Below, piece after piece: positions 1-64,000 of a DNA stretch of 64,000 nt. The notes under the pieces are model-generated. The model ran no database searches. It was given only the letters and a program-made list of their open reading frames with translations, and was not told the DNA's origin. This DNA comes from Actinomycetospora chiangmaiensis DSM 45062. Lineage in GTDB: Bacteria; Actinomycetota; Actinomycetes; Mycobacteriales; Pseudonocardiaceae. The stretch is from NCBI RefSeq assembly GCF_000379625.1, contig NZ_KB903221.1, positions 62,292 to 126,291 on the forward strand, given 5' to 3'. The stretch's first letter is position 1. Each line of letters begins with the position of its first letter. Made by a program: the position numbers and the translations under genes.

Positions 1-574
1 TCACGTAGCGGGAGAACGGGGTGCCGGAGTTCGTGATGAACTGCTTGGCGCCGGTGAGCACCCAGCCGTCGCCGTCGTGCCGGGCCGTCGTCGCGATGTT
101 GCCGGCGTCCGAGCCCCCCGTCGGTTCGGTGAGGCCGAAGGACACGAACGTCTCGCCCGTGCAGGCGGCGGGCAGGACCTCCTCCAGCAGGTCGTCCCGC
201 CCCTGCGCGAGGTGGGCGAGCAGGGCGACGCTGATCGCCTGGACGTGCACCGTCACCGCGAGCGAGGAGTCGACGCGCGCCAGTTCCTCGGCCGCGAGAC
301 AGAGGGTCCGCAGGTCCGCTCCCCCGCCCCCGAACCGCTCGGGGGCGAGCAGTCCGTAGGCCCCGAGGCGGCCGGCGGCGCGGGCGAGGTCGGCGTCGAA
401 TCGTCCCTCGATGCTGCGTGCGGCCGCTCCCGGCGCCACCTCGCGGGTGCAGAAGTCGCGCATCGCGCGCTGCCACTCGAGGTGGTGGTCCTCGAGCGCC
501 CACGGGACGCCGTAGTCCTCCCCGAGGAGCGCGTCGGACGCCTGCTCGACGGGCCGTTCGGTGGTCTGGGTCAT
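1..574 (-). CDS. Acyl-CoA dehydrogenase, N-terminal part (cut by window edge)
   Basis: This reading frame starts at the ATG at 574 and is open for 191 codons to the window edge, so the C-terminal half is missing. It would oxidise an acyl-CoA to the trans-2-enoyl-CoA with FAD in the cytoplasm. The family signature FGLTEPTGGSDAG lies at residues 146-158 and is followed by GAKQFITN at 175-182, the typical loop of the middle beta domain. A GGGAG ribosome binding site precedes the ATG. It has its own promoter-like region (606-637) and lies downstream of the acyl-CoA ligase in the same direction, so the two probably serve one fatty-acid or acyl side-chain pathway. The substrate cannot be told from the sequence. 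Confidence 0.9.
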   Translation of the reverse strand, partial: MTQTTERPVEQASDALLGEDYGVPWALEDHHLEWQRAMRDFCTREVAPGAAARSIEGRFDADLARAAGRLGAYGLLAPERFGGGGADLRTLCLAAEELARVDSSLAVTVHVQAISVALLAHLAQGRDDLLEEVLPAACTGETFVSFGLTEPTGGSDAGNIATTARHDGDGWVLTGAKQFITNSGTPFSRYV

Positions 575-605
575 CGCTGGCTCCCGGGGTCGTCGACAGG
601 TCCCG

Positions 606-637
606 ACAGTACGCTCGCTGTTCTAGTCACCACTAGA
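606..637 (-). promoter_or_regulatory. Promoter with inverted-repeat operator for the acyl-CoA dehydrogenase
   Basis: Reading the minus strand, TACTGT at 611-606 fits a -10 hexamer, about 30 bases before the ATG at 574. The inverted repeat TCTAGT-cacc-ACTAGA at 622-637 overlaps where the -35 would lie. Such a palindrome is typical of a TetR-family operator; the TetR gene at 2318-2935 is the nearest candidate regulator. This is inference from position only. Confidence 0.45.
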
Positions 638-678
638 TTTTCGTCGCCCGCCTCGGCTCAGTGGCGGTTCGAGGTGGT

Positions 679-2217
679 TCACGCTCCCGCGACGCGACGC
701 TCCTGGTGCGCCCAGTACGGCTCGCGCAGGGTCTTGCGCAGGAGCTTCCCGACGACGTTCTTCGGCAGCGGCTCGTGCGTGAACTCGACGCCGCCGGGCT
801 TCTTGTACGAGCCGAGCCGCCGGCTGACCAGGTCGATGATCTCCTCGGCCGTCACCTCGGCACCGGGGGCGACGTGGCAGACCGCCATCGGGGTCTCGCC
901 CCACCGGTCGTCGGGGATGGCGAAGACCGCGACCTCGATGACGGCGGGGTGGTCGGCGATGGCCGACTCGAGCTCGGCGGGCCAGATGTTGAAGCCGCCC
1001 GAGACGATCATGTCGTCGGCCCGGTCGAGGATGTAGACGTAGCCGTTCGCGTCGATCCGGCCGATGTCCCGGGTGCGGACCCAGCCGTCGACCAGCCGCG
1101 TGGCCGTGAGCTCGTCGTCGTTCCAGAAGCCCGACATCTGCGACTCGACGCGCGCGTACAGCTCCCCCTCGGCGCCCAGCGGGAGGACGGTGCCCTCCTC
1201 GTCGCGCACCTCGAGCCGCGCGAACGGCAGCACCTTCCCGGCCGCCCGCAGGGGCTGCGACCCCGGGACCTCGGAGAACCACTCCTGCGGCGTCATCACC
1301 GTGAGCGGCACGGCCTCCGTCTGTCCGAAGACCTGGTGGAGCACGTCCCCGAACGCCGCCCGGCCGGCCAGCGCGGTCGCGTCGGTGATCGGGGCGCCCC
1401 CGACGAGGAGGCACTCCAGCGCCGAGAGGTCGCAGCCGGCGCGCGACGGCTCCGCGGTGAGCATCTGGACCATCGAGGGCGGGGCGAACATGTGCGTCAC
1501 GCGGTGGCGCTCCATCATCGCGAGCACCTTCGCCGCGTCGAACGCCCCGAAGAGCAGGTTGCCGCTGCCGTGCAGCCAGGCCGGGAGGAACAGGTAGCCC
1601 GAGGCGTGCGAGATGGGCCCGGCGTGCCCGACGACGCTGTGGGTCTGCAGGTTCGGGAGCCGGTAGTACCAGTTCCGGCAGTTCACGAGCCAGTCGTGCT
1701 GCGTGTAGCCGATGCCCTTCGGGCGTCCCGTGGTCCCGGCCGAGTGGCGGATGATGTACCAGTCGTCGCCCGCGACCTCGAGCTCCGGATCGACGTCGGA
1801 CTGCCCGGCGAGCCACGCCTCGTAGCCGTCGTCGCGCACGACGATGCGCGACAGTCCGTCGATCTCCGTGTCGAGGCCGTCGACCTCGGCGGCGTGCGCG
1901 GCGTCCGTGAGCACGACCCGCGTCTGGGTCTGCTCGATCATGTGGCGGTGGGACCGGCGTGCGTTGCGCGCGTAGAGCGGGACCCGGACGGCGCCCGCGA
2001 TGGCGCAGCCCAGGAACAGGTCCGCGGCGCCCAGGTTGTTGTCCTCGAGGCCGGCGACCCGGTCGCCGGGCCGCACCCCGAGGGCCGCGAGCCCGTTCGC
2101 CAGCCGGACCCCCCGCTCCCACGCCTCGGCGAACGTGAAGGTCGCGGTCTCGGTCACCAGCGCCGTGCGGTCGCGGTAGAGGGTCATGGCCTGACGCATG
2201 AGGCTGGGGACGTCCAC
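679..2217 (-). CDS. AMP-forming acyl-CoA synthetase (class I adenylate-forming enzyme)
   Basis: The 512-residue protein has the adenylate-forming layout: AMP-binding motif SAGTTGRPKG at 159-168, a FGQTEAVPL motif in the middle, the hinge region DMIVSGGFNIWPAE near residue 400, and the C-terminal GKLLRK with the catalytic lysine near residue 491. It should activate a carboxylic acid with ATP and transfer it to CoA. The motif has serine-alanine where most ligases have threonine-serine, a mild variation. It lies 100 bases downstream of the TetR gene in the same direction and upstream of an acyl-CoA dehydrogenase, so fatty-acid or aromatic-acid activation is likely; the substrate is unknown. A copy of the 12-base core TTCCCGACGACG lies at 746-757 in its 3' part. 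Confidence 0.9.
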   Translation of the reverse strand: MDVPSLMRQAMTLYRDRTALVTETATFTFAEAWERGVRLANGLAALGVRPGDRVAGLEDNNLGAADLFLGCAIAGAVRVPLYARNARRSHRHMIEQTQTRVVLTDAAHAAEVDGLDTEIDGLSRIVVRDDGYEAWLAGQSDVDPELEVAGDDWYIIRHSAGTTGRPKGIGYTQHDWLVNCRNWYYRLPNLQTHSVVGHAGPISHASGYLFLPAWLHGSGNLLFGAFDAAKVLAMMERHRVTHMFAPPSMVQMLTAEPSRAGCDLSALECLLVGGAPITDATALAGRAAFGDVLHQVFGQTEAVPLTVMTPQEWFSEVPGSQPLRAAGKVLPFARLEVRDEEGTVLPLGAEGELYARVESQMSGFWNDDELTATRLVDGWVRTRDIGRIDANGYVYILDRADDMIVSGGFNIWPAELESAIADHPAVIEVAVFAIPDDRWGETPMAVCHVAPGAEVTAEEIIDLVSRRLGSYKKPGGVEFTHEPLPKNVVGKLLRKTLREPYWAHQERRVAGA

Positions 2218-2266
2218 GGCGGTGCTCCTCGTCGTCGAGCGCGGCCTGCGGGCCGTCGGACGCCCG

Positions 2267-2309
2267 ACGCTATGGCCCGCGTCACACCAGCGATACCCAC
2301 GATCGTGGG
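2267..2309 (-). promoter_or_regulatory. Promoter and palindromic operator upstream of the acyl-CoA synthetase
   Basis: On the minus strand TAGCGT (2272-2267) matches the -10 element that recurs across this window. Just upstream is a perfect 14-base palindrome, CCCACGATCGTGGG, at 2296-2309, between the TetR stop codon and this promoter. It is a good candidate binding site for the adjacent TetR protein; no experimental support. Confidence 0.45.
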
Positions 2310-2317
2310 GGACGGGG

Positions 2318-2935
2318 TCAGCGAGACGAGGAGAAGAGCGCGAGGAGGGTGTCGGCGAGCTCGTCGGCGAGGGCCTCCGGGGCGAGGCTCCCGGCCGGGT
2401 CGTACCACTCGGGGATGTACGCGAGGGCCCCGAACACCACCGACATCCGGACCCGCAGGGCGTCCGGGCCGAGACCGTCGACGACCCGATGGGCCACGTC
2501 CTCGAAGATCGCCGCGTGCGCGCGGCGCACCTCGAGCACCAGCTCGCGGATGTCGGGAACCGACACCGGCATCGTCAGGAAGAGCGGGGCGAACTCCGGG
2601 AAGTCGCGGACCTCGATGAGCACCTGCTCGCGGAAGAGGGCCCGGAGGAGGTCCGCCGGGGGCGCCGGGGTGTCGGCGATGGCGCGCAGCCGTCCCAGCA
2701 CCTCCTCGGAGGAGCTCCGCAGGCAGCGCCGCAGCAGGTCGTCCTTGGAGGAGAAGTAGTGGTAGAGGCTCGGTCCGCGCAGGTCGAGCTCGGCCGCGAC
2801 GTCCTCGAAGTTCGTCCGGTCGTACCCGCGCTGCGCGAACAGCCGTGCCGCGGCGCGTTCCAGCTCGGCCACCCGCTGCGCGCGCTTGCGCTCGATCCGG
2901 CTCGGGGTGGCCGGTGCGTCCGTCACGAGAGCCAT
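2318..2935 (-). CDS. TetR/AcrR family transcriptional regulator
   Basis: The chosen start is the ATG at 2935, giving 205 residues beginning MALVTDAPATPS; upstream extension in the same frame is arginine-rich shadow sequence. The N-terminal helix-turn-helix (about residues 12-60) contains AARLFAQRGYDRTNFEDVA and SLYHYFSSKDDLL, the classic TetR pattern of GY..T....IA and LYYHF..K. The ligand-binding C-terminal half is of normal length. The start overlaps the end of the upstream LuxR gene by 13 bases, implying translational coupling. It probably represses the acyl-CoA synthetase and acyl-CoA dehydrogenase in response to an acyl-CoA or free acid, by family analogy. Confidence 0.9.
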   Translation of the reverse strand: MALVTDAPATPSRIERKRAQRVAELERAAARLFAQRGYDRTNFEDVAAELDLRGPSLYHYFSSKDDLLRRCLRSSSEEVLGRLRAIADTPAPPADLLRALFREQVLIEVRDFPEFAPLFLTMPVSVPDIRELVLEVRRAHAAIFEDVAHRVVDGLGPDALRVRMSVVFGALAYIPEWYDPAGSLAPEALADELADTLLALFSSSR

Positions 2936-3762
2936 CCTGCGGCACGCGCCCGGTGGACGGCCTCGCTGCGGGTGTGGCTGTCGAGCTTCGCCATCGCCGA
3001 CTTCAGGTAGGACTTCACGGTCTCGACGCTGAGCAGGAGCCGCCGGGCGACCTCGGCGTTCCCGCACCCCAGCGCGACGAGCCCGAGCACCTCGAGCTCG
3101 CGGGCCGAGAGAGCGGCCCCCGCGGCGCCGGAATGGTCGTGGCGTTCCAGTCGCGACGCCCACCGATCCAACCGGGCACGGACGGCGGTGTCGGCGACGG
3201 CCGGACGGGTCGCCTCGAGGATCGCCCGCAGCTCGGCCACCTCGTCGGCCCCGAGCACGACTCCCGCCGGTTCCGTCGTCGTGGTGCCCGTTGCGAGGCG
3301 CACCGCCCGCACCGCACCGCGGAGGAACCGTTCCCCGAAATCCACCGGGCGACGCACGGCCCCGTACACCGCGCCGCGGAGTTCGTTCCCGGCCCGCACC
3401 GGGAGGGCGAAGACGGCGTGCAGCCCCTCGGCGGCGACCGCCTGGTCGAACTGGTGGGTGATGCCGGGGTCGCGCGCGTAGTCGGCGACGGCCAGCGGCC
3501 GGTCCAGGGCCAGGACCTTGCCTCCGAGGCCGGCACCGACGGCCGTCTCGAGCCCGTCCATCGACCCCACGCGGTGGCCGTGCATGTAGCCCAGCCGGAA
3601 CGTCCGCGGCGAGGGCATCGACGCGGCGAAGGCCATGTCGACGACGTCGAGCGCCGCCACGGCCCGCACCGCGCGCTCGAGCTGGGGGTCGGGCCCGGAC
3701 GTGCTCGTCGCCGCCATCTCCGCCACCTCGATGTTCTCGGTGTGGCTAGAGATACTACTCAC
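2923..3762 (-). CDS. GAF-domain LuxR-type transcriptional regulator
   Basis: The 279-residue protein has a GAF-like sensory region at about 25-150 (LGGKVLALDRPLAVADYARDP and FALPVRAG segments) and a LuxR/GerE helix-turn-helix at about 215-275 (LSARELEVLGLVALG, then SVETVKSYLKSAMAKL). There is no phosphoacceptor receiver domain, so it likely responds to a small ligand. It is the first gene of a run of three minus-strand genes ending with the acyl-CoA synthetase. A second ATG at codon 16 is a possible alternative start. Regulators of this layout commonly sit beside aromatic or acyl-CoA catabolic genes; the inducer is unknown. Confidence 0.85.
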   Translation of the reverse strand: MSSISSHTENIEVAEMAATSTSGPDPQLERAVRAVAALDVVDMAFAASMPSPRTFRLGYMHGHRVGSMDGLETAVGAGLGGKVLALDRPLAVADYARDPGITHQFDQAVAAEGLHAVFALPVRAGNELRGAVYGAVRRPVDFGERFLRGAVRAVRLATGTTTTEPAGVVLGADEVAELRAILEATRPAVADTAVRARLDRWASRLERHDHSGAAGAALSARELEVLGLVALGCGNAEVARRLLLSVETVKSYLKSAMAKLDSHTRSEAVHRARAAGWLS

Positions 3763-3795
3763 GGTCCGAGCACCCGCGGGCGGAACTCGGGAGCG

Positions 3796-4440
3796 TCAGA
3801 CCACCCGCCGGACCCCGCCGTCGTCGAGCAGGCCGTGGCGGACGGCGAGCGAGGCGGCCTCGAGCCGGGAGTGCGCGCCGAGCTTGTGCAGGATCGACTG
3901 CACGTGGCTGCGCACGGTCACCTCGGAGATGGCGAGCTCCCGGGCCATGTCGGGCGTCCCGGTGCCCTCGACCAGCAGCGCCAGGCACTCGCGCTCTCGC
4001 CGGGTGAGGGCGGACATGAGCCGGCGTGGCGCCTGCTCGGCGCGGGGCAGCCCCGTCCGCGCCGGGAGCCGGACAGCCGGGCGACCGGCGCGCACGTCGT
4101 CGAGCGCTGCCAGGAGTGCCTCCTTGCCAGCACTGGTGTGGACGTAGCCGAGCGCCCCGGCGGCCTGCGCGGCGCGGACGGCGCCGTCCTCGGCCACGAC
4201 CGAGAGCAGCAGGACCGGGGTCCGGAACGCGACCGCCGCGATGAGGTCGGTCGGGCAGGGCCGTCCGCCGTCCTCGTGGTGCTCGATGATGCACAGCGAC
4301 GGCCGGTGGTCCTGGACGGCGACCGTGAGCGCGGTCGCGGTGGGCGCGGTGCGGGTGACGTCCAGCCCACGGTCGCGCAGCACGGTCTCCAGCAGGTCGA
4401 GGACGAGCGACCGCCCGCCTGCGACGACGACGTCCATCAT
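3796..4440 (-). CDS. LuxR-family response-regulator-like protein with degenerate receiver
   Basis: A 214-residue protein with an N-terminal receiver-like fold (1-125) and a C-terminal LuxR helix-turn-helix (about 143-205; LTRRERECLALLVEG, TVRSHVQSILHKLG). The receiver starts VVVAGGRSLVLDLLETVLR and lacks the acidic pair of true receivers; the phosphoacceptor strand reads CIIEHHEDG with Glu at the Asp position. Phosphorylation therefore seems unlikely. No histidine kinase is adjacent. It is transcribed away from an equally long LuxR gene at 4647, sharing a 206-base intergenic region, and both sit directly upstream of the exopolysaccharide operon. A role in controlling that operon is inference. 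Confidence 0.82.
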   Translation of the reverse strand: MMDVVVAGGRSLVLDLLETVLRDRGLDVTRTAPTATALTVAVQDHRPSLCIIEHHEDGGRPCPTDLIAAVAFRTPVLLLSVVAEDGAVRAAQAAGALGYVHTSAGKEALLAALDDVRAGRPAVRLPARTGLPRAEQAPRRLMSALTRRERECLALLVEGTGTPDMARELAISEVTVRSHVQSILHKLGAHSRLEAASLAVRHGLLDDGGVRRVV

Positions 4441-4633
4441 CGGTTCCTGCCCCCCGCATCGACCCCCCGACGACCACCACCATGGGACGGGACGCAGGAC
4501 GGGTCAAACGACCACCTTTCGCTTTTCGACCCGTGCGTGCGGCCGTGGACCGGACGCACGACGGCGGGTTGCGCCACGCGTCGTAATCGGACAGCTGGTA
4601 CATATGGTGGAGGACGCACGGTAAGTAGTCACC

Positions 4634-4639
4634 TAGCGT
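4634..4639 (+). promoter_or_regulatory. -10 element TAGCGT, probably giving a leaderless transcript
   Basis: TAGCGT ends only seven bases before the ATG at 4647, so transcription would begin at or next to the start codon. Leaderless mRNAs are common in actinomycetes. The same hexamer precedes several other genes here. The 206-base divergent region 4441-4646 is less GC-rich than its surroundings; I see no clear -35. Confidence 0.4.
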
Positions 4640-4646
4640 CAACACT

Positions 4647-5291
4647 ATGCCCACCGTGACCCTGCGCGTGGTGGCTGACCGGATGCTGACCGATCTCCTG
4701 GCCCACGTGCTGGCCGGTCAGCCCGACGTCGTCGTGGTCGATCTCGGCGCCGACGTCGTGCTGATCGACGCCGCCTCGTGCCGCCCGAGCGCCTGGACGA
4801 CCGTCCTCTCGCGGGTGCGCGGCGAGAGCCGCCGGGCCCGCGTGGTCCTGCTGGCCGACGAGGACGACACGGACGACGCCGTCGCCGCGGCACGCGCCGG
4901 GGTGGACGCCTGGGTGGCGCCGCACCCGGCGCTCGACGACGTGGTCGCGGTGGTGCGTTCCGTCGCGACCGGGGCGGGCCACTACCCGTCGCGCCACCTC
5001 GGCGCCGTGCTCCGGGCGCTGCGGGGCGACGTCGACCGCGAGGCGCACCCCGATGGGCGCCTGGGCGCGCTGACCGGCCGGGAGAGCGACGTCCTGCGGC
5101 TCATGAACGACGGGCTCGCCACCCGCGAGATCGCGGACCGCCTCCACCTCTCGGGCAACACGGTGCGGTCCCACACCCGGCGGCTCTTCGCGAAGCTCGG
5201 CGTCCACCACCGCCTCGAGGCGGTGCGCGTGGCGCGTGACCTGGGATTGCAGCCGCCGAGCGGGGACGCCGGGAGTCCTTCATCGGGGTGA
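4647..5291 (+). CDS. LuxR-family response-regulator-like protein
   Basis: The 214-residue protein has a short receiver-like N-terminus and a LuxR helix-turn-helix at about 143-205 (LTGRESDVLRLMNDG, TVRSHTRRLFAKLG). It aligns by eye with the divergent 214-residue neighbour at 3796-4440, so the two look like paralogues. The receiver part keeps DVVLIDA near the phosphoacceptor strand but lacks the paired N-terminal acidic residues. It ends 150 bases before the exopolysaccharide operon and is transcribed towards it, which makes it a candidate activator; that link is positional. The ATG is directly preceded by the -10 element at 4634. Confidence 0.82.
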   Translation: MPTVTLRVVADRMLTDLLAHVLAGQPDVVVVDLGADVVLIDAASCRPSAWTTVLSRVRGESRRARVVLLADEDDTDDAVAAARAGVDAWVAPHPALDDVVAVVRSVATGAGHYPSRHLGAVLRALRGDVDREAHPDGRLGALTGRESDVLRLMNDGLATREIADRLHLSGNTVRSHTRRLFAKLGVHHRLEAVRVARDLGLQPPSGDAGSPSSG

Positions 5292-5441
5292 GCAGCATTT
5301 CATCCGATGACACGTTCCTCGGCTGCTCAGCGTGACTTTAGGGTTCTATCAGCGCCCCGTTCGGGGCAAGAGCTTCGCAAACAGCTACCGAACGTCACTG
5401 GCGCCTGCGTGCGTCCCGGGACGGCGGGGGGACGGTACGTC
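5292..5441 (+). promoter_or_regulatory. Leader region of the exopolysaccharide operon
   Basis: This region is noticeably less GC-rich than the genes. TAGGGT at 5339-5344 could be a -10. A small hairpin GCCCCG-ttc-CGGGGC follows at about 5356-5370. A GGGGGGA purine run lies just before the GTG at 5442. An in-frame ATG at 5307 would lengthen the first protein by 45 residues, but the extra part looks non-coding. No known riboswitch class is recognisable. Confidence 0.35.
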
Positions 5442-6911
5442 GTGAGCAGAGCAGTCGAGGTCGACCGCGACCTTCGCCGCGTCCGCCCGGCACCGCCGGG
5501 GCCGGGCGTCGAGGCCGGGCCACCACCGCGTCACGGCTGGCCGGGACGGCTGCAGGCGGCCGTGGTGGTGACGGACGTCGTCGGTGTCCTGGTGGTGAGC
5601 CTGGTGGCCGTCGTCCTCGGCGTCACCCGGCCCGACCCGTGGCCCCCGAACCTGGCGGTGCCCCTCGCGGCGACGGTGGTCGTCGTGAGCCTGGCCGCGC
5701 TCCGGGCGTCGCGCAGCTGGGCCCGGCGCGCACTGCCCGTCGACGTCGTCCAGCTCCGGCGGGTCGCCGGCGCCTTCGCCGCCACCGGGTTGATCCTCGC
5801 CCTGGGCGGTCTGGCCCTCAAGCTCGACGCGGTCCGCCCCTGGGTCTTCGTGGTCCTGCCGGCCACCGCCGTCGTCGTCCTCGCGGCCCGGTGGGCGATC
5901 CGCGGCGCCGTGCACCGCGCCCGCGCCCGGGGCCGCTGCCGGTCGAGCCTGCTGGTGGTCGGGCCGACCGCGGCGGCCGCGGAGCTCGTGGCCCGCGCGC
6001 GGCGGGCGTCGCACCAGGGCTGGACGGTGGTCGCGGTGTGCGCGCCCCGCCCGGGGCCGCCCTCCGTCGCGGGGGTACCGGTGGTCGGGGAGCCGGCGGA
6101 CGTGGTGACGCAGGTCCGCCGGCTCGGCGTCGACCTCGTCGCGGTGACGGGCTCCGGGCGCTCCCCCGCGGACCTGCGCCGACTCGCGTGGCAGCTCGAG
6201 GGCACGGGCGCGGAGCTCGCCGTCGACCCCGGCCTCCGGGAGGTGCCGGGCGCACGCCTGCACGTCTCCCCGGTGGACGGGCTCCCCATGCTGCGGCTGG
6301 CCGAGGTCCGTCTCGGCGGCGGGGCCCGTCTCCTGAAGCACCTGCTCGACCGCGTCGCGGCCGCCCTGCTGCTGGTCCTGCTCGCTCCCGTCCTGCTGGC
6401 CGTCGCCGTGCTCGTGGCGGCCGACGGCGGCCCGGTGCTCTTCCGGCAGGAGCGCGTCGGCCGGCACGGCCGCCCGTTCCGGATGCTCAAGTTCCGGACG
6501 ATGGTGGTGGACGCCGAACGGCAGCTCGACACCCTGGCCGACGAGGGCGCCGGCCCGCTGTTCAAGCTGCGCCGCGACCCGAGGGTCACGCCCGTCGGGG
6601 TGCACCTGCGCCGCCTCTCGCTCGACGAACTCCCGCAGCTGTGCAACGTCGTGGCCGGGTCGATGTCGCTCGTCGGTCCCCGCCCGGCGCTGCCGCGCGA
6701 GGTCGCGGCCTACGCCGACGACGACCGGCGACGGCTCGTCGTGCGGCCCGGGATCACCGGGCTCTGGCAGATCAGCGGGCGGTCGGACCTGTCCTGGGAG
6801 GACACGGTGCGGCTGGACCTGCGCTACGTCGAGTCGTGGTCGCCCGGCCTCGACGCGGCGATCCTGTGCCGCACGGTCGGCGCCGTCCTGCGCGGGGACG
6901 GTGCGTATTGA
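5442..6911 (+). CDS. Polyprenyl-phosphate sugar-1-phosphate transferase (exopolysaccharide priming enzyme)
   Basis: The enzyme starts polysaccharide assembly by moving a sugar-1-phosphate from a nucleotide sugar to undecaprenyl phosphate in the membrane. With the GTG start it has about 490 residues: four hydrophobic segments in the first third, a central nucleotide-binding-like domain (RSSLLVVGPTAAAAELV), and a C-terminal bacterial sugar transferase domain from about 296. That domain shows KHLLDRVAAALLLVLLAP, FRMLKFRTM, LRRLSLDELPQL, GPRPALP and PGITGLWQISGRS, all family hallmarks. The start is chosen because of the purine-rich site before GTG 5442; an in-frame ATG at 5307 is the alternative. 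Its stop overlaps the next gene's TTG start. The sugar cannot be assigned. Confidence 0.92.
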   Translation: MSRAVEVDRDLRRVRPAPPGPGVEAGPPPRHGWPGRLQAAVVVTDVVGVLVVSLVAVVLGVTRPDPWPPNLAVPLAATVVVVSLAALRASRSWARRALPVDVVQLRRVAGAFAATGLILALGGLALKLDAVRPWVFVVLPATAVVVLAARWAIRGAVHRARARGRCRSSLLVVGPTAAAAELVARARRASHQGWTVVAVCAPRPGPPSVAGVPVVGEPADVVTQVRRLGVDLVAVTGSGRSPADLRRLAWQLEGTGAELAVDPGLREVPGARLHVSPVDGLPMLRLAEVRLGGGARLLKHLLDRVAAALLLVLLAPVLLAVAVLVAADGGPVLFRQERVGRHGRPFRMLKFRTMVVDAERQLDTLADEGAGPLFKLRRDPRVTPVGVHLRRLSLDELPQLCNVVAGSMSLVGPRPALPREVAAYADDDRRRLVVRPGITGLWQISGRSDLSWEDTVRLDLRYVESWSPGLDAAILCRTVGAVLRGDGAY

Positions 6912-7957
6912 GCCCCACCCGCCAGATCCTCCTCACCGTCGCGCTCGTCCTCGTCGTCGTCACCGCTGCCGCCGTCGTCCTCGTGGTCGGGCTCCTGCGG
7001 ACCTCGCCGCCGCCCGAGCGCACCGGCTTCGGCTTCACCGTGTCCAGCTCGTCGGACCCGTACGGCAGCTGGGCGGCGTTCACCGCCGACGTCGACCTCA
7101 GCGCCGCGCGTGGCCTGGAGTGGGTCCGACTGGGGATCGCGAGCTGGCTCGTGGCCCCCTCGCCCGCGGGCGCCGACATCGGCTGGGACGAGCACGCGCT
7201 CGCCGTCTACGACCGCGAGATCGATTACATCCGCAGCCGCGGGCTGCGGGTGTTCCTCGTGACGAGCGGTGCGCCCGACTGGACGCAGGGCGCCTCGAGC
7301 GCCGAGTACGCCCGCGTGTCGGCGGCCTACTGGTCCCACCTCGCGCAACGCTTCGCCCCCCGGGTGGCGGTCTGGCAGGTGTTCAACGAGGCCGATTCCT
7401 CGGACTACCGCACCTTCCGACCCCTCGACCGCCCGGACCGGCGCTACACCCGCGAGCTCGCCGGGCTGCTGCGCTCGGCCCGGACGATCGTCCACGACGT
7501 CGCTCCCGGCGTCGTGGTCACCACCAACTCCACCGGCTTCCCCGTCGACGACCGGCGCGAGGCGATCTGGACGGACTACTTCGCCGCGCTCGCGCCCTCG
7601 CTCGACGCCGTCACCCTCGACCTCTACCCCACCGACGACCCCGGACAGATCGCGTCGCTGCCCGATCGGGTGGCGCGCGCCGAGCAGCGCTTCCGGCTGC
7701 CCGTGTACGTCGGCGAGGTCGGGCTGCAGACCTGCCGGGGCTGCTGGTCGGAGGAGACCCAGGGCCGGGCGGTCGGGGCGGCCGTCGCCGCCCTCCGCAC
7801 CGCCCACCCGCGCGCGGTCCTCGTCTACGAGATGCGTGACGGAGGCCCCGACACCACCGACGGCGAGTCGACCTTCGGGGTCGTCGCCCTCGACGGCCGC
7901 CGCAAGACCGGCTTCGACCGGATTCTCGCCCAGATGACGCCCGAGCCCGGGCCCTGA
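6908..7957 (+). CDS. Secreted or membrane-anchored glycoside hydrolase (clan A-type TIM barrel)
   Basis: A 349-residue protein beginning at TTG 6908, which overlaps the preceding TGA; no better in-frame start exists before the hydrophobic segment at about 8-30. The rest resembles GH5/GH39-type barrels: VWQVFNEADSS carries the putative acid/base Glu161, and VYVGEVGLQT carries the putative nucleophile Glu270. It would cleave a beta-glycan outside the cell. Its place as second gene of the exopolysaccharide operon suggests trimming, release or length control of the polymer, as seen for hydrolases in other exopolysaccharide loci. Exact family and substrate are not assignable by eye. Confidence 0.8.
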   Translation: MSPTRQILLTVALVLVVVTAAAVVLVVGLLRTSPPPERTGFGFTVSSSSDPYGSWAAFTADVDLSAARGLEWVRLGIASWLVAPSPAGADIGWDEHALAVYDREIDYIRSRGLRVFLVTSGAPDWTQGASSAEYARVSAAYWSHLAQRFAPRVAVWQVFNEADSSDYRTFRPLDRPDRRYTRELAGLLRSARTIVHDVAPGVVVTTNSTGFPVDDRREAIWTDYFAALAPSLDAVTLDLYPTDDPGQIASLPDRVARAEQRFRLPVYVGEVGLQTCRGCWSEETQGRAVGAAVAALRTAHPRAVLVYEMRDGGPDTTDGESTFGVVALDGRRKTGFDRILAQMTPEPGP

Positions 7958-7959
7958 CC

Positions 7960-9345
7960 GTGCCCACCGACCGCGAAGGACGACCCGTGCGCCCACTCCA
8001 GTACCTGACGGTGCTCCGCCACCGGTGGCCCGTCGTCGTGACCGGCCTGCTCGTCGGCCTGCTCGCCGGCGGTCTGTTGGCCGCCCTGCTGCCCCGGCAG
8101 TACTCCTCGGACACCACGCTGTTCGTGGCGCCCGGACCGCCCGACGAACGGACCTCCGCCTACGAGCGCACCCAGATCGCCGCCCAACGGGTGCCCTCCT
8201 ACCGGGAGCTCGCCACCGACGGCCGTGTGACCGCCGCGGTCGTCCGCGACCTCGGGCTCCCCGAGACCCCGGAGTCGCTGGCCACCCGCCTGCAGGTCAG
8301 CAGCGTCGCCGACGCCCTGCTCATCGACGTGTCGGTGACCGACCCGGACCCGGCCCGCGCCGCGGCCGTCGTCGACGACGACGCCCGACGCCTGAGCGGA
8401 CTGGTCCGTGACCTCGAGCAGCCGCCGAACCCCCTCGACCCACCCGCGGTCTCCCTCGTCGTGCTGCGTCCGGCGTCCGTCCCGACCGCGCCCTCCGGAC
8501 CGTCCCCGTCGTCGTACCTGCTCCTCGGCGCCCTCGGCGGTCTCGTCCTCGGCGCCCTGGCCGCCGTCGCCCGCGAGCGCACCGACCGACGCGTGCGCTC
8601 GACGGCGGTCCTCGAGCGGACGGTCGGCGCCCCGACCCTCGGGCGGCTGCCCGCCCTCGAGGCCGGCCCGGCCCGGCGGGAGGCACTGCGTGCGCTGCGC
8701 ACCACGCTGCGGCACCTCCCGGGTCTGTCGGTCCCGTCGTGCCTGCTGGTCACGGCGGCCCTTCCCGACGACGGGGCACCCCCGACCGTCCTCGAACTCG
8801 CCGGGGGCCTCGCGGCCGCCGGGGAGTCGGTCCTGGTCGTCGACGCCGACCTCCGCCACCCCCGGCTCGCCGACCTGCTGGACCTGACCCCTGGTGCGGG
8901 GCTCACCGAGGTGCTGCGGGGCCGGGCCGACCTGGACGCGGCCGTCGTGCACCACGGGCCCTACGACGTGCTCGTGTCCGGCGCGCCCGACGACGGGCCG
9001 GACGAGCTCCTCGCCTCGTCGGCGACGCCGTCCCTGCTCGCCCGGCTGCCCCACCGCTGGGACCGCGTCCTGGTCCTCGGGCCGCCCCTGCTCGCCGACG
9101 CCGACGCCGCGGACCTGGCCGCCTGCACCGACGGGGTCCTGCTCGTGGTCCGGTGGAAGCACACGAGGATCGAGCAGGTCGCCGGCGCGGTCGACCGCGT
9201 GGCGTCGGTGTCGGCACCGATCCGGGGCACCGTCCTGGTCGACGTCCCCGGGTCCCCGCGGCCGGCGCCGCCCGCGGGCCGGGACCGGGCGGAGCGCGCC
9301 CCGGCGGCCCGGACGCCCCTCGTCGACCTGACCGCGCGGCGGTGA
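7960..9345 (+). CDS. Wzz/CapA-like chain-length protein with kinase-like domain lacking a P-loop
   Basis: A 461-residue membrane protein with the Wzz layout: transmembrane helix at about 27-47, a periplasmic-type segment, and a second helix near 185-205. The cytoplasmic C-terminal part resembles the BY-kinase/ParA-like ATPase domain, with the Walker B-like VLVVDADLRHPRL at about 288-300. However the position of the Walker A loop reads LLVTAALPDDGAPPT, with no GK[ST], and no C-terminal tyrosine cluster is present. It should therefore set polymer length without autokinase activity. It begins with GTG two bases after the hydrolase stop codon. One copy of the TTCCCGACGACGG motif falls in the degenerate loop (8762). 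Confidence 0.82.
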   Translation: MPTDREGRPVRPLQYLTVLRHRWPVVVTGLLVGLLAGGLLAALLPRQYSSDTTLFVAPGPPDERTSAYERTQIAAQRVPSYRELATDGRVTAAVVRDLGLPETPESLATRLQVSSVADALLIDVSVTDPDPARAAAVVDDDARRLSGLVRDLEQPPNPLDPPAVSLVVLRPASVPTAPSGPSPSSYLLLGALGGLVLGALAAVARERTDRRVRSTAVLERTVGAPTLGRLPALEAGPARREALRALRTTLRHLPGLSVPSCLLVTAALPDDGAPPTVLELAGGLAAAGESVLVVDADLRHPRLADLLDLTPGAGLTEVLRGRADLDAAVVHHGPYDVLVSGAPDDGPDELLASSATPSLLARLPHRWDRVLVLGPPLLADADAADLAACTDGVLLVVRWKHTRIEQVAGAVDRVASVSAPIRGTVLVDVPGSPRPAPPAGRDRAERAPAARTPLVDLTARR

Positions 9346-9349
9346 GGAC

Positions 9350-10492
9350 GTGCTGCTCCTCGGGGATCCCCCCGCCGGGCGGGCGCAGGAGGCGCTGCTC
9401 GGTGCCGGTGTACGGCCCGGCCGCGCCGTCACGGCCCAGGTGGGCATCGTCGCCGCGGTCCTGGCGGGGGCCGTCTTCGTCGTCGCCCTGCGCTCCGGGC
9501 TGGACGCGAAGTATTCGTCCGACGGCACCCTCATCCGCCAGATCGCGACGGGGCAGTTCGCCGCCGGCGGGGACCAGTCCTTTCGCACCGTCGGGGCGCT
9601 CTACCGGCTCCTCGGTCTCGGGAACCTGCCCACGCTCGCCGGGCTGCTCGGCTTCGCCGCGTTCGCGCTGTGCGTCCTCCCGCTCGTGCGCGCGGACGTC
9701 GCCCGCGACCTCTCGTGGGTGACGATCGGGCTCGCCGTCGCGACCGTGGGCCTCGGCGCCGTCTACCTCGGGGACTACTCCAAGGACGTCTGGCTGCTGC
9801 CGGTGCTCGCCCTCGTCCTCGCGGTGCGGGGCGTCGTGGCCCGCGAGGTGGTCCTCGCCGCGGGCATCGTGGTCTACGCGGGCCTGTTCCGGCAGTACTG
9901 GTTCCTCGTCTACGCGTTCTACCTGGTGCTCCGGCTCGCGACGCTGCCCGGACGGCGGGGGCGGCTCCCGCGCGCGGCGGTCACGGTCGCCGCGGCGCTC
10001 ACCGTCACGGCCGTCGCGTTCCCCCTGCTGGCCGGCACGACGATCAGCTCGTTCCGGTCCTCGATCAACGCCGGCCGCACCGGGATGGCCGACGCCCAGT
10101 CCGCGATCGAGCCGGTGATCGCCGGGCAGGGGCCGGTCGCCGAGGCGGGGAACGCCCTGCTCACCCAGGTCACGCTCTACGTCCCGCTGCCCCTGCTCGC
10201 GGAGGGCGGAGCGGTGTACCTGGCGGCGACGGCGTTCCTGGCCGTCCTGTGGTTCGCGTTCTTCCGCGCCGTCGCCACCGACCCGCTGCCGAGCACCGCG
10301 CCCGACAGCCCGTGGCCGGTCGCCTGCCTCGTCCTGTCCTTCACCGCCGTCCAGGGGATCTTCGAGCCGGACCACGGCTCGGCCCTGCGGCACCTGACCC
10401 CCGTCCTGCTGCTCGTCCTGTCCGTCCTCGTGCTGCGCGACCGCGCCGCCGCCCGGCCCACCCACCGCATCACCCCAGGGGGCACCCGATGA
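9350..10492 (+). CDS. Polytopic membrane protein, candidate Wzy-type polysaccharide polymerase
   Basis: A 380-residue hydrophobic protein with about nine to ten predicted membrane segments and a larger extracytoplasmic loop around residues 225-265 (SSFRSSINAGRTGMADAQSA). Sequence alone does not identify a family. In a locus with a priming transferase, a Wzz-like protein and a Wzx-like flippase, the missing member is the Wzy polymerase, and a polytopic protein of this size in this position is the best candidate; this is inference from context. GTG start four bases after the preceding stop; its stop overlaps the next ATG. Confidence 0.7.
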   Translation: MLLLGDPPAGRAQEALLGAGVRPGRAVTAQVGIVAAVLAGAVFVVALRSGLDAKYSSDGTLIRQIATGQFAAGGDQSFRTVGALYRLLGLGNLPTLAGLLGFAAFALCVLPLVRADVARDLSWVTIGLAVATVGLGAVYLGDYSKDVWLLPVLALVLAVRGVVAREVVLAAGIVVYAGLFRQYWFLVYAFYLVLRLATLPGRRGRLPRAAVTVAAALTVTAVAFPLLAGTTISSFRSSINAGRTGMADAQSAIEPVIAGQGPVAEAGNALLTQVTLYVPLPLLAEGGAVYLAATAFLAVLWFAFFRAVATDPLPSTAPDSPWPVACLVLSFTAVQGIFEPDHGSALRHLTPVLLLVLSVLVLRDRAAARPTHRITPGGTR

Positions 10493-11658
10493 CCGCCGTC
10501 CACCCGCCGCAGCTCCGGTCCGCCCCGGCGAAGGACCGACCTCCGGACCCCGCCGAGGTCCTCGACCGGCCGACCGTCGTCCACGTCGTGGAGTCCCTCG
10601 GCGGTGGCGTGATGGTCGCGGTCCGCGACTACGTCCGCGCCACGGAGGACCGCTACCGCCACGTCGTCGTCGCGGACGTCCGTCCGGGCCACGACACCGG
10701 CGACTTCGCCGGCGTCGAGGTGGTGCGTCTCGGCGCGGGGCAGGGGCCGGTGGGCACCTGGTGGCGGCTGCGCCGGACGCTGCGCGCCTACCGGCCCGCG
10801 ATCGTCCACGCCCACTCCTCGTGGGCGGGGGTCCTCGTCCGGCTGCTCCCGGTGCCGCGCGAGGACGTCCGGTACACGCCGCACTGCTACGCCTTCGAGC
10901 GCCGCGACGTTCCCCGGGTGCTGCGCAGCGGGTTCTACCTCGCCGAACGGCTGCTCGCGCCGCGGACCGGGTGCGTGGCCGCGGTCAGCCCGCGGGAGGT
11001 GGGGCTCGCCGACCGCCTCCGGCACGGCTGCCGCGTCGAGTACGTGCCCAACGTGGTGCCCCGCGTGGTCCCGGCCGTCACGGTGCCGGCGCCGCGCAGC
11101 CCGGACCGGCGCCTCGACGTCGTCGCCGCCGGCCGGCTGATGCCGCAGAAGGACCCGGACTGGTTCGTGCGGTTCGTCCGCCGGGCCCGACGCCTCGGCG
11201 TCGCCGCCGACTTCACCTGGCTCGGCGGCGGTGACGCGGAGGCCGAGGGCCTGCTCCGGGAGGAGGGCGTCCGCGTGACCGGCTGGCTGCCGCGGGCGGA
11301 GGTCCTGCGCCGCATGGCGGCGGCGGACCTCTACGTGCACACCGCGGCCTGGGAGGGCGCCCCCCTCACCCTCCTGGAGGCCGCCGCCCACGACCTGCCG
11401 ATCGTCGGGCGCGAGTCCGAGGCCCTGCGCAGCCTCGGACTCGTCAACCTCTACTCCTCGCCCGTCGAGGCCGCGCGCTGGTTGGCCGCGACCACGGACC
11501 CGGTCGAGCTCCGCCGCCTCGCCGTCGCGCAGGCCACGGTCCTGCGCCTCACGAACTCGGCCGACGAGCAACGCGCCGCCCTGCTGCGGGTCTACGCCGA
11601 CGTCGAGGCGCCCGTCGGCGGCACGGCCCGGCGACGGGAGCGGAGCGCCCGACGATGA
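10489..11658 (+). CDS. Glycosyltransferase, GT4 family (GT-B fold)
   Basis: The 389-residue protein has the GT-B two-domain form. The N-terminal half contains VVHVVESLGGGVMVAVRDYV and VHAHSSWAGVLVR; the C-terminal half contains VVAAGRLMPQKDPDWFV and WEGAPLTLLEAAAHDLPIV, the nucleotide-sugar binding region with the E-x7-E-like motif. It would add a sugar to the lipid-linked repeat unit on the cytoplasmic face. The ATG at 10489 overlaps the previous TGA and the stop overlaps the next ATG. About 30 extra N-terminal residues precede the first beta strand. Donor and acceptor are unknown. Confidence 0.9.
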   Translation: MTAVHPPQLRSAPAKDRPPDPAEVLDRPTVVHVVESLGGGVMVAVRDYVRATEDRYRHVVVADVRPGHDTGDFAGVEVVRLGAGQGPVGTWWRLRRTLRAYRPAIVHAHSSWAGVLVRLLPVPREDVRYTPHCYAFERRDVPRVLRSGFYLAERLLAPRTGCVAAVSPREVGLADRLRHGCRVEYVPNVVPRVVPAVTVPAPRSPDRRLDVVAAGRLMPQKDPDWFVRFVRRARRLGVAADFTWLGGGDAEAEGLLREEGVRVTGWLPRAEVLRRMAAADLYVHTAAWEGAPLTLLEAAAHDLPIVGRESEALRSLGLVNLYSSPVEAARWLAATTDPVELRRLAVAQATVLRLTNSADEQRAALLRVYADVEAPVGGTARRRERSARR

Positions 11659-12995
11659 TCCCGTGGCGCCCGCGGGTGACCGCCGAGACGGTGGGCCTGG
11701 CCCGGACCATGGCGCTCGGCGCCCTCGGGCCGGCGCTGACCTTCGTCGCGCTGTTCGCGCTCCCCCTCGGGGCCGCCGCGCTGCTCTCCACCACCGAGTT
11801 CGCGATGTGGACCGTCCTCAGCACCATCACGACGATCTCGGTCACCCTCGACCTCGGGGGCACCGCGCTCGTCATGGCGCGGTGGCGCCTCGAGCGGCGC
11901 GGGCCCCTGCTCCGTCGGGCGGCCGTGCTCTCCGGGGCCGGCAGCGTGCTGGTCGGCGTCGTCGCCGCGATCGCCTTCGTCCCCTTCTCCCGGACCGCGG
12001 CGGCCGCGGCGTTCACCTTCGTCGAGGGACTGGCGGCCATCGGCCTCGTCACCGTCGGCTGCACGGTGCGCAGCGCGGTGACGGTGCTCGCGCAGGCCGC
12101 GCTCTCCGACGGCCGGTTCCGGGCCCGCACCGTCCTGTTCACCACCCAGGCGTTCGGCGCCGCCGTCCTCGCCCTCGCCCTCGCGGCCGTGACCGGCTCC
12201 GCCTGGGCGCTGCCCCTCGGGTGGTCCGCCGCGTCGACGCTGACCTTCGCGGGCGGGCTGGTCTGGACGCTGCGCTCGGACCTGCTGCGCGGAGGACCGA
12301 CGGTCGCGGCGCTCCCCGACGGGGCGCACCGCGTCTCGCGCTTCGCGTGGGCGCGGACCGGCGAGACGGTGCTGTCCTCGCTGCTGGTGCAGTCCGACCG
12401 CTGGATCGTGGGCGCCCTGGGCGGACCGCACGTCCTCGCGGCCTACGAGATCGCAGCGCGGCTGGCCTCGATGCCGAAGTTCCTGTCGTTCCAGCTCGCA
12501 CCCGCGGTCGCCGGGCAGGCGGTGGAGTCGGCGGTGGTCGCCCGACGTCCGGCCGAGGTGCGTGCCGTGCTGCGGCGCGGGCTCGCCGTCTGCGCGGCCG
12601 CGATGCTCGCCGCGTCCGTGGCGTTCACCGTCGGCTATCCCCTCGCCGCCGCGTTCACCCACGTCGACGTGGTGTGGCCGGTCTTCGCCGCGATGCTCGT
12701 CGCCTACTTCCTCTACGGCCTCACCTCGCCGGTGACGGTGGTCGGCATCAGCGTCGACCGGCCCGCGATCGACGTCCCCTTCCTGCTGCTCGCCCTCGTG
12801 GGCGCGGCGGCGGCCACCGCGGCGGCGTTCGCGACCGGCGACGTCGCGATCTACGTCGTCGGCAACCTCGCCGCGCTCACCGTCGGCGCCCTCTGGTTCT
12901 TCCGCTACGCCCCGGCGACCGTCGCAGCGCGCGCCCGGGCGCTCGCCGTCGCCGACGTCCTCGTCCCGTCCACTCCCGGAGCGACCCGTGCCTGA
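11655..12995 (+). CDS. Wzx-like lipid-linked oligosaccharide flippase
   Basis: A 446-residue polytopic protein with about twelve hydrophobic segments, starting at an ATG that overlaps the stop of the upstream glycosyltransferase. The segment LVQSDRWIVGALGGPHVLAAYEIAARLA resembles the conserved D-R-x-[IL]-[IL]-x4-G-P stretch of Wzx/MATE-type polysaccharide exporters (about residues 240-265). It should flip the undecaprenyl-linked repeat unit to the outer face of the membrane, where the polymerase acts. The gene overlaps the deacetylase gene by eight bases. Confidence 0.85.
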   Translation: MIPWRPRVTAETVGLARTMALGALGPALTFVALFALPLGAAALLSTTEFAMWTVLSTITTISVTLDLGGTALVMARWRLERRGPLLRRAAVLSGAGSVLVGVVAAIAFVPFSRTAAAAAFTFVEGLAAIGLVTVGCTVRSAVTVLAQAALSDGRFRARTVLFTTQAFGAAVLALALAAVTGSAWALPLGWSAASTLTFAGGLVWTLRSDLLRGGPTVAALPDGAHRVSRFAWARTGETVLSSLLVQSDRWIVGALGGPHVLAAYEIAARLASMPKFLSFQLAPAVAGQAVESAVVARRPAEVRAVLRRGLAVCAAAMLAASVAFTVGYPLAAAFTHVDVVWPVFAAMLVAYFLYGLTSPVTVVGISVDRPAIDVPFLLLALVGAAAATAAAFATGDVAIYVVGNLAALTVGALWFFRYAPATVAARARALAVADVLVPSTPGATRA

Positions 12996-13671
12996 CTGGG
13001 TGCTGATGTACCACGCCGTCGCCGACGGACCCGCCGACCCGCACCGCGTCCAGGTGACCCCCGAGCGCTTCCGCCGGCAGATGCGGTGGCTGCACCAGCG
13101 GGGCCGTCGCGGGGTGAGCCTCCGGACGCTCCCCGCCCACCCCGGGGCGGTGGGCCTCACCTTCGACGACGGCTACGCCGACTTCGCCGAGACGGTCGTC
13201 CCGATCCTCGCGGAGCACGGCTTCACCGCCACCGTCTACGTCGTCGCGGGGCGGCTCGGCGGGACGAACGACTGGGACGACGGGCCGACCCGACGCCTCA
13301 TGACCGCCGACCAGGTCCGCGAGGTCGCCGCCGCCGGGATGGAGGTCGCCTCGCACACGCTGACCCACGCCCGGTTGCCGGACCTTCCCGACGACGGGCT
13401 CTCCCGCGAGCTGCGCAGGTCGAGAGCGCACCTGGAGGAGGTCCTCGACGCCCCGGTGACCGGCTTCGCGTACCCGTACGGCGCGTTCGGCGCGCGCGAG
13501 GCCCGCGCGGTCGCCGACTCCGGCTACGCCCACGCCGCCGCCATCGACCCGCGGCCGCTGGACGGGCCGTGGGCCGTGCCACGCACGTACGTCGGGCAGG
13601 CCGACACCCCCTGGCGGCTGCACGCGAAGCGGCTGCGCCACCACCACCGGACGCGAGGAGCGCGGACATGA
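12988..13671 (+). CDS. Polysaccharide deacetylase (NodB homology, CE4)
   Basis: A 227-residue single-domain protein with the CE4 motifs: TFDDGY at 58-63 (catalytic and metal Asp60/Asp61), SHTLTH at 122-127 (zinc histidines) and FAYPYGAFG near 158. It would remove N- or O-acetyl groups from a glycan. No signal peptide is visible, so it may act on lipid-linked intermediates inside the cell or be exported another way. GTG start inside the end of the flippase gene; stop overlaps the next ATG. The placement supports an amino-sugar containing exopolysaccharide, which is inference. One TTCCCGACGACGGG motif lies at 13385-13398. Confidence 0.9.
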   Translation: MPDWVLMYHAVADGPADPHRVQVTPERFRRQMRWLHQRGRRGVSLRTLPAHPGAVGLTFDDGYADFAETVVPILAEHGFTATVYVVAGRLGGTNDWDDGPTRRLMTADQVREVAAAGMEVASHTLTHARLPDLPDDGLSRELRRSRAHLEEVLDAPVTGFAYPYGAFGAREARAVADSGYAHAAAIDPRPLDGPWAVPRTYVGQADTPWRLHAKRLRHHHRTRGART

Positions 13672-14846
13672 GGGTGCTGCACGTGATCACCGGGCTCGGC
13701 GCGGGAGGCGCCGAGCAACAGCTCCGCCTGCTGTGCCGGCACCACGGACCCGACGTCGAGGTCGAGGTCGCCGTCCTCGCCGTACCCGGCGCGGTGGGCG
13801 ACCTCATCCGGGCCGAGGGGACGCCGGTGCACGCCGTGCCCATGGCGGGGAACCGGGACCTGCGGGCGGTCCTGCGTCTGGCCCGGCTCATGCGCCGCGG
13901 CCGCTTCGACTGCGTGCACACCCACCTGTTCCGCGCCGGGCTGCACGGACGCCTCGCGGCCCGGCTCGCCGGCGTCCCGCGCATCGTCGCGACCGAGCAC
14001 TCCCTCAACGAGCACGTCATCGAGGGCCGCCCGACGACGCGCCCCGGGCTCGCGACCCTCTACCGGTGCGGCGAGGCCCTCGGGCACGTCAGCATCGCCG
14101 TCTCCCGGTCCACGCGGGACCGGATGCGGGCGTGGCGGGTCCCGGCGGCGAAGATCGTCGTCGTCCCGAACGGGGTCGACGCCGCAGCCGTCGCCTTCTC
14201 CCCCGCGGCCCGCGACGCGGCCCGACGCCGGTGGGCGATCCCGGCCGGCGCCTACGTGGTCGGCACCGCCGCGCGGCTCGTGGCCCTCAAACGGATCGAC
14301 GTGCTGCTCGACGCGCTGGCCCGGCGTCCGGAGGTCCACGGCCTCGTCGTCGGGGACGGCGCGGAGCGGACCGCCCTGGAGCAGCGCTGTGCGGACCTCG
14401 GCATCGCCGACCGGGTCGTGTTCACCGGCGAGACCGGCGACGTCGCCGCCGCGCTCGCCGCCATGGACCTGTTCGTCTCGTGCGGCCCGCAGGAGACCTA
14501 CGGGCTCGCGATGATCGAGGCCCTCGCCGCCGGTCTCCCCCTGCTCTACGTGCGGTGCCCGGCGCTCGAGGAACGACCGGCCGCCGACGCACCGGCGGCG
14601 ACCCGCATCGAGGGCACGGTCGACGACGTCGCGGCCGGCATCGCCCGCGCGCCCCGGACCGATCGGGTCCCGGCGCCCGTCGTCGCGACCTACGACATCC
14701 GGGAGGTCGTGAGGACGGTCGAGGAGCTCTACCGGGGCCTGCCGGTCAGGTCGCCCGCTGTGCCGTGGCGGCGCCCGCTCCGAGCCCGATCATCGCGACC
14801 CCACCGATCGTCCCGAACCCGGCCAGACGTCGCGGCGACCGGCTGA
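13668..14846 (+). CDS. Glycosyltransferase, GT4 family; 3' end overlaps the convergent lysE-like gene
   Basis: The 392-residue protein has GT-B features: VLHVITGLGAGGAEQQL at the N-terminus, VHTHLFRAGLHGRLAARL, VVPNGVDAAAV, then AARLVALKRIDVLLDAL and QETYGLAMIEALAAGLP in the donor domain. It is the last gene of the exopolysaccharide operon, with an ATG overlapping the deacetylase stop. The family fold ends near residue 360 (VEELYRGL); the last thirty-odd residues are arginine/serine-rich and lie antisense to the end of the LysE gene (101-base overlap, 14746-14846). The tail probably arose by loss of an earlier stop codon. Confidence 0.9.
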   Translation: MRVLHVITGLGAGGAEQQLRLLCRHHGPDVEVEVAVLAVPGAVGDLIRAEGTPVHAVPMAGNRDLRAVLRLARLMRRGRFDCVHTHLFRAGLHGRLAARLAGVPRIVATEHSLNEHVIEGRPTTRPGLATLYRCGEALGHVSIAVSRSTRDRMRAWRVPAAKIVVVPNGVDAAAVAFSPAARDAARRRWAIPAGAYVVGTAARLVALKRIDVLLDALARRPEVHGLVVGDGAERTALEQRCADLGIADRVVFTGETGDVAAALAAMDLFVSCGPQETYGLAMIEALAAGLPLLYVRCPALEERPAADAPAATRIEGTVDDVAAGIARAPRTDRVPAPVVATYDIREVVRTVEELYRGLPVRSPAVPWRRPLRARSSRPHRSSRTRPDVAATG

Positions 14847-15384
14847 ACCACGACCGCGCCGACGCCGCGGTGATCGCCCACATGCTGTCGAGCACGACGG
14901 CGATGCCCGCGAAGATCGCCCCGAGCACGAGCAGCTGACCCGGGACGCTGCGGCCCGGGTCGACGAACAGAGGGAGGAAGGCCGCGAAGAACACGACCGT
15001 CTTCGGGTTGAACAGCCCGACCGGGACACCGCGCAGGACACTGCGCACGAGGCCCGTGTCGCCCTCCGGCGTGGCCGCGGCCAGCCGCCCGTAGGCCTCG
15101 TCGCGGTGGCGGATCGCCTGCACCCCGAGGTACACGAGGTACACCGCGCCGACGAGCTTGATGACGGTGAACGCCACCACCGACCGCTCGATGAGCTCCC
15201 CCAGCCCGACCGCCAGCCCCGCGACCTGCAGCAGCACCCCCACCGCGTTCCCGACGACGGAGGCCAGCGCGTTCCGCCGCCCCACCACCAGCGCCCGGCT
15301 GATCGCGAAGACGACGCTCGGGCCGGGGATCACGATGATCAGCGCGGCGGCACCGGCGAAGGCGATGAGACGGGTGGTGTCCAC
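14746..15384 (-). CDS. LysE/RhtB-family amino-acid or metabolite exporter
   Basis: A 212-residue membrane protein with the LysE layout: N-terminal IIVIPGPSVVFAISRALVVG (the conserved PGP motif of the first helix), KLVGAVYLVYLGVQAIR, and GLFNPKTVVFFAAFLPLFV, followed by two C-terminal helices. Members export amino acids such as lysine, homoserine or threonine from the cytoplasm; the substrate here is unknown. It is a single gene, convergent with and overlapping the last exopolysaccharide gene, and divergent from an SDR gene with a palindrome in between. Confidence 0.88.
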   Translation of the reverse strand: MDTTRLIAFAGAAALIIVIPGPSVVFAISRALVVGRRNALASVVGNAVGVLLQVAGLAVGLGELIERSVVAFTVIKLVGAVYLVYLGVQAIRHRDEAYGRLAAATPEGDTGLVRSVLRGVPVGLFNPKTVVFFAAFLPLFVDPGRSVPGQLLVLGAIFAGIAVVLDSMWAITAASARSWFSRSPRRLAGFGTIGGVAMIGLGAGAATAQRAT

Positions 15385-15437
15385 GGGCGGTAGTGCAGCA
15401 CGGTCGGGGTCCGACCAGCGAGGGCGTTGTCGGGGCG

Positions 15438-15464
15438 AGCACCGTGTCCGACGGACACGGTGCT
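15438..15464. promoter_or_regulatory. Perfect palindrome between divergent lysE-like and SDR genes
   Basis: AGCACCGTGTCC-gac-GGACACGGTGCT forms twelve-base perfect arms around three bases. No gene ends here (both neighbours start outward), so an operator is more likely than a terminator. The inner 19 bases recur in reverse orientation in the hairpin at 62018-62048. Confidence 0.5.
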
Positions 15465-15482
15465 GCGTGCCAGACTCCGCCG

Positions 15483-16217
15483 GTGGACCTCGCCCTCGTC
15501 ACCGGCGCGACGTCCGGTATCGGCACCGCCTTCGCCCGGGAGCTCGCCGCGCGCGGGTGGTCGCTGGTGCTCACCGGTCGGTCGGAGTCCGCGCTCCGGT
15601 CGCTGGGCGCCGAACTCGGAGCGCGGACCGTCGTCGCGGACCTGGCGACGACCGAGGGCCGCCGGGCGGTCGTCTCGGCCGCCGACGGCGTGCACCTGCT
15701 CGTGAACAACGCCGCGCTCGGCGGGACCTTCGGATCGTTCGCGACGATGCCCGTCGAGGATCTCGAGGCCGTCCTCGCCGTGAACGTCGTCGCGCCCACG
15801 GCGCTCGTGCGGGCGGTGCTCCCCGGGATGCTCGCCGCGGGCCGGGGCGGGATCGTGACCGTGTCCAGCCCGTCCGCCGTCGGTCCGAAGGCGGGCGCGG
15901 CCGCCTACGGGGCGTCCAAGGCGTTCCTGGAGAGCCTCGACCGCAGCGTGCGCGCCGAGGTCCGCGGGAGCGGCGTCGTCGTGACCACCGTCCGGCCGGA
16001 GTCGACCCGCACCGACTTCCACGCCCGGTCCGGCCAGGACGTGAGCGACGTGGGCGCGTGGAACACTCCGGAGGAGGTCGCCCGCGCCGCCCTCGACGCG
16101 CACGAGCGCGGCGAGCTGCTGGTCCGCATCCCGAGGCGCCCGGCCAAGCACGTCGCGCGGGACCTGGCGCGGGTGGTGTGGCACCACCCGGCGATCCAGC
16201 GGTTCCGCACCCACTGA
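15483..16217 (+). CDS. Short-chain dehydrogenase/reductase
   Basis: A 244-residue NAD(P)-dependent oxidoreductase of the classical SDR type. It begins at GTG 15483 (VDLALVTGATSGIG) so the Rossmann TGxxxGIG motif falls at the very N-terminus. NNAALGG, the catalytic serine strand VTVSSPSAV and YGASK follow in order. The C-terminal part (VRPESTRTDFHARSG, then PEEVARAAL) resembles SDRs that act on acyl or lipid substrates. It stands alone, 55 bases before the mycothiol-type gene, so the two could share a transcript. The substrate is unknown. Confidence 0.88.
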   Translation: MDLALVTGATSGIGTAFARELAARGWSLVLTGRSESALRSLGAELGARTVVADLATTEGRRAVVSAADGVHLLVNNAALGGTFGSFATMPVEDLEAVLAVNVVAPTALVRAVLPGMLAAGRGGIVTVSSPSAVGPKAGAAAYGASKAFLESLDRSVRAEVRGSGVVVTTVRPESTRTDFHARSGQDVSDVGAWNTPEEVARAALDAHERGELLVRIPRRPAKHVARDLARVVWHHPAIQRFRTH

Positions 16218-16271
16218 ACACCTGCGCCGCCACGCCTCCCGCCCGGTGCAGCCCCATTAGGGTGCGGGCCC

Positions 16272-16913
16272 ATGGCCGGGGGACGCAGCGTCATGCCGCT
16301 CGCCGAGCAGGAGCGGGCGGAGCTCGCCGAGCTGCTGCACGGTCTCGCGCCCGGGCAGTGGGACGCGCCGACGCTGTGCACCGGCTGGACCGTGCGGGAC
16401 GTCGTCGCGCACGTGCTCAGCTACGAGGAACGCGGCCCGGTGGGCCTGGCGTGGTGCTTCGCGCGCGGGCGGGGGTCGTTCGACCGCACCAACGCCGTCG
16501 CGATGGCGGACTACGCCGACCACGGGCCCGACGAGCTCCTCGCCCTGCTCGAGCGCAGCCTCCGCCCGCGCGGTCTGACCACGATGCTCGGCGGACGCAT
16601 CGGCCTCACCGACGCGATGATCCACCAGCAGGACATCCGGCGCCCGCTCGGTCTCCCACGGCGCATCCCGGGCGAGAGCCTCGTCGTGGTGCTCGACCTG
16701 GCCCGCTTCGCCCCGCCCCTCGACTCACGGGCCCGCCTCCGCGGGCTGCGACTCCGGGCGACCGACCTCGACTGGACCGCCGGGGACGGGGACGAGGTGA
16801 GCGGGCCGGGCGAGGCGCTGCTCATGGCCATGGCGGGACGGGGCGTCGCCCTCGACGAGCTGACCGGACCCGGTCTGCCGGTCCTCGTGCAGCGCATCCG
16901 GCCGACGAGCTGA
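16272..16913 (+). CDS. Maleylpyruvate isomerase-family mycothiol-dependent enzyme (DinB-like fold)
   Basis: The 213-residue protein fits the actinobacterial family annotated as mycothiol-dependent maleylpyruvate isomerase-like: LHGLAPGQWDAPTLCTGWTVRDVVAHVL near the N-terminus, then LTDAMIHQQDIRRPLG at about 115-130. The histidines of these motifs would bind a metal in the DinB-type four-helix bundle. Family members use mycothiol in thiol transfer or isomerisation in the cytoplasm; most are biochemically uncharacterised. This gene supports an actinobacterial origin for the window. The ATG follows soon after the SDR stop codon. Confidence 0.85.
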   Translation: MAGGRSVMPLAEQERAELAELLHGLAPGQWDAPTLCTGWTVRDVVAHVLSYEERGPVGLAWCFARGRGSFDRTNAVAMADYADHGPDELLALLERSLRPRGLTTMLGGRIGLTDAMIHQQDIRRPLGLPRRIPGESLVVVLDLARFAPPLDSRARLRGLRLRATDLDWTAGDGDEVSGPGEALLMAMAGRGVALDELTGPGLPVLVQRIRPTS

Positions 16914-16933
16914 CACGGGCCGGTCCCCCGAGG

Positions 16934-17104
16934 TCAGTCCTCCGGCTCCTCCTCGACGGGCTCGGGAGCCGGCCGCGCCGCCTGCACCCGCACGACGCCG
17001 CTCTCCAGGTCCAGCCCGACCACGCGGGCGCGCTGCCCGGAGTCCTCGCCCTCCTCGACGCCCTCGAGCTTCGGAGACCGGAACACCCCACCGAACGCCG
17101 TCAT
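16934..17104 (-). CDS. Small acidic protein of unknown function
   Basis: A 56-codon frame from the ATG at 17104, preceded on the minus strand by a GTGGGG purine run. The product has a central RARVVGLDLESGVVRVQAA stretch with beta-strand character and an acidic, proline-containing tail ending EPVEEEPED. I recognise no family. It converges with the mycothiol-type gene at 20 bases and is divergent from the NfeD-tail/SPFH pair. Codon third positions are GC-rich as expected for coding sequence, but the short length keeps this tentative. Confidence 0.4.
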   Translation of the reverse strand: MTAFGGVFRSPKLEGVEEGEDSGQRARVVGLDLESGVVRVQAARPAPEPVEEEPED

Positions 17105-17216
17105 GACCCCACCGTAGGCCGCGGCAGGACCCGCCGTCGTGAAGGCCGGAGGCGCCTGCGAGGCGATCACGCGCAAAGATCGCCGAACGGCTCTGGTGGG
17201 CCGTGCCGGACCGGCC

Positions 17217-17222
17217 TAGCGT
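17217..17222 (+). promoter_or_regulatory. -10 element TAGCGT upstream of the NfeD-like/SPFH genes
   Basis: TAGCGT matches the recurring -10 hexamer. It argues against a start codon at 17203 for the next gene, because transcription would begin after that codon; the start at 17326 is preferred. Confidence 0.35.
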
Positions 17223-17325
17223 CGCGCGCGGACGGCTCGGCTCCCCCGCCGAGCGCCGAGAGACCCGAGGTCACTGCCACCAGCAGACCCCGCTCCCGGG
17301 CAGCGCGGAGTACGGAGTCGGGCCG

Positions 17326-17562
17326 GTGGAGCAGGTCGTGGGGCTCAGCGGTGTGCTGAGCACCCGCACGCGGGGCGCGGACGGCGCCGGGGAGCTCGAG
17401 CTCCCGGTGCGCGGCGGGCGGGCGACATTCTTCGCCTGGTCCGACGAGCCCCTGCCCGCCGGGACGACGGTCCTCGTCGTCGGGGCCCGCTCCGGGGCGA
17501 CGGTGGACGTCGTCCGGTGGCTCGATCCCACCTCCGCGCTCGACCGCCCCGTCGTCGAGTGA
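17326..17562 (+). CDS. Small NfeD C-terminal-like protein
   Basis: With the GTG at 17326 (GGAG eight to twelve bases upstream) the product has 78 residues: VEQVVGLSGVLSTRTR, then RATFFAWSDEPLPAGTTVLVVGARSGATVDV. This matches in style the soluble OB-fold tail of NfeD proteins, where a short beta barrel ends in LPAGTxVxVVxxxG. No membrane segment is present, unlike full NfeD. NfeD proteins work with SPFH/flotillin proteins in membrane microdomains, and an SPFH gene follows 16 bases downstream, which supports the call. A longer version starting at 17203 is possible but less likely. Confidence 0.6.
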   Translation: MEQVVGLSGVLSTRTRGADGAGELELPVRGGRATFFAWSDEPLPAGTTVLVVGARSGATVDVVRWLDPTSALDRPVVE

Positions 17563-17578
17563 AGCAGGGAGTGCCGTC

Positions 17579-18730
17579 ATGCTCGGATATCGCGTCCCCG
17601 CGCCGGACCAGGCGATGCTGGTCAGCGGCGGGAAGGCCCGTCGTCGGGACACCCCGTTCCGGGTGGTGACGGGACACGGCGCCTTCGTCCTGCCGTTCTT
17701 CCGCAAGACACGCTTCCTCTCGCTCGCCCTCGACGAGGCCGAGGTGACCGAGGTGTGCGTGACCCAGCAGGGCATCTCGCTCACGGCCCGCGCGGTGATC
17801 GCCTTCAAGGTCCGCAACGACGAGGAGGGCATCGTCGCCGCGGCCCAGCGGTTCCTGTCCGACCAGAGCCAGATGTCGGTGCTGACGGGCCGCATCTTCG
17901 CCGGCCACCTGCGCTCGATCATCGGCTCGATGACCGTCGAGCAGATCGTCCGCGAACGCCAGATCCTCGCCGACCAGGTCCTCGACGCGTCGAAGACGGA
18001 GATGGCCAAGATCGGGCTCGCGGTCGACTCGGTCCAGATCCAGTCGATCGACGACATGCAGTCCGGCTACATCGAGGCGATGGCCGCGCCCCACCGCGCC
18101 GCCGTCGTCCGGGAGGCCAAGATCGCCCAGGCGCGGGCCGACCAGGCCGCGGCCGAGGCGACCCAGGAGTCGGCCCGGCGCCAGGCCGAGTACGCCCGCC
18201 AGACCTCGATCGTGCAGGCCGAGTACGACGCGGAGATCGAACGCGCCCGCGCGCAGTCCGCCCAGGCCGGCCCGCTCTCGGCGGCCACCGCGCAGCGGGA
18301 GGTCGTCGACGCCCAGGCCGAGCTGGCCGAGCGGACGGCCGCGCTGCGCGAGCAGCAGCTGGTCGCGGAGGTCGTGCGCCCCGCCGAGGCGGAGGCCGAG
18401 CGCGTCCGCATCCTCGCCCGCGCCGAGGCCGAGCGGATGCGCATCCAGGCCGAGGTCGCGGCCGCCCACGACCGTGTGGCCCTCGACCGCATGCTCATCG
18501 ACCAGCTGCCCATGATCGTCGCCGAGGCGGCCCGCAGCCTCTCCGGCGCCAACGTCACCGTCCTCAACGGCGCCGAAGGCCTCTCCGAGGTCACCGCCGG
18601 CCTCGTCGGGCAGGGCCTCACGGTCTACGAGACCGTGCGCCGGTCCCTCGCGGGAGGCCGTCCCGACGACGGGACGCGGCCCTCGCCGCACCCGCGCGCG
18701 CACGCCGTCAACGGCTCGACCGGAAGCTAG
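17579..18730 (+). CDS. SPFH/Band 7 (flotillin-like) membrane-associated protein
   Basis: A 383-residue protein with an N-terminal SPFH domain (about 1-190; LPFFRKTRFLSLALDEAEV, LTGRIFAGHLRSIIGSMTVEQIV, LAVDSVQIQSI) and a long alanine/glutamate-rich coiled coil at about 190-310 with repeated AEAEAERVRILARAEAERMRI-type segments, as in flotillins. No clear N-terminal membrane helix; association would be peripheral and by oligomerisation. Flotillins organise membrane microdomains and influence protease and transporter activity. It pairs with the upstream NfeD-like gene. A near copy (CCCGTCGTCGGGA) of the dispersed motif lies at about 17638 and another at 18660. Confidence 0.88.
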   Translation: MLGYRVPAPDQAMLVSGGKARRRDTPFRVVTGHGAFVLPFFRKTRFLSLALDEAEVTEVCVTQQGISLTARAVIAFKVRNDEEGIVAAAQRFLSDQSQMSVLTGRIFAGHLRSIIGSMTVEQIVRERQILADQVLDASKTEMAKIGLAVDSVQIQSIDDMQSGYIEAMAAPHRAAVVREAKIAQARADQAAAEATQESARRQAEYARQTSIVQAEYDAEIERARAQSAQAGPLSAATAQREVVDAQAELAERTAALREQQLVAEVVRPAEAEAERVRILARAEAERMRIQAEVAAAHDRVALDRMLIDQLPMIVAEAARSLSGANVTVLNGAEGLSEVTAGLVGQGLTVYETVRRSLAGGRPDDGTRPSPHPRAHAVNGSTGS

Positions 18731-18812
18731 GACCTGCGGCCGTTCGTGGGACTCTGCCGCCGTGTCGTGGTGGCGGCGGTGGGTCCGGCGTGAAGCGCGG
18801 GTACAGGCAACC

Positions 18813-20693
18813 GTGAGCACGCACAACGGCCTGACCCTGTCGGCTCTCGCGGGCAGTGCGGTCGCCGGCTCCGCACCCGCGGCCACGGCCGCCCTCGCGC
18901 CCGACACCCGCATCGAGGCGACGCTCGTCCTCCGGCGTCCGGGCGCCGCACCCGACCCGACCACCGTCCTGCCCGCCGCCGAGTTCGCGGCCGCACACGG
19001 TGCGGCGGCCGACGACATCGCCCTCGTGACCTCCACCCTGGTCGGGCTCGGCGTGCAGGTGCTCTGGGTGCAGCCGGCCGCCCGGCTGGTGCGCGTGGCC
19101 GCGCGGGCGGACGTCCTGTCCCCCGTCTTCGGCGCCGACCTCGCGGTCGACCCGGCGACGGGGTACCGGGTGCGCACCGGCGAGCTCTCCGTGCCCGCGG
19201 CCCTGGCCGGCGTGGTGACGGCGGTGCTCGGCCTCGACGACCGGCCCCAGGCGCGCACCCGCACCAGCACCGCCGACCCGAGGGCGGTGTCGACCAGCTA
19301 CTCGCCGCTCGACCTGGCGAAGGTCTACGACTTCCCGGCGGGCACCGACGGCGCCGGTCGGACGATCGCCATCGTCGAGCTCGGGGGCGGCTTCGGCCAG
19401 GCCGACCTCGACGCCTACTTCTCCGGGCTCGGCATCACCGGGCCCACCGTCACCGCGGTCGGCGTCGACGGCGCGGCCAACGTTCCGGGCAAGGACCCGA
19501 GCGGCGCCGACGGCGAGGTGCTGCTCGACATCGAGGTCGCCGGTGCGCTCGCGCCGAAAGCGGCCGTCGTCGTCTACTTCGCGCCGAACACCGACGCGGG
19601 CTTCCTCGACGCCGTCTCCCAGGCCGCGCACGCCTCCCCCACCCCCGCCGCGATCAGCATCAGCTGGGGGCAGAGCGAGGACGAGTGGAGCGCCCAGGCG
19701 CGGACCGCGCTCGACCAGGCGATGGCGGACGCCGCGACCCTCGGCGTCGTGGTCACCGCCGCGGCCGGCGACGACGGCAGCACCGACCGCGCCGCCGACA
19801 ACGCCGTCCACGCCGACTTCCCGGCCTCCAGCCCGCACGCCCTGGCCTGTGGCGGGACCAACCTGGCGGCGGACCCGTCGTCGGGAACGGTCAGCAGCGA
19901 GACGGTGTGGAACAACGGCGTCGGCAAGGGCGCCACGGGCGGCGGCGTCTCCGACGCGTTCCCCGTGCCGTCGTGGCAGGCGGGCGTCGGGGTCCCGACG
20001 GCGAGCGGGAGCGGGAAGGCCGGCCGCGGCGTGCCCGACGTCGCGGCGGTCGCCGACCCGACGACGGGCTACAAGGTCCGCGTCGACGGCCAGGACCTGG
20101 TCATCGGCGGCACCAGCGCGGTCGCCCCGCTCTGGGCGGCGCTCGCGACCCGCCTCACCCAGGCGCTCGGCACACCGCTCGGCCTGCTCCAGCCGCGGCT
20201 CTACGGGGCCACGACGGCGGGTGCGGTCGCCCCGGGCTTCCGCGACATCACCAGCGGGACCAACGGCGCCTACTCCGCCGGGCCGGGTTGGGACGCGTGC
20301 ACGGGCCTGGGCGTCCCGGTCGGCTCGGCGCTGCTCGCCGCGCTGCGCGGTTCGGCCGCCGCGGGCTCGTCGGTGCTGGCCGTGCCGCGGTCGGGGCCGG
20401 TCCTCACCGGGTCGCGGGTACGGGTCGCGGTGGACGACGTCGCGGCCGCCCTCCCGCTCTACCGCGCCCTCACCGGCGCCGACCCGGTGCGCCGCGACGA
20501 CGGGACGGTCGACATCGGGCACTTCCAGCTCGTGCCCCGCGGCGCGCGCGAGGGGATCACGCTCGTCGTCGACGACCTGCGGGTGGCCGCGACGGCGGTC
20601 GTCGCGGCGGGCGGTTCCGTGGTGGAGGAGACGAACGCCGGCCTCGTCGCCCGCCACCCCGACGGCGCGGTGTTCACCTACGTGACGGGCTGA
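18813..20693 (+). CDS. S53 family (sedolisin/kumamolisin) serine-carboxyl peptidase with C-terminal VOC-like domain
   Basis: With GTG 18813 the protein has 626 residues. The first 180 form a pro-kumamolisin activation domain. The peptidase domain has the catalytic Glu235 and Asp239 in DGEVLLDIEVAGAL, the oxyanion-hole Asp in AAGDDGSTD (about 320), and nucleophile Ser435 in GGTSAVAPLWAAL. The calcium site RDITSGTNGAYSAGPGWDACTGLG follows. Family members cleave proteins at acidic pH. No convincing signal peptide is visible, as in some kumamolisins. Residues from about 528 to the end (VRVAVDDVAAALPLYRALTG to FTYVTG) resemble a glyoxalase/VOC half-barrel, an unusual addition. An upstream ATG at 18762 would add a basic 17-residue stretch. 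Confidence 0.9.
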   Translation: MSTHNGLTLSALAGSAVAGSAPAATAALAPDTRIEATLVLRRPGAAPDPTTVLPAAEFAAAHGAAADDIALVTSTLVGLGVQVLWVQPAARLVRVAARADVLSPVFGADLAVDPATGYRVRTGELSVPAALAGVVTAVLGLDDRPQARTRTSTADPRAVSTSYSPLDLAKVYDFPAGTDGAGRTIAIVELGGGFGQADLDAYFSGLGITGPTVTAVGVDGAANVPGKDPSGADGEVLLDIEVAGALAPKAAVVVYFAPNTDAGFLDAVSQAAHASPTPAAISISWGQSEDEWSAQARTALDQAMADAATLGVVVTAAAGDDGSTDRAADNAVHADFPASSPHALACGGTNLAADPSSGTVSSETVWNNGVGKGATGGGVSDAFPVPSWQAGVGVPTASGSGKAGRGVPDVAAVADPTTGYKVRVDGQDLVIGGTSAVAPLWAALATRLTQALGTPLGLLQPRLYGATTAGAVAPGFRDITSGTNGAYSAGPGWDACTGLGVPVGSALLAALRGSAAAGSSVLAVPRSGPVLTGSRVRVAVDDVAAALPLYRALTGADPVRRDDGTVDIGHFQLVPRGAREGITLVVDDLRVAATAVVAAGGSVVEETNAGLVARHPDGAVFTYVTG

Positions 20694-20735
20694 GCGGGAC
20701 CCGTCGTCCGGAAAGGGCGTCCTCCGATCCGGGCA

Positions 20736-20749
20736 TTCCCGACGACGGG
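20736..20749 (+). repeat. Intergenic copy of the dispersed motif TTCCCGACGACGGG
   Basis: This is the copy that lies outside genes. Exact 13-base copies (TTCCCGACGACGG or its complement CCGTCGTCGGGAA) start at about 8762, 13385, 15248, 19875, 20736, 35606, 49472, 49890, 58735 and 59800; a 12-base copy is at 746. One-mismatch copies are near 17638, 18660, 46430, 53751 and 63186. Inside genes the motif is read in different frames (LPDDG, SVVGN, PSSGT, TRRRE, FPTTD), so protein coding does not explain it. The core CCCG-ACGA-CGGG has complementary ends. Confidence 0.6.
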
Positions 20750-20812
20750 TGTGGTCCGGGACGGGCGGCGCTCGTTGCTCCGTGGAGACACACCCCGGGG
20801 AGGCGACCGCAC

Positions 20813-21136
20813 ATGGCGGCCCACAGTGCACCGTCGACGCGTCGGCAACGGCGCACCACCGCGCTGACCTCGATCGCGACCGCGCTCGCCGTGGTCGGGC
20901 TGATGTTCCTCGGCTCGGTGCTGAGCTCGCCGTCGCCCGGCCGCGAACCCGGGTCGCTCGGCACGACGGCGGGTCCGGTCGCGCTCGTCGACGCACCGGC
21001 AGAGCCCGCCACACCCGCCCCGGCCACCCCGGCCACCACCTCGACCGCACCCGCCGTCCGGAAGAGCGAGGCCCCGCGCACCAGCGCGAGGCCGACCTCG
21101 CGGAAGCCGCCGACGACGACCACGGCCGCCGACTAG
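20813..21136 (+). CDS. Small membrane-anchored protein with Pro/Thr-rich tail
   Basis: A 107-residue protein starting at ATG 20813 with GGGGAGG ten bases upstream. A basic N-terminus (STRRQRRTTAL) is followed by one hydrophobic segment at about 18-38 (IATALAVVGLMFLGSVLSS), then an extracytoplasmic tail rich in Pro, Ala and Thr. The topology is a single-pass anchor with the tail outside or in the wall. I recognise no domain. It stands between the sedolisin and the AbrB-type gene on the same strand; no functional link is evident. Confidence 0.65.
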   Translation: MAAHSAPSTRRQRRTTALTSIATALAVVGLMFLGSVLSSPSPGREPGSLGTTAGPVALVDAPAEPATPAPATPATTSTAPAVRKSEAPRTSARPTSRKPPTTTTAAD

Positions 21137-21185
21137 TCCCCCGCACCACATCCGCTCGACGGGTCGTCGCGGCTGCGAGATCCTC

Positions 21186-22223
21186 GTGCGGATGGCGGCA
21201 TGGATGCGGTGGACGGTGCTCGCCTCGCTGACGCTGCTGGTCACCCTGGCACTGCAGGCGGTGGCCGTGCCGTCGGCGGCGCTGTTCGCCGGGCTCGGGG
21301 TGGCGACCGTGCTGGCGCTGCTCGGCATCGGGCCCCGGACCGTCGCCCGGCCGGCGGTCGGCGGCGCACAGGCCGTGATCGGCGTGGTCATCGGCCTGCT
21401 GGCCCGCCCGGACACGCTCGCGGCCGTGGCCTCGCAGTGGCTGCCGGTGCTGCTGGTCAGCCTCGGGACGCTCGCGGCGAGCATGGGCGCGGGGCTGCTG
21501 CTCGGGGTGCAGCGGGGGGTGTCGCCGCTGACCGGGATGCTCGCGCTGACCGCCGGCGGCGCGTCGGGCCTGACCGCGATCGCCCGCGACATCGGCGGTG
21601 ACGAGCGGATCGTGTCGGTGATCCAGTACCTGCGGGTCGGGCTGGTCACGGCGACGATGCCGGTGGTCGCGGCCGCGGTGTTCGGGGCCTCGCACGTCGG
21701 GGCGGACGGGTCCGCCGAGGGCACCGCGCCCTGGTACGTCGGGCTCGCACTGGTGGCGGTGTGCGGCCTGGCGGCGTGGCCGGCCGAGAAGCTGACGGTG
21801 CCCGCCGGGGCGCTGCTCGGGCCGATGGTGGTCGCGATCGCGCTGTCCGTCGGCGGGCTCACGTTCGGCGGATCGGCGCCCGACCTGCTCGTCGACCTCG
21901 CCTACGCGGTGATCGGATGGCAGGCGGGGGTGCGGTTCACGCGCGAGGCGGTCCGGACCGTCCTGCGGGTGCTGCCGCTCGCGACCGGGCTGATCCTGCT
22001 GATCATGGTGGTGTGCGCGGGGCTGGGCCTGCTGCTCTCCTCCATCACGGGCGTCACGCCGCTCGAGGGTTACCTCGCGACGAACCCGGGCGGCATCTAC
22101 GCCGTGCTCGCCACCGCGATCTCCTCGGGCGGGGACGTCACCTTCGTCGTCGCGGTCCAAGTGGTCCGGGTGATCCTCATGCTCCTGGTGGCACCGGCGT
22201 TGGCGCGCCTCGCCCGCCACTGA
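21186..22223 (+). CDS. AbrB-type membrane protein (PF05145 family, putative transporter/monooxygenase-associated)
   Basis: A 345-residue polytopic protein with two internally similar halves, the hallmark of the membrane AbrB duplication family. Each half carries a glycine-rich turn: LTAGGASGLTAIARDIGGDERIV at about 120-142 and TNPGGIYAVLATAISSGGDVTFVVAVQVVR near 290-320. About ten hydrophobic segments are present. The family is often labelled ammonia monooxygenase or AbrB regulator, but is a membrane protein of unknown substrate; those labels should not be taken literally. GTG 21186 is used; ATG 21192 is an alternative. Confidence 0.82.
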   Translation: MRMAAWMRWTVLASLTLLVTLALQAVAVPSAALFAGLGVATVLALLGIGPRTVARPAVGGAQAVIGVVIGLLARPDTLAAVASQWLPVLLVSLGTLAASMGAGLLLGVQRGVSPLTGMLALTAGGASGLTAIARDIGGDERIVSVIQYLRVGLVTATMPVVAAAVFGASHVGADGSAEGTAPWYVGLALVAVCGLAAWPAEKLTVPAGALLGPMVVAIALSVGGLTFGGSAPDLLVDLAYAVIGWQAGVRFTREAVRTVLRVLPLATGLILLIMVVCAGLGLLLSSITGVTPLEGYLATNPGGIYAVLATAISSGGDVTFVVAVQVVRVILMLLVAPALARLARH

Positions 22224-22323
22224 GGGCTACCTTTTGTTGGGCTGTTCGAGTGAATACCTCTGGTGCTCCGACCACGCAGGGTGAAACATCTCCGGTGATC
22301 CCCTCGCCGGAAGGACGCCCCCG
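22224..22323 (+). promoter_or_regulatory. Upstream region of the DUF4190/DUF4333 gene
   Basis: This 100-base gap is AT-richer than its surroundings. TTGTTG at 22234-22239 and TACCTC at 22255-22260 could be weak promoter hexamers. GGAAGGA at about 22309-22315 is a good ribosome binding site for the ATG at 22324. Nothing else is recognised. Confidence 0.3.
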
Positions 22324-22851
22324 ATGACGCAGCAGGTCCCGCCCTACGCCTCCCCCGAGCAGCCCGCCGGCTCGTACCCCGGAGCGCCCGGAGCGCCGGT
22401 GCCGCCCGCGCCCGGCACCAACCTCATGGCGATCCTGTCGATCGTCTTCGCCTTCGTGTTCTCCCCGCTGGGCATCGTCTTCGGCATCGTCGGCCGCAAG
22501 CAGATCGCCCGGACCGGCGAGGGCGGCCGCGGGCTCGCGACGGCGGGTCTGATCCTCTCGACGCTCTTCCTCGTCATCGGGATCGTGACCGCCGTCGTCG
22601 TCGGGGTCATGGCCGCCTCCATCGCCTCGAACCTGCCGACCGGCGTGGCGCCCGAGTCGGTCGCGGCCCAGATCGAGCAGCAGACCTCCGGCCGGGCCAC
22701 CGGGGTCACCTGCCCCGGCACCCTGCCCGCCCAGGTCGGCGCGTCGATCACCTGCACGGGCACCGTCGACGGCACCCCGGCACAGATCCGGGCGACCGCG
22801 ACCGCCGTCGAGGGCAGCACGGTCTCGTTCGACATCCAGCAGGTGAGCTGA
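22324..22851 (+). CDS. DUF4190/DUF4333-type membrane protein
   Basis: A 175-residue protein: a proline-rich cytoplasmic N-terminus (1-32), two hydrophobic helices at about 33-55 and 68-95 separated by GIVGRKQIARTGEGGRGLA (the DUF4190 pattern), and a C-terminal extracytoplasmic domain with two cysteines in VTCPGTLPAQVGASITCTGTVDG, the DUF4333 pattern. Such proteins are common in actinomycetes, and their function is unknown. The cysteines probably form a disulfide outside the cell. A strong hairpin terminator lies 14 bases after the stop codon, so it is the last gene of its transcript. Confidence 0.8.
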   Translation: MTQQVPPYASPEQPAGSYPGAPGAPVPPAPGTNLMAILSIVFAFVFSPLGIVFGIVGRKQIARTGEGGRGLATAGLILSTLFLVIGIVTAVVVGVMAASIASNLPTGVAPESVAAQIEQQTSGRATGVTCPGTLPAQVGASITCTGTVDGTPAQIRATATAVEGSTVSFDIQQVS

Positions 22852-22864
22852 CCCTCCGGAAGCC

Positions 22865-22903
22865 CACGACAGGCACTCCCGCGCCGCGGGAGTGCCTGTC
22901 GTG
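22865..22903 (+). terminator. Hairpin terminator, perfect 19-base stem
   Basis: CACGACAGGCACTCCCGCG and its exact complement flank a single C. No T-run follows, which is usual for actinomycete terminators. It closes the DUF4190-type gene. Confidence 0.8.
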
Positions 22904-22994
22904 CGTCCGGGGAGAGGTCCCGGCGCGACGCACGCCGTCGCGCCCGGCCCCGGATCGCCCTCCGCGTCCGATTCGACACGGTGCGTGGCTGATC

Positions 22995-23016
22995 GTTCAC
23001 CGCGGGCTCATCCCTC
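22995..23016 (+). promoter_or_regulatory. Possible PHO box upstream of the propeller-phosphoesterase gene
   Basis: Two adjacent 11-base units, GTTCACCGCGG and GCTCATCCCTC, match 9 and 7 of 11 positions of the Streptomyces PhoP direct-repeat unit G[GT]TCAYYYR[GC]G (consensus from memory). They lie about 80 bases before the ATG at 23097. Weaker than the site at 29176-29208, but in front of a gene of the same functional group. Confidence 0.4.
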
Positions 23017-23096
23017 GGTCGTGTTCCACCACGACACGGACGGTGAGTCTGTCGTAGCCCGCGCCACCGGTCGGGCCCGACGCGGAAGGACGGCGC

Positions 23097-25643
23097 ATGC
23101 GCCCTGCACCCGGATGGCGATCCGTCATCGCGATCGCGACGAGCACCCTGCTGGTCCTCGGCGTCACCGCCGCCTGTGGTGGCGCGACCGCCGCGCCCGC
23201 CCGCCCGGCGACGGTGCCCACGGGGTTCGGCGTCACCCCGGCGGGAACGCAGACCGACCTCGGTGACCTCCCGCTGGACGCCGCGCTCTCGCCCGACCGG
23301 TCCACGCTCGCCGTCGTGAACGCCGGGCAGGCCACGCAGTCGGTGCAGCTCGTCGAGGCCGCGACCGGCCGGGTGACCCAGACGCTGCCCTACCCGAACC
23401 CGAAGGCCGTCTTCACCGGGGTCGCCTTCTCCCCCGACGGGCGCACGCTGTTCGTCTCCGGCGGGGGCCAGAACCTCGTCCGCCGCTACGGCCTCACGAA
23501 CGGTCAGGCCACGGAGGGCCCGTCCATCCCGCTGCCCACGACGTCGCCGACCGGCGCGCCCATCCAGCCGTTCCCGTCCGGGCTGGCCGTCACCCCGGAC
23601 GGCACCCGCCTCGTGGTGGCCGACCAGCAGGCCGACGCGGTGTCGGTGGTCGACCTGGCCTCCGGCGCGGTCACGACGACGGGCGCCGGTCACCGGCCCC
23701 GCGGCGTCGCGGTCTCCCCCGACGGCCGGACGGCGTGGGTCGCCGACGAGGGCGGCACCACGGTCGCCGTCGTCGACCTGTCCGGGGCGGTGCCCGCCCA
23801 GACCGGCTCGGTGGCCGTCGGCACCCACCCGAACACGCTCGTCCGCAGCGCCGACGGCCGCACGCTCTACGCCGCCGACGGCGACTCCGACCAGGTCTCG
23901 GTGATCGACACCGCGAGCCGGGCCGTCTCCCGCACGTTCTCCCTGGCGCCGTACCCGAACGCCCCGGTCGGCACCAACCCCGACGGGCTCGCGCTCTCGC
24001 CCGACGAGCGGACCCTCTACGTCGCGAACGCCGGGAACAACGACGTCGCGGTCCTGGACACCACGTCCGGCCAGGTCCGGGGCCTCATCCCGACGGCGTG
24101 GTACCCCACGGCCGTCGTCGCGGGTCCGAACGGACTGCTCGTGGCCAACGGCAAGGGACTCGGTGCCGGCCCGAACGTCGGACCGGGCGAACCCGACCCG
24201 ACGCAGAAGGGCTCGGCCGCGGCGAACCTGTACTCGGGCTCGATGATCGTCGGGACCCTCTCGAGCATCCCCGTCCCCGACGACGCGACCCTCGCCCAGG
24301 ACACCGCCGCGGTCGGCCGCAACGACGACCTCGTCCGCGGCGCCGACGTCCGCAGCCCCGGCGGACCGGGCGAGGCCGTCATCCCGATCCGGCCGGGCCA
24401 GGCGAGCCCGATCAAGCACGTCATCTACATCGTCAAGGAGAACCGGACCTACGACCAGGAGTTCGGATCGTTGGGCCAGGGCAACGGGGACCCGGCGATC
24501 GACCTGTTCGGCGACGAGTCGGCCCCGAACCTCCGGGCCGCGGAACGCCAGTTCGTCACCCTGGACAACTTCTACGCCGACGCCGAGGTCTCCGCCCAGG
24601 GGTGGAACTGGAGCGTCGCGGCGAACTCCAACCCGTACGCCGAGGCGGTGTGGCCGTCGAACTACAGCGACCGCAACGCGCCCTACCCGTCGGAGAGCGG
24701 CGACCCGGCGACCGCGCCGAACCGCGATCCGGCCGACGCCTACATCTGGGACCGGCTCGGCGCCGCGAACATCCCGTTCCGCAACTACGGGTTCTACGTC
24801 GACCACGACACGAAGACCAACCAGAACTCCGCCGCCGACCCGGTGCTGAACGCGAGCACCGACCACGCCTACCGCGGCTTCGACCTGAAGTGCCCGGACG
24901 CACCGAACACGTTCGTCCCGCTCGACCCGACCTGCGGGCCCTCACGCTTCGAACAGTGGCAGTCGGAGTTCACCGGCTACGTCGCCGGCGGCAACCTCCC
25001 GACGATGGAGCTGCTGCGGTTCCCGAACGACCACACCGCCTCGACCAAACCGGGCTCCCCGACCCCGCGGGCGTACGTGGCCGACAACGACCTCGCCGTC
25101 GGGAAGGTGGTCGACGCCGTCTCGCACTCCCCGTACTGGAACTCCACCGCCATCTTCGTCACCGAGGACGACGCGCAGAACGGGCCGGACCACGTCGACG
25201 CCCACCGCACGACCTCCGAGGTGATCAGCCCGTACTCCCGCACCGGGAAGGTCGACTCCACCTTCTACTCGACGGCGTCGATGCTGCGCACGATGGAGCT
25301 GATCGTCGGGCTGCGCCCGCTGACCCAGTTCGACGCCTACGCGACGCCGATGATCGGCGCCTTCACCACCAACCCGAACGCGGCGCCCTACACCGCGCTG
25401 GTGCCGTCGCAGAACCCGCGGGAGGTCAACACGCCGGCCTCGCCCATGGCGACGCCGTCGGCGATGCAGGACTTCTCGGTGGAGGACCGGATCGACATGG
25501 CGACGGTCAACCAGGCGGTCTGGCAGAGCGTGCGCGGCGCCGGGTCGGTGATGCCGGCCCCGGTGCACCACGTGTTCGCCCCGCCGCCGACGACCAACGG
25601 GGCGCCCGCCGGCGATGGTGACGACGACGGGGACGGTCACTAG
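23097..25643 (+). CDS. Lipoprotein with YncE-like beta-propeller fused to alkaline-phosphatase-family phosphoesterase
   Basis: An 848-residue exported protein. The signal sequence ends in a lipobox-like LGVTAAC (about 20-26). Residues 50-340 form a seven-bladed-type propeller with repeated SPDGRTLFVSGG, TPDGTRLVVADQQ and SPDERTLYVANAGNNDVAVLD blades. Residues about 430-800 form a phosphoesterase domain: KHVIYIVKENRTYDQEFG carries the metal/nucleophile region, and IFVTEDDAQNGPDHVDAHRT the second metal site. It would hydrolyse phosphate esters at the cell surface. It ends converging on another phosphatase gene with a shared hairpin between them. The tail is acidic (DGDDDGDGH). Confidence 0.88.
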   Translation: MRPAPGWRSVIAIATSTLLVLGVTAACGGATAAPARPATVPTGFGVTPAGTQTDLGDLPLDAALSPDRSTLAVVNAGQATQSVQLVEAATGRVTQTLPYPNPKAVFTGVAFSPDGRTLFVSGGGQNLVRRYGLTNGQATEGPSIPLPTTSPTGAPIQPFPSGLAVTPDGTRLVVADQQADAVSVVDLASGAVTTTGAGHRPRGVAVSPDGRTAWVADEGGTTVAVVDLSGAVPAQTGSVAVGTHPNTLVRSADGRTLYAADGDSDQVSVIDTASRAVSRTFSLAPYPNAPVGTNPDGLALSPDERTLYVANAGNNDVAVLDTTSGQVRGLIPTAWYPTAVVAGPNGLLVANGKGLGAGPNVGPGEPDPTQKGSAAANLYSGSMIVGTLSSIPVPDDATLAQDTAAVGRNDDLVRGADVRSPGGPGEAVIPIRPGQASPIKHVIYIVKENRTYDQEFGSLGQGNGDPAIDLFGDESAPNLRAAERQFVTLDNFYADAEVSAQGWNWSVAANSNPYAEAVWPSNYSDRNAPYPSESGDPATAPNRDPADAYIWDRLGAANIPFRNYGFYVDHDTKTNQNSAADPVLNASTDHAYRGFDLKCPDAPNTFVPLDPTCGPSRFEQWQSEFTGYVAGGNLPTMELLRFPNDHTASTKPGSPTPRAYVADNDLAVGKVVDAVSHSPYWNSTAIFVTEDDAQNGPDHVDAHRTTSEVISPYSRTGKVDSTFYSTASMLRTMELIVGLRPLTQFDAYATPMIGAFTTNPNAAPYTALVPSQNPREVNTPASPMATPSAMQDFSVEDRIDMATVNQAVWQSVRGAGSVMPAPVHHVFAPPPTTNGAPAGDGDDDGDGH

Positions 25644-25659
25644 GGCCCGCCGTCACGAA

Positions 25660-25704
25660 CGAACGGCACTGTCGCGAGCATCGATGCCGCGACAGTGCCG
25701 TTCG
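25660..25704. terminator. Bidirectional hairpin terminator between convergent phosphatase genes
   Basis: CGAACGGCACTGTCGCG at 25660-25676 pairs exactly with 25688-25704 across an 11-base loop that is itself nearly palindromic (GCATCGATGC). It lies between the stop codons of two convergent genes (25643 and 25729). Confidence 0.82.
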
Positions 25705-25728
25705 CCCGGTTCGGAGGGGTCGGATCGG

Positions 25729-26784
25729 TCAGACCACCGGCAGGCGGGGCGCTCCGGCGGCGTAGCCCAGCCGGGGCAGGCCCCAGAGGTCCTCGAGGGC
25801 GGCCAGCAGCGAGTAGTGGTTCGCCGGGGTGGTGTCGGTGCCGTTCCGGGGCCCGCGCGGGGTGAGCAGGAGCGCCCCGACGCGGCCGCCGCCGAGACCG
25901 GTGATGCCGGGCAGCGGCGTGTTCGGGCCGGGCCCCTCGCCGCAGCACGCGGTCGAGTCGGAGTTCGGACCGTCCGACTCGTCGAAGGTGATGACCAGGG
26001 CGCCGTCCTGCTTGAACGCCGGCGAATTCGTGATCACCGGAATCCAGGTCCGCAGCCACGCGTCGGCCGACACGAGCCCGCCGGGACGCCCGTCGACGCA
26101 CGGGGCGTCGTGCCCGTCGTCGCACAGGTTCGGGGTGATGTAGGAGAGGTCGGGGGTGGTCGCGACGCTCGCGAGGTCACCGCGCAGGGCGGAGAGGTCG
26201 ACGTCGTTGCGGGCGCAGTCGGTGATGCCGTCGAAGTAGACGAAGGGGTTGTGTCGCGCGGCGTACTGGTCGCCGACCTTCGCCTTCTGCGTGGTGTCGG
26301 GGGTGTTCGGCGCGGGGTGCCGGCACGGCGTGCCCATGTCCTCCATGTAGCCCTTCCACCGCAGCCCGGCGCCCGTCATCTGCTGCGGCAGCGTCGGCAC
26401 CGTCGCCGGGTACACGCATCCCTGCCCGACCGCCTGACCGGGCGGGACGGTGCCCGCACCGACGAACGAGCTGAAGACCTGGCAGTCCGCCTGGGTCTGC
26501 GGGTTCGGTCCCTGGCCGGAGATCTGGGCGAGGTAGTTCGGCAGGCTGTTGTGCGCGGTGCCGAAGTACTGGGTGAACAGTGTGCCCCGGCTGCGGAGGT
26601 CCTTGCTCAGGTAGGGCGCGGGCGAAGTCGGTCCCCACGTCTCGTCGAAGCCCTTGTTCTCCAGGTTGACGACGAACACGTGGTGGCGGGCGGCCGGTGC
26701 GGCCGAGGCGGTGGGTGCGACCGCGATCAGGGTCAGCAGGCTCGCGAGTGCCGCGAGGAGGGTCAGGAGACGGGTCCGGGTCAT
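25729..26784 (-). CDS. Secreted phosphoesterase / acid-phosphatase-like protein
   Basis: A 351-residue protein starting at ATG 26784, which overlaps the stop codon of the upstream phospholipase gene. A signal peptide is clear: MTRTRLLTLLAALASLLTLIAVAPTASAA. The mature part has the phosphoesterase pattern HHVFVVNLENKGFDETWG at the N-terminus, GTAHNSLPNYLAQISGQ, and ALVITFDESDGPNSDSTACCGEG with the second metal-binding aspartates. It should release phosphate from organic esters outside the cell. It belongs to a three-gene minus-strand run headed by the metallophosphoesterase at 29115. Confidence 0.88.
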   Translation of the reverse strand: MTRTRLLTLLAALASLLTLIAVAPTASAAPAARHHVFVVNLENKGFDETWGPTSPAPYLSKDLRSRGTLFTQYFGTAHNSLPNYLAQISGQGPNPQTQADCQVFSSFVGAGTVPPGQAVGQGCVYPATVPTLPQQMTGAGLRWKGYMEDMGTPCRHPAPNTPDTTQKAKVGDQYAARHNPFVYFDGITDCARNDVDLSALRGDLASVATTPDLSYITPNLCDDGHDAPCVDGRPGGLVSADAWLRTWIPVITNSPAFKQDGALVITFDESDGPNSDSTACCGEGPGPNTPLPGITGLGGGRVGALLLTPRGPRNGTDTTPANHYSLLAALEDLWGLPRLGYAAGAPRLPVV

Positions 26785-28061
26785 GGCAGGGTCCATCCGT
26801 TGGCGGTGGCGAGGGCACGCACGGCGGTCCACTCCTCCTCGGGCGAGGCGCCCGGGGTGTTCGGAGGGCAGGGGGTCCCGACGACCGTGGGCACGGCGAA
26901 CCGGGGCGCCGCGGTGTTCGGCGGGGTGGTGAAGTCGAGGACCTCGGCGATGTTGTTGGCGGCGGCGTCGCGCGGGGTGAGCGGCGGCAGGTTCCACCGC
27001 CACTCGATGGCGCGGAGCACCGAGGTGTGGTCGTAGACGCCGTGGGCGACGTGCCCCCGACGCGCGCGGGGAGAGACGACGAGGTTGGGCACCCGGAAGC
27101 CCCGGAGGCCGAGACCCTGGTCGGGGTGGGCGTCGGGCGCCGTCCCGGGGGCGACGTGGTCGAAGAAGCCGCCCCACTCGTCGTAGTTGACGACGAAGAG
27201 CGTGCGCGGCCACGCCGGCCCGCTCGTGACGGCCTGGTACACCGAGTTCAGGAACGACTGCCCGGCGCGGACGTCGGCGTGCGGGTGGTCGTCCGCCGAG
27301 GAGCCGCTGGACTCGTCGGTGAAGCGGGGGTCGACGAAGGACACCTCGGGGAGCGTCCCGGCGGCGCAGGCGGCGAGGAACTCGGGGAAGGGCCGGCTGA
27401 TCGGGAGGTACTTCGTGCCCCACAGCGCCGTGAACGGCACGTCGGAGAAGTAGTAGCGGCCCTGCAGGCCCGCGGCGGCCAGCCGGTCCCAGATCGTCGG
27501 CATCGTCGCGGTCGCCGTCGAGTTGTGGGTCCGGTCGGTCTGCGCGGCGTGCTGGTAGAAGCGGTTCGGGTAGGTCTCGGCCATCGTCGCCGAGAAGTAG
27601 TTGTCGCACACCGTCCACGCCCGGGCCGCCTGCCCGAAGAACGGGAGGTCGGCGTCGGTGTAGTAGCCGATGGTGAAGGTGTCGTTCGTGCTCGTGCGCA
27701 GCCAGCCGTCGCACCGGCCGCCGTTGAGCTCGGAGCGGCCACCCTCGTAGGAGTGGTCGGGGTCGGGGTGGGAGCAGCCCTGGAAGTCGGGGCGCAGCGG
27801 GTAGGTGCGGTGCGGGACGCCGGCGCGGTCGGTGTAGGTCAGGCCCTGCTGACGTCCGTTCGCCCCGGGCAGCCAGCCGAGGAAGTGGTCGAAGGACCGG
27901 TTCTCCATCATCAGGACGACGATGTGGTCGATCCCGGACGCGGCGGGGGCGGGCAGCGGGGCCGGGCGGGGAGCGGCGGACGCGATGCCGGCCGTCGCCG
28001 CCGCGGCGGCGAGGCCGACGCCCGCGCCGAGCACGGTCCGGCGGGAGGGGTGGGAGGACAC
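26781..28061 (-). CDS. Tat-exported phospholipase C / acid phosphatase family protein
   Basis: A 426-residue member of the bacterial phospholipase C family. The N-terminus has a twin-arginine signal, SHPSRRTVLGAGVGLAAAAA, with cleavage near ASAA. IDHIVVLMMENRSFDHFLGWLPG at about 44-66 is the family's N-terminal metal and catalytic motif (ENRSFDH); YFSATMAETYPNRFYQHAAQ and LFVVNYDEWGGFFDHV follow. It hydrolyses phosphodiesters such as phosphatidylcholine head groups, or acts as an acid phosphatase, after export in folded form. It lies 28 bases downstream of the metallophosphoesterase gene and overlaps the next gene by four bases. Confidence 0.92.
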   Translation of the reverse strand: MSSHPSRRTVLGAGVGLAAAAATAGIASAAPRPAPLPAPAASGIDHIVVLMMENRSFDHFLGWLPGANGRQQGLTYTDRAGVPHRTYPLRPDFQGCSHPDPDHSYEGGRSELNGGRCDGWLRTSTNDTFTIGYYTDADLPFFGQAARAWTVCDNYFSATMAETYPNRFYQHAAQTDRTHNSTATATMPTIWDRLAAAGLQGRYYFSDVPFTALWGTKYLPISRPFPEFLAACAAGTLPEVSFVDPRFTDESSGSSADDHPHADVRAGQSFLNSVYQAVTSGPAWPRTLFVVNYDEWGGFFDHVAPGTAPDAHPDQGLGLRGFRVPNLVVSPRARRGHVAHGVYDHTSVLRAIEWRWNLPPLTPRDAAANNIAEVLDFTTPPNTAAPRFAVPTVVGTPCPPNTPGASPEEEWTAVRALATANGWTLP

Positions 28062-28089
28062 GGGGGATCTCCGGGATGGGGGTCGACGG

Positions 28090-29115
28090 TCAGCCGGTGA
28101 AGGGCACCCGCGTCCACTGCAGCGGGGCCGGGTCGGACGGGCGGACGACGACCTTGAGGTAGTCGTTGGCGTTGCCGGAGCCGTCGACCGTGACGCGCTG
28201 CAGGTTGGCGGCCGGACGGGCGCCGTAGAACGCGAGCCAGGACGAGCCGGGGGCGAGCGGACGGTCCGCGTTGTAGACGTGCGAGTCGCCGTTGAACAGG
28301 TAGACGGGACCGCCGAAGGCGGCGCTGCGGTCGGCGATGCGCTGCACGATCGGCCGGAACGCCGAGTAGTCCGACGGCTGCGGGTTCGGGACGGTCGGGT
28401 CGAACATGTCCGCCTGCATGAGCAGCGCGACCGCCTTCTCCTTCGACGCGGCCGCCTGGTCGAACGTGCGGTCGATCAGGCGCAGGACGTCGGCGGTGCG
28501 GCGCTGGTTCTCCGCGACCTGCTCGGGCGTCGGCGCGGTCTTCCCGATGCCGGTCCACGGGGCGAGGTCGTCGTTGCTGCCGACCATGTGCAGGGCGGCG
28601 AAGCCCACCCCGGCGCGCTCGTAGGAGACGTTCTCGACGAACTCGGGCCCGTCGGCCGCCACGCCCACGCTCTTCTGCCCGAGGGTCTTCCCCGGCTGCG
28701 GGAAGAACACCTTCCGGACGGCGGCGAGGCGCTCCAGCGGGTTGTAGGCCCCGTTGTTGGTGCGGTGGCAGTCGGTCCACTCGTTGTCGCCGGGGGTGTA
28801 GACGAGCGGGTCGGCGAAGCGGTCGAACTGCGCCTTGATCTGCGCGAAGTACTGGTCGCTGCAGACCGAGGACCCGTCCTTGATGTCGCCGAGGTGGTCG
28901 ACGAACTGCACGTCGGGGTCGGCGTTGATCTGGTCGACGTCCTTCGGGAATCGCGCGATCTTCGCGGCGCCGTAGGGGATGTCGCCGATGACGGCGAAGG
29001 TGAAGGGCGCGTTCCCCGCGGGCCCGGGGGGTGGTGCCGCGACCGCGGCACCGCTCGCGAGGGTCACCGCCGACGCCACGAGGGCGCCGAGCAGCAGGGA
29101 TCGTCGGGTCGACAT
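28090..29115 (-). CDS. Secreted metallophosphoesterase
   Basis: A 341-residue calcineurin-like phosphoesterase with a signal peptide (STRRSLLLGALVASAVTLASGAAVAA, possibly Tat because of the RR). The metal-binding blocks read FAVIGDIPYG, DHLGDIKDG, TPGDNEWTDCH and LFNGDSHVYN, in the expected order; the first block has Asp but no D-x-H histidine. It would hydrolyse phosphate esters outside the cell. It is the first gene of the minus-strand phosphatase run and has the best PHO-box-like promoter in the window (29165-29208). Confidence 0.9.
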   Translation of the reverse strand: MSTRRSLLLGALVASAVTLASGAAVAAPPPGPAGNAPFTFAVIGDIPYGAAKIARFPKDVDQINADPDVQFVDHLGDIKDGSSVCSDQYFAQIKAQFDRFADPLVYTPGDNEWTDCHRTNNGAYNPLERLAAVRKVFFPQPGKTLGQKSVGVAADGPEFVENVSYERAGVGFAALHMVGSNDDLAPWTGIGKTAPTPEQVAENQRRTADVLRLIDRTFDQAAASKEKAVALLMQADMFDPTVPNPQPSDYSAFRPIVQRIADRSAAFGGPVYLFNGDSHVYNADRPLAPGSSWLAFYGARPAANLQRVTVDGSGNANDYLKVVVRPSDPAPLQWTRVPFTG

Positions 29116-29138
29116 CGACCGGCCTCCTGGGTGTCGTC

Positions 29139-29156
29139 GTCACTCGTCCGAGTGAC
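29139..29156. promoter_or_regulatory. Inverted repeat in the leader of the metallophosphoesterase gene
   Basis: GTCACTCG-tc-CGAGTGAC, two perfect eight-base arms, lies between the start codon (29115) and the -10 element (29165-29170), just after the expected transcription start. It could be an operator or a short mRNA hairpin. Confidence 0.4.
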
Positions 29157-29164
29157 GGCGCAGC

Positions 29165-29208
29165 ACGCTAAGGAAGGTCGATGAACGGGAGATGGTCCGT
29201 CGATGACC
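29165..29208 (-). promoter_or_regulatory. PHO-box-like promoter of the phosphatase operon
   Basis: On the minus strand three 11-base units stand in tandem: GGTCATCGACG, GACCATCTCCC and GTTCATCGACC (29208 to 29176), matching 10, 7 and 9 of 11 positions of the PhoP direct-repeat unit. TAGCGT (-10) follows at 29170-29165, so the last unit overlaps the -35 region, as expected for a PhoP-activated promoter. Three secreted phosphatase genes lie downstream. Confidence 0.6.
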
Positions 29209-29310
29209 GTTGCTCGGACTCGCTCGACGACGTCGGGGTGAACGTCCCACGATGTCCGGTTGGCCGCCGCCGGATGATCGAGAACACACCGTGCGACGGC
29301 CACGGAAGGG

Positions 29311-29622
29311 TCAACGGCTCCGGTGGTACTCCAGCGCGAGGTCGAGCCAGAACCGCAGCTGTTCGTCGTCGGCGAGGCGGTCGGCGGGCACGGTGAGCCA
29401 GCTCGGGCCCATCGAGCGCCTCCCCATCGTCGTGCGGGACGCGCCGTGCCCGTCGACGAGCTCCGGCGACCGCGCGGGGTCGACCCGCACGAGCAGGTCC
29501 CCGCTCCCCCGCACGCTGAGCAGCATCGCGTCGTCGACCAGGAACGACACGCCCCCGAACATCCGCTTCTCCACGGTCGGCACGTCGAGCAGGTCCCGGA
29601 CGCGGGCGGCGAGGTCGCTCAT
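29311..29622 (-). CDS. TfoX N-terminal domain protein
   Basis: A 103-residue protein matching the TfoX/Sxy N-terminal domain: VRDLLDVPTVEKRMFGGVSFLVDDAMLLSVRG, with the characteristic KRMFGG turn, and a C-terminal LRFWLDLALEYHR helix. In gamma-proteobacteria Sxy/TfoX promotes competence gene expression, but stand-alone N-terminal-domain proteins in actinomycetes have no established role. It lies next to the XdhC gene on the same strand, separated by 33 bases. No C-terminal TfoX domain is present. Confidence 0.85.
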   Translation of the reverse strand: MSDLAARVRDLLDVPTVEKRMFGGVSFLVDDAMLLSVRGSGDLLVRVDPARSPELVDGHGASRTTMGRRSMGPSWLTVPADRLADDEQLRFWLDLALEYHRSR

Positions 29623-29655
29623 GCCGGCCGAGTGTGCCGCCGGCCGGCCCGCCCG

Positions 29656-30339
29656 TCACCGGTCCCGGGTCGCCACCACCTCCGCCAGCACCGCGAGGGC
29701 CACCTCGCTCGGGGTGGCGGCGCCGATGTCGAGCCCGGCCGGCGTGTGCACGCGTGCACGGTCCGCCTCGTCGACGTCGAGCGCCGCGAGCACGGTCGCC
29801 CCGCGCCGTCGGCTCGCGATCAGCCCCACGTACGGGACGCCGGCCCGCAGCGCGGCCTCGAGCACCGGGGTCTCGTCGTCCCCGTGCGCGGCGACCACCA
29901 CCGCGTCCGCCGCCTCGCCCACGGCGACCACGCGGTGGTCGAGCGCCGTCGCCAGACGGCGGAGCGCGGCCGCGATCGGCCCCGTCCCGTGCACCGCCAC
30001 GGTCGTCGCCGGCACCACGGCCTCGAGCAGGATCTCCAGCATCCCGCCCGACGGGCAGTGGTTCACCGCCACACTGCCGCGACAGCCGCCGTCGTCGCCC
30101 TCCGGGCTGATCCGCAGCACCGTGCTCGTGCGCTCGGCGAGCACCCGCAGCCCCTCCGCGCGCACGCTCCCCTCCGCGCAGTGCCCACCGACGAAGCCGT
30201 CGATCGTGCCGTCGCCGAGCACCAGCGCGCGGTCGCCCGGGCGGGCACTGGTGGGGCGTTCCACCCGGACGACCGTCGCCAGCACGAACGGCGTCCCCGC
30301 CTCCCGGAGGGCCTCTGCGCGACCCAGCAGCGTGCTCAC
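29656..30339 (-). CDS. XdhC/CoxI-family molybdenum hydroxylase maturation protein
   Basis: A 227-residue protein starting at GTG 30339, which overlaps the coxL stop codon (GTGA). It has the XdhC-CoxI N-terminal pattern (FVLATVVRVERPTSARPGDRALV, DGFVGGHCAEGSVR, GGCRGSVAVNHCPSGGMLEIL) and a C-terminal Rossmann-like domain (VAVHGTGPIAAALRRLA, then VPYVGLIASRRR). XdhC-type proteins bind molybdenum cofactor and help its sulfuration and insertion into hydroxylases. The gene overlap with coxL makes a role in CO dehydrogenase maturation likely. Confidence 0.85.
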   Translation of the reverse strand: MSTLLGRAEALREAGTPFVLATVVRVERPTSARPGDRALVLGDGTIDGFVGGHCAEGSVRAEGLRVLAERTSTVLRISPEGDDGGCRGSVAVNHCPSGGMLEILLEAVVPATTVAVHGTGPIAAALRRLATALDHRVVAVGEAADAVVVAAHGDDETPVLEAALRAGVPYVGLIASRRRGATVLAALDVDEADRARVHTPAGLDIGAATPSEVALAVLAEVVATRDR

Positions 30340-32819
30340 GAGATCGCCAGGTCCGTGCGCAGCGGCCGCCCCTGCATCGCCCGCCACACGGCGGCGGGGG
30401 TCAGCGGCATGTCCGCGTGCCGCACCCCGTAGGGCGAGAGGGCGTCGATCACCGCGTTCACGACGGCGGGTGGCGAGCCCACCGTCGCCGACTCACCGAC
30501 GCCCTTGGCGCCGATCGGATGGTGCGGGGACGGGGTGACGGTCTCCCCCAGCTCCCAGGACGGGCACTCCAGCGCCGTCGGGAGCAGGTAGTCCATGAAG
30601 GAGCCGCCCAGGCAGTTGCCCTCGAGGTCGAACGCGATCGACTGCATGAGCGCCATGCCCACGCCGTCGGCGAGCCCGCCGTGGACCTGCCCCTCCACGA
30701 TCATCGGGTTGATCCGCACCCCACAGTCGTCGACGGCCACGAACCGCCGGACGTGGACCTCGCCCGTCCCCGGGTCGACGTCGACCACGCAGACGTAGGC
30801 GCCGCACGGGTAGGTGAGGTTCGGCGGGTTGTAGACCGTCGTCGCGTCGAGGTGGCCCTCCACCCCCTCGGGGAGCTCGAGGTCGGAGTGCGCGGCCAGC
30901 GCGATCTCGGCGAGCGTCCGCGAGGCGCCCTCGACGCCGCGGACCGCCCAGGAGCCGTGGCGCCACTCCAGGTCCTCGAGCTCCGCCTCCATCATCGCGG
31001 CGGCCACGATCTTCGCCCGCTCGCGCACCTTGCGCGCCACGATCGCGGTGGCCGCACCGGACACCGGCGTCGACCGGGAGCCGTAGGTCCCGAGCCCGAA
31101 CGGGGTCTGGTCGGTATCGCCGTGCACCACCTCGACGTCGTCGGGCGAGATGCCGAGCTCGGCTGCGACCACCTGCGCGAACGTCGTCTCGTGGCCCTGC
31201 CCCTGGCTCTGGCAGCTCACGCGCAGGACCGCCTTGCCGGTGGGATGCACGCGGAGCTCGGCGCCGTCGGCCATCCCGAGCCCGAGGATGTCCATCGTCC
31301 GGCGCGGCCCGGCGCCGACGGCCTCGGTGAAGAAGCTCAGCCCGATCCCTCGCAGCGGTACGTCCTCCCCCGCCGCGTGCCGCCGCCACAGCTCGGCCTG
31401 CTCGCGCCGCAGCTCGTCGTACCCGGCCTTCTCCAGGGCGACCTGCAGGGTGTGCGGGTAGTCCCCCGAGTCGTACTCCCAGCCCGTCGCCGATCGGTAG
31501 GGGAACTGGTCGGGTCGCAGCAGGTTCCGGCGCCGCAGCTCGGCGGGGTCCATGCCGAGGTCGTGCGCGACGACGTCGACCAGCCGCTCGATGAGGTAGA
31601 CCGCCTCGGTGATCCGGAACGAGCACGCGTAGGCGACGCCGCCCGGCGCCTTGTGCGTGTAGACCCCGGTGACCGCGCAGTGGGCCGCCTCGAGGTCGTA
31701 GGAACCCGTGAACACCCCGAAGAACCCGGCCGGGAACGCGGTGGGCTGCGCCGTCGCGTTGAAGGCCCCGTGGTCGGCGAGGACGTGCACCCGGACCGCC
31801 CGGAGCCGGCCGTCCGCGGTCACCGCCACCTCCCCGCGCATGTGGTAGTCGCGGGCGAAGGAGGTGCTCATGAGGTTCTCGGAGCGGTCCTCCATCCACT
31901 TGACCGGCACGCCGGTGACGATCGAGGCGACGATCGCGCACACGTACCCGGGGTAGATGCCGACCTTGTTGCCGAAGCCGCCCCCGATGTCCGGGCTCAC
32001 CACCCGGATCTTGTGCTCGGGCAGACCCGCCACCATCGCGTAGATGGTGCGGTGGGCGTGCGGGGCCTGCGTGGTCGTCCAGAGCGTGAGCTTGCCCGTG
32101 ACCGGATCCATGTCGGCCACCGCGCCGCACGTCTCCAGCGGGGCCGGGTGGACCCGGGGGTAGAGCACGTCCGCGCCGATCACCTGCTGGTCGGGGCGCG
32201 CCGCCGCCTCCGCGAACACCGCGTCGGTCGCGGCGGCGTCGCCGGAGGACCAGTCGAAGACGTGGTTGTCGGTGCGCCCCTCCTGGTCGTCCCGGACCAC
32301 GGGCGCGTCCGGCTCCAGGGCCCGCCGGGCGTCGATCGTCGGGGGCAGCGGCTCGTACTCGACGTCGATGAGGTCGAGGGCGTCGCGGGCGGCGTAGTGG
32401 TCGTCGGCGACGACGAACGCGACCTCCTGGCCCTGGAAGCGCACCTTGTCGGTGGCGAGCACCGCCTGCGTGTCCTGCATCAGCGTCGGCATCCACGCCA
32501 GACCCAGCACGGCCAGCGTCTCCCCCGTGATCACCGCGCGGACCCGGGGGTGGGCCTCCGCGGCGCTCGTGTCGATCGCGACGATCCGGGCGTGGGCGAG
32601 CGGGCTGCGCAGCACCGCGCCGTGCAGCATCCCGGGCAGGACGACGTCGTCGACGTACCGCCCGCGGCCCCGGACGAATCGCGCGTCCTCCTTGCGCTTC
32701 ATCGCCCCGTAGCCCCGCGGGGTCTCGGCGGCGGCCCGGATCCACTCCTCGGGCGGCCGCACGCCCTCCATACGGGTCGAGCTCCGCTGCGCTGCGTCTC
32801 CCTCCAAACCCGCACTCAC
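30336..32819 (-). CDS. coxL: Aerobic carbon-monoxide dehydrogenase large subunit, form I
   Basis: An 827-residue molybdenum-hydroxylase large subunit (811 if the ATG at 32771 is used). GTG 32819 is preferred because it overlaps the coxS stop (GTGA), as at the next junction. The active-site loop reads GVAYACSFRITEAVYLIER: the AYxCSFR signature with Cys399 (383 in the shorter numbering), the residue that carries the Mo-S-Cu centre in form I enzymes. RPDQFPYRSATGWEYDSGDY, the QGQGHETTFAQ cofactor motif and KGVGESATVGSPPAVVNAV (active-site Glu) follow. It oxidises CO to CO2 and passes electrons through CoxS and CoxM. Gene order M-S-L also fits form I. Confidence 0.92.
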   Translation of the reverse strand: MSAGLEGDAAQRSSTRMEGVRPPEEWIRAAAETPRGYGAMKRKEDARFVRGRGRYVDDVVLPGMLHGAVLRSPLAHARIVAIDTSAAEAHPRVRAVITGETLAVLGLAWMPTLMQDTQAVLATDKVRFQGQEVAFVVADDHYAARDALDLIDVEYEPLPPTIDARRALEPDAPVVRDDQEGRTDNHVFDWSSGDAAATDAVFAEAAARPDQQVIGADVLYPRVHPAPLETCGAVADMDPVTGKLTLWTTTQAPHAHRTIYAMVAGLPEHKIRVVSPDIGGGFGNKVGIYPGYVCAIVASIVTGVPVKWMEDRSENLMSTSFARDYHMRGEVAVTADGRLRAVRVHVLADHGAFNATAQPTAFPAGFFGVFTGSYDLEAAHCAVTGVYTHKAPGGVAYACSFRITEAVYLIERLVDVVAHDLGMDPAELRRRNLLRPDQFPYRSATGWEYDSGDYPHTLQVALEKAGYDELRREQAELWRRHAAGEDVPLRGIGLSFFTEAVGAGPRRTMDILGLGMADGAELRVHPTGKAVLRVSCQSQGQGHETTFAQVVAAELGISPDDVEVVHGDTDQTPFGLGTYGSRSTPVSGAATAIVARKVRERAKIVAAAMMEAELEDLEWRHGSWAVRGVEGASRTLAEIALAAHSDLELPEGVEGHLDATTVYNPPNLTYPCGAYVCVVDVDPGTGEVHVRRFVAVDDCGVRINPMIVEGQVHGGLADGVGMALMQSIAFDLEGNCLGGSFMDYLLPTALECPSWELGETVTPSPHHPIGAKGVGESATVGSPPAVVNAVIDALSPYGVRHADMPLTPAAVWRAMQGRPLRTDLAIS

Positions 32820-33334
32820 GACGACACCCCGCTCGCCTCGGTGGACGCGGCCGTCGCGCGGGCGGCCTGTTCCGCCTCGGCCGCCCATCGCACCGAGCGG
32901 ACGATGTTCTCGTAGCCCGTGCACCGGCAGATCTGGCCCGAGATCGCCTCGCGGATCGTCTCCGGGGAGGGGTCGGGGTCCTGGTCGAGCAGCGCCCGCG
33001 ACGTCATCAGCATCCCCGGTGTGCAGAAGCCGCACTGGAGCCCGTGACAGGTCATGAAGCCCTGCTGGACCGGGTCGAGGTCACCCTCGCCCCAGCCGGT
33101 CGCCAGGCCCTCCACGGTGTCGACCCGTGCCCCGTCCGCCATGACCGCGAGCACCGTGCACGACTTGACCGGCACCCCGTCGAGCCGCACCGTGCACGCC
33201 CCGCAGGTCGTCGTGTCGCACCCCCAGTGCGTCCCGGTGAGGCTCAGCTCGTCGCGCAGGAAGTGGGTCAGCAGCAGGCGCGGTTCGACGTCGCGCGTGT
33301 GAGGTCGTCCGTTGACGACGACGGTGATCTCCAC
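32816..33334 (-). CDS. coxS: Carbon-monoxide dehydrogenase small (2Fe-2S) subunit
   Basis: A 172-residue iron-sulfur protein starting at GTG 33334, six bases after the coxM stop. The plant-type 2Fe-2S cluster ligands lie in HWGCDTTTCGACTVRLDG and VKSC (N-terminal domain). The second cluster is bound by CGFCTPGM and CRCTGYENIV in the C-terminal four-helix domain. It relays electrons from the molybdenum centre of CoxL to the FAD in CoxM. The C-terminus carries an alanine-rich tail of about twenty residues beyond the family core. Its stop overlaps the coxL start. Confidence 0.92.
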   Translation of the reverse strand: MEITVVVNGRPHTRDVEPRLLLTHFLRDELSLTGTHWGCDTTTCGACTVRLDGVPVKSCTVLAVMADGARVDTVEGLATGWGEGDLDPVQQGFMTCHGLQCGFCTPGMLMTSRALLDQDPDPSPETIREAISGQICRCTGYENIVRSVRWAAEAEQAARATAASTEASGVSS

Positions 33335-33339
33335 GGTGA

Positions 33340-34212
33340 TCAGGCCTCTCCTCGGGCGCGCGCGGCGGCTCGGGTCAGGGTGCGGGTGACGAGGACCTCG
33401 ACGAGATGGCGCTTGTAGTCGACCGGCCCCCGCTGGTCGGCGACGGGACGCACGTGCTCGGCGGCGAGCGCACCCGCCGTCGTGAAGGAGGCCGGCGTGG
33501 CGGGGGCGCCGCGCAGCGACTCCTCCGCCTCGACCGCCACGAAGTGCGTGGCGCCGACGGCGGCGAGCCCGATCCCGGCGTCGGCGATCCGGTCGCCGTC
33601 CAGCGTGAGCACGGCACCGGCCGCTGCGACGGCCCAGTCCCCGGCCCGGCGCTCGACCTTCGCGTACGCGCTCCCGGTCCGCGGCCGGATGGGGACGAGG
33701 ACGTCGGTGACCAGCTCGTCGTGGGCCACCGCGGTCTCGTACGGACCGCGGTGGAAGTCCCGGACCGCGACGACCCGGTCGCCGTTGGTCCCGGAGATCA
33801 CCACCGAGGCCCGGAGCGCGGAGAAGGCGGCCGAGAGGTCCTCGGAGGGGTCGGCCTGGCACAGCGACCCGCCGACGGTGCCGCGGTTGCGGACGAGGGG
33901 GTCGGCGATCACCCGCTCGGCGTCGACGAGGATCGGCAGGTGCTCGGCGACCACCGGTGAGGCGAGCACGTCGGCGTGGCGGGTCATCGCGCCGAACCGG
34001 ATGTTCGTGCCCTCGATCGCGACCCCGGCCAGCTCGGCGAGCCCACCCAGGTCGACGAGCACGGTCGGCTCGGCCAGCCGGAGCTTCATCATGGGCAGCA
34101 GGCTGTGGCCGCCCGCGATCGGCCGGGCATCGGGGCCGTGGCGGCGGAGCAGGTCGAGCGCATCGCGCACGCTGCTCGCCCGCTCGTAGGCGAAGCTGGC
34201 TGGGACCTGCAT
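33340..34212 (-). CDS. coxM: Carbon-monoxide dehydrogenase medium (FAD) subunit
   Basis: A 290-residue flavoprotein subunit with the two FAD pyrophosphate motifs of the family: AGGHSLLPMMKLRLA at about 34-48 and NRGTVGGSLCQADPSEDLS at about 109-127. The C-terminal CO-dehydrogenase flavoprotein domain includes YAKVERRAGDWAVAAAGAVL. It accepts electrons from CoxS and gives them to the respiratory chain. As first gene of the coxMSL run it lies divergent from a LysR gene, the arrangement I recall for the cut genes and cutR of CO-oxidising Mycobacterium. Confidence 0.92.
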   Translation of the reverse strand: MQVPASFAYERASSVRDALDLLRRHGPDARPIAGGHSLLPMMKLRLAEPTVLVDLGGLAELAGVAIEGTNIRFGAMTRHADVLASPVVAEHLPILVDAERVIADPLVRNRGTVGGSLCQADPSEDLSAAFSALRASVVISGTNGDRVVAVRDFHRGPYETAVAHDELVTDVLVPIRPRTGSAYAKVERRAGDWAVAAAGAVLTLDGDRIADAGIGLAAVGATHFVAVEAEESLRGAPATPASFTTAGALAAEHVRPVADQRGPVDYKRHLVEVLVTRTLTRAAARARGEA

Positions 34213-34335
34213 CCGTCCTCCCCGGGCTCGGTGTCTGGGGAACGCAGGGTGCGACGGGGCGCGGACGCGGGCCAGAGGTCCTGAAGGTTTCGCTCAACTC
34301 GGCCCTGACCGGCGGGGCGCCGTCGGCCGGACGCT
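34213..34335. promoter_or_regulatory. Divergent control region between coxM and the LysR gene
   Basis: The 123-base gap must hold both promoters and the LysR binding site. I see no strong inverted repeat; a weakly AT-richer patch (GAAGGTTTCGCTCAAC) lies near 34280-34296. No clear -10 hexamers. Confidence 0.3.
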
Positions 34336-35280
34336 GTGACCGTGACGCTGACCCAGTTCCGGACGTTCGTCACGGTGGCCCGGCTCGGGTCCGTCCACGC
34401 CGCGGCGGTGGCGCTCGGGGTCTCGGACTCGGCCGTGTCGCAGACCCTCCGGGTCCTGCGGGAGCACTTCGGCGACCCGCTGCTCGCCCGCGTCGACGGC
34501 GCGATGGAGCTCACCGCCGGCGGCGCCCGGCTCTTCGACGTGGCGAGCACCATGGTCGCGCTCGGAGCCGAGGCGGAGGCCGCGGTGCGACGGGCGGCGG
34601 GTGCGCCCGAGACCCTGCGGGTGGTGACGACGGCGGACCTGGCCGAGGCCGTCGTCGTCCCGCTGCTCGAGGCGTTCCGCAGCCGCCGCGGCTCCGCGTT
34701 CGAGACCGACGTCCGCGTCGCCCGCGCGGCCGACCTCGCCCCCCTCGTCCGAGACCGACTCGTCGACGCGGCCTTCTGCCCCGTGACCGACGGCGACCGC
34801 CACGGCCTGCGTGACGAGCCGCTGCTGCGCACCCGCGAGGTGGTGGTCGCCGCGCCCGCCCTGCGCGTGCCCGGCCGCCCGTCGACCTGGACCTGGCACG
34901 TCGACCCCTCCGCCACCGACGGGGGGTCCACCACGCACGCGGTGCTACGCCGGCTCGGCGTGCCCACCACCCGGGTCCGGGTGCACCCGCACCGCGCCGC
35001 CGCGTGGGAGGCGGCCGTGACGGGCGCCGGGGTGTCGATCGGGACCGCGCACCTCGTGCTCGGGCAGATCCGCCGCGGCGACCTGCGCGAGGTCCCCACC
35101 GCCGCCACACCCCTGTGCGGCGCCTGGTCGCTCACCGTGCCCCGCCGGCCGTCGGGTGCCGCGAGCCACCTGCTGCGCTATCTCGGCTCCGCCGACGCGC
35201 TCACCGTGATGCGCTCACCCGGCACCGGCGTGCGGTCCTCCCGCTACCGCCCACCGGTGCACGTCGGCATCTGGTCCTGA
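34336..35280 (+). CDS. LysR-type regulator, probably of the CO dehydrogenase genes
   Basis: A 314-residue LysR-family protein. The helix-turn-helix lies at residues 1-60 (LTQFRTFVTVARLGSVHAAAVALGVSDSAVSQTLR), followed by an effector domain with weak similarity to the periplasmic-binding-protein fold. It is transcribed away from coxM, the usual position of an autoregulated LysR activator. The Mycobacterium CutR precedent supports a role in CO-dependent induction. GTG 34336 is used; the GTG at 34342 is equally possible. Its last 66 bases overlap the convergent IclR-like gene, and the final twenty residues look like a read-through tail. Confidence 0.85.
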   Translation: MTVTLTQFRTFVTVARLGSVHAAAVALGVSDSAVSQTLRVLREHFGDPLLARVDGAMELTAGGARLFDVASTMVALGAEAEAAVRRAAGAPETLRVVTTADLAEAVVVPLLEAFRSRRGSAFETDVRVARAADLAPLVRDRLVDAAFCPVTDGDRHGLRDEPLLRTREVVVAAPALRVPGRPSTWTWHVDPSATDGGSTTHAVLRRLGVPTTRVRVHPHRAAAWEAAVTGAGVSIGTAHLVLGQIRRGDLREVPTAATPLCGAWSLTVPRRPSGAASHLLRYLGSADALTVMRSPGTGVRSSRYRPPVHVGIWS

Positions 35281-35817
35281 CACCGCGGTGGTCAACGCGT
35301 CCAGCACGCGGTCGTGCTCCTCGCGCCAGAGCCGCGGCGGAGCGACGATCCCTACGGCGGTGCCTGGCGCCCGCGCCCCGAGCCCCACCACCACTCGGGC
35401 GCCGTGCTCGTGGACGAGGAGCCGGCCCGGCGTCAGGACCGCCGTCCGCGCGGCCAGCCCGCAGTCCGCGGCGTCGCACGGGAAGCGGGCCAGTCCCTGG
35501 TGGGACCGTGCCGCGAGGACCTCCACCCCGCCGTCGGTGCCCCGCCACGCAACCGCACTCCGGCGGGTCAGCCGGTGCAGGTCGGCCACGACCGCCGCGT
35601 ACGGGTTCCCGACGACGGGCGTGGTCGGTCGCCACCGACCCCGCGCCCCGCGCACGGCGAAACCCTCGGCCTGGAGGCTGTTCAGCAGGTACCGGGCCGT
35701 GGCAGCACTGCGTCCGAGCGCCGCCCCGAGCTCGGCCGCGCTGATCCCGTCGTCGTGCTCCTGCACCAGCCGCAGGGCCTGGAGCACGGCCGAGGCGGTG
35801 GCGAGCCGGCGCGTCAT
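35215..35817 (-). CDS. IclR-like helix-turn-helix regulator
   Basis: A 200-residue protein from ATG 35817. Residues 1-65 form an IclR-type winged helix (ATASAVLQALRLVQEHDDGISAAELGAALGRSAATARYLLNSLQAEGFAV). The rest is a shortened ligand-binding-like domain (DLHRLTRRSAVAWRGTDGGVEVL). It is divergent from the ThuA-isomerase-SDR operon, with the inverted repeat GTCGTCA-n6-TGACGAC in between, so it probably regulates that operon. The 3' end overlaps the LysR gene by 66 bases. One TTCCCGACGACGGG motif lies at 35606. Confidence 0.78.
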   Translation of the reverse strand: MTRRLATASAVLQALRLVQEHDDGISAAELGAALGRSAATARYLLNSLQAEGFAVRGARGRWRPTTPVVGNPYAAVVADLHRLTRRSAVAWRGTDGGVEVLAARSHQGLARFPCDAADCGLAARTAVLTPGRLLVHEHGARVVVGLGARAPGTAVGIVAPPRLWREEHDRVLDALTTAVSGPDADVHRWAVAGGPHAGAG

Positions 35818-35893
35818 GATCGCGACAGCGTGGTCGGGTGATCGCCGTGGCCCCAGGGTCGAAGGACCCGATCCCACGGGTCGATGCTCCCCC

Positions 35894-35917
35894 TATAGTC
35901 GTCATGGTCCTGACGAC
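35894..35917 (+). promoter_or_regulatory. Promoter and operator of the ThuA operon
   Basis: TATAGT at 35894-35899 is a strong -10. It overlaps the inverted repeat GTCGTCA-tggtcc-TGACGAC (35898-35917), which would cover the transcription start. GGGAG precedes the ATG at 35929. The divergent IclR-like protein is the likely binder. Confidence 0.55.
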
Positions 35918-35928
35918 GGGAGTGGGTC

Positions 35929-36618
35929 ATGCACGCGGTGGTGCTCTCCGGTGGGTTGACGCACGACTTCCCCGCGACCACCTCCTGCCTCCTCGCGGAG
36001 CTCGACTCCGTCGGTCTGAACGCCGACGTGCACACCGACGTGGACGCAGCCCTGGGGGCGCTGCCGGGCGCCGCGCTCCTCGTCGTGAACGCACTGCGGT
36101 GGACGATGACCGGCCCGGAGGTCCCCGAGCGGTACCGCGCGCAGGCGGACGCCCAGGGGGCGAGCCCGTCGTCGGAGGCCCGCGCCGCGTTCGACGCCCA
36201 CCTCGCCGCCGGGGGCGGTGTGCTCGCGATGCACACCGCCCCGATCTGCTTCGACGACTGGCCGGCCTGGGCCGACGCGCTCGGCGCCCGCTGGGTCTGG
36301 GGCCGCTCGCAACATCCGCCCCTCGGACCGCCCGTCGACGTCGAGGTGTGCGGGGAGCACGAGATCGTCACCGGCATCGGACGCTTCACGATCGTCGACG
36401 AGGTGTACGGCGACCTCGAGTTCCGCCGGTCCGTCACCCCGCTGCTGCAGGCTCCCCAGCCCGACGACGACGGCCGCGTCATGCCGCTGCTCTGGGCCAG
36501 GGAGCACGGTGCGGCCCGGGTGGTCTACGACGCGCTCGGGCACCACGCGCCCTCGTACGAGGTGCCGGAGCACGCCGCGATCGTGCGGCGCGCGATCGCC
36601 TGGACGAGCCGTGCATGA
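35929..36618 (+). CDS. ThuA-like domain protein
   Basis: A 229-residue protein of the ThuA/glutamine-amidotransferase-like fold: VVLSGGLTHDFPATTSCL at the N-terminus, GGGVLAMHTAPICFDDWPAWADALG around 92-116, and VTPLLQAPQPDDDGRVMPLLWAREHGAARVVYDALGHHAPSYE at the C-terminus, where family members read VxY...GH. ThuA proteins are linked to disaccharide or inositol-type sugar catabolism and to oxidised sugar intermediates. It overlaps the following isomerase-like gene by eight bases, which supports a sugar-related pathway. Confidence 0.85.
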   Translation: MHAVVLSGGLTHDFPATTSCLLAELDSVGLNADVHTDVDAALGALPGAALLVVNALRWTMTGPEVPERYRAQADAQGASPSSEARAAFDAHLAAGGGVLAMHTAPICFDDWPAWADALGARWVWGRSQHPPLGPPVDVEVCGEHEIVTGIGRFTIVDEVYGDLEFRRSVTPLLQAPQPDDDGRVMPLLWAREHGAARVVYDALGHHAPSYEVPEHAAIVRRAIAWTSRA

Positions 36619-37360
36619 CCTGTCGCTGAGCGCCGGGAGCGTGCTCGACCTGGCGCCGCCCGAGGTCGTGACCTGTGCGGCGGAGGCGCACTACGGGCTG
36701 GCCGGGGTCCGTCTGGCCGACCCGCGGCGCGAGGCACGCGCCGTCGGGAAGGCCCTCGCGGCGACGGGGCTCGGCCTGCTCGACGTCGAGGTCGTCCGCC
36801 TCGGCGCGGGCCCGCTCACCGACCACCACCGGGCGCTCGTGGACGTCGCGGCCGAGCTCGGCGCGCGCTTCCTGCTCAGCGTCGCCGACCACGACGACAA
36901 GGCGCGCGCGGTGGACCAGGTCGCCGAGCTCGTGGGCCTGCTGCACGGCTCGGGCACGGCGGTCGCCCTCGAGTCCATGGCGTTCACGGGGCTGCGACGA
37001 CGGGCGGACGCCGAGCGGGTGGCCCGCGCGGCGGGCGCGCAGGTGCTCCTCGACCCGCTCCACCTGTGCCGCGCCGGGGACGACCTCGGCGCTCCGGTGG
37101 ACCCGGCCGTGGTCGGGTACGCGCAGCTGACCGACGCGCGCGGCCTGTCGCCGGGACGGGATCTCGCGCTGGAGGCGCGGCACGACCGCGTCCCGCCGGG
37201 GCACGGTGACCTCGACCTGGCGCGCTTCGTCGCCGCGCTCCCCGCGGCGCTGCCGCTCGCGGTCGAGGTCCAGTCGGATGCCCTGCTGTCCGTCGCGCCG
37301 CGCGAGCGGGCGGTCACGCTGCAGACGGCCGCGCAGGCGGTCCTGACCGGGAGGAGCTGA
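36611..37360 (+). CDS. Sugar phosphate isomerase/epimerase-like TIM-barrel protein
   Basis: A 249-residue protein starting at GTG 36611 within the end of the ThuA gene. It follows the xylose-isomerase-like (AP endonuclease family 2) pattern: YGLAGVRLADPRRE, VALESMAFTGLRRRADAERV, VLLDPLHLCRAGDDL with a metal-type histidine and Asp, and PGHGDLDLARFVAAL, where GxGxxD is typical of this family. It would interconvert keto and aldo sugars or acids, or act as an epimerase. Context with ThuA and SDR suggests a sugar or polyol pathway. Confidence 0.82.
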   Translation: MHDLSLSAGSVLDLAPPEVVTCAAEAHYGLAGVRLADPRREARAVGKALAATGLGLLDVEVVRLGAGPLTDHHRALVDVAAELGARFLLSVADHDDKARAVDQVAELVGLLHGSGTAVALESMAFTGLRRRADAERVARAAGAQVLLDPLHLCRAGDDLGAPVDPAVVGYAQLTDARGLSPGRDLALEARHDRVPPGHGDLDLARFVAALPAALPLAVEVQSDALLSVAPRERAVTLQTAAQAVLTGRS

Positions 37361-37362
37361 GG

Positions 37363-38121
37363 GTGGCACGTCCGATCCAGGGGATGTCCGTGCTGGTCAC
37401 GGGCGGGGGCTCGGGCATCGGCGAGGGCGTGGTGGAGCGCCTGACGGCGCTCGGGGCCCGCGTGACCCTCACCGGCCGTCGCCGGGAACGCGTCGAGGCC
37501 GTGGCGGCGCGGACCGGCGCGCACGGCGTCGTCGGGGACGTGACCGTCGAGGCCGACCGGCAGGCCGTGGTGACGGCCGCGCGGCAGCACGGCGACGGGA
37601 TCGGCGCGGTGGTGCACGCCGCCGGCAACATGTACCGCGGGCCGCTGGCGGAGCTCACCGCGGAGGGCCTGCACGACGTGTTCGCCTCGAACACCATCGC
37701 CCCGATGCTGCTCACCGGGCTCGCCCTGCCCGATCTGGTCGCGGCTCGGGGGGCCGTCGTGTTCTTCGGGTCGGTCCACACCCAGCGGGCCTTCCCCGGC
37801 GCCTCGCCCTACGCGGCGACCAAGGGCGCGCTGGAGACGCTCACGGGCGTGCTCGCCGCCGAGCTCGGCCCGCAGGGCGTGCGCGTCAGCTGCGTGCGCC
37901 CCGGCGGGGTGCTCACCGAGATCAACCAGCGCGCCGGACTCTTCGACGACGCGACGGCCGCCGAGCGGATGGAGTCGCTCGGCCCGGCGCACGCGCTCGG
38001 CCGCCCCGGCACCGTGGTGGAGGTCGCCGAGGCCGTCGAGTACCTCCTCACCGCGGAGTGGGTCACCGGCAACGTGCTCACCGTGGACGGCGGGCTCGGG
38101 CTCGGGGTGACGCAGGCCTGA
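37363..38121 (+). CDS. Short-chain dehydrogenase/reductase
   Basis: A 252-residue classical SDR starting at GTG 37363, two bases after the isomerase stop codon. TGGGSGIGEG is the cofactor-binding motif (about 13-22), VVHAAGNMYRG replaces the NNAG strand, VVFFGSVHTQ provides the catalytic serine and YAATK the catalytic tyrosine and lysine. VTGNVLTVDGGLGLG is the usual C-terminal signature. It is the third gene of the ThuA operon and likely oxidises a hydroxylated intermediate with NAD(P). Confidence 0.9.
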   Translation: MARPIQGMSVLVTGGGSGIGEGVVERLTALGARVTLTGRRRERVEAVAARTGAHGVVGDVTVEADRQAVVTAARQHGDGIGAVVHAAGNMYRGPLAELTAEGLHDVFASNTIAPMLLTGLALPDLVAARGAVVFFGSVHTQRAFPGASPYAATKGALETLTGVLAAELGPQGVRVSCVRPGGVLTEINQRAGLFDDATAAERMESLGPAHALGRPGTVVEVAEAVEYLLTAEWVTGNVLTVDGGLGLGVTQA

Positions 38122-38124
38122 GTG

Positions 38125-39006
38125 CTACCGGCGGCGTCGTCGGGCGGGGCGCGCCGACCCGAGCCGCAGCAGCGCGGCCGGGATGCCGTGGTCGTCGCGC
38201 AGTCGGCGCAGGGCGGGCTCGTTCTCCCAGAAGTGGTCGAAGTCGTCGGGCGCGAGCTTGTCCGCGATCAGGTGCATCGCGATGTCGTGGCGGACGTACT
38301 CGACGGCCACGAGCACGACGGCCGGGTCGTCGGTGAACACGCCCCAGGCGTCGTCGCCGACCACGCCACCGATCACGGCCTGCTCCCGGTCCGCGGCCAC
38401 CACCAGCAGGCGGCACCCGAGGTTCTCCAGCACGACCTCGGGGCTCGAGTAGCGGTGCGTCGTCGTGCGTCCGACGGGCTCGTCGTCGTCGCCGAAACTC
38501 ACCACGGACACGTCGACACCCTCGGCCTCCGCCCGCCGGGCCGACGGCTTGAGCGGGGCGATCTCGCTCGGCCAGCCGGAGAGGAACAGGTCGTCGCGGG
38601 CCGCGGCGACGACGTCCTCGGCGCGGTCGAGCAGCGACTCGCGGTCGGTGAGGTTGTGGACGATGCGCACCTGCGTCGGCGCGGCGATCTGCGGGAGCGC
38701 GTCGGAGAGGGCGTCCATCGAGGCGTCGAACTCGCGGCGCATCCGGTCGAGCAGGGCCGTCGGCGGCAGCGACAGGTAGCCGACGCCGGCCTCCCCCGCC
38801 CGCACCTCGTACGCCGCGCCGCGGGCCACCAGCTTGCCCAGCGTCTCGTACACCGTGCTGCGCGGGACGCCCGAGCGCTTCGCCACCTCGTAGCCGTTCA
38901 ACGGCGTCCCGGCGGCGACCAGCGCGACGTAGGCCTTCGCCTCGTACCCCGACATCCCGAGGCGGCCGAGTTCGTCGATGACGCTCTGCTGCGACATGGC
39001 GCCCAT
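38125..39006 (-). CDS. TrmB-family transcriptional regulator
   Basis: A 293-residue TrmB-type protein: N-terminal winged helix at about 10-75 (LGMSGYEAKAYVALVAAGTPLNGYEVAKRSGVPRSTVYETLGKLVARG), a short coiled segment, and a C-terminal sugar-binding-like/phospholipase D-like domain with ARDDLFLSGWPSEI. TrmB proteins respond to sugars or other small molecules. It is the second gene after an SDR on the minus strand (12 bases apart) and converges with the ThuA operon three bases apart. Regulation of the flanking SDR and amidohydrolase genes is plausible, not shown. The C-terminus is arginine-rich. Confidence 0.88.
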   Translation of the reverse strand: MGAMSQQSVIDELGRLGMSGYEAKAYVALVAAGTPLNGYEVAKRSGVPRSTVYETLGKLVARGAAYEVRAGEAGVGYLSLPPTALLDRMRREFDASMDALSDALPQIAAPTQVRIVHNLTDRESLLDRAEDVVAAARDDLFLSGWPSEIAPLKPSARRAEAEGVDVSVVSFGDDDEPVGRTTTHRYSSPEVVLENLGCRLLVVAADREQAVIGGVVGDDAWGVFTDDPAVVLVAVEYVRHDIAMHLIADKLAPDDFDHFWENEPALRRLRDDHGIPAALLRLGSARPARRRRR

Positions 39007-39018
39007 CGTCCCAGGTCG

Positions 39019-39786
39019 CTACTCGTCGATCTGGGCGCGCGCCCGCGGCATCGCGTTGAGCGCGCCACGGGTGATGCCACCGTCCACCGCCAGGGTCTGG
39101 CCGGTGATGTAGGCGGCCCGGTCGGAGCCGAGGAACAGCACGGTCTCCGCCACGTCCTGGGCCGTGCCCAGGCGGCCGAGGGGGACGCGGCCGGAGCGCA
39201 GCCGCCGCACCTCCGAGTCGGCGTAGATCGCGTCGGACATCCCGGCGTCGATGAGGCCCGGCGCCACGGTGTTCACGCGCACGCGATGGGCGCCCCACTC
39301 CAGGGCCATGTGCTCGGTCAGCATCACCACGCCGGCCTTGGACGCGGTGTACGCGCCCGCGCCGGGGGCCGCCGCGAGCCCGTTGATCGAGGAGATGTTC
39401 ACGACCGCTCCCCCGAGCCCCTCGGCGATCATCCGGGCGGCGGCCGCGCGGGCGACGAGGAAGGTGCCGGTGAGGTTCACGTCGAGGGCGGTGCGCCAGT
39501 CCTGCGCCGACAGCTCCAGCAGCGGCCCGAACCGCACCACGCCGGCGTTGTTGACGACGAGGGCCGGGGCCTCGGGCAGGTCCGCGATCGCCGCCGTGAC
39601 GGCGTCGTCGTCGGTCACGTCCACGCGGGAGGGGACGCAGACGTCCCCGATCGCCGCCGCGACCGACCGCACCGCGGCCTCGTCGACGTCCCAGGCCGCC
39701 ACGCGGTAGCCCTCCTTGGCCGCGTGCCGCGCGAGCACCGCCCCGATCCCGCTGCCCGCACCGGTGATCACGGCCCACCTCGTCAC
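39019..39786 (-). CDS. Short-chain dehydrogenase/reductase
   Basis: A 255-residue SDR with all classical motifs: TGAGSGIG (about 8-15), NNAG, ISSINGL with the catalytic serine, YTASK, and ITGQTLAVDGGITRG at the C-terminus. It reduces or oxidises a carbonyl/hydroxyl pair with NAD(P). It is divergent from a metal-dependent amidohydrolase gene and upstream of the TrmB regulator, with which it probably forms an operon. A TAGCGT -10 element lies at 39829-39834 on its strand. Confidence 0.9.
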   Translation of the reverse strand: MTRWAVITGAGSGIGAVLARHAAKEGYRVAAWDVDEAAVRSVAAAIGDVCVPSRVDVTDDDAVTAAIADLPEAPALVVNNAGVVRFGPLLELSAQDWRTALDVNLTGTFLVARAAAARMIAEGLGGAVVNISSINGLAAAPGAGAYTASKAGVVMLTEHMALEWGAHRVRVNTVAPGLIDAGMSDAIYADSEVRRLRSGRVPLGRLGTAQDVAETVLFLGSDRAAYITGQTLAVDGGITRGALNAMPRARAQIDE

Positions 39787-39828
39787 GGATGGCCCCTCTC
39801 GTCGTCATGCGTCGTGGTCGGGGTAACG

Positions 39829-39861
39829 ACGCTAGTGAGCGTCGGTCTCCACGTCTATGGT
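39829..39861. promoter_or_regulatory. Divergent promoters for the SDR and amidohydrolase genes
   Basis: On the minus strand TAGCGT (39834-39829) is a -10 about 40 bases before the SDR ATG. On the plus strand TATGGT (39856-39861) may serve the amidohydrolase at 39923. The two overlap within 35 bases, so one regulator could control both. Confidence 0.4.
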
Positions 39862-39922
39862 GCAGGGGACGCGCGCCCCGACGGGCGGTAGTCGTCAGAC
39901 GGAGCACGACGCGGGAGGCACC

Positions 39923-41275
39923 ATGACGAGCATCCTCATCCGGGGCGGCACCCTGGTCGACGGGACCGGGTCACCCGCACGGGCCGGCGAGGACGTGCTC
40001 CTCCGCGACGGGCGGGTGGCGGCCCTGGGCGCTGCGGCCGGCGCCGGGGCGGACGCCGCGACGGAGATCGTGGACGCGACCGGCCGCACCGTCATGCCGG
40101 GCCTCATCGACGCGCACACGCACCTCACCTTCGGCGAGCCGACCGGCAACGACGAGCTGTTCCACCACCGCACCGAGGCCTACAGCTCCATGCTCTCGGC
40201 CTACAACGCCCGGAAGGTCCTGCGGGCCGGCGTCACCAGCGTGCTCGACGCGGACTGCCTGTGGAACATCGGCGTGGAGCTCCGGGACGCGATCGAGTCC
40301 GGCATCGTCGAGGGACCGCGGATGCGCGCGGGCGGGCAGGCCCTCATGACGATGCTCGGCGGGACCGCGGGCCGCATGATCGCCGACGAGGGACGGACCG
40401 GCTACGCCACGGTGGTGACCGGGCGGGACGTGATGGTCAACGAGATCCGTCGGCAGATTAAGTACGGCGTCGACTGGATCAAGATCATGGTCACGGGCCT
40501 CATCCCCTCGATGAAGGGGCCGGAGGTCAAGGTCTGGAACATCGACGAGCTGCGCACCGTCTGCGACACCGCGCACGAGCTCAACACCAAGGTCGTCGCC
40601 CACTGCCGCAACTCCGACTCGACCCGCGACGCGGCCCGCGCCGGCGTCGACCTGATCTACCACGCCTCCTACGTCGACGACGAGGCGCTCGAGGCCGTCG
40701 TCGAGGCGGGGAGCGCGCTGTGCCCCACGTTCACCCTGCTCGGGAACCTCGCCGACTACGGCGCGAAGATCGGCACCGCGCCGGAGCTGCTCGACGTGTT
40801 CCGCGCCGAGATCGAGGTGACCGCGAAGCAGCTGGCAAAGGCCCACGCGGCGGGCGTCCCGTTCCTCGCGGGCTCCGAGACCGGCTTCGCGGTGACACCG
40901 GTCGGCGAGTGGCACGCCCGGGAGCTCGAGATGTTCGTCGAGTACATGGGCATGACGCCGATGGAGGCCATCGTCGCCGCCACCCGCAATGGCGCCTTCG
41001 CCATGCGCGCCGAGGGCGAGCTCGGGACGCTCGAGGTCGGACGGATCGCCGACGTGCTCGTCGTCGACGGGGACCCGCTGGCCGACGTCCGGGTGCTGCA
41101 GGACCGAGAGCGGATCGTCGAGGTGATCAAGGACGGTCGCCGCATCGATCTCGTGACCCCGATCCCCGAGCGGAAGCAGCGCGCGTCCGACCAGGTCCGC
41201 TTCCTCGCCGCGTGCCCGCTCACCCGCTCGCTCGCCCTCACCGAGGACGACCTCGAGCGGCTCTCGCATGTCTGA
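39923..41275 (+). CDS. Metal-dependent amidohydrolase (imidazolonepropionase-like)
   Basis: A 450-residue protein from ATG 39923, with GGGAGGC eight bases upstream. It has the amidohydrolase layout: a small beta domain with ILIRGGTLVDGTGSPARAGEDVL, the metal motif DAHTHLTFG (His65, His67), DWIKIMVTG with a candidate bridging lysine, VVAHCRNSD and YHASYVDDEAL with metal histidines, and GSETGFAVTPVGEWHARELEMF with the final acidic region. It would hydrolyse a cyclic amide or lactone-like substrate. It overlaps the next amidohydrolase gene by eight bases. Confidence 0.9.
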   Translation: MTSILIRGGTLVDGTGSPARAGEDVLLRDGRVAALGAAAGAGADAATEIVDATGRTVMPGLIDAHTHLTFGEPTGNDELFHHRTEAYSSMLSAYNARKVLRAGVTSVLDADCLWNIGVELRDAIESGIVEGPRMRAGGQALMTMLGGTAGRMIADEGRTGYATVVTGRDVMVNEIRRQIKYGVDWIKIMVTGLIPSMKGPEVKVWNIDELRTVCDTAHELNTKVVAHCRNSDSTRDAARAGVDLIYHASYVDDEALEAVVEAGSALCPTFTLLGNLADYGAKIGTAPELLDVFRAEIEVTAKQLAKAHAAGVPFLAGSETGFAVTPVGEWHARELEMFVEYMGMTPMEAIVAATRNGAFAMRAEGELGTLEVGRIADVLVVDGDPLADVRVLQDRERIVEVIKDGRRIDLVTPIPERKQRASDQVRFLAACPLTRSLALTEDDLERLSHV

Positions 41276-42335
41276 CGGCTCGGTGCTCGACGTCCACGCC
41301 CACGCCGTGCTCGCCGCCTCGGAGGGGGCGGCGGGAGCGGCGGGCCCCGAGCTCGGGACGCTCGACGACGGCACGCCCTTCTACCGGGTGGGCGACTACG
41401 TGCTCCGCGGCGTCCGCTACGCCGGCAGCCCGTTCATGGACGTCGACGTGCGGCTCGCCGCCATGGACGAGGCGGGGATCGGGCGTCAGCTGCTCTCCCC
41501 CAACCCCCTGACCTACTTCGGCGACCTGCCGGTGGCCGACGCCGTGGCCTTCGCGCGGCAGTACAACGACGGGCTCGCCGCGGTCGTGGCCAAGCACCCG
41601 TCGCGGCTGCTGGCGGCGGCGCAGGTGCCGGTGCAGGACGTGTCCGCCGCCGTGGCCGAGGCGCGGCGGGCGGTGCGGGACCTGGGGATGGTGGCCGTGT
41701 ACGTCGACACCGACCCGGCCGGACGGACGCTGGACGACCCGACGCTGGACCCGCTGTACGAGGCGGTCGTCGCGCTGGACGTGCCGTTGTTCGTGCACCC
41801 GTCGCCGATCGGCCCCGACGGCCCGCCCGCCGACCCACGGCTGCGGCGCTTCGACCTCGACCTGCAGTGCGGGTTCGCCTACGACGAGACGCTCGCCGTG
41901 GCCGCGCTGGTCTTCGGCGGCGTGCTCGAACGGCACCCGGAGCTCGACGTGTGCCTCTCCCACGGCGGCGGCGCGGCGGCGTTCCTCGCGGGCCGCTTCG
42001 CGCGGGCGGTCCGGAAGCGGCCGTGGGCCTCGGCGGCGCTGCGCGAGCACGGGTTCGACCACTACTTCCGGCGCCTGTGGTTCGACGTGCACGTGCACGA
42101 CGAGGGCTCGCTGTCGTTGCTGTGTGAGCGGGCATCCCCCCAGCGCCTCGTGTTCGGCACCAACTTTGCGGGCTGGGACTCCGACGCCGACGACACCCCG
42201 TCCGGCCCATGGGCGCAGCAGCTCACCGCGAACGCGGAGCGGTTGCTGCGCCTGTCTGACGACGGGGCCCCGTGCCCGCCGTCTCCGGTGCGAGGTTCAC
42301 GTGGCGCAGCCCCGAAGGCCGCTGGACCTGCCTGA
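41268..42335 (+). CDS. Amidohydrolase 2 family (ACMSD-like decarboxylase/hydrolase)
   Basis: A 355-residue TIM-barrel protein of the amidohydrolase-2 group, like 2-amino-3-carboxymuconate-semialdehyde decarboxylases. The metal motif DVHAHAVL (His10, His12), LFVHPSPIGPDGPP, LSHGGGAAAFLAGRF and VFGTNFAGWDSD appear in order; the usual GSD of the last motif is GTN here. The family core ends at ANAERLLRL; the last 26 residues (SDDGAPCPPSP onwards) are unlike the family and suggest a frameshift or lost stop near 42255. It is translationally coupled to the preceding amidohydrolase. Confidence 0.85.
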   Translation: MSDGSVLDVHAHAVLAASEGAAGAAGPELGTLDDGTPFYRVGDYVLRGVRYAGSPFMDVDVRLAAMDEAGIGRQLLSPNPLTYFGDLPVADAVAFARQYNDGLAAVVAKHPSRLLAAAQVPVQDVSAAVAEARRAVRDLGMVAVYVDTDPAGRTLDDPTLDPLYEAVVALDVPLFVHPSPIGPDGPPADPRLRRFDLDLQCGFAYDETLAVAALVFGGVLERHPELDVCLSHGGGAAAFLAGRFARAVRKRPWASAALREHGFDHYFRRLWFDVHVHDEGSLSLLCERASPQRLVFGTNFAGWDSDADDTPSGPWAQQLTANAERLLRLSDDGAPCPPSPVRGSRGAAPKAAGPA

Positions 42336-42440
42336 TGTAGACCTCGTGCTGGGGCGCGGCCCGGCATCCTGCGCGAGACGTACATGGCGCAGCTCTGGAG
42401 GCCGGCGGACCTCGAGGAGCGACACCGCGCCGGCCCGCCG

Positions 42441-43769
42441 TCAGGAACGGAGCGGACGCCCGGCCGTCTCGCGCAGCGCGAGCACGGCCGGCAGCGAGAC
42501 CAGGGCGAGCACGATCACGTAGAAGGCGCCGACCATCGTGCTGCCGGTGACGCCGCCGAGCCAGGTCAGCAGGTAGGGCGCGGAGCCGCCGAAGAGGGCG
42601 ACCGACAGGTTGTAGGTGATGCCGTGGCCGCTGACGCGGACCTTCGTCGGGAACTGCTCGGTGAGCGCCGCGTTGATCACCGCCGCGTAGGCGCCGGCGA
42701 GCAGCCCGAACAGCACGAGACCGCAGGCGATGAGGCCGAAGGTGCCCGACGTGATGAGCAGGAAGCTCGGGTAGGCCAGCAGGAGCAGCCCGAGCCCGCT
42801 GGTCAGCAGCACGGGCTTCCGGCCGACCCGATCGGAGAGCCACGCGCCGACGACCTCGGCGACGAGGCACGCGGCGAGGGCGATCAGGGACGGCGCGAAG
42901 GCCTCCAGCCCGGACAGCTTCAGGGCTTTCGTCGCGAAGCTCGGGAGATAGCCGACGATCATGTAGAACGACGAGGCGTTGACCGCGACCAGGCAGAACG
43001 CAACGACCAGCAGGCGCCGGGCCGAGCGGCCGGTCACCGCGGCGCGGACCGGGTTGGCGGCCTGGGCGGACTCCTCGCGCAGGGCGAGGAAGAACGGCGT
43101 CTCGTCGAGGCGACGGCGGATGAACAGCCCGATGAGCCCGAGCGGGAGCGCGACCAGGAGCGGGATGCGCCAGCCCCACGACAGCATGGCCTCGGTGGAG
43201 AGCGTCAGCAGCAGGATCCCGGGCAGCAGGCTGCCGAGCAGCGTCCCCACCACCGAGCCGACCGAGATCATCCCGACGAAGAGGCCCCGCCGGTGGGTCG
43301 GCGCGTGCTCCGCGACGAAGGAGACGGCCCCCGAGATCTCCCCGCCCGCCGAGACGCCCTGCACGAAGCGGAGCAGGACGAGCAGGACCGGCGCGGCGAC
43401 CCCGATCGCGGCGTAGCCCGGCAGGAGACCCATCAGCGTCGTCGCCACCGACATGAGCAGCACGGTGAGGGCGAGCGTGCCGCGACGGCCGATGCGGTCG
43501 CCGACCGCGCCCCACACGAAGCCGCCGAGGGGCCGGGCGAAGAAGGCCACCGCGAACACGGCGAGGGCCGAGAGCAGGCCCGTCGTGGGGTCGACCGCGG
43601 GGAAGAACACCGCCGCGAGCGTGGTCGCGAGTACCGCGTAGACGGAGAACTCGTAGAACTCGACGAGCGAGCCGATGACCCCGCCGAGCAGCAGGCGCCG
43701 CACGGCCCGACGGGTCTCCGGGTTCTCGGCCGCCACGTCCGGTGAGGGGGTGGGGTGGAGCGCGGACAT
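42441..43769 (-). CDS. MHS-type major facilitator transporter
   Basis: A 442-residue, twelve-helix transporter starting at ATG 43769. FYEFSVYAVLATTLAAVFFP, DRIGRRGTLALTVLLMSVATTLMGLLPGYA and RFVQGVSAGGEISGAVSFVAEHAP match the metabolite:H+ symporter (MHS) subgroup, with the D-x-x-GRR loop motif. Substrates in this subgroup are organic acids, betaine-like compounds or aromatic acids. It is convergent with the amidohydrolase operon and follows the SDR-ferredoxin-P450 genes in direction. The 105 bases between it and the amidohydrolase stop hold no recognisable gene. Confidence 0.9.
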   Translation of the reverse strand: MSALHPTPSPDVAAENPETRRAVRRLLLGGVIGSLVEFYEFSVYAVLATTLAAVFFPAVDPTTGLLSALAVFAVAFFARPLGGFVWGAVGDRIGRRGTLALTVLLMSVATTLMGLLPGYAAIGVAAPVLLVLLRFVQGVSAGGEISGAVSFVAEHAPTHRRGLFVGMISVGSVVGTLLGSLLPGILLLTLSTEAMLSWGWRIPLLVALPLGLIGLFIRRRLDETPFFLALREESAQAANPVRAAVTGRSARRLLVVAFCLVAVNASSFYMIVGYLPSFATKALKLSGLEAFAPSLIALAACLVAEVVGAWLSDRVGRKPVLLTSGLGLLLLAYPSFLLITSGTFGLIACGLVLFGLLAGAYAAVINAALTEQFPTKVRVSGHGITYNLSVALFGGSAPYLLTWLGGVTGSTMVGAFYVIVLALVSLPAVLALRETAGRPLRS

Positions 43770-43823
43770 CGGGCCTCCCGGAGACGACGTCGTCGGGCGG
43801 GAGGGAGCCTCACCGCGCACTAG

Positions 43824-43864
43824 ACGTTAGGAACCTGACGACGTTCACGTCAAGACCACGTGAA
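43824..43864 (-). promoter_or_regulatory. Promoter of the MHS transporter with overlapping inverted repeat
   Basis: Minus strand: TTGACG (43853-43848) and TAACGT (43829-43824) form a -35/-10 pair with an 18-base spacer. The inverted repeat TTCACGT-caagacc-ACGTGAA (43844-43864) covers the -35, a repressor-like arrangement. Confidence 0.6.
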
Positions 43865-43869
43865 GCCGT

Positions 43870-44616
43870 TCAGAGCAGGCCGGCGTAGGCCCCGCCGTCC
43901 ACGGGCACGGCGGCGCCGGTGACGAAACCGGCGGCCTCCGAGCAGAGGAAGGCCACGAGCGCGGCGCACTCCTCGGGTGTCCCCAGACGACCGGCCGGGA
44001 CCCCGGCGAGCGCCGTGGCCAACGCGTCCGGGTCGGCGTAGACGCCGCGGACGCGGTCGGTGTCGTGCAGCCCCGGCAGCACCGAGTTCACGGTGACGCC
44101 CCGTGCGGCGACCTCACGGGCGAGGGTCCGCAGGAAGCCCGTCGCCCCGGCGCGGGCGGTGTTCGACAGGGCGAGGGTCGGATAGGGCTGTCGCACGCCC
44201 AACGACGTGATCGCGACGATGCGGCCCCACCGCTGCGCGGTCATCGTCGGGACCGCCGCCTGACACATCGCGACGACGGCGAGCAGGCTGCGGTCCAGTG
44301 CCTCGCGGTAGTCGTCGAGCGCCGTGTCGGCGACCCGGCCCGGGCGCGGCCCCGGTCCGTTGACGACGAGGACGTCGAGCCCGCCGAGGCGCTCGGTCGC
44401 CTCGGCGACGAACCCGGCCGCGGCCTCCGGGACGGTCAGGTCGGCGACCGTCCACTCCGTGTCCAGCTCGGCCGCGGCCGCCCGGGCCCGGCCCTCGTCC
44501 GAGCCGCAGAGCAGCACCCGCGCCCCCTCGGCCCGCAGCGCCGCCGCACACGCCCGTCCCAGTCCCGCCGTCCCGGCCGCCACCGCGACCCGCCGTCCGT
44601 GCAGCCCCAGGTCCAT
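43870..44616 (-). CDS. SDR-family protein without the canonical YxxxK
   Basis: A 248-residue SDR-fold protein: VAVAAGTAGLGRACAAALRAEG is the Rossmann entry, VVNGPGPRPG replaces NNAG, and VIPVDGG-type VTGAAVPVDGGAY ends the protein. The catalytic region reads ITSLGVRQPYPTLALSNTARAGATGFLR, where most SDRs have Y-x-x-x-K; the Tyr and Lys positions appear to be Leu and Arg-type residues. This atypical subgroup exists in other bacteria, but activity is uncertain. It is the third gene of the P450-ferredoxin run on this strand, 18 bases after the ferredoxin. Confidence 0.85.
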   Translation of the reverse strand: MDLGLHGRRVAVAAGTAGLGRACAAALRAEGARVLLCGSDEGRARAAAAELDTEWTVADLTVPEAAAGFVAEATERLGGLDVLVVNGPGPRPGRVADTALDDYREALDRSLLAVVAMCQAAVPTMTAQRWGRIVAITSLGVRQPYPTLALSNTARAGATGFLRTLAREVAARGVTVNSVLPGLHDTDRVRGVYADPDALATALAGVPAGRLGTPEECAALVAFLCSEAAGFVTGAAVPVDGGAYAGLL

Positions 44617-44634
44617 GTCCGCCTCCCGGCGAGG

Positions 44635-44862
44635 TCAGTCGACGTCGATCTCCGCGCCGGTCCCGGTGTCCAGGAGCGTGATCGCGCCGGACGGACATCC
44701 CCGCGCCAGGGCGACGGCCGTGTCCGTCGGCAGGTCGGGCGCCCCGGGGACCACCTCGGCGAGCTCGTCGGCGTCGAAGCGGAGGACGTCGGGGCGCTCG
44801 GCGACGCACCGCCCCGAGCTGATGCAGACGTCGGCGTCGACCACCACCCGGGCGCTCGTCAC
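44635..44862 (-). CDS. Ferredoxin, [3Fe-4S] type, P450 partner
   Basis: A 75-residue ferredoxin starting at GTG 44862, overlapping the P450 stop codon. The cluster ligands are CISSGRC at 13-19 and Cys56 in CPSGAI, the C-x5-C...CP pattern of actinobacterial single-cluster ferredoxins. It should deliver electrons from a ferredoxin reductase to the P450 encoded directly upstream. No reductase gene is in the window, so a reductase from elsewhere must serve. Confidence 0.92.
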   Translation of the reverse strand: MTSARVVVDADVCISSGRCVAERPDVLRFDADELAEVVPGAPDLPTDTAVALARGCPSGAITLLDTGTGAEIDVD

Positions 44863-46052
44863 GACGCCCCCAGCAGCACGGGATAGGTCCCCCAGTACGG
44901 ACGTGCGGTGGCCGCGTCCGGCTCCGGCGGCCGCTGCGGATCCCGCCCGACGCCGGCCGCGAAGAGCTGCTGGACGGCGCCGGTCACGAGCCCCGTGAGG
45001 TGCGACGACGGGTCGGTGTCGGGGCGGGCCACGACGCCCGCCGCGAGGTCCTGGCCGATGCACACGTGCATCCCGGCGGCGAAGCTCAGCCCGAAGGGGC
45101 CCACGCCCGGCGGGGTGACGCGGTCGGGGTCGAAGCGCGCGGCGTCCGGCCCGAAGACGGACTCGTCGCGGTTCACCGCGTGCAGGTCGATGACGACGGT
45201 GTCGCCCGTAGCGATCTCGACGCCCGACCGCAGCCGCACCGGCGCGAGGGCCCGTCGGCGCCCGACCGGGCTGGACGGGTTGAGCCGCACCGTCTCGTGG
45301 ACGCACCGCTGCACGAACAGCGGGTCGTCCCACCGGTCCGCCTGGTCGGGATGGTGCTCGAACCACGTGAGCAGGTGGTCGACGGTCCGCACGAACGCGG
45401 TCGCACTCGTGTGCCCGCCCGCGAGGAGGAAGAACGCGACCTCCCGGCGCACGACGTGCCGGGGCAGCCCGAGTTCTTCGCCGTGACGCAGGAGCGTGGT
45501 GAGAACGTCCGCGGGCACCTCGACGGCCTCGCCCGCCGCCTCGGCCGCGAGCAGCTCCCGGCGCCGCTCGATCGACGGCGCCAGGAACTCGGCGTCCCAA
45601 TTCTCGAGGGCCTGCGCGACCGCCGCGACGGTCGCCTCCCGGTCCCCCGTCCCGTGGGCCAGGGTGGCGCCCTGGATGAAGCGCAGCATGTACGCGTGCA
45701 ACCGGTCGGTCTCGGCCGCCGTGCCCTCCGGCCGGTCCACCCCCGCGGTCAGTGCGGCCAGGTTGAGCATCAGCTCGTGCCCGAGGTGCACCAGGTCGAC
45801 CCCGCCGGCCCGCACGTGCGGTGAGAGCGTCCGCCCGACGATGCCCGGGAACAGCTCGCGCTCGTAGCGCTCGAAGACGTCGCGCCGGAACAGCCGGTTC
45901 TCCACCCGGCGGCGATCGCGGTGCTCGGTGCCGTGCAGGTTCACGAGGACGTCGGCCATCACCACCTCGCCCTCGTCGTAGAGGGACTGCCGCAGATACC
46001 GGCTGCGGTAGACGTCCTTCGCGTCGGCGAAGGACCCGACGGTGACGGTCAT
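44859..46052 (-). CDS. Cytochrome P450 (paralogue of the divergent P450)
   Basis: A 397-residue soluble P450. The I-helix oxygen-binding motif AGGHTS is at 211-216, the E-x-x-R pair at Glu253/Arg256, and the haem loop FAAGMHVCIG at 324-333 with Cys331 as axial ligand. It would hydroxylate or epoxidise a hydrophobic substrate with electrons from the adjacent ferredoxin. It aligns along its length with the divergent 398-residue P450 at 46193 (for example both have RRVENRLFRR and TLVH/TLAHG segments), so the pair arose by duplication. The substrate is unknown; neighbouring SDRs and an NTF2-like protein suggest a terpenoid- or steroid-like compound. Confidence 0.92.
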   Translation of the reverse strand: MTVTVGSFADAKDVYRSRYLRQSLYDEGEVVMADVLVNLHGTEHRDRRRVENRLFRRDVFERYERELFPGIVGRTLSPHVRAGGVDLVHLGHELMLNLAALTAGVDRPEGTAAETDRLHAYMLRFIQGATLAHGTGDREATVAAVAQALENWDAEFLAPSIERRRELLAAEAAGEAVEVPADVLTTLLRHGEELGLPRHVVRREVAFFLLAGGHTSATAFVRTVDHLLTWFEHHPDQADRWDDPLFVQRCVHETVRLNPSSPVGRRRALAPVRLRSGVEIATGDTVVIDLHAVNRDESVFGPDAARFDPDRVTPPGVGPFGLSFAAGMHVCIGQDLAAGVVARPDTDPSSHLTGLVTGAVQQLFAAGVGRDPQRPPEPDAATARPYWGTYPVLLGAS

Positions 46053-46078
46053 CGTCCCTCCTCGTTCCGGGTGCCGCG

Positions 46079-46108
46079 ACGCTAGTCGTCAGCGGACTGA
46101 CGCCGCAA
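46079..46108 (-). promoter_or_regulatory. Promoter of the minus-strand P450 with operator in the spacer
   Basis: Minus strand: TTGCGG (46108-46103) and TAGCGT (46084-46079) with an 18-base spacer. The inverted repeat CGTCAG-cgga-CTGACG (46087-46102) fills the spacer, so a bound repressor would block RNA polymerase. Confidence 0.6.
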
Positions 46109-46122
46109 TGAGCCTGCATCCC

Positions 46123-46163
46123 TTCACGGCCGACGCCGCCGTCGTTAATGTCGGAACGCCGAC
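46123..46163 (+). promoter_or_regulatory. Promoter of the plus-strand P450 with inverted repeat at the start site
   Basis: TTCACG (46123-46128) and TAATGT (46146-46151) are spaced by 17 bases. GTCGG-aacg-CCGAC (46150-46163) overlaps the expected transcription start. Its sequence differs from the repeat in front of the divergent P450, so the two genes may answer to different regulators. Confidence 0.5.
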
Positions 46164-46192
46164 CCAGCCGGAAGCGACGGAGCGACGTGTCC

Positions 46193-47389
46193 ATGTCGAC
46201 GATCACCCTCGACCGCTACGCCGACGTCCGCGACGCGTTCCGCCGCCACGAGCTCGCGCAGGCCCTCTACGACGCGGGCGGCGTGGTGATGGCTGACTGC
46301 CTGCTCGTCCTGCACGGCGCGGAGCACCGGGTGCGCCGGCGGGTGGAGAACCGGCTGTTCCGACGAGGCACCTTCCGACACTGGGAACGGGAGTTCCTGC
46401 GCGACGTCGTCGTCGACACCCTGCGCCCCTTCACGACGACGGGTCGCGCCGACCTCATCGAGCTCGGCTACCGAACGATCATGACCCTGACGGCGATGGT
46501 CGCCGGCGTCGACCGGCCCACCGGCTCCGACGCCGAGACCGACGCGCTGTACCGGCTGGCGAAGAAGTTCTCCGAGGGCGCCACGCTCGTCCACACCACG
46601 CGCGACCCGGGCGAGGTGCGGGCCGAGGTGGCGGCCGCCCTCGACGAGTTCGACCGGGTCTTCCTGCAGCCCTCGATCGCCCGCCGCACCGACCTGCTCA
46701 CGCGGCTCGCGGCCGGAGAGATCGAGGAGTCGGCCCTCCCCCGCGACGTCCTCACCGCCCTGCTGCGCCACCGCGACGAGCTCGGTATCTCCGACGACGC
46801 GATCCGTCGCGAGTGCGCCTTCTACCTGCAGGCCGGCTCGCACAGCACCGCCGACGCCTTCAGCCACGCGGCCGACGACTGGTTCGCCTGGTCGGCGCGG
46901 GAGCCCGACGCCGCCACGCGGTCCACGCGGGATCCCGCCCTGCTGCAGGCCTGCGTGTACGAGACGTTGCGCCTGCACCCCGCGAGCCCCGTCGCCCAGC
47001 GCCGGGCCGAGGCGCCGATCGCCCTGCGCAACGGCACCGAGGTCCCCGAGGGCGCCGTGGTCGTCCTCGACATCGCCGCCGCGAACCGGGACGCGACCGT
47101 GTTCGACCGCCCCGAGGAGTACGACCCGACCCGGGTCGTCCCCGCCGAGGTCCCGCGGTGGGGTCACGCCTTCGGCGGCGGCATGCACGCGTGCATCGGC
47201 ACGGAGCTGGCCGGCGGGGTGCCCGTGAGCGCCGCGGAGAACGGCTCCCAGGTCCTGGGCACCGTCACGCTGATGCTCGAGGCCCTGCTCGCCGCCGGGG
47301 CGCGGCCTGACCCGGAGCACCCGGCGCGACGGGACCCGCACTCCGCGCGGGACCACTTCGCGTCCTACCCCGTGCTCCTCGGCCCGTGA
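46193..47389 (+). CDS. Cytochrome P450 (paralogue of the divergent P450)
   Basis: A 398-residue P450 from ATG 46193 (GTG 46187 is possible). I-helix AGSHST at 214-219, Glu257/Arg260 of E-x-x-R, and haem loop FGGGMHACIG at 327-336 with Cys334. Compared with its neighbour, the I-helix acid/alcohol pair is Ser-His-Ser-Thr. No ferredoxin follows on this strand, so it probably shares the ferredoxin at 44635. It overlaps an NTF2-like gene by four bases and is followed by an SDR, giving a likely oxidation-hydrolysis-dehydrogenation sequence. Substrate unknown. Confidence 0.92.
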   Translation: MSTITLDRYADVRDAFRRHELAQALYDAGGVVMADCLLVLHGAEHRVRRRVENRLFRRGTFRHWEREFLRDVVVDTLRPFTTTGRADLIELGYRTIMTLTAMVAGVDRPTGSDAETDALYRLAKKFSEGATLVHTTRDPGEVRAEVAAALDEFDRVFLQPSIARRTDLLTRLAAGEIEESALPRDVLTALLRHRDELGISDDAIRRECAFYLQAGSHSTADAFSHAADDWFAWSAREPDAATRSTRDPALLQACVYETLRLHPASPVAQRRAEAPIALRNGTEVPEGAVVVLDIAAANRDATVFDRPEEYDPTRVVPAEVPRWGHAFGGGMHACIGTELAGGVPVSAAENGSQVLGTVTLMLEALLAAGARPDPEHPARRDPHSARDHFASYPVLLGP

Positions 47390-47772
47390 GCGTCCCGGCC
47401 GCGCTCACCCGGTTCCTCACGGCGGTCGAGGCGCGCGACGCGGACGCGGCCGGATCCTGTTTCGCCGACGGGGCGCCCTACGCGAACGTGCCGCACCCAC
47501 CCGTCGTCGGGCCCGCGGGTGTCCGCGACCTGCTCGCGCCGATCCTGGCCCGCTCGAGTCAGGTGCGCTGGGAGATCGTGACGGCGGCGTACGCCCCCGA
47601 ACGGTGCTTCCTGGAACGGGTCGACCGCTTCGTCATCGACGGGCGCGAGTACGCGGTCGCGTGCACGGCCGTCGTCGAGCTCGACCCCACGGCCGATCGC
47701 ATCACCGCGTTCCGCGACTACGTCGACCTCGGCGAGTGGCGCGCCCGCCTCGCCGAGGCCTTCAGCAGCTGA
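47386..47772 (+). CDS. NTF2-like protein (limonene-1,2-epoxide hydrolase / SnoaL type)
   Basis: A 128-residue protein of the cone-shaped NTF2-like fold: LTRFLTAVEARDADAAGSCFADGAPYANVPHPPVVGPAGVRDLLAPIL at the start and CFLERVDRFVIDGREYAVACTAVVEL in the middle, with DYVDLGEW near the end. The order of Asp, Arg and Asp residues resembles limonene-epoxide hydrolase, which opens terpene epoxides. GTG start overlapping the P450 stop codon. The P450 could make an epoxide that this protein opens; that is an inference from gene order. Confidence 0.78.
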   Translation: MSVPAALTRFLTAVEARDADAAGSCFADGAPYANVPHPPVVGPAGVRDLLAPILARSSQVRWEIVTAAYAPERCFLERVDRFVIDGREYAVACTAVVELDPTADRITAFRDYVDLGEWRARLAEAFSS

Positions 47773-47798
47773 TCCACCCGACCACCGAGGAGGAACCG

Positions 47799-48641
47799 AT
47801 GCCCGCGATGCTGCGTGGACTCGAAGGCAAGACCGTCCTGATCACCGGGGCCGCGAAGGGCCAGGGGCTCAGCCACGCCCTGGCGTTCGCGGACGCGGGC
47901 GCGGACGTCGCCGCCCTCGACATCACCGACCCCATCGACGACATCTATCCGCTGGCGACCGCCGACATGCTCGAGGCGACCGTCGCCGCCGTCGAGGCGA
48001 AGGGCCGCCGCTGCCTGCCGCTGCCCTGCGACCTGCGCGACGAGGCCCAGGTCGAGGCCGCCGTCGCGAAGGCGCTCGGCTTCTTCGACCACCGCATCGA
48101 CATCGTGGTGAACAACGCCGGGGTCGCCGCGCTCGACACGATCCAGGGCATGCGCTCGCACGTGATGGACGCCGTGATCGACACGATCGTCAAGGGGCAC
48201 ATGTACGTCGCGAAGTACGTGGTGCCCAGCATGATCGGGCACCGCAGCGGCAAGATCATCAACATCTCGTCCGGCGTCACCGGCTCCGGCCACGCCCAGC
48301 TCTCGCACTACGTCGCCGCGAAGCACGCCATCCAGGGACTGACCTCCGCCTGGGCGTTCGAGCTCGCGGAGTTCGACATCAACGTCAACGCGATCGCCCC
48401 GGCGACGATCAAGCCGGGCGAGGGACAGGGCTCGGGCATGGTGCTGGGCCTGGCCGGCGAGGTCGGCATGACGCCCGACGACGCCTACGAGATGTTCTCC
48501 GCCGCCGGCAACATGCCCGGTCCGAAGTGGCGCACGGAGGTCTCGGACATCACCGACGCCGTCCTCTTCCTCGCCTCCGACAACGCCGACCAGATCACCG
48601 GGCACATCCTGCGCGTGGACGCCGGGCAGGGGGCGAAGTAG
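47799..48641 (+). CDS. SDR-family oxidoreductase (mycofactocin-coupled type)
   Basis: A 280-residue SDR from ATG 47799, preceded by GAGGAGG. LEGKTVLITGAAKGQGLSHALAFADAGADVAALDI resembles the N-terminus of the mycofactocin-coupled SDR group (GARGQGRSHA), which keeps its cofactor bound. NNAGVAALDT, ISSGVTGSG and YVAAKHAIQG (catalytic Tyr and Lys) and the extended region before DNADQITGHILRVDAGQ are as in that group. It would oxidise an alcohol from the P450/NTF2 steps. No mycofactocin biosynthesis gene is present here to confirm the coupling. Confidence 0.85.
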   Translation: MPAMLRGLEGKTVLITGAAKGQGLSHALAFADAGADVAALDITDPIDDIYPLATADMLEATVAAVEAKGRRCLPLPCDLRDEAQVEAAVAKALGFFDHRIDIVVNNAGVAALDTIQGMRSHVMDAVIDTIVKGHMYVAKYVVPSMIGHRSGKIINISSGVTGSGHAQLSHYVAAKHAIQGLTSAWAFELAEFDINVNAIAPATIKPGEGQGSGMVLGLAGEVGMTPDDAYEMFSAAGNMPGPKWRTEVSDITDAVLFLASDNADQITGHILRVDAGQGAK

Positions 48642-48644
48642 GCC

Positions 48645-49067
48645 TCAGCGGAGCTGGTCGTCGATCCAGGCATCGTGGGAGCGCTGCCTGCCCTGCCCGT
48701 CGACGTAGCCGCAGTCGCGGTTGGTGATCTCGTCCGGGTGGGCCGGGTCGCCGAACACGGGCGGGCCGGAGAGGTCGCAGGCGGTGCTCGCGCCCGTCGC
48801 CGTGGCGGTGGCCCGCGTCGTGGTCGTGGGCTGCTTCCCGGTGACCGGCCGTGTGCTGCTCGACGTCCCGGTGATCGCGACCGGTGCGACGGCCGGGCCC
48901 GCCGCCGTGACCGCGGCGGCAGGCCGGGCGAGCGGGACGACGACCGGCGCGGCCGCGGGGACCACGAGCGCGGAGGTCGCACTGCCGATCAGCCCGGCGA
49001 GCGCGGTCGCCCCGAGCGAGAGGCGCGCCCGGTGCGCCGTCGCGCCCTGCACCTGGTGCCGACCCAT
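48645..49067 (-). CDS. Secreted protein of unknown function
   Basis: A 140-residue protein from ATG 49067 with a signal-like hydrophobic segment (LSLGATALAGLIGSATSALVVPAAAP, about 16-42), an alanine/threonine/proline-rich linker, and a small C-terminal segment with two cysteines (TACDLSGPPVFGDPAHPDEITNRDCGYVDG) that may form a disulfide. I recognise no family. It converges with the SDR gene at 47799 (four bases apart) and stands alone. The composition of the linker is typical of exported actinomycete proteins. Confidence 0.7.
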   Translation of the reverse strand: MGRHQVQGATAHRARLSLGATALAGLIGSATSALVVPAAAPVVVPLARPAAAVTAAGPAVAPVAITGTSSSTRPVTGKQPTTTTRATATATGASTACDLSGPPVFGDPAHPDEITNRDCGYVDGQGRQRSHDAWIDDQLR

Positions 49068-49195
49068 GTGGCCCCCGACCTCGATCCGATGACCGTGCAG
49101 TCGGGGTGCCCTGGCCGTCCGTTATCGATTCGTCATCGACACCACTCGATCGTGTGGGGACGACGCAGCGCACCGCCGCCCGGCCGGTGTAGGGC

Positions 49196-50602
49196 TCAGG
49201 AGATGTCCGGCTCGGCCTCACCGGCGAGCGCCTCCGCGATCGCGCGCGGCTCGAGCCCCTCCGGGCCCACCACGACGACCGACCCCGGCTCGGCGGGCTC
49301 CACCCGCGGCGGCTCCTCGCCGCAGATCGCGTGCACGAGCGCCCGTTCCAGCGCCGGGCGCACCAGGTCGGCGAGCTCCTCGCCGCGCGGCTTCGCGAGG
49401 CCGTCGACCAGGGCCGGCACGTCCACGAGCGCCGCGGCCGCGCTCGGCCGGGCGAGCGTGCACACGTCGCGTTCCCGACGACGGGTCGCGGTGCTCCGCG
49501 ACCACGTCAGGACCACCGTGCCGTGCAGGTCGGTCCAGAACTGCCGCTCGGCGACCGGCGCCGGCAGTGGACCGGCCGCCGTCGCCTCGACGGTCCGCGA
49601 CCGCCGGACGTCCTCGGCGGTCGCCTCGAGGCCGGCGAGCCGGTCCGTGTCGTCGGGGTCGTCGGCGAGGTCGGTGATCGCCCGGAACGCGCCGTCGGTC
49701 GTCAGGACGGCCGCGAGGTCGAGCCGCTCGGCCTCCACCCGGTACTGGTGCACCACCAGCCGCGGCCCGTCCGCCGTCGCGCCCGCCCGGGTACTGACGA
49801 CGGCCAGGTCGAGCCGGTCGGGGGGTGGGTCCTCCCCGTCGGGCACGTCGTAGGCCCGGGCGCAGGCGGGCCAGTGCAGCAGCGTGGACCCGTCGTCGGG
49901 AACCACGTCCCTCTCGCGCGTCCGGTCGAGGACGAGGCCGAGCAGGCGGAGCTGGTCGGTCTCCCGGTCGTCGACGTAGCCGCGGACCTCGGCCAGCGCC
50001 CCGTCGTGATCGGCCGCGAGCGCGTCGAGTCGCGCTCCCGTCCCGTCGTCCGCGTCGACCCGGCGGCCCAGCTCCTCGAGCTGCGAGGTCAGCCGACGAC
50101 GCGTCCGCCACCCCTCGTAGGCGAGGCCGCCGAGGAGCAGCAGGACGACCAGGGCGCCCCCGACGAGCCACGGCCAGCCGAGGCCGCGTTGCTCGACCAC
50201 CGGCGCGGGCGTGACCGTCACCGGCGTGTCCACGGTCGTCGACTGCACGCCCAGCCGCGTCAGCCCCTCGATCGCCACCGGGTTCCCGACGTCGAGCTGC
50301 TGCGCCGCCCGGTAGTGCCCGGTCGCGCCGGTCGGGTCGCCCGCGGTCTCCGCCTCGGCGCCGGCCGCGACCTCGCGGTACGCGGCCGCGTAGCGCTCGC
50401 TCGCGGCGTTCAGTCCCGAGGTCGCGCAGTCGCCCTCCTGCGCCTGGAGCGCCCGCGCCGACAGCTCGGTCGCGGCCCCGACCCGGCCGGCCTGCAGCTG
50501 CGTCGCCGCGGCGTCGCACAAGGGCGTGGGCGCGGCGGAGCACCCGGCGGTCGTCGTCACGACCGCGAGCAGGACCGCGGACGCGGCGAGGAGGGATCGC
50601 AC
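49196..50602 (-). CDS. Lipoprotein with central membrane helix, unknown function
   Basis: A 468-residue protein from GTG 50602 with a lipoprotein signal (LLAASAVLLAVVTTTAGCSA). Residues 25-130 are alanine-rich and helical with TPR-like spacing (AAYREVAAGAEAETAGDPTGATGHYRAAQQLDV). A membrane helix at about 145-168 (WPWLVGGALVVLLLLGGLAYEGW) is followed by a charged segment and a C-terminal domain of about 250 residues with no recognised motif. It starts 11 bases after the HxlR gene on the same strand. Two copies of the TTCCCGACGACGG motif (49472 and 49889) lie in it. Confidence 0.7.
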   Translation of the reverse strand: MRSLLAASAVLLAVVTTTAGCSAAPTPLCDAAATQLQAGRVGAATELSARALQAQEGDCATSGLNAASERYAAAYREVAAGAEAETAGDPTGATGHYRAAQQLDVGNPVAIEGLTRLGVQSTTVDTPVTVTPAPVVEQRGLGWPWLVGGALVVLLLLGGLAYEGWRTRRRLTSQLEELGRRVDADDGTGARLDALAADHDGALAEVRGYVDDRETDQLRLLGLVLDRTRERDVVPDDGSTLLHWPACARAYDVPDGEDPPPDRLDLAVVSTRAGATADGPRLVVHQYRVEAERLDLAAVLTTDGAFRAITDLADDPDDTDRLAGLEATAEDVRRSRTVEATAAGPLPAPVAERQFWTDLHGTVVLTWSRSTATRRRERDVCTLARPSAAAALVDVPALVDGLAKPRGEELADLVRPALERALVHAICGEEPPRVEPAEPGSVVVVGPEGLEPRAIAEALAGEAEPDIS

Positions 50603-50613
50603 CGGGGATGTTC

Positions 50614-51009
50614 CTACAACATCGACTTCGGCGTCCCGACGGGAGCCCGGGTGTCGTAGGCGGACCGCGCGTCGTCGACGTCGGCCATGTGCGTCTCGGC
50701 CCAGTCGCGCAGGACGGCCAGCGGGGCGGCGAGCGACCGTCCGAGCGGCGTGAGGCCGTAGTGCACCGCGGGCGGCACCGTCGGCTCCACCCGGCGGGAG
50801 ACGAAGCCGTCGCGTTCGAGGACGCGCAGCGTGTCGGCGAGGACCTTCGAGGAGATGCCGGGCGCCCGGCGCCGGAGCTCGGCGAACCGCACCTCGTCCT
50901 CGGCCCCCAGGGCGAGGAAGAGCATCGACACCCACTTCGAGCCGATCCGGTCGAGCAGTTGCCGCGTCGGGCAGGACGGGTCGAGGAGGTCTCCCCGGCG
51001 GGCGGTCAC
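50614..51009 (-). CDS. HxlR-family transcriptional regulator
   Basis: A 131-residue HxlR/MarR-like winged-helix protein: CPTRQLLDRIGSKWVSMLFLALG, with the conserved N-terminal Cys and the GxKWxxxIL pattern, then VRFAELRRRAPGISSKVLADTLRVLERDGFVSRRVEPTVPPAVHYGLTPLGRSL. HxlR proteins sense electrophiles or redox changes through the cysteine. It is divergent from an epoxide-hydrolase-like gene, and the intergenic direct repeat (51077-51093) is a likely binding site. Confidence 0.9.
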   Translation of the reverse strand: MTARRGDLLDPSCPTRQLLDRIGSKWVSMLFLALGAEDEVRFAELRRRAPGISSKVLADTLRVLERDGFVSRRVEPTVPPAVHYGLTPLGRSLAAPLAVLRDWAETHMADVDDARSAYDTRAPVGTPKSML

Positions 51010-51076
51010 CTGCAGCTCACCTCGTCACCTCGCAGTGCGTCCTTGTGGCCCCGTCTGCGGTTCCCGACGATGACCA

Positions 51077-51093
51077 GGTCACCACAGGTTACC
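51077..51093. promoter_or_regulatory. Direct repeat GGTCACC-aca-GGTTACC, possible HxlR operator
   Basis: Two seven-base units, each itself palindromic in type GGTnACC, are spaced ten bases apart, one helical turn. They lie between the divergent HxlR and hydrolase genes, just before the GAGGAGG ribosome binding site of the latter. Confidence 0.45.
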
Positions 51094-51106
51094 GCCGAGG
51101 AGGACC

Positions 51107-51916
51107 ATGGAGCACCACGACGTCGACGGTCGCCACGTCGTGACCGCGGGCGCCGGACCCGCCGTGGTCCTGCTGCACGGCTGGCCGCACACGTGGTTCC
51201 TGTGGCGGTACGTCATGACGCGGCTCGCCCCGCGTCACCGCGTGATGGCGCCCGACCTGCGGGGTCTCGGCGCCAGTCGTCGGGAGGCCGACGGCTACGA
51301 CCTGCACACGGGGGCCGACGACGTCGTCGCGACGCTCGACGCGCTCGGCGTGGCGGACGCGCTCGTCGTCGGGATCGATCTCGGGGCGTCGATCGCCGCG
51401 ATGACCGCGCTGCGTCACCCGGACCGGGTGCGGGGCCTCGCGGTGACCGAGGGGCTGCTCGGGCGGCTGCCCGGGGCCGAGGACTTCCGCCCCCCGTGGT
51501 GGTTCGGATTCCACGGGGTGCCCGGGCTCGCGGAGACCGTGCTGGCCGGGCACGAGGCGGAGTACCTGGACTTCTTCTACCGGTCGGGCACGGCGGACGG
51601 GCGGGGGATCGCTCCCGAGGCGCGGGACGCGTTCGTCGCGGCCTACGCCGACCCGGGGTCGATGCGCTGCGGGTTCGCCTACTACCGCGCGCTCGGGGTG
51701 CACGCCGACCAGCTCGCGGCGGCCGGACGGCTGCGGGTGCCGGCGCTGGCGATCGCGGGCGGGGTGGTCGGCGAGGCGGTCGGACGCCAGCTCGACGGCA
51801 TCGCCGACGACGTCTCGCACGTGGCCGTCGCGGGCTGCGGTCACCTGGTGCCCGAGGAACGACCGGACGCGCTCGCCGGTCACCTGGCGTCGTTCGCTGC
51901 CGCCGTCGGGGCGTGA
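51107..51916 (+). CDS. Alpha/beta hydrolase, epoxide hydrolase / haloalkane dehalogenase type
   Basis: A 269-residue alpha/beta hydrolase with HGWPHT at 24-29 (oxyanion hole) and the nucleophile elbow VVGIDLGAS with Asp91, not serine, as nucleophile. That makes it an epoxide hydrolase or haloalkane dehalogenase relative. The catalytic histidine is His246 in AGCGHLVPEE. The RRE-rich segment SRREADGYD and the cap with WWFGFHGVPGLAE favour the epoxide-hydrolase group. It is controlled, probably, by the divergent HxlR protein. Confidence 0.87.
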   Translation: MEHHDVDGRHVVTAGAGPAVVLLHGWPHTWFLWRYVMTRLAPRHRVMAPDLRGLGASRREADGYDLHTGADDVVATLDALGVADALVVGIDLGASIAAMTALRHPDRVRGLAVTEGLLGRLPGAEDFRPPWWFGFHGVPGLAETVLAGHEAEYLDFFYRSGTADGRGIAPEARDAFVAAYADPGSMRCGFAYYRALGVHADQLAAAGRLRVPALAIAGGVVGEAVGRQLDGIADDVSHVAVAGCGHLVPEERPDALAGHLASFAAAVGA

Positions 51917-51980
51917 GGGGAGGATCCGAGCGCTCTTGTCGCCCCAGGGTTCCCCTCGCGCGGGGAAGGCGGGTCGGGCC

Positions 51981-52949
51981 TCAGCGCACCGCGACGACGA
52001 GCTTGCCCAGCGCCGAGCGCCCGCCGAGAGCCGCGACCGCCTCCCCGGCGCGGTCCAGGGGGTAGGTGCCGCCGATCGGCGGGGTGAGCGCCCCGGACTC
52101 GAGCAGCGGGACGATCCGGTCCCACTCGCGGCGCTGCGCCCCGGGGCGCGGCAGGGCGTAGGCGCCCCAGCCCACGCCGCGGACGTCGATGTTGTTCAGC
52201 AGGAGCCGGTTCACCTTCACCGTCGGGATGTCGCCCGCGGTGAAGCCGACGACCAGCAGGCGGCCGAGCGGGGCGAGGCAGCGCAGCGAGTCGGTGAACC
52301 GGTCACCGCCGACCGGGTCGACGACGAGGTCGACGCCCGCGCCGCCGGTCGCCTCGAGGACCGCGTCCTTGAACCCCTCGCTCCCCACCACCGTGTCGAC
52401 CCCGAGCGACCGGACGAACGTCGCCTTCTCGTCGGTGGAGGTCACGGCGATGACGTGGGCGCCGAGTGCCAGCGCGAGCTGCACGCTCGCCGTCCCGATG
52501 CCTCCGGCCGCGCCGTGCACCAGGACGGTCTCCCCCGCCTGCAGCCCGCCGCGGATGCCCAGCCCGAACGACATCGTCAGGTAGTTCATCGGCAGGCACG
52601 CCCCGGCGGCGGACGTGACGCCGTCGGGCAGCGGGAAGACGGCGTCGGCGCGGACCGCAACGGTCTCGGCGAACGCGCCGACGGTGCTCGCCGCCGCGAC
52701 CCGCTGCCCCACCGCGAGCCCCGAGTCCGGCGGGGCCCATCGCACCGTCCCCGCCGGTTCGCCGCCGAGGGTGAAGGGCAGCTCCGGCTTGTACTGGTAG
52801 CGGTCCTGGGTGAGCAGGAGGTCCGGGAAGTTGACGCCGGCCGCCTCGACGTCGACGAGCACCTCCCCGTCGCCGGGCTGCGGCTCGGGCACGTCCTCGA
52901 CCGTCACGGCCGACGGCCCGTCGTGGCTGGTCACGCGTACGGCGCGCAC
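51981..52949 (-). CDS. Zinc-free medium-chain dehydrogenase/reductase (quinone oxidoreductase-like)
   Basis: A 322-residue MDR protein from GTG 52949. VNFPDLLLTQDRYQYKPELPFTLGGEPAGTV is the N-terminal GroES-like domain without zinc ligands, VLVHGAAGGIGTASVQLALALG the NADPH-binding Rossmann loop, and DVRGVGWGAY the C-terminal domain. It matches NADPH:quinone oxidoreductase / acryloyl-CoA reductase-like proteins. It is the last of three genes read from the TetR gene; with the neighbouring acyl-CoA genes it may reduce an enoyl intermediate. Confidence 0.88.
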   Translation of the reverse strand: MRAVRVTSHDGPSAVTVEDVPEPQPGDGEVLVDVEAAGVNFPDLLLTQDRYQYKPELPFTLGGEPAGTVRWAPPDSGLAVGQRVAAASTVGAFAETVAVRADAVFPLPDGVTSAAGACLPMNYLTMSFGLGIRGGLQAGETVLVHGAAGGIGTASVQLALALGAHVIAVTSTDEKATFVRSLGVDTVVGSEGFKDAVLEATGGAGVDLVVDPVGGDRFTDSLRCLAPLGRLLVVGFTAGDIPTVKVNRLLLNNIDVRGVGWGAYALPRPGAQRREWDRIVPLLESGALTPPIGGTYPLDRAGEAVAALGGRSALGKLVVAVR

Positions 52950-52952
52950 GGG

Positions 52953-54278
52953 CTACCTCCGGGGTCGGGGTTGGGGATACCGCGGGTTCGCGACGGCGAG
53001 GCGGGTCAACGTCGAGCTGCGGACGGCGGCGGACACGGCCTCGTCGTCGGGATCGAGCGAGCCGTCGCGGAGACCCGCCACCAGAGCGACGTCGTCGGGA
53101 CAGCCGGCGTCGGCGAGGCGGTCGAGGTGCTGTCGGCGCAGCTCCGGGCCGAGGGACACCTCGCGCGCCACGACGCCCAGCCCGGTCCGGGCGACGCGCG
53201 CCAGGTAGCGGGACCGGTCGTCGGCGAACGTCAGTTCCCCGACGAGTGCGCCGGAGACCGCGTCGAGCAGTTCGTCCACCGTCGGACGGTCGGAGCCGGT
53301 CGTCGTGGCCGCGACCTCGGGCAGCGGGTCCTCCGGGGCGACCAGGCCGAGGACGAGGAGCGCGTCGTACTCGGCCTCCACCGCGCGGCGCCCGAGGACG
53401 GCCATCTCCATCGACCGCTCCGACCCGCCCAGGTGCCGCTCCGCCTGCATCCGGCAGATCACCGCCCAGTGCACGCACGCGTAGAGCTCCCACCAGCGCA
53501 CGGCCGCGGGGTCGGGACGCTCCGCCAGCTCGGCGTAGCCGTCGAGGAGCTCGTCGAGCGAGCCGAACCCGCCGACCTCCGCCTCGGCGCCGAACCGCCA
53601 CGCCCGCAGGCACAGCCACCCGAGGTCCTCGCGCGGGTCGCCGACGTGGGCGAGCTCCCAGTCGAGCACGGCCCGGAGCCCGTCCTCTCCGACGAGGAGG
53701 TTGCCGTGGCGGAAGTCGCCGTGCACCACGGCGGGCGCCGTTCCCGACGGCGGGTGCGCGGACAACGCCCGGAACGCCACCTCGAGCGCGGGGCGGGGTT
53801 CGCCGTACGCGTCGTGCTCGGCACGGAGCCGCCCCAGCGGGTCGTCGACGTGCTCCAGGGACGGCACCTCGTCCGGCGGGATGGTGTGGAGGCGCGCGAG
53901 GGTGCGGCCGAGTTCGCGGGCCAGTCCGGCGCGGGCGGCGGCGAAGCGCTCCTCGCGCAGCAGGCGGGGCGGCAGCGTCTCGCCGTCGAGCCGCTCCATG
54001 ATCAGGTACGGGCTGCCGACGGCGTCGGAGCCGTCGCCGGTCGCCACGAGCCGCGGGATCGGGACGCCCGCCCGGGCCGCGGCGCGGAAGCACTCGGCCT
54101 CGCGGCGCACCTCGACGGGGCGCGGCACCTCGGGCGGGTCGCGACGCAGCACCAGTTCCCGCCCGTCGGCGTCGAACGACCACGTCTCGCGGCTCGCGCC
54201 CGCGGTCAGCCGCCGGAGCCCGGTGATCGCCGCGCCGCCCAGCACCTCGGCGAGGGCCTCGCGGAGCGCGTCGGTCAC
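52953..54278 (-). CDS. Phosphotransferase (APH-like) fused to an acyl-CoA dehydrogenase-associated C-terminal domain
   Basis: A 441-residue protein starting at GTG 54278, which overlaps the TetR stop codon (GTGA). The first 300 residues are an APH/choline-kinase-type domain: LTAGASRETWSFDADGRELVLRRD, VVHGDFRHGNLLVGEDG with the catalytic Asp, and LDWELAHVGDPREDLGWL with the metal Asp. The last 110 residues (TVDELLDAVSGALVGELTFADDRSRYLARVARTGLGVVAREV) match the DUF6285-type domain often found with such kinases. APH-like proteins of this kind are associated with acyl-CoA dehydrogenases and phosphorylate 4-hydroxyacyl substrates in some bacteria; here inferred from context. Confidence 0.86.
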   Translation of the reverse strand: MTDALREALAEVLGGAAITGLRRLTAGASRETWSFDADGRELVLRRDPPEVPRPVEVRREAECFRAAARAGVPIPRLVATGDGSDAVGSPYLIMERLDGETLPPRLLREERFAAARAGLARELGRTLARLHTIPPDEVPSLEHVDDPLGRLRAEHDAYGEPRPALEVAFRALSAHPPSGTAPAVVHGDFRHGNLLVGEDGLRAVLDWELAHVGDPREDLGWLCLRAWRFGAEAEVGGFGSLDELLDGYAELAERPDPAAVRWWELYACVHWAVICRMQAERHLGGSERSMEMAVLGRRAVEAEYDALLVLGLVAPEDPLPEVAATTTGSDRPTVDELLDAVSGALVGELTFADDRSRYLARVARTGLGVVAREVSLGPELRRQHLDRLADAGCPDDVALVAGLRDGSLDPDDEAVSAAVRSSTLTRLAVANPRYPQPRPRR

Positions 54279-54916
54279 CGCACGCACCCCACCGCGTCGA
54301 GGGCGATGGCGCGGTGCCGCGCCACGATCTCCGCGGCCGAGTGCCCACCGCCGGGGCGGTACCAGGCGGCGACGCCGGTGCAGGCGGTGAGGACGAAGCG
54401 CGCCGCGTCGTCGGGGTGGGCGGTGGTGAAGCGCCCGTCGCGGACCCCCTCGCGCACCGTGCGGTCGAAGAGGCGTCGCTGGGTGTCCCGTTTCGCGACG
54501 ACGAGCGCGCGGCCGGCCGGCTCGAGGGCGCGGACCTCGCTGTTGCCGATGAGGCTCTCGCGCTGCGACTCCATGTGCACGCCCACGTGGGCGGCGACGA
54601 CCGCGCCCAGCCGGTCGGCCGGGTCGGGCCCCGCGGCGTCCAGGGCCTCCTCGGTGGCGCGGATCAGGACGTCGAGCCCGCGGTCGCACAACGTCACCAG
54701 CAGGCCCTGCTTCGACGCGTAGTGGTGGTAGAGCAGCGCCGGGCTCGTCCCCGCGGCCACGGCGATGTCGCGCACCGAACTGCCGTGGTAACCGTTCACC
54801 GCCATCACCTCGACGGCGGCGGCGAGCAGGGTCGCGGCCGTCGGGTCGTCGTCGGGACGGGTGAGCACCGTCGGCGGGACGGCCCGCCGTCGGGCCGCGG
54901 TCTCGACACGTGCCAT
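54275..54916 (-). CDS. TetR-family regulator of the divergent acyl-CoA operon
   Basis: A 213-residue TetR protein from ATG 54916 (MARVETAARRR). The DNA-binding helices include LLAAAVEVMAVNGYHGSSVRDIAVAAGTSPALLYHHYASKQGLL (about 38-82). The C-terminal domain (FVLTACTGVAAWYRPGG) fits the subgroup that binds acyl-CoA esters. It is divergent from the six-gene acyl-CoA operon, and the intergenic region has two copies of a 16-base palindrome (54934-54949 and 54989-55004), one near each promoter. This is strong positional evidence that it represses both directions. Confidence 0.9.
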   Translation of the reverse strand: MARVETAARRRAVPPTVLTRPDDDPTAATLLAAAVEVMAVNGYHGSSVRDIAVAAGTSPALLYHHYASKQGLLVTLCDRGLDVLIRATEEALDAAGPDPADRLGAVVAAHVGVHMESQRESLIGNSEVRALEPAGRALVVAKRDTQRRLFDRTVREGVRDGRFTTAHPDDAARFVLTACTGVAAWYRPGGGHSAAEIVARHRAIALDAVGCVR

Positions 54917-54933
54917 GTCGGCGACCCTAGCCG

Positions 54934-55004
54934 TCGAACGATCGTTCAACCAATCGTTGACCTCGTGAGCAGCGCGGTTCTAACGTCGTTGAACGCTCGT
55001 TCAA
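54934..55004. promoter_or_regulatory. Twin TetR operators
   Basis: TCGAACGATCGTTCAA (54934-54949) and TTGAACGCTCGTTCAA (54989-55004) share the arms GAACG...CGTTCAA, 55 bases apart. A half-site, AATCGTTGA, lies between them. TAACGT at 54981-54986 is a probable -10 for the plus-strand operon and is followed directly by the second operator. Confidence 0.72.
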
Positions 55005-55035
55005 GGTCGACCGGGAAGGGTGGGAGGTGTCCGCC

Positions 55036-56265
55036 GTGGCAGGGCCATACTCCGGACTGCGGGTCTTCGACCTCAGTCACGTCATCGCCGGACCCTTCTG
55101 CACCCGGCTGCTGGCCGACCTCGGCGCCGAGGTGATCCGCGTCGAACAGCCGAGCGGCGACCTCATGCGGGCTCTGCCGGTCCCCGTCGGCGACCCCGCG
55201 GACCACGTCTCCAGCGCCTACGCGCAGTACAACTGCGGCAAGCGCTCGATCGGCCTCGACCTCAAGGACCCGCGCGGTCGCGAGCTCGCCCTCGCGCTGG
55301 CCGACCGGGCCGACGTCGTCGTGGAGAACTTCGCCCCGGGCGCGCTCGACCGGCTCGGGCTGGGCTGGGAGGTCCTGCACACCCGCGACCCCCGGACGAT
55401 CCTGTGCTCGCTGTCGACCTTCGGCACCGAGGGGCCGTACGCGCACCTGTCCGGCTTCGGGCTGGTCGCGGAGGCGTACTCCGGCCTGATGTCGCTCACC
55501 GGCTCCGAGGGCGGCCCGCCGATGCACTTCGGCACGGCCCTGGCCGACGTGAACTCCGCGGTCCACGGGCTCGCCGCGATCGGTGCGGCGCTGTACCGGC
55601 GGGAGCACACCGGGGAGGGCACGCACGTCGACGTGTCGGCCTTCGACTCGCTGTTCGCGATGATCGACCAGCAGCCGGCCGCGGGCGCCTTCACCGACGG
55701 CGAGGCGGTGCACGGCCGCTACGGGAACCGCCACACCACGAGCGTGCCGTCCGGGGTGGCCACGTGCGCCGACGGCACCCACGTCGCCTACGGGATGGCG
55801 GGCGACGTCTTCTTCGCCCGGCTGGTCACTGCCATGGACGCACCCGACCTCGCGGAGCGCTACGGCACGGTCGCCGCGCGGGTGTCCGACCCCGGCCCGC
55901 TCTACGACCGCATCGAGGCGTGGGCCGCCACCTGGCCGACCGCCGACGCGCTGGTCGGGCACCTCGTCGCCCACGGCCTGTCCGCCGCACGGGTCCGCGG
56001 GGTGCGCGAGAATCTCGCCGACCCTCACCTGATCGCCCGCGGCACGCTCAGCCCCGTCGACGTCCCGGGGCACGGCGAGGTGCTCCTGCCCACCGCGCCC
56101 TTCCGGTTCTCCGGGGCCGAGGTGCGCCCCGGGGCCCCGCCGGGCGCGATCGCCGCCGACACCACGGCCGTCCTGCGCGAGGTCCTCGACCTCGACGACG
56201 ACGCCGTGACCGCCCTGTTCGACGAAGGCGTCGTCCACGGCCCGATCCCCGGAGGGACCCGATGA
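55036..56265 (+). CDS. CaiB/BaiF family III CoA transferase
   Basis: A 409-residue protein. GTG 55036 is chosen because GGGAGG lies eight bases upstream; GTG 55027 would overlap that site. LRVFDLSHVIAGPFCTRLLADLGAEVIRVEQPSGD is the family's N-terminal signature, NCGKRSIGLDLKDPRGRELALALADRADVVVENFAPGALDRLGLG follows, and the catalytic Asp is expected in ALADVNSAVHGLAAIG (about 165). It transfers CoA between an acyl-CoA and a free acid. It is the first of six co-directional genes with overlapping ends. Confidence 0.9.
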   Translation: MAGPYSGLRVFDLSHVIAGPFCTRLLADLGAEVIRVEQPSGDLMRALPVPVGDPADHVSSAYAQYNCGKRSIGLDLKDPRGRELALALADRADVVVENFAPGALDRLGLGWEVLHTRDPRTILCSLSTFGTEGPYAHLSGFGLVAEAYSGLMSLTGSEGGPPMHFGTALADVNSAVHGLAAIGAALYRREHTGEGTHVDVSAFDSLFAMIDQQPAAGAFTDGEAVHGRYGNRHTTSVPSGVATCADGTHVAYGMAGDVFFARLVTAMDAPDLAERYGTVAARVSDPGPLYDRIEAWAATWPTADALVGHLVAHGLSAARVRGVRENLADPHLIARGTLSPVDVPGHGEVLLPTAPFRFSGAEVRPGAPPGAIAADTTAVLREVLDLDDDAVTALFDEGVVHGPIPGGTR

Positions 56266-57032
56266 CCGTCACCCTGGAGCGGTCCGACGACGGGCAGGTG
56301 GCCACCCTGCGCTTCGTCGGCGACCACCCCAACGTCCTCGACCTGGCCACGCTCGAGGACCTGCTCGCGCGGGTGCGGGAGGTCGACGCCGACCGCGCGG
56401 TGCGGGTCCTCGTGATCACCGGGACCCCGACGGTGTTCTCCGGCGGCGCCGACCTCACCTCCCTCGGCGCCCTCGACGACGACACCTACCGCCACTACCT
56501 CGCCACCGAGTACCGGCTGTTCGCCGAGGTCGAGGCGCTGCCGCTGGTCACGGTCGCGGCGATCGCCGGGCCCTGCGTCGGGAACGCCACCGAGCTCGCC
56601 CTGGCCTGTGACTTCCGGCTCTGCACCGCCGACGCCCGCATCGGCCTGCCCGAGATGCGCGTCGGGTTCGTCGCGCCCGCCCAGCGGCTCACCGCCTTCG
56701 TCGGGATCGGTCGGGCCAAGGAGCTGCTCTACGGCGGGAGACTGCTCACCGCCGCCAACGCCCACGAACTCGGCCTCGTCACCACCGTCACCGACGACCT
56801 CGCGGGCGAGACGGTCCGCGCCGCGCAGCGCTACGCCGCCTACCCGCCGTTCGCCCTCGCCTTCACCAAGCAGGGCGTGCACCGCTGCTACGGCGCCGAC
56901 GCGCGCCGCTTCGACGCCGCGGAGCAGGAGGCGGCGTTCCTGACCTTCCGCGGGCCCGACTTCGCCGAGGGCGCAGCGGCCGCGCTCGAGGGCCGGCGGC
57001 CGCACTTCACCTCGCAGCGGCCTGCGTCATGA
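56262..57032 (+). CDS. Enoyl-CoA hydratase/isomerase (crotonase family)
   Basis: A 256-residue crotonase-fold protein from ATG 56262, overlapping the CoA-transferase stop codon. The oxyanion-hole segment FSGGADLTSLG, the first catalytic Glu in CVGNATELALACDFRL and the second in RIGLPEMRVGFV are all present, so hydratase activity is plausible. It would add water to a trans-2-enoyl-CoA made by the acyl-CoA dehydrogenase at 59460. The stop overlaps the amidohydrolase-like start. Confidence 0.88.
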   Translation: MTVTLERSDDGQVATLRFVGDHPNVLDLATLEDLLARVREVDADRAVRVLVITGTPTVFSGGADLTSLGALDDDTYRHYLATEYRLFAEVEALPLVTVAAIAGPCVGNATELALACDFRLCTADARIGLPEMRVGFVAPAQRLTAFVGIGRAKELLYGGRLLTAANAHELGLVTTVTDDLAGETVRAAQRYAAYPPFALAFTKQGVHRCYGADARRFDAAEQEAAFLTFRGPDFAEGAAAALEGRRPHFTSQRPAS

Positions 57033-57949
57033 TCATCGACCTGCTGGCCGGCGCCGTGCCCGACGCCGAGGCCTTCGCGCTCTCCGAGGCCGTCACGCTG
57101 GGCCGGCTGCGCGGGTACGCCGAGCACTTCGGGGGCGACCTGGAGCCCGCCCGCACCCACGACGAGGTGACCGCACGCTGGGGCGCGGCCCGGGTGTCCG
57201 CCCGCGACCGGGCCCCGGCCGAGACCGAGTTCCTCGCCATGCTCGACGAGGGCGGCATCGACCTCGCCGGGGTCTACACCGAGTCGTTCGGGTCCCGGCT
57301 CGGGGTCCCGACCGCGGGCAACGACGTCGTCGCGGACTTCGTCGCCCGGCATCCCGCCCGGGTGGTCGGCTTCGCCGGGATCGACCCCTGGGAGGCCGAT
57401 GCCGGGCGCCACGTCGACGAGGCCGTCGCGCGGGGTCTGTCCGGCGTCGTGCTCTCCCCGTTCAAGCAGCAGCTGCTGCCCGAGGACCCGCGGATGGCCC
57501 GCGTGTTCGGGCGGTGCGAGGCGCTCGGCGTGCCGGTGCTGCTACATACCGGGATCAACTGGTCGCTCGACGCGGCCTACGACGTCGGGCACCCCCGCCA
57601 CGTCGACGCCGTCGCCCGCGCGTTCCCCGACCTGAAGCTCGTCGCGCTGCACGCGGGATGGCCGTGGGTCGAGGACATGCTGATGGTCGCCTGGCGGCAC
57701 CGGCACGTGTACGTCGACCTGTCCGCGCATCGGCCACGCACCTTCACCCGGCCCGACTCGGGATGGGCGCCGCTGCTGCGCCTCGGCAACCGCCAGCTCG
57801 CCGACCGCGTGCTGTTCGCCTCCACCTGGACGCTCCTCGGCGTCCCGCCGGGTCGGCTCGTCGAGGAGGTCCGGGCGCTCCCCCTCGACGACGCCACGAT
57901 CGACCGCTGGCTCGGCGGGAACGCCGCGCGACTGCTCGGGAGGGCCTGA
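57029..57949 (+). CDS. Amidohydrolase 2-like protein with incomplete metal site
   Basis: A 306-residue TIM-barrel protein. LLHTGINWSLDAAYDVGHPRHVDAVARAFPDLKLVALHAGWPWVEDMLMVAWRHRHVYVDLSA is the C-terminal half of an amidohydrolase-2 barrel with its two histidines. But the N-terminal D-x-H-x-H is missing (MIIDLLAGAVPDAEAF), and the final GSD is replaced by FASTWTLLG. Metal binding is therefore doubtful; it may be a decarboxylase or hydratase with altered chemistry, or a structural protein. Its position within the acyl-CoA operon indicates a role in the same pathway. Confidence 0.8.
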   Translation: MIIDLLAGAVPDAEAFALSEAVTLGRLRGYAEHFGGDLEPARTHDEVTARWGAARVSARDRAPAETEFLAMLDEGGIDLAGVYTESFGSRLGVPTAGNDVVADFVARHPARVVGFAGIDPWEADAGRHVDEAVARGLSGVVLSPFKQQLLPEDPRMARVFGRCEALGVPVLLHTGINWSLDAAYDVGHPRHVDAVARAFPDLKLVALHAGWPWVEDMLMVAWRHRHVYVDLSAHRPRTFTRPDSGWAPLLRLGNRQLADRVLFASTWTLLGVPPGRLVEEVRALPLDDATIDRWLGGNAARLLGRA

Positions 57950-59463
57950 TGCTGGTCCACGACATCGTCCGCCACCACGCCCGGGCCCGCGGCGGCGCCG
58001 TCGCCCTCGTGGTCGACGACCGGGAGATCACCTACCGGGCACTGCAGGACCTCGTCGACCGCACGGCCGGCGCGCTCGCCGCCCGCGGCGTCGGGCACGG
58101 CGACCGCGTCGCGGTGCTCGCGAAGAACAGCCTGGAGTACGTCCAGCTCTACTTCGCGACGGCGGGTCTGGGCGCGATCCTCGTCCCGCTGAACTTCTGG
58201 CACCGCGCGGGCGAGCACGCCTACACGATCGACGACGCCGATCCCGCGCTGTGGTTCGTCGAGGCCGGCTACGACGACGTCGTGGGCGAGGCCCGGGCCG
58301 CGCACCCGGATCTGCCGGTGCTCCGGATCCCCGGCCCGGAGGGCGACCGTGCCGACTGGGACGCCTTCCTCGCGGCCGCCGTCGCGGTGCCCCCGTCGGT
58401 GGTCGCCGACGAGGACGCCCACATGATCCTCTACACGTCCGGGACGACGGGACGCCCGAAGGGCGCGGTCCTGTCGCACCGGCGCACCGTGGACGACGCC
58501 CTCGCGATGGCCGCCGTGCTGCGCGCGCACGACCGCGACGTGTTCATGAACTACTTCCCGCCGTTCCACGTCGGGAACTGGGACCACATGAAGCCGTTCC
58601 TGCTCATGGGCGGCACGGTGATCCTGCTCCGCGAGTTCGACCCCGACGTCGTGCTGACCCTGCTCCCCCGCCACCGGGTGTCGGTCGTCCTGGGCGTCCC
58701 GACGATGCTCCACGCCCTGATCACCCACGAGCGCTTCCCGACGACGGACACGTCGTCGATCCGGCTGCTGTACTACGGCGCCTACGACCCGAGCGGCATC
58801 ATGGACCGCACCGCCGCGGCCCTCGGTGCCCGCGAGGGCCGCGTCGCGTTCGCGCACACCTACGGGCTCACCGAGGCGGGCCCGTTCGTCACCTGGTGCC
58901 CGCCCGAGGACGTCTTCGCGCGGTGGGGGTCGGTCGGCCGCCCGATGCCCGGCGTCGACGTCGCCCTGCTCGCGCCCGACGGCGGGGAGGTGCCGGCGGG
59001 CGAGCCCGGCGAGATCTGCGTCCGCGGCCCGCGGATGTCGGGCTACTGGCGCAACCCCGAGGCGAGCGCGGTGGCCCTCGCCGACGGCTGGCTGCACACC
59101 GGCGACGTCGCCGTCGCCGACCCCGACGGCTTCCTGACGATCGTCGACCGCACCAAGGACATGATCCGCTCCGGCGGGCAGAACGTGTGGTCCAAGGAGG
59201 TCGAGGACTGCCTGGCCCACCACCCCGCCGTCGTCGACGTGGCCGTGATCGGCGCGCCGGACCCGGTCTACGAGGAGCAGGTCGTGGCCGTCGTGGTCCC
59301 GCACGACGGCGGGTCGGACGCGCTCGCCGACGAGCTCGCGGCCTTCGTGCGGGCCCGTCTCGCGGGCTACAACACCCCACGCCGGGTGCACTTCGTCGAC
59401 GCGTTCCCGCGGACCGCCGTCGGGAAGATCCAGAAGCACGTCCTGCGGGAGATGTTCCGGTGA
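57949..59463 (+). CDS. AMP-forming acyl-CoA synthetase
   Basis: A 504-residue ligase from ATG 57949. Motifs: MILYTSGTTGRPKGAVLSH (about 158-176), YGLTEAGPFVTW, GWLHTGDVAVADPDGFLTIVDRTKDMIRSGGQNVWSKEVE, and the catalytic lysine in RTAVGKIQKHVLRE at the C-terminus. Unlike the ligase at 679 it has the canonical YTSGTTG. It activates a carboxylic acid to its CoA ester for the operon's dehydrogenase and hydratases. A TTCCCGACGACGG motif lies at 58735, read as FPTTD. Confidence 0.9.
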   Translation: MLVHDIVRHHARARGGAVALVVDDREITYRALQDLVDRTAGALAARGVGHGDRVAVLAKNSLEYVQLYFATAGLGAILVPLNFWHRAGEHAYTIDDADPALWFVEAGYDDVVGEARAAHPDLPVLRIPGPEGDRADWDAFLAAAVAVPPSVVADEDAHMILYTSGTTGRPKGAVLSHRRTVDDALAMAAVLRAHDRDVFMNYFPPFHVGNWDHMKPFLLMGGTVILLREFDPDVVLTLLPRHRVSVVLGVPTMLHALITHERFPTTDTSSIRLLYYGAYDPSGIMDRTAAALGAREGRVAFAHTYGLTEAGPFVTWCPPEDVFARWGSVGRPMPGVDVALLAPDGGEVPAGEPGEICVRGPRMSGYWRNPEASAVALADGWLHTGDVAVADPDGFLTIVDRTKDMIRSGGQNVWSKEVEDCLAHHPAVVDVAVIGAPDPVYEEQVVAVVVPHDGGSDALADELAAFVRARLAGYNTPRRVHFVDAFPRTAVGKIQKHVLREMFR

Positions 59464-60707
59464 GCCCCGACCCCGACGTCGCCCTCCTGCTGCAGGAGCT
59501 GGACGCCTTCGTCGACGCCGAGATCGTCCCGCTGCAGGCGCAGGACGACAACGAGCGGTTCTTCGACCACCGCCGCGAGTTCGCCCGCACCGACGTCGAG
59601 GCGGGCGGGCTCCCGCGACGGGAGTGGGAGGAGCTGCTCGCCGAGGCCTGCCGTCGGGCGGACGCGGCCGGGTTCTACCGCTACTCGCTGCCCACCGAAC
59701 TCGGCGGCCGCGCCGGCACGGAGTCGGCGATGGCCGCGATCCGGGAGCACCTCGCCCACCGCGGGCTGGGGCTGCACAACGACCTCCAGAACGAGCACTC
59801 CGTCGTCGGGAACCTCGTCTTCGCGCACCTGCTGTATCTCTACGGGACGCCGGAGCAGCGTGAGGAGCTGGTCGAGGACGTCATCACCGGGCGGCGGGGC
59901 CTGGCCTTCGGGCTGACCGAGCCCGGGCACGGCAGCGACGCGACATGGATGGAGACGACGGCGCGCCGCGAGGGCGACGCCTGGGTGATCGACGGGGCGA
60001 AGCGGTGGAGCACGGGCGTGCACCGCGCGAGCCACGAGATGGTCTTCGCGCGGACGTCGGGTGAACCCGGGAGCGCCCGCGGGTTGTCCGCGTTCCTGGT
60101 GCCCACCGACACCCCGGGGTTCGAGGTCCCCTTCTACTGGTGGACGCTCAACATGCCCACCGACCACGGGGAAGTCGTGCTGCGCGACGTGCGCGTCCCG
60201 GCGTCCGCCCTGTTCGGGGGCGAGGGCGAGGCGCTGTCGGTGGCACAGACGTTCGTGCACGCCAACCGCATCCGACAGGCAGCCTCGAGCCTCGGCGCGG
60301 CGCAGTACTGCATCGACCGTGCGGTCGCCTTCGCCCGGGAGCGGCACACGTTCGGCCGCCCCCTCGCGAGTCGGCAGGCGATCCAGTGGCCACTCGTCGA
60401 GCTGCACACCGAGGCCACCATGCTGCGCGCACTCATCCGCGACACCGCCGCCGAACTCGACGGGTGCCGGCGTGAGGGCCGCCCCGAGGTGTCGGTGGGC
60501 CACCACGTCTCGATGTGCAACTACCGCGCCAACCGGCTCGTGTGCGAGGCGGCGGACCGGACGATGCAGGTGTTCGGCGGCGTCGGCTACTCGCGCCACG
60601 AACCGTTCGAGCACATCTACCGGCATCATCGCCGGTACCGCATCACCGAGGGCGCGGAGGAGGTGCAGATCCGTCGTGTCGCCGGGCAGCTCTTCGGCTT
60701 CCTCTGA
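59460..60707 (+). CDS. Acyl-CoA dehydrogenase
   Basis: A 415-residue enzyme from GTG 59460, overlapping the ligase stop codon. FGLTEPGHGSDATWMETTARREGDAWVIDGAKRWSTG is the middle-domain signature, and QVFGGVGYSRHEPFEHIYRHHRRYRITEGAEEVQIRRVAGQLFGF is the C-terminal signature with the FAD-contacting region and the Glu that acts as catalytic base in many members. It would oxidise the acyl-CoA made by the ligase. The C-terminal 32 bases overlap the next gene. A complementary motif copy (CCGTCGTCGGGAA) lies at 59800. Confidence 0.9.
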   Translation: MSPDPDVALLLQELDAFVDAEIVPLQAQDDNERFFDHRREFARTDVEAGGLPRREWEELLAEACRRADAAGFYRYSLPTELGGRAGTESAMAAIREHLAHRGLGLHNDLQNEHSVVGNLVFAHLLYLYGTPEQREELVEDVITGRRGLAFGLTEPGHGSDATWMETTARREGDAWVIDGAKRWSTGVHRASHEMVFARTSGEPGSARGLSAFLVPTDTPGFEVPFYWWTLNMPTDHGEVVLRDVRVPASALFGGEGEALSVAQTFVHANRIRQAASSLGAAQYCIDRAVAFARERHTFGRPLASRQAIQWPLVELHTEATMLRALIRDTAAELDGCRREGRPEVSVGHHVSMCNYRANRLVCEAADRTMQVFGGVGYSRHEPFEHIYRHHRRYRITEGAEEVQIRRVAGQLFGFL

Positions 60708-61491
60708 GCCCGTCGTCCTGAGCAGCTCCGAGAACGGGGTGCGCACGCTGACGCTGCACAACCCGCGGCGGAAGAACGCCCTCGGGGCCGACGGGTGGGC
60801 GGCGTTGGCCACCGAGCTCGCCGCCGCGCGCGACGACGGGACGCGGGTGCTGGTCCTCCGCGGCACGGGTGGGGACCTCTGTGCCGGGGCCGACCTGTCC
60901 GACGTCGGGCCGGGGCACCCGCTGGCCCGGATGCGCCGGATCAACGACGTGGCGCTGACGCTCCACGACCTCCCCGTGCCGTCGATCGCGGTGGTCGACG
61001 GCGTGGCGGTGGGCGCCGGGTGGAACCTCGCGCTCGGGTGCGACCTCGTCGTCGCCACCCCGCGGTCACGCTTCTCGCAGATCTTCGCGGCCCGCGGGCT
61101 CTCGCTCGACCTCGGCGGGTCCTGGCTGCTCCCCCGCCTCGTCGGGATGGCGCAGGCCAAGCGGCTGGCGCTGCTCGCCGAGATGATCGACGGCGAGGAG
61201 GCGCACCGGCTCGGGCTCGTCTCCTACCTCGTGGAGCCCGCCGAGGTCGACGCGACCGTCGCCTCGCTCGTGGCGCGACTCGTCGCGGGGCCGCCGGTCG
61301 CCCTCGCCCAGACGAAGGAACTGCTGCACGGCGCGGTCGGGCTGACGCTCGCGGAGGCCCTGCGCCACGAGGCCCGGGCGCAGGCCGTGAACCTCGCCGG
61401 CGACGACGCGGCGGAGGCCTTCGAGGCCTTCCGCGAGAAGCGCCCGACGTCGTTCACCGGCGGGTGGAGCCCCGACACCCGCGGCGGGTGA
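60676..61491 (+). CDS. Crotonase-family protein (PaaG-type enoyl-CoA isomerase/hydratase)
   Basis: A 271-residue protein. GTG 60676 is the only reasonable in-frame start before the conserved region and lies inside the dehydrogenase gene. The core reads NGVRTLTLHNPRRKNALG, LCAGADLSDVG (oxyanion hole), AVGAGWNLALGCDLVVATPRSRFSQIFAARGLSLDLGGSWLLPRLVG. The first crotonase Glu is Asn here, while LSLDLGGSW keeps an Asp where PaaG-type isomerases have their catalytic Asp. So isomerase rather than hydratase activity is likely. It ends the operon. Confidence 0.87.
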   Translation: MSPGSSSASSEPVVLSSSENGVRTLTLHNPRRKNALGADGWAALATELAAARDDGTRVLVLRGTGGDLCAGADLSDVGPGHPLARMRRINDVALTLHDLPVPSIAVVDGVAVGAGWNLALGCDLVVATPRSRFSQIFAARGLSLDLGGSWLLPRLVGMAQAKRLALLAEMIDGEEAHRLGLVSYLVEPAEVDATVASLVARLVAGPPVALAQTKELLHGAVGLTLAEALRHEARAQAVNLAGDDAAEAFEAFREKRPTSFTGGWSPDTRGG

Positions 61492-61551
61492 CGGTCGGGC
61501 AACCGGGTGGTGGTCCGTTTCGACCGGTCCGCGCGCGACGACCCGGGCGGT

Positions 61552-62007
61552 ATGGCGACCGTCGCGCACTACCTCGAGATCCAGGCCCCCGCCGACCGCT
61601 GCTACCAGTGGTGGCGCCCGCTGACCCACCTCCCCCAGATCATGCCGGACGTGAAGAGCGTCGAACCCAAGGACGGTTCCGCCACCGAGACGCACTGGGT
61701 GGTCTCCGGCCCGCTCGGCAAGGACGTCGAGTGGGACGCGCGGATCATCGACGAGGAGGTCGACCGCAAGATCGCCTGGACCTCCATCGAGGGCAGCAAC
61801 AACACCGTGGAGACCGGCGGCGCGGTCCGCTTCGACGACCACGGCGCGTCGACCGGCGTCGAGGTCAGCCTCCACGTCGACACGCCCGCCGGGGCGCTGG
61901 GCGACGTCGTCGCGAAGCTCTTCGCCGACCCGCAGAAGAAGGTCGAGGAGGCCCTCGACGCGTTCAAGAAGCTGATGGAGGCGCAGCCGCCGTCGGCGGC
62001 CGTCTGA
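61552..62007 (+). CDS. SRPBCC-family (polyketide cyclase/dehydrase-like) protein
   Basis: A 151-residue START/SRPBCC-fold protein from ATG 61552: ATVAHYLEIQAPADRCYQWWRPLTHLPQIMPDVKSVEP, WEWDARI-type VEWDARIIDEEVDRKIAWTS, and a long C-terminal helix DPQKKVEEALDAFKKLMEA. The fold binds hydrophobic ligands; many actinomycete members are cyclase/dehydrase-annotated without known function. It lies 60 bases after the acyl-CoA operon and ends ten bases before a strong hairpin. It is unlikely to be CoxG, being 30 kb from the cox genes. Confidence 0.83.
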   Translation: MATVAHYLEIQAPADRCYQWWRPLTHLPQIMPDVKSVEPKDGSATETHWVVSGPLGKDVEWDARIIDEEVDRKIAWTSIEGSNNTVETGGAVRFDDHGASTGVEVSLHVDTPAGALGDVVAKLFADPQKKVEEALDAFKKLMEAQPPSAAV

Positions 62008-62017
62008 CGGTCCGCAG

Positions 62018-62048
62018 GCGGGACCGTGTCCGTCGGACACGGTCCCGC
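62018..62048. terminator. Hairpin with perfect 14-base stem, likely terminator
   Basis: GCGGGACCGTGTCC-gtc-GGACACGGTCCCGC lies ten bases after the SRPBCC stop codon and before the tail remnant on the other strand, so it can end transcripts from both sides. The inner 19 bases are the reverse complement of those in the palindrome at 15438-15464. Confidence 0.72.
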
Positions 62049-62058
62049 GCGGAACGCC

Positions 62059-62103
62059 TCAGCCCGGCGTCGTCCCCACGATCCAGGTGACGCCGAAGCG
62101 GTC
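62059..62103 (-). pseudogene. Tail remnant of a VOC/PhnB-like gene
   Basis: The minus strand encodes DRFGVTWIVGTTPG and a stop at 62059. DRFGVxWxV is the usual C-terminal end of glyoxalase/VOC PhnB-like proteins. No VOC sequence precedes it: upstream is the end of the propeller gene (stop at 62102), in another frame. This looks like the scar of a gene whose front part was lost or replaced. Confidence 0.5.
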
Positions 62104-64000
62104 AGCTCCGGTCCGCCTCCCGGAGCGTTCCCGCATCGAGCGCGAGCACGCCCCCGTCGGTCCTTACGAGCAGGACCAGCCCGCCGGCGACGACGGGTGG
62201 GGCGGCCACCGGCACCCCGAGTTCGACCCGGCGGAGGATCGCGCCGGTCGCCGCGTCGAGGACGTGCAGGCCCCCGTCGAGGCCGGGGACGAGGAGACGC
62301 TCCCCGAACAGGGCGGGCCCGGCGAACAGCGGGTGCGGCGTCCGCTGGTAGGACGAGAGAGCGAACGGGGCGTCCCCCTCGACGCGGGTCCGCCAGAGTT
62401 CGTCGCCCGTAGCCCGGTCGAGCAGGAGGACCTCGTGCCCGGCGTCGATCACCGCGATCCCGCGGTCGGTGGCCACCGGACTCGCGGGGTTCCACGGCAA
62501 CCTCAGGGGGCGACGCCACCCCGGGGCGCCCGTGGCCGCGTCGGTGGTGCCGAGGAACCCGAGCCCGGCGAAGTAGAGGACGCCGCCGTCGTGGAGCGGC
62601 GTCCCGATCGCGCTACCCCCTGAGGCGGCCGCCGGCCAGACGGTCCTCCCCGTCGCCGGATCGAGCCCGATCAGCGTCGGCGGCCACGGCCAGGTGCCGA
62701 CGACAAGGACGTCCCCGGCGAGGACGGGCGCGGCCACGGCCGCGATGGACTGGTAGTCGCTGAGGTCACGCCGCTCCCAGCACAGGGCGCCGGTGGTGGC
62801 GTCGTGGGCCCGCAGGTGGCAGACGTCTCCGACGACGACGGTCCCGCGGACGACCACGGGGTCGGCGAAGGCGAACAGGCGCAGCGGGTCGGGGCTGGGC
62901 ACCCGCCAGCGCTCCGTGCCGTCGGCCAGGTCGAGCCCCACGGTGTCGCCCGAGACCGCCACCGCGATCACGGTGTCGCCGTGGAACGCGGGCGTGCCCT
63001 TCACCGCCGAGCCGGTCGCTGCACGCCACCGGAGGGCGCCGGTCGCCAGGTCGAGCGCCTCGACCCCGCCGGCGGCCCGGTCCTCGTCCTGGGCCGCGAC
63101 GAGCACGGTGTCGCCGTGCACCCGGGCCGCCGCGCGGTGCCCGGCGCCGGCCAGCTGGTGACGCCACCGCAGCAGGCCGCCCGGACCCGTCGTCGGGACG
63201 ACCGTGCGAACCTCGGGGACGGAGAAGGTGGCGGAGGCGGGACCGTCGAGCGACCGGGTGCGCAGGCCGATTCGGTCCCCGTCCCAGGTGACCACGCGCA
63301 GGCTCGGCGGGGAGAAGTCGAGGGCGCCGAACAACGGCGTCGGGGTGTTGACGTGCAGCGTGGCGCCGACCTCGACGACGCGGGAGGCGTGCCGGTGGCC
63401 CGAGAACGTGGCCACGGGCTGCCACGGCAGACCGTCGAGGATCGAGGTCCAGGGCTGGTCGTGGGCGAGCAGGATCCACGGCGTCCCGCTGGGGATCGAC
63501 CCGAGGTCGGCGCGGATCCACGCGTCCTGGGCCTCGTGGTCGATCCCGAGCTCGTGGGTGTGCCAGTCCAGGGCGACCACGTGCAGGCCGGGCAGGTCGA
63601 AGGAGTACCAGCGCGGGCCGAGGTGGCGCTCGTACCCGGCCGGGTCGGCGGTGTGCAGGATGTGGCCGTAGCGGCTGGTCACCACCTCGTAGGTGCCGTT
63701 CATGTGGTCGTGGTTGCCGGGCAGCAGGTGCAGCGGGACGGGGCTCGCGGCCCGCGCCGCGTGCAGGGCGGCGTACTCCTCGTCGAGCCCGAGGTCGGTG
63801 AGGTCGCCGGTCACCACCACCGAGGCGACGTCGGGGACGATCTCCGGCACCCGCGCGAGGAAGCGGCCGAAGACCTCCCCCGTCCCGACCTCCACCGGAG
63901 CCGGATCAGGCTGCCGAGACGCGGGCCGGCTCCGACGTGGGTGTCGCTGACGTGGACGAAGCGGTGCGGGAAGACGTCCGGTACGGGGTCCAGGACGAAG
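62102..64000 (-). CDS. Metallophosphoesterase fused to PQQ-type beta-propeller; frameshifted near its 5' end and cut by the window edge
   Basis: From GTG 63895 the frame gives 597 residues: a calcineurin-like phosphoesterase (TGDLTDLG, LPGNHDHMNG, ILLAHDQPW, FSGHRHAS) at 1-200, and a PQQ-like propeller at about 230-590 with repeated GALRWRAATG, TGALCWERRDL and TGDELWRTRV blades. The first metal motif is missing from this frame but is present upstream in another frame, RFVHVSDTHVG at about 63932-63964, leading off the window edge. A one-base change near 63925-63930 would join the two (HVG then SRPASRQPDPAPVEVG). So this is either a frameshifted gene or a sequencing error. It starts beyond 64000. 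Confidence 0.72.
   Translation of the reverse strand, partial: LRPGPRTGRLPAPLRPRQRHPRRSRPASRQPDPAPVEVGTGEVFGRFLARVPEIVPDVASVVVTGDLTDLGLDEEYAALHAARAASPVPLHLLPGNHDHMNGTYEVVTSRYGHILHTADPAGYERHLGPRWYSFDLPGLHVVALDWHTHELGIDHEAQDAWIRADLGSIPSGTPWILLAHDQPWTSILDGLPWQPVATFSGHRHASRVVEVGATLHVNTPTPLFGALDFSPPSLRVVTWDGDRIGLRTRSLDGPASATFSVPEVRTVVPTTGPGGLLRWRHQLAGAGHRAAARVHGDTVLVAAQDEDRAAGGVEALDLATGALRWRAATGSAVKGTPAFHGDTVIAVAVSGDTVGLDLADGTERWRVPSPDPLRLFAFADPVVVRGTVVVGDVCHLRAHDATTGALCWERRDLSDYQSIAAVAAPVLAGDVLVVGTWPWPPTLIGLDPATGRTVWPAAASGGSAIGTPLHDGGVLYFAGLGFLGTTDAATGAPGWRRPLRLPWNPASPVATDRGIAVIDAGHEVLLLDRATGDELWRTRVEGDAPFALSSYQRTPHPLFAGPALFGERLLVPGLDGGLHVLDAATGAILRRVELGVPVAAPPVVAGGLVLLVRTDGGVLALDAGTLREADRS

Follow-up and report, generated by a model that had tools for sequence, protein, structure and literature searches.

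A short, strictly conserved DNA word recurs genome-wide in one clade of Actinomycetospora

Why does a single 13-base word recur in genes, between genes and on both strands of a short stretch of an actinobacterial chromosome? The window analysed here is a stretch of 64,000 nucleotides from Actinomycetospora chiangmaiensis DSM 45062 (NZ_KB903221.1, positions 62,292 to 126,291). A preliminary description had reported ten exact copies of the word TTCCCGACGACGG, seven in one orientation and three in the other, and had proposed that something at the DNA level keeps them. All ten copies are confirmed at the positions reported, 7 on + and 3 on -, while 100 dinucleotide shuffles of the window give a mean of 0.03 copies and at most 1. 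With up to one mismatch there are 20 copies against 0.44 in shuffles. The word, or a one-base shift or trim of it, also heads the ranking of 12-, 13- and 14-mers of the window against a Markov model. Some details of the preliminary description need correction. The one-mismatch copies placed at 53751 and 63186 are at 53741 and 63187, the GC content of the window is 74.6% and not 72%, and, by gene calls from a simple codon-usage caller written for this work, three of the ten exact copies are intergenic, not one.

In the whole genome the word occurs 398 times, 207 forward and 191 reverse, whereas the reversed control word occurs 0 + 0 times. Codon usage does not explain this excess. Synonymous-codon shuffling within genes (40 rounds) leaves a mean of 1.0 exact copies against 26 observed in 419 called genes of 464 kb of this genome, and 0.75 against 19 in 376 called genes of 400 kb of G003 (G numbers denote the 18 genomes of the genus compared here). 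Five of the 18 genomes, which form one clade, hold 305-398 exact copies (the high genomes), G010, G015 and G014 hold 30, 54 and 20, and ten hold 0-6 (the low genomes). With up to one mismatch there are 1298-1582 copies in the five against 49-112 in the ten. G010, G014 and G015 hold 452, 242 and 545 such copies; 140 kb each of G010 and G015 gave 15 and 3 of them, too few to define a dialect. A further 372 genomes of the family hold 0-8 exact copies. In low genomes, k-mer ranking in 100 kb each of G017, G009, G011 and G005 gave no 13-mer with more than 7 copies among the eight listed for each. Chance, codon usage or protein sequence are therefore rejected as the cause; nothing beyond the GC-rich composition speaks for them, and the word is absent from related genomes of similar GC.

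Seven of the ten exact copies in the window lie inside called genes. The copy at 8762..8774 (+) lies in gene 7987-9345 (+), 13385..13397 (+) in gene 13000-13671 (+), which contains a polysaccharide deacetylase domain, and 19875..19887 (-) in gene 18813-20693 (+). Gene 49196-50602 (-) holds two copies, 49472..49484 (+) and 49890..49902 (-). The copy at 58735..58747 (+) lies in gene 57949-59463 (+), an AMP-binding enzyme, and 59800..59812 (-) in gene 59460-60707 (+), an acyl-CoA dehydrogenase. The copies at 15248..15260 (+), 20736..20748 (+) and 35606..35618 (+) lie between called genes. One-mismatch copies are found at 746..758 (+), where the last base is T, and at 17638..17650 (-), 18660..18672 (+) and 63187..63199 (-), where the first base is G. 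Further one-mismatch copies are at 20701..20713 (-), 35 bp from 20736 and in the opposite orientation, at 37476..37488 (-), 42641..42653 (-) and 46430..46442 (+) (TTCACGACGACGG), at 53741..53753 (+) (TTCCCGACGGCGG, changed at a tolerant position), and at 59414..59426 (-).

The fuller motif is a non-palindromic sequence of about 15 bp, CSKTCCCGACGRCGGGT, with a strict core and two tolerant positions, and it occurs at near 315 sites/Mb. The position weight matrix behind this density was trained on the same G000 and G003 stretches in which it counts sites, with its threshold set on the low genomes, and the exact-word counts and the other genomes are the independent evidence. Inside genes the sites face both ways (62/50 and 52/45) and use all three frames, with the third frame rare; between genes they are 2.0 and 1.5 times over-represented. 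As sites in genes face both ways, a function at the RNA level is judged unlikely. The preliminary description had expected skew or even spacing to support a function, but neither was found. Spacing is near-random (CV 1.02-1.11). In the single-contig chromosome G003, where origin and terminus were not located, the strands are balanced at 31/31 in 0-200 kb, including every 50-kb bin, at 18/14 in 535-615 kb and at 27/36 in 3.0-3.2 Mb. This speaks against a polar Chi site or a polar segregation site, FtsK-orienting (KOPS-like) or other. A binding site of a nucleoid or chromosome-organising protein, kept one by one by selection, would be in line with the strict core, the near-palindromic ends and the conservation described below. 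However, density is comparable in the sampled parts of G003 (62/200 kb, 32/80 kb, 63/200 kb and 24/100 kb), and the gain of several hundred to about 1850 sites within one genus seems fast for one-by-one selection. This reading remains possible, but we regard it as unlikely.

Comparison with relatives shows that sites tend to be kept while their flanks drift. The strict bases are retained in 240 of 341 aligned high-clade site pairs against 7022 of 20255 random nine-base sets, although these pairs are counted in both directions and over related genomes and are not independent. At orthologous sites it is mainly the tolerant positions that drift. In the window, 15248 is identical in G001, G003 and G016, and 19875 is identical in G001, the only relative aligned there. 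The copy at 20736 is identical in G003, with one mismatch in G016 and three in G001. The copy at 49472 is identical in G003 and G016 with one change in G001, while 49890 is identical in G003 and G016 despite strongly diverged flanks and is lost in G001. Of the one-mismatch copies, 37476 is exact in G001 and G016 and has one mismatch in G003, with five mismatches in low genome G012 and a gapped alignment in low genomes G011 and G013. The copy at 42641 has two to four mismatches in the six relatives aligned. The copy at 46430 is the same in G001 and G003, with one further change in G016 and other sequence in low genomes, and 53741 is the same in G003 with one further change in G016.

These alignments show gain by point substitution and make a short mobile element that inserts as a unit very unlikely. 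Alignment gaps in or beside sites are indeed more frequent than at random positions (5 of 15, 3 of 14 and 5 of 20 in G001, G003 and G016 against 0.05, 0.06 and 0.11; 1, 2 and 2 of 3 in three low genomes against 0.12-0.14), and one tandem array of five 16-bp units exists at G000:C1:3852-3916. Inspection nevertheless shows no clean motif-sized presence or absence. Several gapped cases are intergenic or poorly aligned stretches, sites in well aligned genes differ by substitutions, and flanks outside about 17 bp are random.

We also observe a spacing effect that depends on orientation. Same-orientation sites avoid each other at 300-1500 bp, with 39 pairs observed against 66.7 expected by strand shuffling and 0 of 500 shuffles as low, while opposite-orientation neighbours are not depleted. 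The effect, including its range, was noticed in the data and then tested. It is seen separately in G000 and G003, but is weak in 60 sites of G016 and G001 (11 against 14.2). The only fresh stretch (100 kb, 24 sites), which is included in the pooled figures, by itself gives no support, with 4 same-orientation pairs against 3.4 expected and 5 opposite pairs against 3.4. Below 300 bp same-orientation pairs are not clearly depleted (8 against 6.2, 6 against 8.5). The avoidance looks as if each site serves one side over about 1.5 kb, as would be expected for a directional, Chi-like recombination or repair signal read in one orientation by an end-processing nuclease or helicase. In contrast to this reading, there is no replication polarity, fifteen bases is long compared with Chi sites of typically some 5-8 nt, and the word is near background in the other clade of the same genus. 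Without an examination of RecBCD/AdnAB, a Chi-like signal remains possible but unlikely.

Taken together, the word is the core of a sequence-specific, oriented DNA signal retained through the chromosomes of one Actinomycetospora clade, and the natural cause would be a sequence-specific and orientation-aware reader, which is unknown. The preliminary proposal that something at the DNA level keeps the motif is well supported, and of the options it listed, an uptake-type signal fits best in our judgement. In the absence of any uptake, transformation or binding experiment, we infer with a probability of about 0.5 that the word works as a self-recognition sequence for natural transformation. A surface DNA receptor of the Flp/Tad pilus or ComEA would bind fragments that carry the word, and ComEC would pull one strand in. 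Recombination would then replace alleles that lack the word by alleles that have it, so that the word accumulates as DUS does in Neisseria and USS in Haemophilus.

The closest parallels are the DNA uptake sequence (DUS) of Neisseriaceae and the uptake signal sequence (USS) of Pasteurellaceae. DUS likewise occur as hundreds to thousands of copies of a short word in and between genes, with inverted pairs forming stem-loops and a required inner core with variable outer positions; DUS also have clade-specific forms (PMC3630211, PMC12616744). USS are similar in these respects, and their reported density of about 200-800 USS/Mb (PMC12616744) compares with about 315 sites/Mb here. The word itself is different and, compared with DUS, longer. 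Convergent inverted pairs number 12, 17, 13, 8 and 5 in the five high genomes, 2 in G015 and 0 in the other 12 (only this arrangement was searched), and one pair folds at -40.7 kcal/mol. Such pairs would have been taken up secondarily as stem-loops, probably terminators. Two observations may not match. Sites are not enriched in DNA shared with relatives, at least on the one contig tested (C5) and with alignability as a proxy (G016 20 of 46 sites in 43.7% of the length, G001 15 of 46 in 35.4%, G003 14 of 46 in 30.1%), whereas DUS have accumulated in the core genome. Also, orientation-dependent avoidance at 300-1500 bp does not appear to be a property of DUS or USS.

Genes for natural transformation are present. 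We find comEC in 16 of 18 genomes, comEA beside it where the locus was read, dprA in 16 of 18, and a Flp/Tad cluster in the 15 genomes read, with tadA split in G015. This machinery does not separate bearers from non-bearers, since comEC, dprA and the pilus ATPase are present in all nine low genomes of the comEC tree and the Tad cluster was read out in eight of them. N-methyl type IV pilins, the class of the known DUS receptor (ComP) and of the proposed USS receptor (ComN/PpdA, a minor pilin), were found in 0 of 18 genomes. This result rests on one short Pfam profile, with which controls ring in 8 of 14, and a similar genome search for TadE (0 of 18) was insensitive, as it missed the G000 protein in the cluster that resembles TadE weakly (E 0.0057, below its cut-off). 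No clade-specific receptor was seen in the pilus cluster, and within the 20-kb Tad regions no gene family of three or more members is found only in the motif clade. The helix-hairpin-helix part of ComEA differs between the clades, but these differences may simply follow the phylogeny.

Only Neisseriaceae and Pasteurellaceae are said to enrich their genomes for a word that marks DNA for uptake (PMC12616744). More tentatively, and slightly less likely than not, the present word could be the first DNA uptake sequence outside Proteobacteria, evolved within one actinobacterial genus, read by a Flp/Tad-ComEA route instead of a type IV minor pilin, and acting with a direction and a range of about 1.5 kb on one side of each site. 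As the word is abundant in five genomes, sparse in their sister lineage and near background in the other clade, its rise can be followed site by site. If the uptake reading holds, it points to isolation by DNA label in high-GC Gram-positives and gives a direct way to search for an unknown DNA receptor. If the reader is intracellular instead, the word is still a genome-wide oriented signal of which we found no description in the literature searched.

The clade-limited, dispersed and oriented distribution would also suit a self-marker for another DNA transfer or defence process, such as a conjugal translocase, a nuclease-based defence or a modification site. No search was directed at these processes, and we consider this reading improbable; recognition words of modification enzymes are probably not normally enriched to hundreds of 13-15-mers. 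HIP1 of cyanobacteria (GCGATCGC) is likewise a very abundant short word whose abundance differs between genomes, but it is a palindromic octamer linked to orphan methyltransferases (PMC4390886), whereas the word described here is not palindromic and is about 15 bp long.

The ten exact copies of TTCCCGACGACGG that the preliminary description had placed in the window are all found in those places, against a mean of 0.03 in shuffles. Allowing up to one mismatch, the number rises to 20 (shuffles 0.44), and the word or a trim of it heads the window's ranking of 12-, 13- and 14-mers. In the genome from which the window is taken (G000, 5.86 Mb, 31 contigs), the word occurs 207 + 191 times, while the reversed word occurs 0 times. 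Shuffling of synonymous codons gene by gene within called genes (40 rounds) leaves a mean of 1.0 exact copies where 26 are observed in G000 (419 genes), and 0.75 where 19 are observed in G003, a second genome of the genus (376 genes). With the full motif model, the corresponding figures are 8.3 against 112 and 5.9 against 96. Codon usage and composition therefore do not explain the abundance of the word.

Of the 18 genomes of the genus, five contain 305-398 exact copies (G000, G001, G003, G007 and G016, referred to as high genomes), three contain 20-54 (G010 with 30, G015 with 54 and G014 with 20, the latter being 59% complete), and ten contain 0-6 (low genomes). With up to one mismatch, the counts are 1298-1582, 242-545 and 49-112, respectively, with reversed controls of 2-12. 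The 372 genomes of other genera in the family search (390 with the genus) contain 0-8 exact copies, and 24 genomes of other families of the order contain 0-6. A midpoint-rooted tree of the comEC locus, based on a nucleotide alignment of this one locus in 16 of 18 genomes, places the five high genomes in one clade, G010 and G015 as its sister, and nine low genomes in the other clade. No comEC match was found in the partial assemblies G004 and G014.

Alignment of the exact copies shows information in only about 17 positions, with random flanks. One-mismatch variants are not spread evenly. In G000, 26 of 64 fall at position 9 and 16 at position 0, with one in all of the strict bases of C..GACG; in G003, the numbers are 29 and 27 of 77, with two there. 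A weight matrix trained on these two genomes reads CSKTCCCGACGRCGGGT and finds 321 and 312 sites/Mb in G000 and G003, 43 in G010, 14 in G015 and 7.5 in four low genomes pooled. By extrapolation, about 315/Mb would correspond to roughly 1850 sites per genome. We infer that strict positions together with tolerant ones are what a specific reader would leave; that this reader is a nucleoid or organising protein seems doubtful to us. A related word, CACGACGGCGGGT, occurs 7 times in the window (4557, 17129, 20210, 20962, 30459, 33472 and 59302; expected 0.07) but only 5 times in 400 kb of contig C1 of G000, and looks like a variant of the same motif. Contig C1 further contains a tandem array of five 16-bp units of the motif, head to tail and with variants, at 3852-3916 (stretch L198). 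A second dispersed repeat is found on this contig (L198-L217), for example at 308-315 kb and 364 kb, around GGAGACGCAGCGGAGCTCGAC: AGCGGAGCTCGAC occurs 20 times in 400 kb, partly in tandem with a period of 35-36 bp. In G003, a 13-base word, ACGACGCTTTCCT, occurs 7 times at 3.0-3.2 Mb of contig C1 (L188-L197), twice as inverted pairs 34 bp apart, like a REP-type hairpin element. Low genomes have their own small repeats, namely a palindrome AGGGGCGCCCCT in G011 (L228-L232), counted 6 times over both strands and thus present at three places in 100 kb, and words around CTACGGCCAGACCCAG in G009 (L223-L227), with 6 copies in 100 kb.

In G000, 112 of 149 sites lie in genes and 33 between genes (4 on edges), while in G003 these numbers are 97 of 125 and 26 (2 on edges). 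The intergenic share is 2.0 and 1.5 times the non-coding share of the sequence. Orientation relative to the gene is balanced (62/50 and 52/45), and spacing is close to random (CV 1.11 and 1.02). On the single-contig chromosome of G003, strands are balanced with 31/31 in the first 200 kb, 18/14 in 80 kb and 27/36 at 3.0-3.2 Mb, so that there is no sign of replication polarity, although origin and terminus were not located. In the first 200 kb, the lowest-GC fifth has 0.15 sites/kb against 0.25-0.45 in the other fifths. The same comparison is weaker at 3.0-3.2 Mb (0.225 against 0.30-0.375) and absent in contig C1 of G000 except for the highest fifth. Convergent pairs 2-30 bp apart that form stem-loops, the only arrangement searched, number 12, 17, 13, 8 and 5 in the five high genomes, 2 in G015 and 0 in 12 others. 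Counted from the list of pairs, the two arms carry the matching variant at the tolerant position in 12 of 12 pairs of G000 and 15 of 17 of G003, as expected if the stem itself matters. One such pair folds at -40.7 kcal/mol against -19.5 for shuffles.

Sites in the same orientation avoid each other at 300-1500 bp. We observe 39 pairs against 66.7 expected (sd 5.8, 0 of 500 strand shuffles as low; 373 sites), and the depletion is seen separately in G000 (19 against 34.0) and G003 (20 against 33.3). It is not significant beyond 1500 bp. The effect and its range were found in these same data; the one fresh 100-kb stretch is too small to confirm it and does not by itself show it, and in 60 sites of G016 and G001 it is weak (11 against 14.2). 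Opposite-orientation pairs are not depleted, and convergent pairs at 150-300 bp are in excess (14 against 4.2). We infer that each site appears to serve one direction over about 1.5 kb. A Chi-like directional recombination signal is possible, but we consider it unlikely.

In syntenic stretches, the word often stays while its neighbours change. The site at window position 49890 is identical in G000, G003 and G016 with strongly different flanks, but lost in G001, and the site at 15248 is identical in four genomes. In the Tad region, three sites are found in all five high genomes and a fourth in four of them, with an exact 13-mer in the fifth; none is a site in G010, G015 or the low genomes where these align. 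Over the high-high comparisons in three regions, nine strict bases are unchanged in 240 of 341 aligned site pairs, against 7022 of 20255 random sets. A further 225 pairs were not alignable, and pairs were counted both ways and over related genomes, so that they are not independent. From the high genomes to eight low genomes and G010 in the Tad region, the strict bases are unchanged in 2 of 158 pairs (94 not alignable) against 1466 of 8825, as expected if the sites were gained within the clade. Differences are substitutions, and no insertion of a motif-sized unit was seen, although gaps near sites are more frequent than at random positions. At window position 46430, reading the alignment by eye, the low genomes encode F-V-A-A-G where bearers encode F-T-T-T-G, so the word seems even to have changed protein sequence. 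The first 14.7 kb of the window (1-14700) shows no synteny with the stretches of the relatives that were compared, and a 4.5-kb query from it (8000-12500) finds only short weak matches in the genus, yet it carries two exact copies (8762 and 13385).

Sequence comparison reveals a clade-limited, oriented word with a strict core, gained by substitution and retained. We infer, with a probability of roughly 0.5 and in the absence of any experiment, that it is an uptake-type self-recognition sequence. The parallel with DUS/USS is close with respect to copy number, use of both strands, location in genes and gaps, inverted stem-loop pairs, a strict inner core with variable outer bases, and clade restriction (PMC3630211, PMC12616744). 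The machinery that would be needed exists: ComEC (16 of 18 genomes), ComEA with SLBB and helix-hairpin-helix domains, DprA (16 of 18) and a Flp/Tad cluster with TadZ-, TadA-, TadB-, TadC-, Flp- and TadE/F-like genes, where the assignment of the smaller genes rests partly on gene order. In the actinobacterium Micrococcus luteus, natural transformation depends on Flp pilus biogenesis (PMC4322843). However, the same genes occur in genomes without the word, and sites do not appear to be enriched in DNA shared with relatives on the one contig tested, with alignability as a proxy. In addition, no N-methyl type IV pilin, the class of the known and proposed receptors, was found with one short profile. 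The word works like an uptake sequence in its genomic pattern, but because the minor-pilin receptor class, a defining feature, was looked for and not found, we do not assign it to DUS or USS. We found no paper on the word itself, on natural competence or on motifs and repeats in Actinomycetospora, or on overrepresented uptake sequences and natural transformation in Actinobacteria, in a literature search, judged partly by title, that did not cover most subscription papers.

In G015, a sister genome with few motif copies, the pilus ATPase gene tadA is split by a prophage of about 57 kb with a large serine integrase, HNH endonuclease and endolysin (stretches L306, about 10240 to end, and L307, start to about 9583). 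A gene of about 217 aa beside the Tad cluster, between clusters 17 and 6 (stretches L308-L315), is present in the eight low genomes examined and not called in the motif clade or its sister; it looks like a GPR1/FUN34/YaaH-type membrane protein, although this assignment is tentative.
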